DNA of 24,032 nt from a virus (IMGVR_UViG_3300006919_000439:1-24032); one strand, 5' to 3'. Counted from the first letter of the stretch, positions 1 through 24,032 are shown. The notes: generated from the letters alone by a model not told the origin. Made by a program: numbers and translations.

Positions 1-19
1 GAAGATTAAAGTTTGAGAC

Positions 20-86
20 ACCTGCTGCAGAACGCTGTCGCCCTGTGATCTGGCCCGACGTGGGGTAGAACGGTTCTGCAGCAGGT
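20..86 (+). other. Large stem-loop, 14-bp perfect stem
   Basis: The arms at 20-33 (ACCTGCTGCAGAAC) and 73-86 are perfect reverse complements. They enclose a 39-nt loop in which TGTCG and CGACG can pair again. Four T residues follow the right arm, so it could be a weak intrinsic terminator for an upstream gene, or an RNA-processing hairpin 5' of the tRNA-like element that follows. The sequence shows the pairing; the role is inferred. Confidence 0.6.
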
Positions 87-94
87 TTTGAAGG

Positions 95-155
95 AGCGGT
101 ACTCAGAGCTGATCACTCTGAGAGGGATAAGTAGGTTCGACTCCTACTGCCGCAC
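95..155 (+). tRNA. tRNA-like element, D-arm missing (possible tRNA-Ile, GAT)
   Basis: A good T-arm is visible: GTAGG, loop TTCGACT, CCTAC at 131-147. An anticodon-like arm CAGAG, loop CTGATCA, CTCTG lies at 104-120 and would present GAT (Ile). The acceptor halves AGCGGTA (95-101) and TGCCGCA (148-154) pair at six of seven positions. Only two bases separate acceptor and anticodon stems, so there is no D-arm, and the variable region is ten bases. No CCA is encoded. It may be a degenerate phage tRNA, a tRNA mimic, or a remnant. A real tRNA lacking a D-arm would be exceptional for a phage, so confidence is low. Confidence 0.35.
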
Positions 156-240
156 TTGGTGTCACCTACCCAGTGGTGAGGAGTAGCGAAGCTTCGCGTT
201 CCCACGGTGTAACCGTCGTGAGCCAGGGAAAGTAAAATCA
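156..240 (+). other. Hairpin-rich leader upstream of the SSB-like gene
   Basis: No gene is seen here. Short inverted repeats follow one another: a palindrome CGAAGCTTCG at 188-197, then TTCCC and GGGAA arms near 200-230 enclosing ACGGT/ACCGT. It may be the untranslated leader of the next gene or the tail of the RNA element above. No convincing -35/-10 pair was found. Confidence 0.35.
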
Positions 241-271
241 CGACACAAACTTCTTTCGGAGAGTTACGGCT

Positions 272-1126
272 ATGGCTAAGCGAAAATCGGCAGCAGAAAA
301 GAACGCACTGGCAGTCAAGGAACAGGGCGAACTCGCTCTGGCTGCGGGATACGGCGAGTACGAGAACGACGGCTTCGACAATGTTACTTCGGACGACTTG
401 TCCATTCCGTTTCTGACTGTCATGCAGTCAAACTCTCCGGAGATCAAGCCGGAATCCAAAGGCGGTCTCGGCTTGGAGATCGGTCAGCTCTTCAACACGG
501 TGACGCAGGAAGCGTTCGACGGCGAAGACGGTGTTGGACTGGTCCCTTCCATCACAAAACATGAGTGGGTCGAGTGGGCTCCGCGTGAAGGTGACGGAGG
601 CTTCATCGGACGTTACGACTGTGACGATCCTTTGATCCTCGAAGCCAAGGCGACACAGAAGTTCGGCGAGTACAAGCACGGTGAGAACAATCTCATCGAG
701 ACGTATTACATCTACGGCGTCCTGTATGACGTGGAAACAGGAGACTCCCTGGGACCAGCCGTCATCTCGTTCAGCAAGACGAAGATCAAGCGGTACAAAC
801 GCCTGATGTCTGCGTTGCGATCTTTCCAGCTGAAGGTGCCTGGCGAAGACGGTCAGCCTCGCCGCATCACTCCGCCACTTTATGCTCACTCTCTTGTCGT
901 CTGCTCGTGCGACGACAAGAACAACAAGGGCGAGTTCCAGAACTTCAACATCGTGCCGTCACAGGGTGACCTGCGAGGCTCTCTGATCGATGCGGAAGAC
1001 GCTCGGTTCCAGGAAGCCGTCATGCTCAAGAAGAGCATCGACAGCGGTGAAGCAAAAGCGGCCTACAGCTCAGCTGCATCAAGCGAGGGGTTGCCGGTCG
1101 ATGAAAACGGAGAGCCTGCCTTCTAA
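272..1126 (+). CDS. Conserved phage replication-region protein, possible ssDNA-binding protein
   Basis: This is a 284-residue soluble protein. The start at 272 is preceded by CGGAGAG. The N-terminus is Lys/Ala-rich. Residues around 42-110 (SIPFLTVMQSNSPEIKP, then FNTVTQEAFDGEDGVGLVPS and WVEWAPREGDGGFIGR) resemble a phage protein family found beside helicase and polymerase genes, usually left without a function. The C-terminal end is acidic and finishes ENGEPAF. A flexible acidic tail ending in Phe is typical of single-stranded DNA-binding proteins such as E. coli SSB and T7 gp2.5. Together with its place directly before a helicase, this suggests an SSB or recombination mediator. The family resemblance is from memory and the function is inferred. 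An intrinsic terminator lies just downstream. Confidence 0.6.
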   Translation: MAKRKSAAEKNALAVKEQGELALAAGYGEYENDGFDNVTSDDLSIPFLTVMQSNSPEIKPESKGGLGLEIGQLFNTVTQEAFDGEDGVGLVPSITKHEWVEWAPREGDGGFIGRYDCDDPLILEAKATQKFGEYKHGENNLIETYYIYGVLYDVETGDSLGPAVISFSKTKIKRYKRLMSALRSFQLKVPGEDGQPRRITPPLYAHSLVVCSCDDKNNKGEFQNFNIVPSQGDLRGSLIDAEDARFQEAVMLKKSIDSGEAKAAYSSAASSEGLPVDENGEPAF

Positions 1127-1172
1127 GCACTTGTCTCCAGCAGTGGTGAATGAGGCATAGGGTTTCCGTTGA

Positions 1173-1214
1173 GACCAGGGGTGGCTGTGGGAACTGGCCC
1201 CCCTGGTCTTTTTT
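1173..1214 (+). terminator. Intrinsic terminator after the SSB-like gene
   Basis: GACCAGGGG at 1173-1181 pairs perfectly with CCCCTGGTC at 1200-1208, with an 18-base loop, followed by six T residues at 1209-1214. It lies between the SSB-like gene and the helicase, and argues against any helicase start upstream of it. Confidence 0.85.
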
Positions 1215-1245
1215 AATGTCAGTTCCCAACCATGGAGTTCCCACC

Positions 1246-2484
1246 ATGCAATGGGGTTTACAACAGGACAAGGCATTGTCCAAGGTCGCCGCCTGGCTCA
1301 AGAATCCTGGAGATCAGCAGGTCTTCCGACTGTTCGGCTTTGCGGGCACCGGCAAGACGACTCTCGCGAGACATTTTGCCGAAGGTGCAGGTCGAGTCGC
1401 CTTCGGAGCGTACACCGGCAAAGCGGCTCTGGTGCTGCGTCAGAAGGGCTGCCTGAACGCTGCGACTCTGCACTCGATGATTTACCTGCCGTCGCCAAAG
1501 AGCGAAGCCGACATCGCCGAGATGCGGGAAGAACTGTTCAAGCTGAAGCTCAGTCTGGCAGCCGAAGGTCTCGAAGACGACGACATTATCAACCATCGCC
1601 GAGTCACCTTCCTGCAGGAGCAGATCACTGACGAGAATGCGAGGCTGAGTCAGCCTCGATTCACGCTCAATCGAAACTCAGACATCAAGTCTTGTGACCT
1701 GATCATCGTAGACGAGGTCACGATGGTCGACACAAGGATGGGCGAAGACCTCTGCAGCTTCGGCGTCCCGATACTGGTGCTCGGAGACCCTGGGCAATTG
1801 CCACCTGTGGGTGGGGCAGGATACTTCACGAAGCAGCGACCTGACATTCTGCTGACAGAGATTCATCGTCAGGCGAAAGACGATCCGATCCTGAGACTCG
1901 CGACACAGGTCCGTAAGAAACAACCCCTCCCCCTGGGCAAATACGGGAAGTCCGAAGTCATCTCCATGGTCGAGCTGAAGGAACGGACGCAGCAGGTCCA
2001 GGAGCTGGACATGATTCTCTGCGGACGCAACAAGACGCGACGAACGACCAATCAGCGACTGCGTGACCTGGCAGGCATTGAGGAGATGTACCCGACGCCT
2101 GGTGAGCAGCTGGTGTGTCTGAAGAACAATGCCCAGGAAGGTTTGCTGAATGGGGGGCTGTGGACGGTGCAGGATGTGGATGATCATTCGGATGACTTGC
2201 GACGGTACATGCGAGTCGCGAGCAATGACGAGCCTTCGACGGTCGACGTCGAGGCGTTGTCCATGATCTTTCGAGGCGAAGACACCAATGCAGTTGACTA
2301 CTTTACCATTGCATCGGCACACTGGTTCGACTTCGGAAGCTGCCTGACGGTCCACAAGTCGCAGGGAAGTCAATGGGAATCTGGACTGGTCATTGACGAG
2401 TCAGAATGCTTCCGGGGGAACGAAAGCAACCATCTCTACACGGCGTTGACCAGGTTCTCAGATCAGGTTCTGATTGCCATTTGA
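1246..2484 (+). CDS. ATP-dependent DNA helicase, Dda/RecD-like (SF1B)
   Basis: This 412-residue helicase would unwind DNA at the phage fork or in recombination. Near the N-terminus is the Walker A motif GFAGTGKTT. A Q-motif-like segment lies just before it (LQQDKALSKVAAWL). Walker B is DLIIVDEVTMVD, motif III is VLGDPGQLPPVG, and the C-terminal UvrD_C_2-type end VHKSQGSQWE...LYTALTRF provides motifs V-VI. The longer in-frame start at 1150 would place the upstream terminator inside the gene. The ATG at 1246, with GGAG eight bases upstream, fits best; the ATG at 1216 is the alternative. The length is close to T4 Dda. It is followed by the HNH gene after 17 bases. No promoter is obvious between the terminator and this start. 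Confidence 0.92.
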   Translation: MQWGLQQDKALSKVAAWLKNPGDQQVFRLFGFAGTGKTTLARHFAEGAGRVAFGAYTGKAALVLRQKGCLNAATLHSMIYLPSPKSEADIAEMREELFKLKLSLAAEGLEDDDIINHRRVTFLQEQITDENARLSQPRFTLNRNSDIKSCDLIIVDEVTMVDTRMGEDLCSFGVPILVLGDPGQLPPVGGAGYFTKQRPDILLTEIHRQAKDDPILRLATQVRKKQPLPLGKYGKSEVISMVELKERTQQVQELDMILCGRNKTRRTTNQRLRDLAGIEEMYPTPGEQLVCLKNNAQEGLLNGGLWTVQDVDDHSDDLRRYMRVASNDEPSTVDVEALSMIFRGEDTNAVDYFTIASAHWFDFGSCLTVHKSQGSQWESGLVIDESECFRGNESNHLYTALTRFSDQVLIAI

Positions 2485-2501
2485 TAGGACCGGAGAATAG
2501 C

Positions 2502-2843
2502 ATGAGTGCATGGCGAGACCTTGCAGACACCCTGCCCGGCAAAGCACTGCCGGGCCAACGCAGGTCGCCCCAGTGGCGACGTGTGAGGGATGAGTTTCTG
2601 CGAGGCAAGTCATGTGCCGTGTGTGGGGGTCGTAGAAAGTTAGTTGCGCATCATCGCATCCCATTTTCGCTTGCGCCCCATTTGGAATTGTCTGAAGAAA
2701 ATCTGATCGCCATCTGCGAAGCGAAGCGCTACGGAATAAATTGCCATCTTTTGATCTGTCATCTCGGAAATTGGCAACGCATCAACGTGTCGGTCGATGC
2801 GGACATCGCTTACTGGCACAACCGCATCATTGAGAGTCGGTGA
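2502..2843 (+). CDS. HNH-type endonuclease, small
   Basis: This 113-residue protein starts at the ATG at 2502 with CGGAG seven bases upstream. After a basic N-terminal segment containing SPQWRRVRDEFLRG comes CAVC, a zinc-binding CxxC pair. Then comes LVAHHRIPF, the HH core of an HNH nuclease, followed by LSEENLIAICE and a C-H-x(3)-C-H cluster (NCHLLICH). This order matches HNH proteins of the phage type, where the metal-binding ββα fold nicks or cuts DNA. It could be a free-standing homing nuclease, a nicking enzyme for recombination or replication, or a host-DNA degrading enzyme. Nothing in the context decides between them. An extra copy of the promoter-associated motif (ATAGGACCGG, 2484-2493) sits directly upstream. 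Confidence 0.75.
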   Translation: MSAWRDLADTLPGKALPGQRRSPQWRRVRDEFLRGKSCAVCGGRRKLVAHHRIPFSLAPHLELSEENLIAICEAKRYGINCHLLICHLGNWQRINVSVDADIAYWHNRIIESR

Positions 2844-2846
2844 TCT

Positions 2847-4358
2847 ATGAAATTCACACTCAAAGAAATGCTCTGGCTCATCTTGCTGTTCTTGATCTGC
2901 GTATTCGTGGTCTGCTGGCAGGAAGCACAAGGTGGACTGGTCAAGGTCAGAGCTGATCTGCAGGTCTGCCCAGGAACAGTCTTCTGTCAGGTGCAGGGGT
3001 CTTACGGGTCCGGAGTGGTGGTCGGAGATTACAAAGGCAAGTCGATCGTGCTGACGGCAGGTCACCTGTTCGAAGGTCACGACAAGCAGGGTGTTCCGTG
3101 CAAAGCGAAGCTGCTCAAGCTGACGGTCAACGGCATCCCCGGCAGGGTGCTCGGCTCATGGGTCGACAACAAGGCGAATGACTTTGCCATCCTGCTGGTC
3201 GACATCTTGTTCGACGAGGTTGTGCCGATCGGACTGCCGCCGAAGGCTGGTGACAGGGTGACGGTCTACGGCTGGGACTACGCGGTCAGCAAAGACCCTC
3301 AACTGTCGACCAGGACCGGACGCATCGTCAAGGTTCAGCGTGGTGAGATGTCTGACTTGGACTTCACGTCAGCGGTCGGAGTCAGTGGGGGTCCGGCGAT
3401 TGACTCCGCAGGCAACCTGGCGGGCATCCTCGTCTGGTCGTCGAGCATTATGCCGAACATCGGATTCCGACAATCGATCAAGCAGCTGTTGCGAGACGCT
3501 AACCTGCCACCGCCGAACCCGGCGAAGTTCACTCGCGGGGTGCCTGATCCTCCGAAAGATTCGTTGGTCGACAAGACGGCAGATCAGAAGCTGCAGGCCG
3601 AGATCGACAGGCTGGCCAAAGAGAGCGATTCCAAGCAGAAAGAAATTGCTCAACTGAAGAAGGAAAAGGAAGCATGGATAGCGAAGACAAAGTCCACCCA
3701 GGAATCCAGTTCCGGAACGACTGTGTTCGACACTGGCAAGCAATCGCCAGCCACCGACGACACTTCCCAACAGGCAGCCTCTGGGGACTCAAGTGGTTCT
3801 GGAAGCTCGACACAAGAATCTACTGCCGACCAATCGCCGAGTTCCCAGCCTGCTACGGGGGAGAAGGTACTTAATGCAGCCGAGGGTGCCGTAGGAATAG
3901 CAACAGCCCTCTTGGGCAACCCATTTGTCGCGACGGCACTCGGGATCACTACAGCAGGCACAGGGCTCGCTGGAGCGTACGGTGGATTGAAGATCGCTGG
4001 TGCGTTGTTGGCCTGGCGACGTCGGCGGAAGGAAAAGCAGGGAGGTGTCGTGGGGCAAAACCCTCCCTCTGGGTTTCAAGCCCGAGCCGAGACGAGACAA
4101 CTGCACACACGAGACACAACGGAGGCCGCACAACTCATACGACTTGGGAGACTGGAAGGACGTGACCCGCTACTCGACAGTTTTGTGGGAATCACTTTCC
4201 AGGACATGCTCAAAAACGACATCGAGGGAGAACAGCAACTCTCCCCAGAAATAAATTCTTACGCTCGATCCTTGTGGGATCGAGTCACTGCCCGTGTAGA
4301 ATCTGCTGCTCCCTTAAGCACAGGCTCTGAATACTCAGACAATTGGAGACCGCTATGA
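2847..4358 (+). CDS. Membrane-anchored trypsin-like serine protease with coiled coil and second membrane segment
   Basis: This 503-residue protein has several parts. Residues 8-24 form a hydrophobic N-terminal anchor or uncleaved signal. Residues 45-215 are a chymotrypsin/trypsin-like (S1-type) domain with the catalytic triad in order: His73 in LTAGH, Asp112 in NDFAILLVD and Ser180 in GVSGGPA. Residues about 245-282 are a Lys/Glu coiled coil. Residues 285-340 are a Ser/Thr/Gln/Asp linker. Residues about 346-390 are Ala/Gly-rich and hydrophobic, ending in WRRRRKEK, which fits a second membrane segment with a positive-inside stop. A polar C-terminal tail follows. The protease domain would sit outside the cytoplasm, so it is not a typical capsid-maturation protease. 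Host envelope modification, superinfection exclusion or lysis are possible roles (inferred). The stop overlaps the next start (ATGA). Confidence 0.85.
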   Translation: MKFTLKEMLWLILLFLICVFVVCWQEAQGGLVKVRADLQVCPGTVFCQVQGSYGSGVVVGDYKGKSIVLTAGHLFEGHDKQGVPCKAKLLKLTVNGIPGRVLGSWVDNKANDFAILLVDILFDEVVPIGLPPKAGDRVTVYGWDYAVSKDPQLSTRTGRIVKVQRGEMSDLDFTSAVGVSGGPAIDSAGNLAGILVWSSSIMPNIGFRQSIKQLLRDANLPPPNPAKFTRGVPDPPKDSLVDKTADQKLQAEIDRLAKESDSKQKEIAQLKKEKEAWIAKTKSTQESSSGTTVFDTGKQSPATDDTSQQAASGDSSGSGSSTQESTADQSPSSQPATGEKVLNAAEGAVGIATALLGNPFVATALGITTAGTGLAGAYGGLKIAGALLAWRRRRKEKQGGVVGQNPPSGFQARAETRQLHTRDTTEAAQLIRLGRLEGRDPLLDSFVGITFQDMLKNDIEGEQQLSPEINSYARSLWDRVTARVESAAPLSTGSEYSDNWRPL

Positions 4359-5032
4359 ACCCAGGCAAAGAACAGTTCCGTCGAGCGATCACGGAATTCC
4401 GAAACCTACACATCATCGCCGCGCTGCGACCGTTGATGACCATGCGAGCTGAGCTGATCGTCAATGACGAGTTCAGCGACCGTGGCGGCACCGATAACCC
4501 GACACGACATCACCTCAAGCAGCTGCTACTGGACTGTGACAAGGTCCGTCGACATGTGACTCACAACCCAGACAACGAAGACCTTGGAGACCTGATTGCC
4601 AAGGCCATTGACCCTGAAGGCTCTGCGGAGATCGGTGAGAAGCCGTTCGGTGGCGATGACATCCAAGGGGCGAGTGGCGGACTGATCGATCTCATCTGGG
4701 AGCTGGACGGAACCGATCCTGACATCCCTCTGATGAGTCAGCTCAACAGCAAGTTCCGAGGCTCGACCGGCGGCATCCTGCTCGGTGCCATCGACCGCAG
4801 CATCACTAACTGGACTCGGCTCAACAGCCGTGACCGAACCAAGTTCATCACACGGTTCGACAGCATGCGTGTCTACGGTGGCTACCAGGAAATCCTCGGC
4901 TTCATCGACATGTACCTCGGCGACGAGAACCGTGTTGACGTCGCAGGCGTACTACCCTCAGACGAGCCTCTGGGCTCAACGGACTCACCCAACATTCTGG
5001 GTGAAAGGTCCAATTCAACTCCTAATGCGTAA
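4355..5032 (+). CDS. Unknown protein coupled to the membrane protease
   Basis: This 225-residue soluble protein has no motif I recognise. The ATG at 4355 overlaps the protease stop and has GGAG at 4345-4348, so the two genes are probably translated together. An in-frame ATG at 4343 gives four extra residues but lies within that ribosome binding site. The N-terminal half is helical with several His and Arg residues (TRHHLKQLLLDCDKVRRHVTH). The middle is Gly/Asp-rich, and the C-terminal 35 residues are low-complexity and Ser/Asn/Pro-rich. Coupling suggests it works with the protease, perhaps as substrate, adaptor or cytoplasmic partner; that is inference. A terminator follows. Confidence 0.7.
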   Translation: MNPGKEQFRRAITEFRNLHIIAALRPLMTMRAELIVNDEFSDRGGTDNPTRHHLKQLLLDCDKVRRHVTHNPDNEDLGDLIAKAIDPEGSAEIGEKPFGGDDIQGASGGLIDLIWELDGTDPDIPLMSQLNSKFRGSTGGILLGAIDRSITNWTRLNSRDRTKFITRFDSMRVYGGYQEILGFIDMYLGDENRVDVAGVLPSDEPLGSTDSPNILGERSNSTPNA

Positions 5033-5076
5033 CACTGCGACCGTGCCAGGCCAGTCCCTTCGCTTGGGATGTTGAG

Positions 5077-5113
5077 AGACGCTGCATGCCGTTAAGGTGT
5101 GCAGCGTCTTTTT
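5077..5113 (+). terminator. Intrinsic terminator before the lipase gene
   Basis: AGACGCTGCA at 5077-5086 pairs perfectly with TGCAGCGTCT at 5100-5109, followed by a run of T to 5113. It ends the protease transcript. It also shows that an upstream in-frame ATG at 5097 is not the lipase start. Confidence 0.85.
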
Positions 5114-5126
5114 CATTGGAGTTGCC

Positions 5127-5918
5127 ATGTTTACTTCCGCACCGATGTTCACGAAGAAAGCTGCACTGTCCGCCATTCAAGGATCGATCCTGGCATATCG
5201 TGACGAAGAGACGATCAAAGAATGCTGTGAGCCTGCGGGCTGGAAGATTCATTTCATCGAGTCGAGCAAAGATGACGATTATGGCTGCGACGTGCAGCTT
5301 TTTGTCGCCGAGGGTCCGGACGAGTGTCATGTGTTCTTTCGCGGCACTGAGATGCCGGACATGTCGCAGCCTTTCTGGAATTTGAAAGCCATGGCTCTTG
5401 ACTGGTGGCAGAATTTCAAGATGTCTCGAACATCATGGTACGACGGTGAGGCACACAAAGGATTCGTCGAAGAGTACTATTCGATCCGAGATCAGTTGAC
5501 CGGTGTTCTCAAAGAGTCTGGAAAGCCGGTAACCATTGCCGGGCATTCCAAAGGTGGTGCGTTGACGACACTTTGTGCCATCGACTGTAAGTGGCTCAAC
5601 ATTGACATCTTTGGCATCTATACCTTCGGCTCGCCGAGAGTTCTCGACCATCCTTCGGCGAAGAAATACAAGGCCCACCTGGGCTCAAAGACGTACCGAC
5701 TGTTTCATAGCAACGACATTGTGCCCAGGACACCGTTGCCGTTTCGGTTCAAGCATGTCGGTGTGCCGATCTACGTCCGGCAAACGGCAGGCTACATCTA
5801 CAATGTGGGGAAGTGGGTCGCACTGGCTTTGCGAATCGTGAGTTACAAAACCGGCGACTTTGGGTCCGACCATTGTCGCGAGGCGTATCACAAATCAATT
5901 TTGAAGCATAAAGGTTGA
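5127..5918 (+). CDS. Class 3 lipase-like alpha/beta hydrolase
   Basis: This 263-residue protein starts at 5127, with GGAG at 5118-5121. The nucleophile elbow is GHSKGGAL, with Ser near residue 139; the fungal and plant class 3 lipase form is GHSLGGA. Before it comes the family's FRGTE oxyanion-side motif, and after it TFGSPRV, then HSNDIVPRTP, which supplies the catalytic Asp. A His near the C-terminus (SDHCREAYH) completes the triad. No signal peptide is seen, so it is either cytoplasmic and released at lysis, or acts on membranes from inside. A terminator lies just before it and a promoter starts at its stop codon. It therefore looks like a self-contained accessory gene, possibly for membrane disruption or host-lipid scavenging. 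Confidence 0.88.
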   Translation: MFTSAPMFTKKAALSAIQGSILAYRDEETIKECCEPAGWKIHFIESSKDDDYGCDVQLFVAEGPDECHVFFRGTEMPDMSQPFWNLKAMALDWWQNFKMSRTSWYDGEAHKGFVEEYYSIRDQLTGVLKESGKPVTIAGHSKGGALTTLCAIDCKWLNIDIFGIYTFGSPRVLDHPSAKKYKAHLGSKTYRLFHSNDIVPRTPLPFRFKHVGVPIYVRQTAGYIYNVGKWVALALRIVSYKTGDFGSDHCREAYHKSILKHKG

Positions 5919-5943
5919 CGCGAGATATAGGGCCGGATACTCT
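5915..5943 (+). promoter_or_regulatory. Promoter P1, motif in reverse orientation in the spacer
   Basis: TTGACG at 5915-5920 and TACTCT at 5938-5943 are separated by 17 bases. The spacer contains ATAGGGCCGG, the reverse complement of the CTGGYCCTAT motif found at the other promoters of this window. It overlaps the lipase stop codon and would drive the methyltransferase to polymerase operon. Confidence 0.6.
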
Positions 5944-5970
5944 CTCCTGATTCTAATCCCGCCAGGAGAG
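5942..5970 (+). promoter_or_regulatory. Hairpin that sequesters the ribosome binding site of the C5 methyltransferase
   Basis: CTCTCCTG at 5942-5949 is the exact reverse complement of CAGGAGAG at 5963-5970, with a 13-base loop. The right arm contains the AGGAG ribosome binding site for the ATG at 5975. Folding would block initiation, so translation may depend on an RNA-binding protein or on RNA chaperoning. Confidence 0.6.
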
Positions 5971-5974
5971 TTTG

Positions 5975-6730
5975 ATGCGTGTTGTTAGCCTGTTTGATTT
6001 CTCAACGTACGCTTTGAAGCCGTGGTTCGAAGCAGGTCACGAGACGATCGCGATCGATGAGCTGTACCAGACTGCAGCGTCGATACCTTTCAAGCCTGCT
6101 TCCAATTGGGCATTGGAAAGATACAACTGGAATTTGCTGCTGCCTGAGACTTTTCCTGAAGTCGCCAATCTCAAGCCTGACCTGATTCTGGCCTTTCCAC
6201 CCTGCACCGACCTCGCTGTGTCAGGTGCCAAGCACTTCGCAAAGAAATCTGCCGTTGACCCTGACTTCCAGAAGAAGGCAGTCGAGCTGTGCCGACTTGC
6301 TGAACGGCTCGGCAACTCGTGCGGCTGTCCCTGGATGGTTGAGAATCCGCTTGGCTGCCTGTCGACTCATTGGAGAAAGCCTGACTGGTTATTTCATCCA
6401 TGGGAATACGGCGGCATGCTGCAGGGTAAGGAATCCGTCCACCCTGACTGGCCAGAATTTATTGCCAAGCGAGACTGCTATCCGAAGCGTACCGGCATCT
6501 GGTGTGGCAACGGATTCCACATGCCGGACGTCGTACCTGCTCGTGTGATGCCTGACGGACAACGCATCTCATTTCCCAAGTGGCAGGCCCAGGACGAGTC
6601 GCGAAGATTCTCGACGCAGTTCCTGAAACTCGGCGGCAGCTCACTCAAGACAAAAATCATTCGGAGCCTGACACCGCGAGGGTTCGCGGCGGCTGTTCAT
6701 GCGGTAAACGATCCTGAGCATGGGAGTTGA
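5975..6730 (+). CDS. DNA cytosine-C5 methyltransferase-like protein
   Basis: This 251-residue protein begins VVSLFDFSTYALKPWFEAGHE, a diverged form of the SAM-binding motif I plus the motif II acidic residue region of cytosine-C5 methylases. LAFPPCTDLAVSGAKHF near residues 73-90 holds the PPC motif with the catalytic Cys. WMVENPLG near residue 120 corresponds to the ENV motif. The C-terminal TPRGFAAAVHAVN resembles the end of phage cytosine methylases. The length is short for a stand-alone C5 methylase, so the target recognition region is small. Likely role: methylation of phage DNA to evade restriction, or of nucleotides. The start is the ATG at 5975; a TTG directly before it is in frame but less well placed. 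First gene after promoter P1. Confidence 0.8.
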   Translation: MRVVSLFDFSTYALKPWFEAGHETIAIDELYQTAASIPFKPASNWALERYNWNLLLPETFPEVANLKPDLILAFPPCTDLAVSGAKHFAKKSAVDPDFQKKAVELCRLAERLGNSCGCPWMVENPLGCLSTHWRKPDWLFHPWEYGGMLQGKESVHPDWPEFIAKRDCYPKRTGIWCGNGFHMPDVVPARVMPDGQRISFPKWQAQDESRRFSTQFLKLGGSSLKTKIIRSLTPRGFAAAVHAVNDPEHGS

Positions 6731-6733
6731 AAA

Positions 6734-6943
6734 ATGATCGTGAAAATGGAAGTGACCGTCACAGTGACCCCGCCGAAAGGTCAGACGCTGAATACGCAGC
6801 AGGCGATCGAGTTGGCAATGTCAGCGGTGACGCAGAGACACGAAGTTGCTTGCGGCAGAGACATTGGAGAGAACTACGATCGAACAGCGTGGGCTGAAAT
6901 ATACGCCGAAGTGTCAGACAGTGACTGTGAGGTCATTGAATAG
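6734..6943 (+). CDS. Small hypothetical protein
   Basis: This 69-residue acidic protein has GGGAG just upstream of the ATG at 6734. The N-terminal half alternates hydrophobic residues (KMEVTVTVTP), suggesting a beta-strand. It is followed by a helix-like QQAIELAMSAVTQRHE. It contains two Cys and many Asp/Glu at the C-terminus. I do not recognise a family. It is in the same run as the methyltransferase and the next two genes. Confidence 0.6.
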   Translation: MIVKMEVTVTVTPPKGQTLNTQQAIELAMSAVTQRHEVACGRDIGENYDRTAWAEIYAEVSDSDCEVIE

Positions 6944-6957
6944 TAGGGGATGCGACT

Positions 6958-7143
6958 ATGGCGGAGCCAAAGTACTGTCAGAAATGCGAGAAGTATTTTG
7001 TCCAGAAGGGGTTTCGGCTTTGTTCCGTTTGCAAAGTTCAAACCGAAAAAGCAATGGAAGAGTCGAACTACTTGACGAAGACGATGTTCCCGAAGATACA
7101 TAGGTCCAGAAGTGCCCGAGAGGGTTCGGAAAGAGAAGAATGA
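6958..7143 (+). CDS. Small zinc-ribbon-like protein
   Basis: This 61-residue protein has two CxxC pairs, YCQKC near residue 7 and LCSVC near residue 22, spaced as in a small zinc ribbon. A basic and acidic tail follows. A purine-rich AGGGGATG lies upstream of the ATG at 6958. Its stop overlaps the next start (ATGA at 7140). Such proteins often bind nucleic acid or another protein; nothing more specific can be said. Confidence 0.6.
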   Translation: MAEPKYCQKCEKYFVQKGFRLCSVCKVQTEKAMEESNYLTKTMFPKIHRSRSAREGSEREE

Positions 7144-8093
7144 AGCACTACTCTGTAAAGTCCATCGAAGAAGCATGGAAGCATGCCTGTTACCATCACG
7201 TTGAGAACTGTCAGTTCGTCATGGACTCGGACATCAGCAAAGGTCCGGCGTGTTGTCTGAGCATCGCTCAGCCGTGGCGACGTGTGCCGAGCGTTGCAAC
7301 GAATCCGTTGATTCCGTTCTGGCTGTCCGTCCTGGCAATGACCGAGCAGGATCAAGACCCGGCTGTCATCCAGCAGTACGTTCCCGAGATCGCGGAATTC
7401 AGAGATCAGTCCAACTGCTTCTCCTTGGCGATGGGAGCACGGTTCCGAGAGTACGCAGGGTTCGATCAGTTCAACCTCGTACACGAGACTCTCCGCCTGG
7501 GCATGCAGGTCGTGCCGGTCGCCATCTTCGACGTGGAGAAAGACCATGCGTTGCAGCATCGTCCGTCAGCTCTCTCGGTGGTGTTCTCGATGTTCGGCGG
7601 AGACGTCAACGTCGTGGTGAACATAGATGCGATGCTCCTGCATGAGGTTCCGTTTCATTCTGAGCTGTCGGTGATCTCAGTCTGGCAGGAAATGCTCTGT
7701 GCCTACCTGGGCAAACGCATCGGCAGCATGGACGTCGTCTGTGGAGCGACTGCTGCCATGCAGTCTGACTCTCCGGCGTTTCGACAGATTGTGGATGGGG
7801 ACACGTCACCAGAACTTCAGAATCTGCCTGTCATGGGAAACGAGTCGGACCCAGAGATTCTGATGTCCGACTTCAGAACCTGGCCCATGGTGGGAGTGGC
7901 GGGCAAGGGATACAAGTCTGACTTCTTTCGACACACCGTGCTTCCCATGGCGATGGTGACGCAGGCACTGAAGAAAGAGAAAGTCGACCTGCACGATCGC
8001 AAACAACTCGCCTGTGAAGCTGCCCAGAGAATCAGTGACGTTGGGTGGCGAGGGCACGTCACCAACTGGGTCAACAATCATTTTGTGGAGTAG
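7140..8093 (+). CDS. Divergent thymidylate synthase (ThyA)-fold protein, probably lacking ThyA catalysis
   Basis: This 317-residue protein follows the ThyA-fold pattern. An N-terminal NPLIPFWLSVLAM helix corresponds to the family's P-x-x-x-A-x-x-E-x-x-W segment. LAMGARFREYAGFDQFNLVHETLR parallels the YG-x-RW...DQL region. VVVNIDAMLLHEVPFHSELSVISVWQEMLCAYLG parallels the RS-x-D-x-x-x-G...N-x-x-F segment. The catalytic PCH motif and the SRR phosphate-binding arginines are not visible at the expected positions, so it is unlikely to make dTMP in the standard way. The window also encodes ThyX. Possible roles are a modified-pyrimidine enzyme, a nucleotide-binding scaffold or a decayed ThyA (inference). 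It is translationally coupled to the zinc-ribbon gene and sits four bases before the polymerase. Confidence 0.55.
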   Translation: MKHYSVKSIEEAWKHACYHHVENCQFVMDSDISKGPACCLSIAQPWRRVPSVATNPLIPFWLSVLAMTEQDQDPAVIQQYVPEIAEFRDQSNCFSLAMGARFREYAGFDQFNLVHETLRLGMQVVPVAIFDVEKDHALQHRPSALSVVFSMFGGDVNVVVNIDAMLLHEVPFHSELSVISVWQEMLCAYLGKRIGSMDVVCGATAAMQSDSPAFRQIVDGDTSPELQNLPVMGNESDPEILMSDFRTWPMVGVAGKGYKSDFFRHTVLPMAMVTQALKKEKVDLHDRKQLACEAAQRISDVGWRGHVTNWVNNHFVE

Positions 8094-8096
8094 GGC

Positions 8097-10112
8097 ATGC
8101 TGCAGACCACATTGTTCCCACCAGAGACCGACTGGCAACTTCCCTCGATGGAAGAGCTGCCAGACTGGAATAACTTTCCGCGTGTAGGCACCGACGTAGA
8201 AACACACGACTCGTCCCTGGGCAGGGGGTTGGGTCCAGGTGCGCGACGTGGCGGAAAGATCGTGGGCTTCTGCCTGCACTTCGAATACTTCCGTTCTTTC
8301 TACTTGCCGATCCGTCACAGCAACGGAAAGAACCTGCCACTCGATCCTGTACTGAACTACGTCCGAGACAATCTGAAAAAGTTCGAAGGGTCCATCGTCG
8401 GAGCCAATCTGGCGTACGACCTGGACTACCTGTGCCAGGAGTTTGGACTGGAAATCAAAGAACTCTTTCCGAAGGTCAAGACATTTCTCGACACGCAGAT
8501 TGCCGAGCCGTTGATTGATGAGAACCAGTTCAAATTTGGTCTGGATGCGGTGGCTCTGCGTCACGGCCTGCCGCAGAAAGAAGAGACGTTGCTGCGTGAA
8601 GTGACCTATGAGTTCGGAAGCCACAACGGCAAACGAGGTAAAGGAAAACGCAAGCCGCTGAGTGCCAAGGGCGACCTGCACAAACTGCCGCCACAGTATG
8701 TTGGCCCCTACGGAGAGTGGGACGCCGAGTTGCCGTGCCGTGTCATGCGGAAACAGGAACGAATCATTGACGACAATGATCTGTGGCAGATTTTCCGACT
8801 GGAGTCTCGGTGCCTGCCTGCTCTGGTTGACATGACGCGACGAGGGGTCCGTATCGACTTCGATAAGATGTCGAAAATTGAGGAGTGGATTCTTGCCCAG
8901 GAAGAGGTGGCGTTGGCCTTGGTGCATCAGCAGACGGGCATCCGATTGTCTGCTGATGATTTGGCTCAGCCGAATGCTGTGGCGAAGCCTCTGCAGCAAA
9001 TCGGTGCGAAGTTGAAACGCAACGTCAAGAACGATCAATACAACATCGACCAGTCGGTGTTGAGAAAACTCAAGCATCCTGTGGCCGATGCGATTCTGAC
9101 GGCACGAAAGGTCAACAAGGTCCGGCGAGACTTCATTGCCGGTATTCGAGAACATGCGATCGGTGATCGATTGCACTGCACTTTCCATCAATTGAAAGGC
9201 GAGAAGACGGGCGGGGGTAAGGGGCAGACAGGAGCTGCCACAGGACGGCTCAGCTCGTCGCATGTCAACATCCAGCAGCAGCCTTCGCCAAAAGACACAG
9301 ACCCTGACACCATGCACGTAGAGGATCACCTGAGCCTCATGTGGCGACAGGTCTACGTCCCTGACGAGGGTGGTGAATGGGCCTGTCTCGACTACTCGCA
9401 ACAAGAGCCCAGGATTCTGCATCATTATGCTGAGATGTGCGGTTGCCCAGGGGCGAAGGCGGCTGCTCAGAAGTATCGGGACGATCCGAAGTGTGACAAC
9501 CATCAGATGATGGCTGACCTGACTGGATTGAAGCGGAAGATTGCGAAGGTGATTTACCTCGGCAAATGCTATCGCATGGGCGGCGCAAAGTTCGCCCGTT
9601 CCTTGGGCTTACCGACTGTCGTCAAAGAGTACGACTTTGGAGAACGTAAGGGTCAGAAATATGAGACGGCAGGTCCGGAAGCGAAGGCGATCCTGGATGC
9701 TTTCAAGAAGGGTGCGCCGTACGTTGACAAGCTGGCGGAGATCGCTGAAGAGCAAGGTCTTTCGAAGGGCTACATCAAGACGCTGCTCGGTCGTCACTGT
9801 CATTTCCCGAAGGAAATGAAAGACAACCCTGATGGGGGTCCGCAGATTTGGACCGGCAACTATCTGGACGGGTACAAGGCACTCAACAAATTGATTCAAG
9901 GCTCGGCAGCCGATCAGACGAAGATGGCTCTGGTGGAAGCCTACGAGAATGGAATCAAGGTCGGCATTCAGGTTCACGATGAGCTGGACCTGACAATCTA
10001 CGAACGGAAAGAGGCAGACGAGTTGGCAGAGATCATGCGAGAGTGTGCTCCGCTGCGTGTGCCGAGTGTGGTTGACGTAGAAATCGGGCCGAATTGGGGT
10101 GAGATAAAATAA
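8097..10112 (+). CDS. DNA polymerase, family A, with 3'-5' exonuclease domain
   Basis: This 671-residue replicative polymerase has an exonuclease domain at residues about 28-225. GTDVETHD holds Asp33 and Glu35 (Exo I), NLAYDLDYL holds Asp108 (Exo II), and YGEWDAELP holds Exo III. The polymerase domain has motif A as CLDYSQQEPR near residue 431, where family members usually have DYSQIELR. Motif B is RKIAKVIYLGKCYRMG, and motif C is VHDELD near residue 626. There is no 5'-nuclease domain, and the length resembles T7 gene 5 polymerase. GTGGAG lies upstream of the ATG. The Gln and Pro in motif A recur in some phage polymerases, as I recall, and do not remove the metal-binding Asp. Confidence 0.95.
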   Translation: MLQTTLFPPETDWQLPSMEELPDWNNFPRVGTDVETHDSSLGRGLGPGARRGGKIVGFCLHFEYFRSFYLPIRHSNGKNLPLDPVLNYVRDNLKKFEGSIVGANLAYDLDYLCQEFGLEIKELFPKVKTFLDTQIAEPLIDENQFKFGLDAVALRHGLPQKEETLLREVTYEFGSHNGKRGKGKRKPLSAKGDLHKLPPQYVGPYGEWDAELPCRVMRKQERIIDDNDLWQIFRLESRCLPALVDMTRRGVRIDFDKMSKIEEWILAQEEVALALVHQQTGIRLSADDLAQPNAVAKPLQQIGAKLKRNVKNDQYNIDQSVLRKLKHPVADAILTARKVNKVRRDFIAGIREHAIGDRLHCTFHQLKGEKTGGGKGQTGAATGRLSSSHVNIQQQPSPKDTDPDTMHVEDHLSLMWRQVYVPDEGGEWACLDYSQQEPRILHHYAEMCGCPGAKAAAQKYRDDPKCDNHQMMADLTGLKRKIAKVIYLGKCYRMGGAKFARSLGLPTVVKEYDFGERKGQKYETAGPEAKAILDAFKKGAPYVDKLAEIAEEQGLSKGYIKTLLGRHCHFPKEMKDNPDGGPQIWTGNYLDGYKALNKLIQGSAADQTKMALVEAYENGIKVGIQVHDELDLTIYERKEADELAEIMRECAPLRVPSVVDVEIGPNWGEIK

Positions 10113-10281
10113 CGCCCCGGCAATAATCAAGGGCACTAGAACGAGAACTGTTATTGAGCGAATTGGCAAGGATGTCCGCTACCAGACGGAAAATGTCACA
10201 AACAAGAGGTGTTGGATAACAACTTGGAGTGAATGGTGCCGAAAAGCAGACAAAGATATAATCGCAGGACAATCCAGATAA
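10108..10281 (+). pseudogene. Short open frame without a usual start, probable gene remnant
   Basis: After the polymerase stop, one frame stays open for 57 codons and reads like a real small protein: GTRTRTVIERIGKDVRYQTE, then ITTWSEWCRKADKD. The frame begins after an in-frame stop at 10105 and contains no ATG, GTG or TTG, only ATA, ATC and ATT codons. It could be a decayed gene, a gene using an ATA or ATT start, or chance. AGA codons and low GC distinguish it from the polymerase gene, matching the methyltransferase that follows. Confidence 0.35.
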
Positions 10282-10290
10282 CGATTAAGG

Positions 10291-10322
10291 TAACCGGGTA
10301 ACCGGGTAACCGGGTAACCGGG
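10291..10322 (+). repeat. Four perfect tandem copies of TAACCGGG
   Basis: The 8-bp unit TAACCGGG is repeated four times without mismatch just before the ribosome binding site of the methyltransferase. Each junction contains the palindrome GGTAACC. A further GGTAACCGG occurs at 11010-11018, on the other side of the methyltransferase gene. This could be a protein-binding array, slippage of a short tract, or a trace of the insertion of the AT-rich segment. Confidence 0.9.
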
Positions 10323-10333
10323 AGGGACTTTTG

Positions 10334-10867
10334 ATGACAGAAAACGCGACGACGGCAACTCCGGTTGACCGACTTGTTATGCCGCCCATTCTCGATGCCT
10401 GTTGTGGCGGGAGAATGTTTTGGTGGAACAAAGAAAACGAAAACGCCTTTTTTGCAGATAGAAGGGAGGTTGAAAAAGGGGCATTCAAAAATAACTGGAA
10501 TCCTGGATGGTGTGTAAAGCCTGATGGAATCCATGATTTTAGAAACATGCCTTACGAAGACAAGACCTTCAAAATGGTTGTATTTGACCCGCCGCATTTA
10601 ACTTCTGGCAGCGAGAAGAGTGTGATTAACATGAAGTATGGATTACTCAACAAGGAAACATGGAAGGCGGATATTGTCGCCGGTTTCTCAGAGTGCTGGC
10701 GTGTGCTTGATGACTTCGGAGTGCTGGTTTTCAAGTGGAACGAAGCCAACATAAAAGCAAAGGAATTGCTGCGGGAATTTCCAGTTGAGCCACTATTCGG
10801 TGACTTCACAGGGAAGACAGGCAAGACAATATGGGTGACGTTCATGAAAGTGCCGAAGACGGCATAA
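10334..10867 (+). CDS. Class I SAM-dependent methyltransferase (phage type)
   Basis: This 177-residue protein is a compact Rossmann methyltransferase. ILDACCGGRMFWWNKEN is motif I (the usual form is D-x-C-C-G-x-R-M-F-W), DFRNMPYEDKTFKMVVFDPPHL holds the acidic loop and DPPH catalytic motif IV, and GVLVFKWNEANI and IWVTFMK close the fold. Proteins of this exact layout are common in tailed phages and are annotated as methyltransferases; the substrate is unknown. The DPPH motif suggests an amino-group target such as adenine. GGGAGGGA lies before the ATG at 10334. The gene is visibly richer in A and T and uses more AAA, GAA and AGA codons than its neighbours, a sign of separate origin. Confidence 0.85.
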   Translation: MTENATTATPVDRLVMPPILDACCGGRMFWWNKENENAFFADRREVEKGAFKNNWNPGWCVKPDGIHDFRNMPYEDKTFKMVVFDPPHLTSGSEKSVINMKYGLLNKETWKADIVAGFSECWRVLDDFGVLVFKWNEANIKAKELLREFPVEPLFGDFTGKTGKTIWVTFMKVPKTA

Positions 10868-11095
10868 CGACCCTATTACTGACAGAACGCCCAAAATCAG
10901 TGGCCCATTCCGACTAAATCTGAGTCGGAAGCGTGACGCGCCGTGTGAGTGGCACTGAGCACATCAGGGCTGCTGTAAACCGATGAGGCTAAACATCATC
11001 GCCGGACGCTGGTAACCGGCACTTTGCAACATAACTACTGATTCTCTGCGATGGATAATTCCGACGTAATTATCTAACAAGAAAATTCTCAATCG
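10868..11095 (+). other. Gene-free stretch with three hairpins
   Basis: No gene is seen. Three perfect inverted repeats stand out: TTCCGACT...AGTCGGAA near 10906-10929, GCCGG...CCGGC near 11001-11020, and GATAATT...AATTATC near 11053-11073. The middle one overlaps an extra GGTAACCGG copy. The stretch ends at promoter P2. It may be an untranslated trailer, a structured RNA, or the right edge of the AT-rich insert. Confidence 0.5.
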
Positions 11096-11099
11096 GAAC

Positions 11100-11128
11100 T
11101 TGACACACAACTCCCATGGCCCTATGCT
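11100..11128 (+). promoter_or_regulatory. Promoter P2, near-consensus
   Basis: TTGACA at 11100-11105 and TATGCT at 11123-11128 are separated by exactly 17 bases. The end of the spacer and start of the -10 form ATGGCCCTAT, a copy of the motif shared by the promoters of this window. It would drive the secreted peptide gene and the tRNA-like gene after it. Confidence 0.75.
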
Positions 11129-11175
11129 CTTTGCAAAGCTGCTTATTTCACTTCACTTTGACCAGGAGAAGACTG

Positions 11176-11460
11176 ATGAGAACTCTGTTGATGTTGATTG
11201 CTGCTGTGGCCCTGATGCCTGCCGTCTGCAATGCAGACGTCGTGTGGCAGCACGGTCGTTATGTTTACGTTCAGCCTGCGTACCAGTATCCGCAGGCCGT
11301 CTACTCCCGCGACTACTCCCAAGCATACAACCGAACCGACTACGCTCTCGGAATCAATCGGTACGCTCCGCAGTACTCCAATTACGGGTACGTCAACAGG
11401 TACTCTCCCAGCTACCAGTGGGGATACAACCTCGGACGCAGGCTTCGAGGATGCAGATAG
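11176..11460 (+). CDS. Small secreted Tyr-rich protein
   Basis: This 94-residue protein starts at 11176, with AGGAG nine bases upstream; an in-frame ATG at 11116 lies within promoter P2 and is unlikely. Residues 1-19 form a signal peptide (MRTLLMLIAAVALMPAVCNA), with cleavage likely after CNA. The mature part has roughly 18 Tyr residues in short repeats such as YAPQYSNYGYVNRYSP, and ends in RRLRGCR. It has no known domain. It would be exported, and could coat, cross-link or interact with the envelope. The C in PAVC does not fit a good lipobox. It is monocistronic after P2 and is followed by a tRNA-like gene. Confidence 0.75.
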   Translation: MRTLLMLIAAVALMPAVCNADVVWQHGRYVYVQPAYQYPQAVYSRDYSQAYNRTDYALGINRYAPQYSNYGYVNRYSPSYQWGYNLGRRLRGCR

Positions 11461-11469
11461 CAGGCGTCA

Positions 11470-11538
11470 GGAGCCATCGACTAACGGATAAGTCGCCCCG
11501 CCTCGCGGGGAAATTCAGGTTCGAATCCTGTCGCTCCA
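11470..11538 (+). tRNA. tRNA-like gene with shortened anticodon stem
   Basis: The D-arm GACT, loop AACGGATA, AGTC (11479-11494) and the T-loop TTCGAAT with CAGG/CCTG stem (11516-11530) are typical. The acceptor is GGAGC with GCTCC plus one mismatch. The anticodon arm is CCCC, a seven-base loop GCCTCGC, then GGGG, which would present CTC (Glu). The base before the anticodon is C rather than the near-universal T. About 69 bases, no CCA. It may be a degenerate or non-translating tRNA. Confidence 0.55.
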
Positions 11539-11540
11539 CT

Positions 11541-11579
11541 CTCACCTTGTCGGGTGAGAAATTCTGAGTTCGTGCTCAG
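11541..11579 (+). other. Two consecutive hairpins after the tRNA-like gene
   Basis: CTCACC (11541-11546) pairs with GGTGAG (11553-11558), and CTGAG (11564-11568) with CTCAG (11575-11579). They start three bases after the tRNA-like 3' end and may mark processing. Confidence 0.45.
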
Positions 11580-11654
11580 ACACCAGTCCGATTCTTCTGT
11601 TATTGCAGAATGCCTTCGGGTGGTTTTTGAAATCGTTTCTTGGAATCCGAGACG

Positions 11655-11709
11655 ACCAGCCTGCGGAATCAGGTTTGTAGTGACTCCGAGGTGACGCAGG
11701 CTGGTTTTT
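11655..11709 (+). terminator. Intrinsic terminator before csrA
   Basis: ACCAGCCTGC at 11655-11664 pairs perfectly with GCAGGCTGGT at 11696-11705, and TTTTTC follows. The 31-base loop can itself pair (GGAATC with GACTCC). It ends transcription coming from P2 and the tRNA-like gene. Confidence 0.75.
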
Positions 11710-11727
11710 CTTTTGTTGTTTTCACGG

Positions 11728-11734
11728 AGGATGT
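11728..11734 (+). promoter_or_regulatory. Candidate CsrA-binding site over the csrA ribosome binding site
   Basis: AGGATGT at 11728-11734 equals the AGGAUGU core of the known high-affinity CsrA ligand and overlaps the GGAGG that serves the ATG at 11738. Binding there would block ribosomes, as in the autoregulation of E. coli csrA. The match is visible; binding is inferred. Confidence 0.4.
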
Positions 11735-11737
11735 AAG

Positions 11738-11914
11738 ATGCTGGTGCTGACGCAAGAAGAAGACGAAGACATTCTGATTGGCGACAACATCGTCATCAAA
11801 GTCGTGGGAGTCAACCGAACCAACGGGCAGGTCCGTTTGGGAATTGAGGCTCCACGAAACATAGCCATTGACCGGCGAGAGGTGCGAGAGTCCAAAGAGC
11901 GCGAGCAGCAGTAG
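11738..11914 (+). CDS. csrA: CsrA/RsmA-family post-transcriptional regulator, divergent
   Basis: This 58-residue protein reads MLVLTQEEDEDILIGDNIVI, followed by a KVVGV strand, GQVRLGIEAPRNIAI, DRREV and a charged tail. MLVLT, IGDNI, VRLGIEAP and RRE are hallmark CsrA positions. CsrA dimers bind GGA motifs in mRNA leaders and block or promote translation. Two features are unusual. Arg6, needed for RNA binding in E. coli CsrA, is Gln, and the next residues are acidic (EEDED). The turn before VRLG is two residues longer (VNRTNG). The second RNA-binding Arg (E. coli Arg44) is kept as Arg46. It may bind altered RNAs, or poison host CsrA by forming mixed dimers. It is a single-gene unit between two terminators. 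Confidence 0.9.
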   Translation: MLVLTQEEDEDILIGDNIVIKVVGVNRTNGQVRLGIEAPRNIAIDRREVRESKEREQQ

Positions 11915-11935
11915 GGGTTTGGTCACCCATGGAAA

Positions 11936-11967
11936 GGGCCAGAGCAGCCATGCTCTGGCCCTTTTTT
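11936..11967 (+). terminator. Strong intrinsic terminator after csrA
   Basis: GGGCCAGAGCA at 11936-11946 pairs perfectly with TGCTCTGGCCC at 11951-11961, with a four-base loop and six T residues after it. This is the best terminator in the window. It also excludes the upstream in-frame ATG at 11929 for the Dam gene. Confidence 0.95.
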
Positions 11968-12000
11968 GTCGAATCAAAACACTCACACAGGCACACTGAG

Positions 12001-12852
12001 ATGACAACGGCTCCCCTGAAATATCATGGTGGGAAACATTACCTCCGCAAGAAAATCTGGGAACTGGCTCCGGCACAATACGTGACCAGGATCATCCCGT
12101 TTGCCGGAGCGATCAACGAGTACTGGGACTGGACCTGTCCTCACTGCGGAGTCGTTCCACCTGACCATGTCGACGACTGTCCTGGTGTGGCCGAGGTCAT
12201 TAACGACATCAACGAAGAGCTGATCAACTTCTACCGGGTGCTGAGATCGTCGCAGAAAGAAGAGCTGTTGGAGCAGCTGAGGCTGACTCCGTTCCACGAG
12301 TCTGACTTCAACTACGCGCTGTCCGGCAGCCCTGATCTGCACGGCAGAGTCGGCAGGGCCTGGGCGTTCTTCGTCAAGTATCGCATGTCTCGGCAGGCTC
12401 TGGGGAAAGACTTTGCGACTCCGACCTGCACCAGGACTCGGCGTAAAGGAAACGAGCAGACGTCCGCCTGGCTGTCCGCCATCGACGGTCTCGAAGAGTG
12501 CATTCACCGGCTGAGCAGGACCATGGTCTACTCCAGACCTGCCCTGTCAGTACTGAGAGCATTCTCGAAGCCGTCCGCTTTCGCTTATCTCGATCCTCCC
12601 TATCATCCTTCGACTCGCGTGGCCGGAGATTACGAGCATGAGATGTCCGAAGCGGACCATGCCAAACTCCTGACCTACCTGGGCAAGTTCAAGGGAAAGT
12701 TCCTGCTGTCCGGATACCTGTGCGAGCCGTACGACAACGCTGCAGAGATATTTGGCTGGGAACGTCACGACGTCACGACGCAAGCCAACTCCAGTTCTGC
12801 GAAGAAGAAACCCGTTCGTGTTGAAAGCTTTTGGAGAAATTACAGTGAGTAG
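12001..12852 (+). CDS. DNA adenine N6-methyltransferase, Dam (D12) class
   Basis: This 283-residue protein has the order expected of D12-class adenine methylases. PLKYHGGKHYLRKKI at the N-terminus is motif X. IIPFAGAINEYW corresponds to motif I, here PFAGAI rather than the usual PFxGxG. VINDINEELINFYRVLR is motif II. FAYLDPPYHP near residue 197 is the catalytic DPPY motif IV. FLLSGY and the C-terminal RVESFWRNY complete it. Between motifs I and II lies CPHCGVVPPDHVDDC (from about residue 46), which looks like a zinc-binding insertion. It probably methylates adenine in phage DNA against host restriction. The ATG at 12001 has no strong ribosome binding site. The stop overlaps the next gene. Confidence 0.9.
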   Translation: MTTAPLKYHGGKHYLRKKIWELAPAQYVTRIIPFAGAINEYWDWTCPHCGVVPPDHVDDCPGVAEVINDINEELINFYRVLRSSQKEELLEQLRLTPFHESDFNYALSGSPDLHGRVGRAWAFFVKYRMSRQALGKDFATPTCTRTRRKGNEQTSAWLSAIDGLEECIHRLSRTMVYSRPALSVLRAFSKPSAFAYLDPPYHPSTRVAGDYEHEMSEADHAKLLTYLGKFKGKFLLSGYLCEPYDNAAEIFGWERHDVTTQANSSSAKKKPVRVESFWRNYSE

Positions 12853-13063
12853 CGAATCAATGTTGTTCAATAATCGTCAAGGTATCGTGCTGGATGACAT
12901 TGCCCGGTTCTGGAAGGACGATAAGCAGCAAGCCGGTCGACAAATCCCCTGCATATTTTTCGTAGACATACGAGGAGCCAGCTTTCACGTCACGTATTCT
13001 GAAAATGCCGAAGGCAGAAAAGATCGAGACCAAGAGTTCACGAAGTTGGCAGGCAGGCTGTAA
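12845..13063 (+). CDS. Small hypothetical protein, GTG start
   Basis: This 72-residue protein probably starts at the GTG at 12845, which has GGAG nine bases upstream and overlaps the Dam stop. An ATG at 12860 is the alternative but has a poorer site. It reads IPCIFFVDIRGASFHVTYS, two likely beta-strands, after an amphipathic helix. No family is recognised. The stop overlaps the next start (TAATG), so it is translated with Dam and the nuclease. Confidence 0.6.
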   Translation: MSSESMLFNNRQGIVLDDIARFWKDDKQQAGRQIPCIFFVDIRGASFHVTYSENAEGRKDRDQEFTKLAGRL

Positions 13064-13506
13064 TGAGGAAGACCAAGTCAGAAGGCAAGGATCGGAAAGA
13101 CGTCGTCAAGGCATTGAAGTCATTGCATGCCTTTGCCGTCGAGAATCCGGTCCACCCAGGGACTCCTGACATTGCTTACATTGGCGGCTGGATTGAGTTG
13201 AAGAAGCTGGATGCGTGGCCCGTCAGACCGACGACAAAGGTCCGACTGGATCACTACACGCTGCAGCAACGAGCATGGGCGAGGATGCATCATCACCGAG
13301 GCGGTCAATGTTACTGGCTGCTTCGTGTTCATCGCGAATGGCTACTGCTGCACGGTGCCGTAGCGGCTGAGGTGGTGGGGACTCTGACCAGAGAAGAACT
13401 GAAAGGCAGAGCGATTCTTTACATGAGCGAAGGATTTGACGGTGACCGACTCTTAAAGAAGATAAAGGAATTATCGAATGCAGGGCGACACACAGGCAGC
13501 CCTTGA
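13063..13506 (+). CDS. PD-(D/E)XK nuclease, resolvase or VRR-NUC-like
   Basis: In this 147-residue protein, HPGTPDIAYIGGWIELKK near residues 32-49 holds the PD and ExK halves of the catalytic PD-(D/E)XK motif. It is followed by YTLQQRAWARMHHHRGGQCYWLLRV, which matches the Q-x-x-W...G...Y pattern after the ExK in VRR-NUC and Holliday-junction resolvase-like nucleases. The N-terminal Lys-rich helix fits DNA binding. Phages use such enzymes to resolve branched DNA during replication and packaging. It is shorter than T7 endonuclease I family members by little. The start ATG overlaps the preceding stop, and its end overlaps the primase start by 29 bases. Confidence 0.75.
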   Translation: MRKTKSEGKDRKDVVKALKSLHAFAVENPVHPGTPDIAYIGGWIELKKLDAWPVRPTTKVRLDHYTLQQRAWARMHHHRGGQCYWLLRVHREWLLLHGAVAAEVVGTLTREELKGRAILYMSEGFDGDRLLKKIKELSNAGRHTGSP

Positions 13507-15886
13507 CTTTCTACAGAAATGGGAAGTGATAGGGCCATGGGTTCTCACGGCCATCAGCACAGACAAAAAATCAATTATTACAAAGGCGTTCAAAGAAGAT
13601 GATCTGGAGAAAATAGGACCATGGATTGAGCAGTACAACGGCAAGCGAAACATTTACTTCAACGTAAATCCGTCGCGAATTCTGATGGACAAGAAGTCCG
13701 AGCGAGCCAACGTGGAAGCGTTGGCCTGGCTGCACGTTGATATCGACCCAAGGGCGGGGGAGGACCATGGCAAAGAACGAGAGCGAGCCCTCGGACTGCT
13801 GCAGAACCCGCCTGCTGGAGTTCCCGAGCCTACGGTCATCATTGATTCGGGCGGAGGGTATCAAGGCTTCTGGGCACTCGAAGTGCCATTCGCAATTGCT
13901 GGACTTGCTGAAAATTACGAAGAGGCTGCCCGCTACAACAAGCAGCTCGAAATAGTTTTCCATGCAGACAATTGCCACAACGTTGATCGCATCATGCGAT
14001 TGCCAGGGACCGTTAATGTTCCCGACAAAAGGAAGGCAGCCAAAGGTCGAGTCCCTGCGTTAGCGAATCTGGTCTCGTTCGACGAAGAGAATGTTTACCC
14101 TTTAACGGCATTCAAGCAGTCGCCTCGAACATCTCAGATCGGTGGCGGGGGTTCGCTGCAATCAGCTCCTCGTAACAACGTCGTTCTGACAACTACGGTG
14201 CCACGGCTCGACACCGTAGACGATCTCGATGAGTGGAACGTACCGGATCGCATCAAGGTGATCGTGGTCAACGGCAGAGACCCAGACAATTTGAAGCTTA
14301 AGGATGACAGCAGGTCTGCCTGGCTGTTCGATTGTCTGTGTGGGCTGACAAGAGCTGGAGTGCCTGACGAAACGACCATGGCCATTCTGCTTGACCCGGA
14401 CTTCAAGATCAGTGAGTCCGTACTGGATAAGGGGGCCGAAGCCGAGAACTACGCGCTGCGGCAACTCAGTCGAGCCAAAGAGCATGTAGAAGAGCCGTTG
14501 CTGCAGGAACTGAATGACCGGCATGCCGTCGTCGAGAGTCTGGCAGGCAAGTGCGTCACGATCGAAGAAGTTCAGGAGCCTGTCGCTGAAGGTAAGTGGC
14601 GGTCACGACTGGTCGTGCAGTCGTTCGCGGACTTCAAGAATCGTTACATGAACCGGAGTGTTATCGTGGGTCAAAAGAAAGATGGCAGTGAGGTTACGGA
14701 GTCCGCAGGGGTATGGTGGCTGAAGTCGCCGCATCGCAGACAGTATCACGGTCTCACCTTCGCCCCTGGTCGCGACGTCGAGGGCTTTTACAATCTGTGG
14801 AGAGGATTTGCCGTCCAGGCAGTGCCAGGGGACTGCAGCATGTATCTGACGCACCTCAGGGACGTGATCTGCAAGGGCAACGAACAGCACTTCGAATATC
14901 TGATCGGCTGGATGGCGCGAGCCGTCCAATTCCCCGACTCCCCTGGGCAGGTCGCCGTTGTGCTGCGTGGAGCCCAGGGGACGGGGAAGTCGTTCTTCGC
15001 GAAGGTGTTTGGGCAGCTGTTTGGTCGACACTTCCTGCAGGTCTCTGACCCAAAGCATCTGGTAGGCTCATTCAATGCTCATCTGCGCGACTGTGTGATC
15101 CTGTTCGGCGACGAAGCATTCTTCGCCGGAGACAAGAGTCACGAGTCGGTACTGAAGACGTTGATCACTGAAGAGAACATGCAGATTGAACGCAAAGGAT
15201 TCGACGTCGAACAGTCGCCGAACTACACACACCTGATCATGGCATCGAACAGTCAATGGGTGGTGCCTGCGGGAGCGAACGAGCGACGGTTCTTTTGTCT
15301 GGATGTCGGCACACAGTTTCGTCAGAACTCAGAGCACTTTGCAGAGATCGCCAAGCAGATGGACAACGGTGGCAGAGAAGCTCTGCTGGACTACCTGCTC
15401 AACTACGACATCTCGAATTACGAGGTCCGCACGGTGCCAACGACCGAGGCTCTGCGAGACCAGAAGCACCTGACACGAGACCCTGTCGAGTCATGGTGGT
15501 TCGGCAAGCTGGTCGACGGTCATCAGATGGGCGACGAGCCGACGTGGCGTAAAGACATCGTCTGCGACGATCTGATGAAAGACTTTGTTCGATGGGCTCA
15601 GGAGTTCGGCATCAAGCATCGAGTGGTGCCCGCCCAGATCGGGCAATTCCTCAAACGCATGTGCCCTGGGCTGAGCCGCAGGCAGAAGTCCGTCGTGGTG
15701 ACTGGACTGAACATCTATCAGAAAGAAGTCGACCGGCACGTCAAGAAAGGTGTGTGGACATTCCCCAGTCTGGAGACATGTCGAAAGGCATGGGACTTGA
15801 ATATCGGTGACGAGGTCTGGCCGGAAGACTCGAAGCCAAAGACTGTTGCTGCGTATCCCGAAGACTCTATTGAGGATGTGATGTGA
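13478..15886 (+). CDS. Primase-helicase: archaeo-eukaryotic primase plus SF3-like helicase
   Basis: This 802-residue protein would prime DNA synthesis and open the origin or fork. The N-terminal primase-polymerase domain has LHVDIDPRAG near residue 86 (catalytic DxD), DSGGGYQGFWAL (the sGxGxh motif) and NVDRIMRLPGTVN (the hRLPGT-type motif). The middle is a linker of about 200 residues. The C-terminal helicase has Walker A GAQGTGKSFFAKVF near residue 498. It also has the B motif VILFGDEAFF and sensor region HLIMASNSQW with an arginine finger in NERRFF, as in D5/SF3-type phage helicases. A helical C-terminal domain follows. It starts within the nuclease gene with AAAGGA upstream. With PolA and the SSB-like protein it completes a replisome. 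Confidence 0.93.
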   Translation: MQGDTQAALDFLQKWEVIGPWVLTAISTDKKSIITKAFKEDDLEKIGPWIEQYNGKRNIYFNVNPSRILMDKKSERANVEALAWLHVDIDPRAGEDHGKERERALGLLQNPPAGVPEPTVIIDSGGGYQGFWALEVPFAIAGLAENYEEAARYNKQLEIVFHADNCHNVDRIMRLPGTVNVPDKRKAAKGRVPALANLVSFDEENVYPLTAFKQSPRTSQIGGGGSLQSAPRNNVVLTTTVPRLDTVDDLDEWNVPDRIKVIVVNGRDPDNLKLKDDSRSAWLFDCLCGLTRAGVPDETTMAILLDPDFKISESVLDKGAEAENYALRQLSRAKEHVEEPLLQELNDRHAVVESLAGKCVTIEEVQEPVAEGKWRSRLVVQSFADFKNRYMNRSVIVGQKKDGSEVTESAGVWWLKSPHRRQYHGLTFAPGRDVEGFYNLWRGFAVQAVPGDCSMYLTHLRDVICKGNEQHFEYLIGWMARAVQFPDSPGQVAVVLRGAQGTGKSFFAKVFGQLFGRHFLQVSDPKHLVGSFNAHLRDCVILFGDEAFFAGDKSHESVLKTLITEENMQIERKGFDVEQSPNYTHLIMASNSQWVVPAGANERRFFCLDVGTQFRQNSEHFAEIAKQMDNGGREALLDYLLNYDISNYEVRTVPTTEALRDQKHLTRDPVESWWFGKLVDGHQMGDEPTWRKDIVCDDLMKDFVRWAQEFGIKHRVVPAQIGQFLKRMCPGLSRRQKSVVVTGLNIYQKEVDRHVKKGVWTFPSLETCRKAWDLNIGDEVWPEDSKPKTVAAYPEDSIEDVM

Positions 15887-16365
15887 TGACTGACTTGTTT
15901 GAAAAAAGAGTCGCTCGAAGAATGATCAATGTGGATATCACTGCTGGTGATTTTGCAGCGATGGTCGGCGATACCCAGGATGCGGACCTGCATGCGGCGA
16001 TGCTGGTATCACTGATGCGTATCCTGCCGAGCTGGGAGTCGCTCGACATCGATTGGCCGAAGCACATCTGCCATGTGATTGCTCGCATGTCGAAGAAAGA
16101 CATCGAGTTGTTCAGGACGTTCCTAGTCAATGCGTACGAGGCGTTGCCGGACAAGGTCGATGAGACCATGTGGGAAGGCAAATACGGGTACGAGTTGAAT
16201 GAGGCAGGCACACTGCTGGCTCTGCAGGAACGCATCTTCAAATTGAAGATCGCCCTGGCAGACGCAGTGCGTCGACCGATGGGTGTGCATCCTGACTCCA
16301 TGCAGGGTCTGATAACCCAGGAAGAAGTAGATGCTGCTGAAGAGCGACGTCGAAAACATAGTTGA
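15886..16365 (+). CDS. Unknown alpha-helical protein after the primase-helicase
   Basis: This 159-residue protein starts at 15886, overlapping the primase stop (TGATG). It is predicted mainly helical from its sequence (ADLHAAMLVSLMRILPSW, HICHVIARMSKKDIELFRTF, LLALQERIFKLKIALADAV). It ends in a charged tail EEVDAAEERRRKHS. No motif is recognised. Its place suggests a replication accessory factor; this is only context. Its stop codon lies inside the -35 box of promoter P3. Confidence 0.65.
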   Translation: MTDLFEKRVARRMINVDITAGDFAAMVGDTQDADLHAAMLVSLMRILPSWESLDIDWPKHICHVIARMSKKDIELFRTFLVNAYEALPDKVDETMWEGKYGYELNEAGTLLALQERIFKLKIALADAVRRPMGVHPDSMQGLITQEEVDAAEERRRKHS

Positions 16366-16400
16366 CAGTCTCTGGTCCTACCTATAATCTCTGGCCCTTC
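16362..16400 (+). promoter_or_regulatory. Promoter P3, both boxes perfect consensus, two motif copies
   Basis: TTGACA at 16362-16367 and TATAAT at 16383-16388 are both perfect sigma-70 consensus, but the spacer is 15 bases, short of the optimum. CTGGTCCTAC lies in the spacer at 16372-16381 and CTGGCCCTTC downstream of the -10 at 16391-16400, two copies of the shared motif. It would drive 16411 onward. Confidence 0.75.
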
Positions 16401-16410
16401 AGGAAATGCC

Positions 16411-16896
16411 ATGTTCTCACTGACAGATTATCCCGAGTTTCGAATAATGAGTGAGCACTCAAAGATTGATCCCGGCCCTCAGGACGTGGCAGGCTCGTCC
16501 TACACGTACATTGACGGCTTCAACAATCACATCCTTGGAAAGAGCGATCACGCGGCGATCTATCACGGCGAAGGCAACACGATCCTCAACTCGCCGTGGA
16601 CGCAGATTTACCATTCGCACCATGTCATCGTCGAAGGTGGCGAGAAGATGACGCTGCACAGTCTGTCCTACGTTCACGTCACACCGGACGGACATCGTCC
16701 GTTGAATCAGAGCGACTGGGAAGCGTTGACGAAGAGGGTCCGAGGGATTGTTGATCCGATACAAATCGGAAAAGACGGGCGTTGCACTTGCAACGTAATC
16801 TTCGACTGCCCCCTGGGGAGAGTGGGTCACATGTCCCGCTGCACTGAGGCTGAACTTCAAGCTGAATCTATTCCTACTGAAAGACACCCGAACTGA
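16411..16896 (+). CDS. Unknown protein with beta-rich centre
   Basis: This 161-residue protein is the first gene after promoter P3, with AGGAAA before the ATG at 16411; an ATG at 16447 is possible. Residues about 32-85 alternate polar and hydrophobic positions with N/G turns (YIDGFNNHILGKSD, YHGEGNTILNSPWTQIYHS, HVIVEGGEKMTLHSLSYV), suggestive of stacked beta-strands or a short beta-helix. The C-terminal half has CTCNVIFDCP and a later Cys. The function is unknown. Its TGA stop lies in the loop of the first of three related hairpins. Confidence 0.65.
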   Translation: MFSLTDYPEFRIMSEHSKIDPGPQDVAGSSYTYIDGFNNHILGKSDHAAIYHGEGNTILNSPWTQIYHSHHVIVEGGEKMTLHSLSYVHVTPDGHRPLNQSDWEALTKRVRGIVDPIQIGKDGRCTCNVIFDCPLGRVGHMSRCTEAELQAESIPTERHPN

Positions 16897-16909
16897 GAGT
16901 CCTGGGGTC
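16883..16909 (+). repeat. Hairpin repeat copy 1
   Basis: The 12-base left arm GACACCCGAACT, loop GAG and right arm AGTCCTGGGGTC pair at nine of twelve positions. The stop codon of the preceding gene is in the loop region. The right arm is an exact complement of the left arm of copy 3. Confidence 0.75.
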
Positions 16910-16911
16910 AA

Positions 16912-16986
16912 GACTCCGTAGCTTAATTGGCAGAGCGGCGGGAACATTAATCCGTGTCAGTGCAGGTTCGACACCTGCCGGAGTCA
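16912..16986 (+). tRNA. tRNA gene, anticodon arm unusual
   Basis: The acceptor GACTCCG/CGGAGTC is seven perfect pairs, the D-arm is GCTT, loop AATTGGCA, GAGC, and the T-arm is GCAGG, loop TTCGACA, CCTGC. The anticodon stem is best drawn as GCGGG (16938-16942) with TCCGT (16951-16955), two of them wobble pairs, leaving an eight-base loop AACATTAA. The anticodon is therefore unclear (CAT, ATT or a shifted reading), and the base before it is not T. No CCA is encoded. It lies between hairpin copies 1 and 2. Confidence 0.75.
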
Positions 16987-16994
16987 ATCGCGTA

Positions 16995-17021
16995 GACACC
17001 CGGACTGAGAGTCCGGGTGTC
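16995..17021 (+). repeat. Hairpin repeat copy 2, perfect
   Basis: GACACCCGGACT and AGTCCGGGTGTC are twelve perfect pairs around a GAG triloop. There is no T-run after it, so it is not a standard terminator. It lies nine bases after the tRNA 3' end. Confidence 0.9.
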
Positions 17022-17038
17022 ATAGAAAGGATCACAGG

Positions 17039-17200
17039 ATGGAAGTTGAAGCGGCGGAAGCAATCGGCAGCGGTATAGCGTGGGCTGGCTTCTGGATTGG
17101 TGTTGGAATCTCGTTTCGGTATCTCCTGCTGTTCGCTGGTGCCAATCCGAATTACTTTCAACTCGAAGTGGAACACAAAGAGAAGAGACCCCAGGACTGA
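17039..17200 (+). CDS. Small membrane protein between two hairpin repeats
   Basis: This 53-residue protein has AAAGGA and AGG upstream of the ATG at 17039. It has a short acidic N-terminus (MEVEAAEA), one hydrophobic segment (IGSGIAWAGFWIGVGISF, then YLLLFAGA) and a charged C-terminal tail EVEHKEKRPQD. It is a single-pass or hairpin membrane peptide of unknown role. Its TGA stop lies at the loop of hairpin copy 3. Small membrane peptides like this in phages include holin-associated and inhibitor peptides; no choice can be made here. Confidence 0.65.
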   Translation: MEVEAAEAIGSGIAWAGFWIGVGISFRYLLLFAGANPNYFQLEVEHKEKRPQD

Positions 17201-17213
17201 GAGTCCTGGTGTC
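17187..17213 (+). repeat. Hairpin repeat copy 3
   Basis: GACCCCAGGACT and AGTCCTGGTGTC pair at eleven of twelve positions around the same GAG loop. It overlaps the stop of the small membrane gene. No T-run follows. Confidence 0.85.
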
Positions 17214-17217
17214 TGGT

Positions 17218-17261
17218 GAAAAATTCCCCCGCCGCAAACTAATAAACAAATGAATAGGTAA
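17218..17261 (+). repeat. Repeat element, copy A of a 44-bp pair
   Basis: This stretch resembles 20817-20860 at roughly three quarters of positions, sharing CCCCGCCGCAA and CAAATGAA plus AGGTAA. Read in one frame it ends EKFPRRKLINK-stop, close to the KKFPRRNYTDK-stop end of the 20718 gene. It may be a gene-end fragment duplicated into the leader of the MazG-like gene, whose start has AGG from this repeat as ribosome binding site. Confidence 0.6.
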
Positions 17262-17263
17262 GC

Positions 17264-17797
17264 ATGACCGAACAACGATTCAAGAACCTCAACGAGTACC
17301 AGGCCGATCAGTGGTCCTGGACACGCCGAAACTTCGACGTACTGCCGGGCTGGGTTGAGGCTCTTGCGCCGTTGGCCGGAGCCTTCGAAGAGTTCGGTGA
17401 ACTCGTCACGGCACGCGGGCAGGAAGATGTCCACGAGCAGCAGGATGCCGTGGCGGACATGGCCATCTACCTGACCGACGTCTGCAATCGCATCGAGCTG
17501 CCGTTGCTCGACCTGCGGTTTAGTCAGAAGAAGCCGTACCCGCCTGGAAATTTCTGCATCATGATGATCAAGTCGATGGGGGCGTTGTCGCACTGCATCC
17601 TCAAGCAGGGGCAGGGGATTCGCATGAACGAGAACCATGTACTGAATGCGACTCGGCACATGTCAGCCTGCTTCGATCACCTGGAGTTTTACTGTGTAGA
17701 GAACTGGCGAATGAGCCTGTTCGATGATGTTGTGTATCCGGTTTGGGAAAAGGTCCGCGAGCGTGACTGGACAAAAGAAAGGGCGGAGCATGCCTGA
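17264..17797 (+). CDS. MazG-like nucleotide pyrophosphohydrolase
   Basis: This 177-residue all-alpha protein has the NTP-pyrophosphatase signature. FEEFGELVTA near residue 41 supplies the ExxE half, and DAVADMAIYLTDVCNRIEL the ExxD-like second half, both coordinating Mg2+. The family hydrolyses (d)NTPs to monophosphates. Phage members reduce ppGpp-type alarmones or shape the dNTP pool; the C-terminal half here is longer than a minimal MazG core. Its position two genes before ThyX fits pyrimidine nucleotide supply, because dUTP or modified dNTP hydrolysis feeds dUMP. The leader contains the repeat copy A. The stop overlaps the next gene region. Confidence 0.8.
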   Translation: MTEQRFKNLNEYQADQWSWTRRNFDVLPGWVEALAPLAGAFEEFGELVTARGQEDVHEQQDAVADMAIYLTDVCNRIELPLLDLRFSQKKPYPPGNFCIMMIKSMGALSHCILKQGQGIRMNENHVLNATRHMSACFDHLEFYCVENWRMSLFDDVVYPVWEKVRERDWTKERAEHA

Positions 17798-17798
17798 C

Positions 17799-18002
17799 AT
17801 GAAACGCATGGAAGAGCTCGAACGAGCCATGCTTCATCAGAAGCATGAAGTACCGCTGAGCAAAAAGCAGGAACGCCTGCTGGACATCGCGAAGCAACGA
17901 TCAAAGAAAGGCGGCTGCGTGGAGCGTCGTCACCCTGCTGTGTTCGACGCTCTCGTTGAACGGGGCTTACTCACTGAAGATGGGAAGTACATCGAGCAAT
18001 GA
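17799..18002 (+). CDS. Small basic hypothetical protein
   Basis: This 67-residue protein probably starts at the ATG at 17799, ten bases after GGAG. An ATG at 17790 is in frame but only a base away from that site. It is a charged helix (MEELERAMLHQKHEVPLSKKQERLLDIAKQRSKK) followed by HPAVFDALVERGLLTEDGKYIEQ. The last segment reads like a winged-helix turn. No family is recognised. The stop overlaps the thyX start (ATGA), so it is coupled to it. Confidence 0.6.
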   Translation: MKRMEELERAMLHQKHEVPLSKKQERLLDIAKQRSKKGGCVERRHPAVFDALVERGLLTEDGKYIEQ

Positions 18003-19066
18003 ACAGCAACAGCCAACAAGTGGAAGACCTGCGGTGGAAAAAGTTCCCTGTGGGGTCCGATGGATTCGTCTGCCTGGTCGACTGCATGGGCGACGACGCT
18101 TCGGTGACGCAAGCAGCGAGAGTGAGTTACGGGAACGATGCTCGTGAAGAGGGGTCCGATGGAGCTGGGGATCGCAACCTGATCCGCTACCTCATGCGAA
18201 TGGCGCATTCCACGCCGTTCGAGATGGCTGAAGTCAAGCTGCTCGTTCGTGTGCCGATGGATGCGTGGCGGCAGTGGATCAGACATCGCACGGCGAACGT
18301 CAATGAGTACTCGACACGGTATCAACCTGCGATCGACTCGATGGCGGTGACTGCCCCTGACGAGTGGCGGCTGCAGGCGTCGAACAACAAGCAGGGGTCC
18401 GATGGTATTCTGCGGGAGTGGCCGGAAGGGTGGTCGTCGGAGGAAAGCACCGACGAAGAGGGAGATGAGTACTGGAGAATCACCGCAGCCAACGGTCGTT
18501 CGTGGGAGTTCGGCAAGTCGTCTTACAACTTCACAAAGCCCATGACCCCTGGGCAATTCCTGTCGCTCTGGGAGAAGAAGAATCAGAAAGCAATGCAGTA
18601 CGACTACAACGTCCGCCTCGAACTCGGAGTCGCTCGCGAAGTCGCCCGAAAAGACCTGCCGCTCTCGACGTACACCGAGGCGTACTGGAAGTGTGACCTC
18701 AAAAACGTCCTACACTTCCTGGGCTTGAGGATGGACTCGCATGCCCAGAAAGAGATTCGTGACTACGCCACGATTATCGGTGAGCAGATCATCGCACCGC
18801 TGTTTCCTCAGGTGTGGGATGCGTTCTCGGACTACCGGTTGCACGGGATGTTTTTGACGGGCATAGATCGCAAAATGCTGAAAGAAATTATTCCCTACAC
18901 CGATCCCAACGGAGAACATCGAAGCTGTTCCCGAGAAGAATCTTTGATGCTTATGAGGAACGGCTCCTTTTCTCCTGACATGCCCAAAGACTGGGGCAAC
19001 GAGAAGAACCGTGAGCGTGACGAGTTCATTGGAAAGATGCAGGCTCTCGGGCTGATCTCCGATTAA
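17999..19066 (+). CDS. thyX: FAD-dependent thymidylate synthase ThyX
   Basis: ThyX makes dTMP from dUMP with FAD and methylenetetrahydrofolate. The diagnostic RHR-x7-S motif is present as RHRTANVNEYSTRY near residue 98. QAARVSYG lies near residue 39, and the RYLMRMAHSTPFE helix precedes it. ELGVAREVARKDLPLSTYTE and LKNVLHFLGLRMDSHAQKEIRDYA match the C-terminal active site region. At 355 residues it is much longer than typical ThyX (about 220-250), with an insertion of about 70 residues after the motif (SEESTDEEGDEY) and a C-terminal extension (DPNGEHRSCSREES). It overlaps the preceding stop and follows the MazG-like gene. It is fully intact, unlike the ThyA-fold protein at 7140. Confidence 0.95.
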   Translation: MNSNSQQVEDLRWKKFPVGSDGFVCLVDCMGDDASVTQAARVSYGNDAREEGSDGAGDRNLIRYLMRMAHSTPFEMAEVKLLVRVPMDAWRQWIRHRTANVNEYSTRYQPAIDSMAVTAPDEWRLQASNNKQGSDGILREWPEGWSSEESTDEEGDEYWRITAANGRSWEFGKSSYNFTKPMTPGQFLSLWEKKNQKAMQYDYNVRLELGVAREVARKDLPLSTYTEAYWKCDLKNVLHFLGLRMDSHAQKEIRDYATIIGEQIIAPLFPQVWDAFSDYRLHGMFLTGIDRKMLKEIIPYTDPNGEHRSCSREESLMLMRNGSFSPDMPKDWGNEKNRERDEFIGKMQALGLISD

Positions 19067-19069
19067 CCG

Positions 19070-19104
19070 TTGCCTTCTGGCCCTTAACAATGCTATGGTC
19101 CTAT
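19070..19104 (+). promoter_or_regulatory. Promoter P4 candidate, two direct motif copies
   Basis: TTGCCT at 19070-19075 and TATGGT at 19094-19099 are 18 bases apart, a weak pair. CTGGCCCTTA at 19077-19086 and ATGGTCCTAT at 19095-19104 are two copies of the shared motif. Downstream, CTATGGT (19093-19099) and ACCATAG (19116-19122) can pair, and the right side runs into the AGGAG of the next gene. Confidence 0.5.
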
Positions 19105-19131
19105 CGTTAGTTTTAACCATAGGAGCCAGCC

Positions 19132-19458
19132 ATGGCTAAGAAGAAAGCAGCGGCACCAAAGCCACGAACGACATCGACGAAGAAACGACAGCCGTTGAAG
19201 AAAAAGGCGGCTGCCAAGAAGGAAGACAAGCGACTGAGTCGACGCAAGAGGTCCGACCTCAAACGCTACGACCAGACGCTGTCTTCAATGCTGTACGCTG
19301 AGCTATCCATCATGGCGAAGCAGGCAGAGATGGACCTTCGCACATTCATCGAGCACTGCCTGCGAACCTGTCCTGCGGTGAAACGTCACCTCAAGGACAA
19401 CGACATTGAACTGCCGGAGCGACCGGTGCGAGGGAACCCGGCATCACAGAAAAAGTAA
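19132..19458 (+). CDS. Lys-rich, probably DNA-binding small protein
   Basis: This 108-residue protein starts with AGGAG six bases upstream. The first 45 residues are extremely basic with K/A/T repeats (KKKAAAPKPRTTSTKKRQPL), like a histone H1 tail. Residues 47-85 (YDQTLSSMLYAELSIMAKQAEMDLRTFIEHCLRT) resemble a compact helix-turn-helix or ribbon-helix-helix dimer region. It probably binds nucleic acid, perhaps as a nucleoid-like or transcription factor. No family assignment is safe. It is the first gene after promoter P4. Confidence 0.7.
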   Translation: MAKKKAAAPKPRTTSTKKRQPLKKKAAAKKEDKRLSRRKRSDLKRYDQTLSSMLYAELSIMAKQAEMDLRTFIEHCLRTCPAVKRHLKDNDIELPERPVRGNPASQKK

Positions 19459-19459
19459 C

Positions 19460-19936
19460 ATGTTCCACGAGCTGAATACGGTCGAAGACAATCTCAGAAT
19501 TATCACGGATGCCCTGGCAGGCAGCAATCAGGATCAACGCGAGATCGCGTTCCTGGGTTTGCAGACGATCGCCATCATGGTGAAGAAAAATCAGGACTAC
19601 GGCTCCTCTGTGTTCAACATCGGAGCCATCTCTCCTGACGTCTCGCCGGAAGCAGGTATCCGTGTTCGGTTGGGCGACAAGTTGTCGCGCATCAATAATC
19701 TGGTCGGTCAACCCGGCAACCAACAGGTCGCCGAGTCGATTACAGACACAGGCCATGACGCCTCAGCCTACCTGCTCCTCTGGGTGATTGCCCGAATGCG
19801 TGCAGGTGGGGCTGAGGTGTGTGGATCTGCTCCAATTATTCTCGATCAGGAGTTGCCGATTCCGGCTCGACCTGAGACCGTGGAAGAGATGGAAGAGTCC
19901 GAGTACATCGCAGGAGCACAACGACGTGTCCGATGA
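19460..19936 (+). CDS. DUF1599-type nucleotide-modification associated protein
   Basis: This 158-residue protein starts at the ATG at 19460, directly after the preceding stop. KKNQDYGSSVFN, then IRVRLGDKLSRINNLVG, then ESITDTGHDASAYLLLWVI match the family called nucleotide modification associated domain 1 (DUF1599). In that family the conserved DYG, R-x-x-DK-x-R and D-x-x-x-Y segments form a helical nucleotide-binding core found in phages that alter nucleotides. Here it sits after thyX and the MazG-like gene, consistent with pyrimidine metabolism. The substrate is unknown. Its stop overlaps the next gene's GTG start. Confidence 0.75.
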   Translation: MFHELNTVEDNLRIITDALAGSNQDQREIAFLGLQTIAIMVKKNQDYGSSVFNIGAISPDVSPEAGIRVRLGDKLSRINNLVGQPGNQQVAESITDTGHDASAYLLLWVIARMRAGGAEVCGSAPIILDQELPIPARPETVEEMEESEYIAGAQRRVR

Positions 19937-20453
19937 ATTTCTCGTCAAGCTTGGCATGAGGCGAACCATCAAGCAGCCAGTCAGCTCAGGTCTCTGTCTG
20001 GCAGCCTGCGCCGCTACGTTGCTCGGCGAGAACAAGTCTGCCTTCAATGCCTGGTCGTTGTCCGGCTACATCCGAAAGATGCCTGCAGGACTCTGTCCGT
20101 ATCTCACCGATCGCCGGTACATGGAGATGTCTGACCTGACCATCGTCCTGGCACTACGCAACTTCCGCCTGGGCAGTTGGTGGAACAGTGGCGATGAGAT
20201 GGACATCAGGTTCAATGAGTTGCTCTCGTACGACGTCACTCATAAGTTGGATGAAGCACCTGCCCTGGTGATTGTTCGAAGTGAGGGAGCCGAAGGGGAC
20301 GGTGTGACGCATGCTGTGGTGTATGACAATGAAGCCCAGGGGGTTCGTGATCCGAGTAATGCGGTGAAGGACGAGTTGTGTGACCTGGCAGGTTATCGGA
20401 TCGCTGAGTGGTTTCCGATCGACACGTTCCCGAAAGATGAGCTGGTACAATGA
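19926..20453 (+). CDS. Putative papain/C39-like cysteine peptidase-fold protein, GTG start
   Basis: This 175-residue protein starts at GTG 19926 with GGAG nine bases upstream, overlapping the previous stop. KQPVSSGLCLAACAATLLGE provides a Gln, then a Cys at a helix start, as in papain and C39 bacteriocin peptidases. THAVVYDNEAQGVRDPSN provides the His and the Asp of a triad (H-x-V-V...DP). This order Q, C, H, D/N matches the C39-like fold. The middle segment has no recognisable features. It could cleave a host or phage protein or be inactive. Function is inferred only from these positions. The stop overlaps the next start (ATGA). Confidence 0.45.
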   Translation: MSDEFLVKLGMRRTIKQPVSSGLCLAACAATLLGENKSAFNAWSLSGYIRKMPAGLCPYLTDRRYMEMSDLTIVLALRNFRLGSWWNSGDEMDIRFNELLSYDVTHKLDEAPALVIVRSEGAEGDGVTHAVVYDNEAQGVRDPSNAVKDELCDLAGYRIAEWFPIDTFPKDELVQ

Positions 20454-20716
20454 ATGACTCCGCAGTGGCTTCAAGAGTCCGAGAGGTCAGTGGCCTCATC
20501 CTGCTGATCTGCTTCTGGGGATGGGTGTGTCGAGCCTACGGCTACATGCCGATCCCTCTGTGGCTGATCCTGACTCCCGTCACACTGGTCGTCCTGTTCT
20601 GGGGAGCTGCATTCACCCTGGCGTTCATTGCCTGGGTGATCTGCATAGCAAGAAAAGTTGACCGGGAAATTGAAGAAGAGAAACGGAAATCTGGAACCGA
20701 CGAGCAGTGGTGGTGA
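20450..20716 (+). CDS. Small two-helix membrane protein
   Basis: This 88-residue protein overlaps the preceding stop. Two hydrophobic segments are clear: VSGLILLICFWGWVCRAYGY and LWLILTPVTLVVLFWGAAF, continuing into TLAFIAWVICIA. A charged tail RKVDREIEEEKRKSGTDEQWW follows. Two or three membrane spans with a charged C-terminus fit holins and related small phage membrane proteins, but no lysin is next to it. It is followed closely by another membrane peptide gene. Confidence 0.7.
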   Translation: MNDSAVASRVREVSGLILLICFWGWVCRAYGYMPIPLWLILTPVTLVVLFWGAAFTLAFIAWVICIARKVDREIEEEKRKSGTDEQWW

Positions 20717-20717
20717 C

Positions 20718-20852
20718 ATGGACATGCCTATTTTGCTGTGGCACCTGATACTTTTCATGGTGCTGCGTGATACGATCAAGCTGCTGTTCTTTCTCGCAGA
20801 CAGAAGAGCACTTCAGAAAAAATTTCCCCGCCGCAACTATACTGACAAATGA
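20718..20852 (+). CDS. Small membrane peptide with basic tail
   Basis: This 44-residue peptide starts at 20718, one base after the previous stop. One hydrophobic helix (PILLWHLILFMVL) is followed by LLFFLADRRA and a basic end KKFPRRNYTDK. Its last codons lie in repeat copy B and match a tail encoded near 17218. Together with the 20450 gene it forms a membrane pair of unknown role. Confidence 0.6.
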   Translation: MDMPILLWHLILFMVLRDTIKLLFFLADRRALQKKFPRRNYTDK

Positions 20853-20860
20853 ACAGGTAA
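20817..20860 (+). repeat. Repeat element, copy B of a 44-bp pair
   Basis: This copy covers the end of the 20718 gene and its stop. It shares CCCCGCCGCAA and CAAATGAA plus AGGTAA with 17218-17261. No gene starts immediately after this copy, unlike copy A. Confidence 0.6.
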
Positions 20861-20888
20861 AATAAATCTTTTGAAAATCTTTTCCGAT

Positions 20889-20930
20889 TAGGGCCAGATG
20901 GGTTGCATCTGGCCCTATGCTTTGTACGAT
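20889..20930 (+). promoter_or_regulatory. Promoter P5 inside a 12-bp perfect hairpin
   Basis: TTGCAT at 20903-20908 and TACGAT at 20925-20930 are 16 bases apart, with CTGGCCCTAT at 20909-20918 in the spacer. TAGGGCCAGATG at 20889-20900 is the perfect complement of CATCTGGCCCTA at 20906-20917, so the motif is doubled in opposite orientation. The bases after it (AACATCATA, then GACGCAACAA) recur after promoter P6. Confidence 0.6.
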
Positions 20931-21138
20931 AACATCATACAAGACGCAACAATGACTGACTCGGAGCGGTGACAAACACAACCCACTTGCTTCGTGGCGA
21001 TGACTGAAACTTCCTTTGAGATGAAAGCGGTGACCATCATGATTGGCTGAAGGGGGCAGGCGAAAAGCCAGCAAGGATTCCTAAGACCCCCAGGATGTGA
21101 CTTTTCTTTTTCGCGGCAACTAACCCAGGAGAGATGTG
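20931..21138 (+). promoter_or_regulatory. Long leader of the 21139 gene
   Basis: No gene is seen in this 208-base stretch. A hairpin of GGGGG (21052-21056) with CCCCC (21087-21091) contains GGC-GAAAA-GCC. It is followed by CAGGATGTG at 21091-21099, a second AGGATGT like the one at csrA. AAGGATT near 21073 is also exposed. CAACTAACCCAGGAG at 21117-21131 carries the ribosome binding site and recurs at 21519-21533. Confidence 0.45.
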
Positions 21139-21327
21139 ATGAAGAACGCGACCTGCCCTGACTGCGGAAAGCATCATCAGATCGATCAGAAGACTTTCGA
21201 TCAGTTTGGTGTGGACTGCTTCTGCATGCGATGTGTCGACTGGGCACATGTCAAATTCATGAAGAACAACAAAGCAGGAATCAAGACCTGCGTTAAGGGT
21301 TGCCGATGCGGTTTCGGCGACAAGTAG
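21139..21327 (+). CDS. Small Cys-rich zinc-binding protein
   Basis: This 62-residue protein starts at 21139 with AGGAGA upstream; a GTG three bases earlier is in frame. CPDCGKHH and CFCMRC give two CxxC pairs for one zinc ribbon, and a further C...CRC cluster lies near the C-terminus (TCVKGCRCG). Lys and His are abundant. It probably binds nucleic acid or a host protein. Its closeness to a tRNA-like RNA just downstream may be meaningful, but no link is shown. Confidence 0.65.
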   Translation: MKNATCPDCGKHHQIDQKTFDQFGVDCFCMRCVDWAHVKFMKNNKAGIKTCVKGCRCGFGDK

Positions 21328-21333
21328 AGGAAA

Positions 21334-21510
21334 GGGCGAGCAGGGAACTGGACGGTTTGGCATCGTGCATCCCCCCTGACTGTCGAAGGCTATACCGAGT
21401 CGTACGCAAGGTGGCTTTCTACTTTGAGTGATATCCTCAAAGTAAACGGGCAGCTAAGAGTTTGAGGAAACCGGGTTCGAAACCCGGAGTTCCCTGCTCG
21501 CTCTTTTCTT
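21334..21510 (+). ncRNA. Long tRNA-like structured RNA with alternative pairing and T-run end
   Basis: The outer arms GCGAGCAGGGAACT (21336-21349) and AGTTCCCTGCTCGC (21488-21501) form fourteen perfect pairs. Inside the right end is a perfect T-arm, CCGGG, TTCGAAA, CCCGG (21471-21487), directly joined to an acceptor AGTTCCC that pairs with GGGAACT at 21343. ACG...CGT with GG in the loop follows the left acceptor like a D-arm. About 105 bases replace the anticodon arm, including the nine-pair hairpin TACTTTGAG/CTCAAAGTA (21420-21444). CCTCAAA there can also pair with TTTGAGG at 21461-21467. TTTTCTTT follows the outer stem. It is too long for a tRNA and too short for known tmRNA. Confidence 0.55.
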
Positions 21511-21540
21511 TCTGAAACAACTAACCCAGGAGTCACTGCG

Positions 21541-21993
21541 ATGCCACGAGTCAACTACGTCCAAAAAGCCCGTAAAGATAATCCTGCCGTCAAAAAAGGC
21601 GAGCCTTACTATTGGTGGCAATTTGCCTACAGCTCGAAGAGCTACAGCAGAACTCGACCACGAGCCTCACAGTTGACTCGTTCTGAGTTTCTTTCAGAGA
21701 TGTATTCGATCATTGAAGAAGTCGAAGACATGTCCCAGGAGGACTTGGGAGGTGAGGGTGCCGACGACCTTATCAACGATCTTGTGAGTCGCGTTGAAGC
21801 GTTGCGAGATGCTGCCGACGAATCCTTCAATAACATGCCAGAAGGTCTTCAGATGGGTCCAACAGGTGAGCTGTTGGAAGCCCGTGTTGCGGCTTGCGAA
21901 CAGATGGGGGACGACCTCGAAGCTGCCAAAGACGGAAATGACGGCGAAGAAAAACTGACTTTACTGCAAGGCGTATCTTACGACGGAGAATGA
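21541..21993 (+). CDS. Conserved phage hypothetical protein
   Basis: This 150-residue protein starts with AGGAG ten bases upstream. The N-terminus (VQKARKDNPAVKKGEPYYWWQFAYSSKSYSRTRPRASQLTRSEF) matches a phage protein type I remember as common and uncharacterised. In some relatives Cys pairs flank this region, suggesting a lost or absent zinc site here. Residues 50-150 form an acidic coiled-coil-like helix (SIIEEVEDMSQEDL, LVSRVEALRDAADESF, LLEARVAACEQMGDDLEAA). The function is unknown. It probably folds as a helical bundle with a nucleic-acid-like basic head. Confidence 0.65.
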   Translation: MPRVNYVQKARKDNPAVKKGEPYYWWQFAYSSKSYSRTRPRASQLTRSEFLSEMYSIIEEVEDMSQEDLGGEGADDLINDLVSRVEALRDAADESFNNMPEGLQMGPTGELLEARVAACEQMGDDLEAAKDGNDGEEKLTLLQGVSYDGE

Positions 21994-22002
21994 GGATTTA
22001 AG

Positions 22003-22278
22003 ATGGGACGTCCAAGAACATCAGCCTCTGAAATCGCCGACAACTTCGTGCTCTGGAAAGAGACGGGGCCATCGAAAGGCATGGCTCTGCACAAAGGTAA
22101 GCAGATTTATCGCTCGGTGCAGAGCTGGCAGGCGGAGCGTGTCGTCCTGATGACTGACGAGATCGAGTGGCGACTGTTCTGGCGAGGAATCAATGTTGTA
22201 CAGCGGCTCGGCGACATGCAGCCTGCAGAGATGCGCGAGTGGCTGATTACTGAAATCGATGAGCTGTTTGATAATTGA
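22003..22278 (+). CDS. Small hypothetical protein
   Basis: This 91-residue protein has AGGA before the ATG at 22003. It starts MGRPRTSASEIADNFVLWKE, and ends EMREWLITEIDELFDN. The GRPR start resembles an AT-hook-like minor-groove contact, though one copy is weak evidence. The rest is Trp-rich (SVQSWQAE, IEWRLFWRG). No family is recognised. Confidence 0.6.
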   Translation: MGRPRTSASEIADNFVLWKETGPSKGMALHKGKQIYRSVQSWQAERVVLMTDEIEWRLFWRGINVVQRLGDMQPAEMREWLITEIDELFDN

Positions 22279-22288
22279 AAGAAGTCCA

Positions 22289-22468
22289 ATGACCGATAAA
22301 GACATTCAGATCACTGCCCTGAAGCAGTTGGTGCTCGACCTGACGGACGGCGACTTCCTGCATCCGCAGGACATTCAGCGGCAGACAGGCTTCAGCCTGA
22401 CGAAGTGTGCCGACATGTTGAAGCAGATTGATGACATTCGAATCCAGGCAAGCCGGGGGAAACTGTGA
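22289..22468 (+). CDS. Small possible helix-turn-helix protein
   Basis: This 59-residue protein starts at 22289 after a purine-rich GAAAGAAG. QDIQRQTGFSLTKCADMLKQIDD looks like a helix-turn-helix with the second helix recognition-like, and the N-terminal ALKQLVLDLTDGDFLHP is a preceding helix. The end overlaps the next gene start (TGATG). It may be a small DNA-binding regulator; the evidence is the pattern only. Confidence 0.5.
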   Translation: MTDKDIQITALKQLVLDLTDGDFLHPQDIQRQTGFSLTKCADMLKQIDDIRIQASRGKL

Positions 22469-22728
22469 TGGACGACGACAAGATCACCTCGCTGAAACGC
22501 GAGATCAACAACTTTATCCACGAGCATGGTCCTGATGCCATGACACTGAAGCAGGCGGAGCGTGCCGCATGCATTCTGCTCGAAGCGTTTCTTGAGGCCC
22601 AGGGTCCGCCTGCGGACACCTATGTCAACAGACCTTGCCCAACCTGCAGCGAAGTCGGGTCCGAAGTCGCTGCTGACAACAGTGACTTCGCAAACTGCAT
22701 GGCATGTGGAGAAAGGTGGCTGCTGTGA
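22468..22728 (+). CDS. Small protein with C-terminal zinc ribbon
   Basis: This 86-residue protein overlaps the previous stop and has GGGGGAA upstream. Helical residues 1-45 (ITSLKREINNFIHEHG, LKQAERAACILLEAFLEA) are followed by a ribbon CPTCSEVGSE...CMACGERW with two CxxC pairs about 20 residues apart. Such small phage proteins are common and of unknown role. Confidence 0.6.
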   Translation: MDDDKITSLKREINNFIHEHGPDAMTLKQAERAACILLEAFLEAQGPPADTYVNRPCPTCSEVGSEVAADNSDFANCMACGERWLL

Positions 22729-22730
22729 GA

Positions 22731-22976
22731 ATGTCCCACGAAGGGCCAATGCTTAAAAAAGTTCGTCTCTGGAACCAGTCGACAACGATCGACAATCAGG
22801 GCAACGAGTGGTGGATTTTTTCCTGGGACGGAAAACCGATTGAAACGTGGCGAGACGAAAAAGCTGCCAGATTTTACATGCAGGAATTTTACAAGTGGAA
22901 TGACAGATACGGTGTGCCGCGAGTGATGCTGTATCGGTGCATTCCTGGGATCGGATTTGTGAGACAGGAGTCTTGA
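22731..22976 (+). CDS. Small hypothetical protein, start uncertain
   Basis: The frame gives 81 residues from the ATG at 22731, or fewer from an ATG at 22749 with AAGGG before it, or two more from a GTG at 22725 that overlaps the previous stop. It contains WNQSTTIDNQGNEWWIFSWDGKPIETWRDEKAARFYMQEFYKW, a beta-hairpin then helix with many aromatic residues. No family is recognised. It is the last gene before a gene-free structured stretch. Confidence 0.55.
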   Translation: MSHEGPMLKKVRLWNQSTTIDNQGNEWWIFSWDGKPIETWRDEKAARFYMQEFYKWNDRYGVPRVMLYRCIPGIGFVRQES

Positions 22977-23202
22977 GAGTGCCGTAGTTCTAACCCAGGG
23001 TGTGACCTGGGCTCGCAGTGGGATCAGCAGGCAGGTTGCAAACTGTTTGCTGGGTGCCGGTCTCGACGGAGAGCGGAGCTACAAGGCGAGATAAAACATC
23101 CGGGGAAAACCCGGAAGATTCCCTGCGACGTCCGGCAGCTAAAGTGGCTGTTGGTCACCAGGGGCGGTTCTCTCAGGACTCCTGACTTAGAAAGGCAGGG
23201 TG
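22977..23202 (+). ncRNA. Gene-free stretch with several hairpins, possible structured RNA
   Basis: No gene is seen. Hairpins include CCCAGG/CCTGGG (22994-23011), GCAAAC/GTTTGC (inverted, one base between), CCGGG, GAAAA, CCCGG (23100-23114), and CAGC...GCTG near 23136-23150. GGCAGCTAA near 23134 also occurs inside the 21334-21510 RNA, near 21450. CTAACCCAGG near 22990 echoes the leader repeat CAACTAACCCAGGAG. The stretch contains no T-arm, so it is not a tRNA. Confidence 0.35.
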
Positions 23203-23334
23203 ATGAAATATCTCAGTTGGATCATGGTCGCTGTCTCACTGACAGGGCTGACCTTCCTGGGCCTGGTGGCTTTGGCTGCCATTGGAAACATCCTCATCGA
23301 CTGGACTGTCGAATTATTGAAAGCAACACGATGA
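23203..23334 (+). CDS. Small single-pass membrane peptide
   Basis: This 43-residue peptide has AAAGGCAGGG before the ATG at 23203. It is almost entirely one membrane helix (SWIMVAVSLTGLTFLGLVAL, then AAIGNILI), ending DWTVELLKATR. Its stop overlaps the next start (ATGA), so the two are coupled. Role unknown. Confidence 0.65.
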   Translation: MKYLSWIMVAVSLTGLTFLGLVALAAIGNILIDWTVELLKATR

Positions 23335-23690
23335 AAAAATTAACACTTAAAGGCCAACGATTCGGAAGCTTGACAGTAATCGGCGAAGCGACTCCGAAAG
23401 ACGGATCGCCATTTACACATTGGAAGTGCAGGTGTGATTGCGGGAAAGCTGTCACGGTGCGTGGAGTGTGTCTGAAACACGGAAATACCAAAAGCTGCGG
23501 ATGCTCTCGTCAAGTGGAAGGTTTCAACGCTCGGACGCTGCTCACATATGACGGTCGGACGCAGTCCTTGAGTGCCTGGGCTCGCGAGATGGGAATGAGT
23601 CGGTCGGTGTTGAGCGTGCGACTGCATCGTGGTTGGGAACTGGAAAAAGCTCTGACGACGCCTGTCAGAAAAAGAGCAGTCAATTCCTGA
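23331..23690 (+). CDS. Phage zinc-ribbon plus NUMOD/IENR-like DNA-binding protein
   Basis: This 119-residue protein starts at the ATG at 23331, coupled to the preceding peptide. Residues 6-55 (GQRFGSLTVIGEATPKDGSP, then WKCRCDCGKAVTVRGVCLKHGNTKSCGC) are the RFG-L-TV...CDCG...SGNTKSCGC module. That module is found at the start of phage HNH and AP2-domain homing-type proteins, with four Cys for zinc. The C-terminal 40 residues (TQSLSAWAREMGMSRSVLSV, then RLHRGWELEKAL) match the repeat motif seen at the ends of homing endonucleases (WA-x-x-x-G-x-S...R-x-x-x-GW-x-x-x-x-AL), a helix-turn-helix-like DNA contact. No nuclease core lies between, so it may be a remnant or a free-standing DNA-binding protein. 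Confidence 0.75.
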   Translation: MKKLTLKGQRFGSLTVIGEATPKDGSPFTHWKCRCDCGKAVTVRGVCLKHGNTKSCGCSRQVEGFNARTLLTYDGRTQSLSAWAREMGMSRSVLSVRLHRGWELEKALTTPVRKRAVNS

Positions 23691-23701
23691 AACTTTCTGA
23701 A

Positions 23702-23747
23702 ATAGGACCAGATAGTGGATTGACGCTGGCCCTATGGACGATACACT
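23702..23747 (+). promoter_or_regulatory. Promoter P6 with inverted motif pair
   Basis: TTGACG at 23720-23725 and TACACT at 23742-23747 are 16 bases apart. CTGGCCCTAT starts the spacer at 23726-23735, and ATAGGACCAG at 23702-23711 is its reverse complement with one mismatch. Spacer and downstream bases resemble P5 (CTGGCCCTATG, AACATCATA, GACGCAACAA). Confidence 0.7.
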
Positions 23748-23805
23748 CAACATCATAAGAGACGCAACAAACTTGGTGACCAGCCTTTACCTGTGGAGAT
23801 TCGAG

Positions 23806-24032
23806 ATGGTTTCTTTCAACGAAAACGCTCAGCCGGAAATTACACTGCTGCAGACGAAGGATCAGCGACAGTTGCGAAGCAACATTCACAACTTCCTGCT
23901 CACTGCTTCCCGCAAGGAAGTTCGGCAGGAAATCCTGCACAGCCTCGACCGAGGCGACATCTTCCGCGCACAGTGCTGCCTGGAAGTGCTTATCGACCTG
24001 CTTCCGGATCGTACCGGCACGACTCTGCACGA
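23806..24032 (+). CDS. Unknown protein, cut by the window edge
   Basis: The ATG at 23806 has GGAG eight bases upstream and lies about 50 bases after promoter P6. The frame stays open to the end, 75 codons visible. The residues shown are helical and charged (QPEITLLQTKDQRQLRSNIH, then NFLLTASRKEVRQEILHSLD). No motif is recognised in the part seen. Confidence 0.65.
   Translation, partial: MVSFNENAQPEITLLQTKDQRQLRSNIHNFLLTASRKEVRQEILHSLDRGDIFRAQCCLEVLIDLLPDRTGTTLH

What the first reader, a model, noticed from the sequence alone, without database searches (positions are those of the whole stretch)
5915..23747. Six promoters share a CTGGYCCTAT motif in or beside the -35/-10 spacer
P1 (5915), P2 (11100), P3 (16362), P4 (19070), P5 (20903) and P6 (23720) all place a copy of CTGGYCCTAT, or its reverse complement, between or directly beside the promoter boxes. 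P3-P6 carry two copies, inverted in P5 and P6 and direct in P3 and P4. P5 and P6 also share spacer and downstream sequence. A spacer-bound operator for a phage repressor or activator, or a phage-specific promoter class, would explain this. The motif also occurs before the HNH gene (2484-2493).
Basis: partly seen in the sequence, partly recalled or inferred. Interest (0 to 1): 0.78.

Follow-up and report, generated by a model that had tools for sequence, protein, structure and literature searches.

The report
Phage promoters sharing one embedded operator
In a group of uncultured bacterial viruses, every standard-looking intergenic promoter that could be found carries the same ten-letter DNA word between or across its two recognition boxes, most likely a docking site that lets one viral protein control much of the virus's early gene programme at once.

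Summary
TCTGGYCCTA(T) occurs at all six promoters named, and near-matches are far above chance (14 against 1.2 expected). I found three related IMG/VR contigs, including a 52 kb relative (G002). In G002 TGGCCCTA is the commonest intergenic 8-mer, and 27 of 32 TGGYCCTA copies touch the ~15% of positions that are intergenic (p about 3e-18). All 14 canonical intergenic promoters (TTGAC-N15..18-TANNNT) in the four contigs carry the motif in the spacer or across the -10; the two such strings inside genes do not. Position in the spacer varies, both orientations occur, and several promoters have a second copy. That fits an autonomous operator better than a fixed promoter element. Best reading: operators of one trans-acting, phage-encoded regulator, probably a repressor. 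My leading candidate is the basic protein at 19132-19458. It resembles ribbon-helix-helix repressors in weak fold matches only, and two conserved motif copies lie before its own gene. The link between protein and motif is inferred. In kind this resembles SP-beta SPBRE/MrpR and mycobacteriophage stoperators, but motif, placement and candidate differ. Neither the motif nor the candidate was found beyond these four contigs in the collections searched.

The parts
5915..5943 (+). P1: TTGACG-17-TACTCT with reverse-oriented motif (5927-5936) in the spacer
   Evidence: orthologous promoter in G002 at 14934 keeps the motif 8/8 and the boxes
11100..11128 (+). P2: TTGACA-17-TATGCT; motif 11116-11125 runs into the -10
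   Evidence: promoters at the corresponding place in G001 (6038) and G002 (19243) have the motif in the same register
16362..16400 (+). P3: TTGACA-15-TATAAT; direct motif copies 16372-16381 and 16391-16400
   Evidence: double-site layout also in G002 24893 and G001 ~11485
19070..19104 (+). P4: weak promoter (TTGCCT-18-TATGGT) with two direct motif copies 19077-19086 and 19095-19104, upstream of the candidate regulator gene
   Evidence: both cores 16/16 conserved in G002 27749/27767 at the same 18-bp spacing
20888..20930 (+). P5: inverted motif copies (20888-20897 minus, 20909-20918 plus), TTGCAT-16-TACGAT; the two copies can also form a hairpin
   Evidence: cores 16/16 conserved in G002 29551/29574, where TTGCAT-16-TACGAT is the best promoter
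23702..23747 (+). P6: inverted motif copies (23702-23711 minus, 23726-23735 plus), TTGACG-16-TACACT
   Evidence: the upstream copy is kept in G002 32256, the downstream copy is not
2484..2493 (-). Motif copy without recognisable promoter boxes, at the end of the helicase gene just before the HNH gene
   Evidence: conserved in G002 11161 apart from the R/Y position
19132..19458 (+). Candidate regulator: 108-aa basic protein, ribbon-helix-helix-like core about residues 45-80, lysine-rich N-terminus
   Evidence: AlphaFold models plus Foldseek/VIA-align hits mostly RHH proteins; highest net charge among the top-pI predicted proteins under 260 aa in the window and G002; no family or sequence hit
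23331..23690 (+). Second candidate DNA-binding protein: matches HNH-endonuclease families of phages, conserved in G002, directly upstream of P6
   Evidence: PHROG hits; weak HTH hits in Pfam

Best explanation
TCTGGYCCTA(T) is the operator of one trans-acting, phage-encoded transcription regulator that acts on most or all host-type (sigma-70-like) promoters in the early and replication part of the genome. Bound inside the -35/-10 spacer or across the -10, the protein would block RNA polymerase, switching early promoters off later in infection or keeping the genome quiet in a carrier state. Second copies 16-28 bp away would give cooperative or tighter control. Shown here: the motif, its intergenic bias, its place in every canonical intergenic promoter found, and its conservation. 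Inferred: that it binds protein, that the effect is repression, and that the protein is the ribbon-helix-helix-like product of 19132-19458, whose own promoter region carries two copies (possible autoregulation).
For: 14 of 14 canonical intergenic promoters in four contigs carry the motif in the spacer or -10, while only 2-8% of equally sized intergenic windows do. TGGCCCTA is the commonest intergenic 8-mer of G002, 24 of 28 copies intergenic; binomial p 2.6e-18 for TGGYCCTA in G002 and 8.6e-6 in the window. The motif starts 1-2, 5 or 11 bases after the -35 box, or at 7 in reverse orientation; a variable register suits a blocking protein better than a fixed promoter element or an activator with set geometry. 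Cores are kept while flanks diverge in P4 (16/16 against 45/64) and P5 (16/16 against 88/124). The candidate's weak fold matches are mostly ribbon-helix-helix proteins, CopG first for one model, with MazE, TacA, Arc and SvtR also listed, and its gene follows P4.
Against: No transcription or binding data exist. The fold evidence is weak: Z at most 4.3, no significant Foldseek E-value, and neither AlphaFold model shows the N-terminal strand that defines the fold. No sequence profile supports it. P6's downstream copy is not kept in the aligned G002 region. Some copies lie outside recognisable promoters. The contigs are fragments and most structural genes were not seen, so the regulator could be encoded elsewhere. 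The promoter test rests on a strict consensus and on my own gene calls.
Confidence: 0.6

Rival explanations
1. The motif is a promoter element: a phage-modified or phage-directed host RNA polymerase reads it (as T4 MotA/AsiA read the MotA box), so it marks a phase-specific promoter class and activates rather than represses.
For: It is found in every canonical promoter. Eight of the 14 canonical promoters use one register, with TGGYCC directly abutting the TA of the -10.
Against: Other registers and the reverse orientation are also used and conserved (P1 and its orthologue). -35 and -10 boxes remain near consensus, so no substitute element seems needed. Extra copies lie upstream and downstream.
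Confidence: 0.2
2. The sites are bound by a host transcription factor that the phage has recruited.
For: No bound phage protein is demonstrated; the host is unknown.
Against: Use at nearly every early promoter would be unusual for a host factor (own judgement). A distant relative has another word: Ab18 has no TGGYCCTA in 50 kb but its own CTTGCCTT at six intergenic promoter-like sites, though its host differs too.
Confidence: 0.1
3. The true regulator is another phage protein, such as the HNH-family protein at 23331-23690 or one encoded in the unsequenced part; otherwise the mechanism is as in the best explanation (this rival overlaps it and the two confidences are not exclusive).
For: 23331-23690 is basic, has weak HTH hits, is conserved in G002 and sits just before P6. 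Much of the genome is not in these contigs.
Against: The protein belongs with HNH-endonuclease families, which have another known role. The 19132-19458 gene has the conserved double site.
Confidence: 0.35
4. Chance, or a by-product of hairpin terminators and codon preferences.
For: A terminator-like hairpin at 11933-11964 uses TGGCCCTTT, P5 is a hairpin, and two window copies encode IGPW in the primase.
Against: Enrichment over shuffles, over permuted patterns and in intergenic DNA; 14 of 14 promoters.
Confidence: 0.02

Closest known systems
SP-beta repeated element (SPBRE) and its repressor MrpR, Bacillus prophage SP-beta (PMC10516654)
   Same: One word repeated in intergenic promoter regions of one phage; proposed from sequence alone as repressor sites and later shown to be so.
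   Different: SPBRE is 15 bp and its repressor is a derelict tyrosine recombinase; here the word is about 10 bp, sits inside the spacer or -10, and no such protein was identified.
Operators/stoperators of cluster A mycobacteriophages (L5, TipsytheTRex; PMC9283540, PMC6550527)
   Same: Short, asymmetric, phage-specific sites scattered over the genome, more than twenty copies.
   Different: Stoperators mostly lie outside promoters and in one orientation, bound by a monomeric two-domain repressor; here all canonical promoters carry the word and both orientations occur.
Ribbon-helix-helix repressors (Arc of P22, CopG, plasmid omega, SIRV1 SvtR)
   Same: Small proteins acting on short boxes at promoters (own knowledge); Arc, CopG and SvtR appear among the weak fold matches of the candidate.
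   Different: Known phage examples control one or a few promoters (own knowledge); membership of the candidate is not established.
T4 MotA boxes in middle promoters (own knowledge; review PMC2988021 found but not read)
   Same: A phage-wide word tied to sigma-70-type promoters.
   Different: The MotA box replaces the -35 at a fixed place (own knowledge); here near-consensus -35 boxes remain and the position varies.
YuA-like phages such as Pseudomonas phage Ab18 (Mesyanzhinovviridae)
   Same: Homologous helicases, DNA polymerase and primase; Ab18 has its own repeated word, CTTGCCTT, at six intergenic promoter-like sites.
   Different: Different word; Ab18's HTH 'putative repressor' ORF21 has no relative in these contigs.

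Membership tests
Phage-wide repressor-operator regulon (kind of SPBRE/MrpR) | Repeated word concentrated in intergenic promoter regions of one phage | tested here: met
Phage-wide repressor-operator regulon (kind of SPBRE/MrpR) | A phage protein binds the word and represses those promoters | not testable with these tools
   needs binding and reporter experiments
Cluster A stoperators | Most sites lie outside promoters | tested here: inconclusive
   all canonical promoters carry the word, but a number of G002 sites have no clear promoter boxes and may be outside promoters
Cluster A stoperators | Predominantly one orientation relative to transcription | tested here: not met
   by count, 19 plus and 8 minus among intergenic TGGYCCTA in G002, with all called genes on plus; a plus bias, but conserved promoter sites are reversed
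Ribbon-helix-helix (MetJ/Arc/CopG) superfamily, for 19132-19458 | Sequence match to an RHH family profile | tested here: inconclusive
   no Pfam RHH match to either orthologue, RHH_1 searched directly without match; short divergent domains are easily missed
Ribbon-helix-helix (MetJ/Arc/CopG) superfamily, for 19132-19458 | Strand-helix-helix fold, dimeric | tested here: inconclusive
   the two helices are predicted and most listed fold matches are RHH proteins (Z up to 4.3), but the strand is not predicted and a dimer could not be modelled
Sigma-54 promoters | GG-N10-GC (-24/-12) | tested here: not met
   read off P3, P5 and P6: GG-N10 is followed by AA, TG and GA; boxes are TTGAC/TANNNT-like

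The most novel reading that the evidence does not exclude
A family of phages places essentially all its host-type promoters under one ribbon-helix-helix regulator through an operator embedded in the spacer, a single-switch design for early transcription that related phages (Ab18) rebuild with a different word and presumably a different protein.
Probability: 0.25. Interest if true: 0.6.

Novelty: new member of a known kind. Interest (0 to 1): 0.45.

Why it matters
If right, a single protein-DNA contact governs a large block of early transcription in an uncultured phage lineage, and both partners are named closely enough to test with one purified protein and one short duplex. It also gives a way to map promoters in these phages from sequence alone, and suggests that promoter-embedded words differ between lineages of YuA-related phages, perhaps as immunity-type specificities do.

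Tried and rejected
Inverted-pair pattern scan of IMG/VR: besides G002 and G004 the hits are compact inverted repeats in unrelated contigs, many terminator-like, and one coding repeat, with little wider motif use. Promoter pattern scan: no unrelated contig of comparable length stands out like these. Search for relatives of the candidate regulator: none in phage records, none in IMG/VR beyond G002 and G004, none in the genome collection. RNA element: no Rfam match at the promoters, and the spacer copies lie upstream of the expected starts. Sigma-54 promoter: spacing does not fit. The HTH protein of G002 16934-17239 was set aside because the window has no gene at that place (8093/8097 abut). Motif copies inside the primase gene were set aside as coding: they encode IGPW, and G001 has no matching copy in its primase start. 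The literature search turned up no description of a promoter motif in YuA-like phages among the listed hits. One literature query returned nothing.

Full report
What was checked. The window is a 24,032-base IMG/VR virus record. CTGGYCCTAT with up to one mismatch occurs 14 times against 1.22 expected in dinucleotide shuffles, and GGYCCTAT 9 times against 0.33. All six promoter sites and the HNH-proximal site exist at the stated places, with the caveat that only three window copies are exact.

Relatives. A DNA polymerase query found G001 (L004, 11.7 kb) and G002 (52 kb) at 84% protein identity, plus a distant contig L006 at 32%. The primase query found G004 (17 kb), whose primase is identical to the window's and which overlaps the window's right end and extends it by about 4.5 kb. 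G002 was read in three overlapping pieces. Genes were called with a codon-usage script and lie on the plus strand throughout; I corrected a few calls by hand.

Intergenic bias. TGGYCCTA occurs 32 times in G002, 27 touching intergenic positions, and 9 times in the window, 7 touching them; intergenic positions are 14.6% and 11.7%, giving binomial p of 2.6e-18 and 8.6e-6. TGGCCCTA is the commonest intergenic 8-mer of G002 (24 of 28 copies). Patterns made by shuffling the motif's columns average 0.2 intergenic hits in G002 against 21 for the real one; the highest shuffled value, 20, is presumably a shuffle that nearly recreates the motif.

Promoters. Every intergenic TTGAC-N15..18-TANNNT in the four contigs (4 in the window, 8 in G002, 1 in G001, 1 in the new part of G004) carries the motif in the spacer or across the -10; two such strings inside G002 genes do not. 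The product of background frequencies is about 3e-17. That figure treats promoters as independent, and some are orthologues (P1 and G002 14934, for example), so it overstates the case; the 14 of 14 is the firm part. Eight of the 14 have TGGYCC abutting the TA of the -10; others start 1-2 or 5 bases after the -35, or lie reversed at 7. Aligned on the core, 51 sites give TCTGGYCCTA with little outside it.

Conservation. In P4 and P5 the cores are fully kept (16/16 each) while flanks are 45/64 and 88/124. P3 keeps its double layout in G002 and G001. P1 keeps its reversed site. P6 keeps only the upstream copy in the aligned G002 region. The HNH-proximal site is kept in G002 although the downstream gene differs.

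Candidate regulator. 19132-19458 encodes a 108-aa protein with the highest net charge among the most basic predicted proteins under 260 aa in both phages. Its residues 45-80 read like a ribbon-helix-helix core (my reading). AlphaFold models from a two-row alignment are of low to moderate confidence (pLDDT 64 and 75) and show the two helices but a helix where the strand should be. Foldseek gives no significant hit, but the weak hits are mostly RHH proteins. VIA-align places CopG first at Z 4.3 for one model, and MazE, TacA, CdbA, Arc and SvtR at Z 2.5-2.8 for the other, where histone chains also appear. No family or sequence search supports it. I therefore call it RHH-like and the assignment inferred. 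The HNH-family protein at 23331-23690 is a second candidate.

Context. The nearest isolated phages by the polymerase are YuA-like; Ab18 shares helicases, polymerase and primase. Ab18 has no TGGYCCTA in its first 50 kb but has CTTGCCTT at six intergenic promoter-like sites. Its HTH 'putative repressor' ORF21 has no relative here. Stable Ab18 lysogens were not obtained in PAO1, and a pseudolysogenic state was suggested in another strain (PMC4482731), so a carrier-state role is possible but unproven here. In 20 G002 proteins scanned with Pfam no integrase appeared; not all G002 proteins were scanned.

Comparison. The best analogue in kind is SPBRE/MrpR of SP-beta (PMC10516654). Cluster A stoperators (PMC9283540; PMC6550527) share dispersion and asymmetry but differ in placement and orientation.

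Verdict. The motif is real and promoter-bound, most likely an operator. Repression and the identity of the protein are inferences. The design is known in kind; the member is new.

Noticed in passing
L008 16956-17675 (G002 35956-36675): Protein matching Tad4, a type I Thoeris inhibitor (PF25186, E 7e-26).
   Followed up: no
L008 18743-19288 (G002) and L013 15220-15747 (G004): 2'-5' RNA ligase / LigT-like phosphoesterase; could be RNA repair or a counter-defence enzyme.
   Followed up: no
window 7140-8093 and 17999-19066: Two thymidylate-synthase-related genes: a weak homologue of Ab18 ORF14 (24% identity) and ThyX. YuA-like phages are reported to resist many restriction enzymes (PMC4482731), so modified thymine is possible.
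   Followed up: no
window 16912-16986: tRNA-like gene read by ARAGORN with a four-base anticodon (TAAT), Rfam tRNA 44 bits; also in G004.
   Followed up: no
window 10289-10322: Perfect tandem repeat of GGTAACCG, 4.2 copies, just before a gene.
   Followed up: no
window 20931-21138, 21328-21540, 22977-23202: Long stretches without called genes downstream of P5 and before P6, with no Rfam match.
   Followed up: partly
L009 11748-12948 (G002 49748-50948): 1.2 kb without called genes holding five motif-like copies, two of them in a repeated 35-bp unit.
   Followed up: partly
L100 8161, 8272, 20974, 23888, 25937, 37496: Phage Ab18 has its own repeated word CTTGCCTT at six intergenic promoter-like sites, all plus strand.
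   Followed up: partly
L006: The distant relative shows several TTGAC-N16/17-TATTAT boxes followed by TTAAAACA, a different shared promoter sequence.
   Followed up: no
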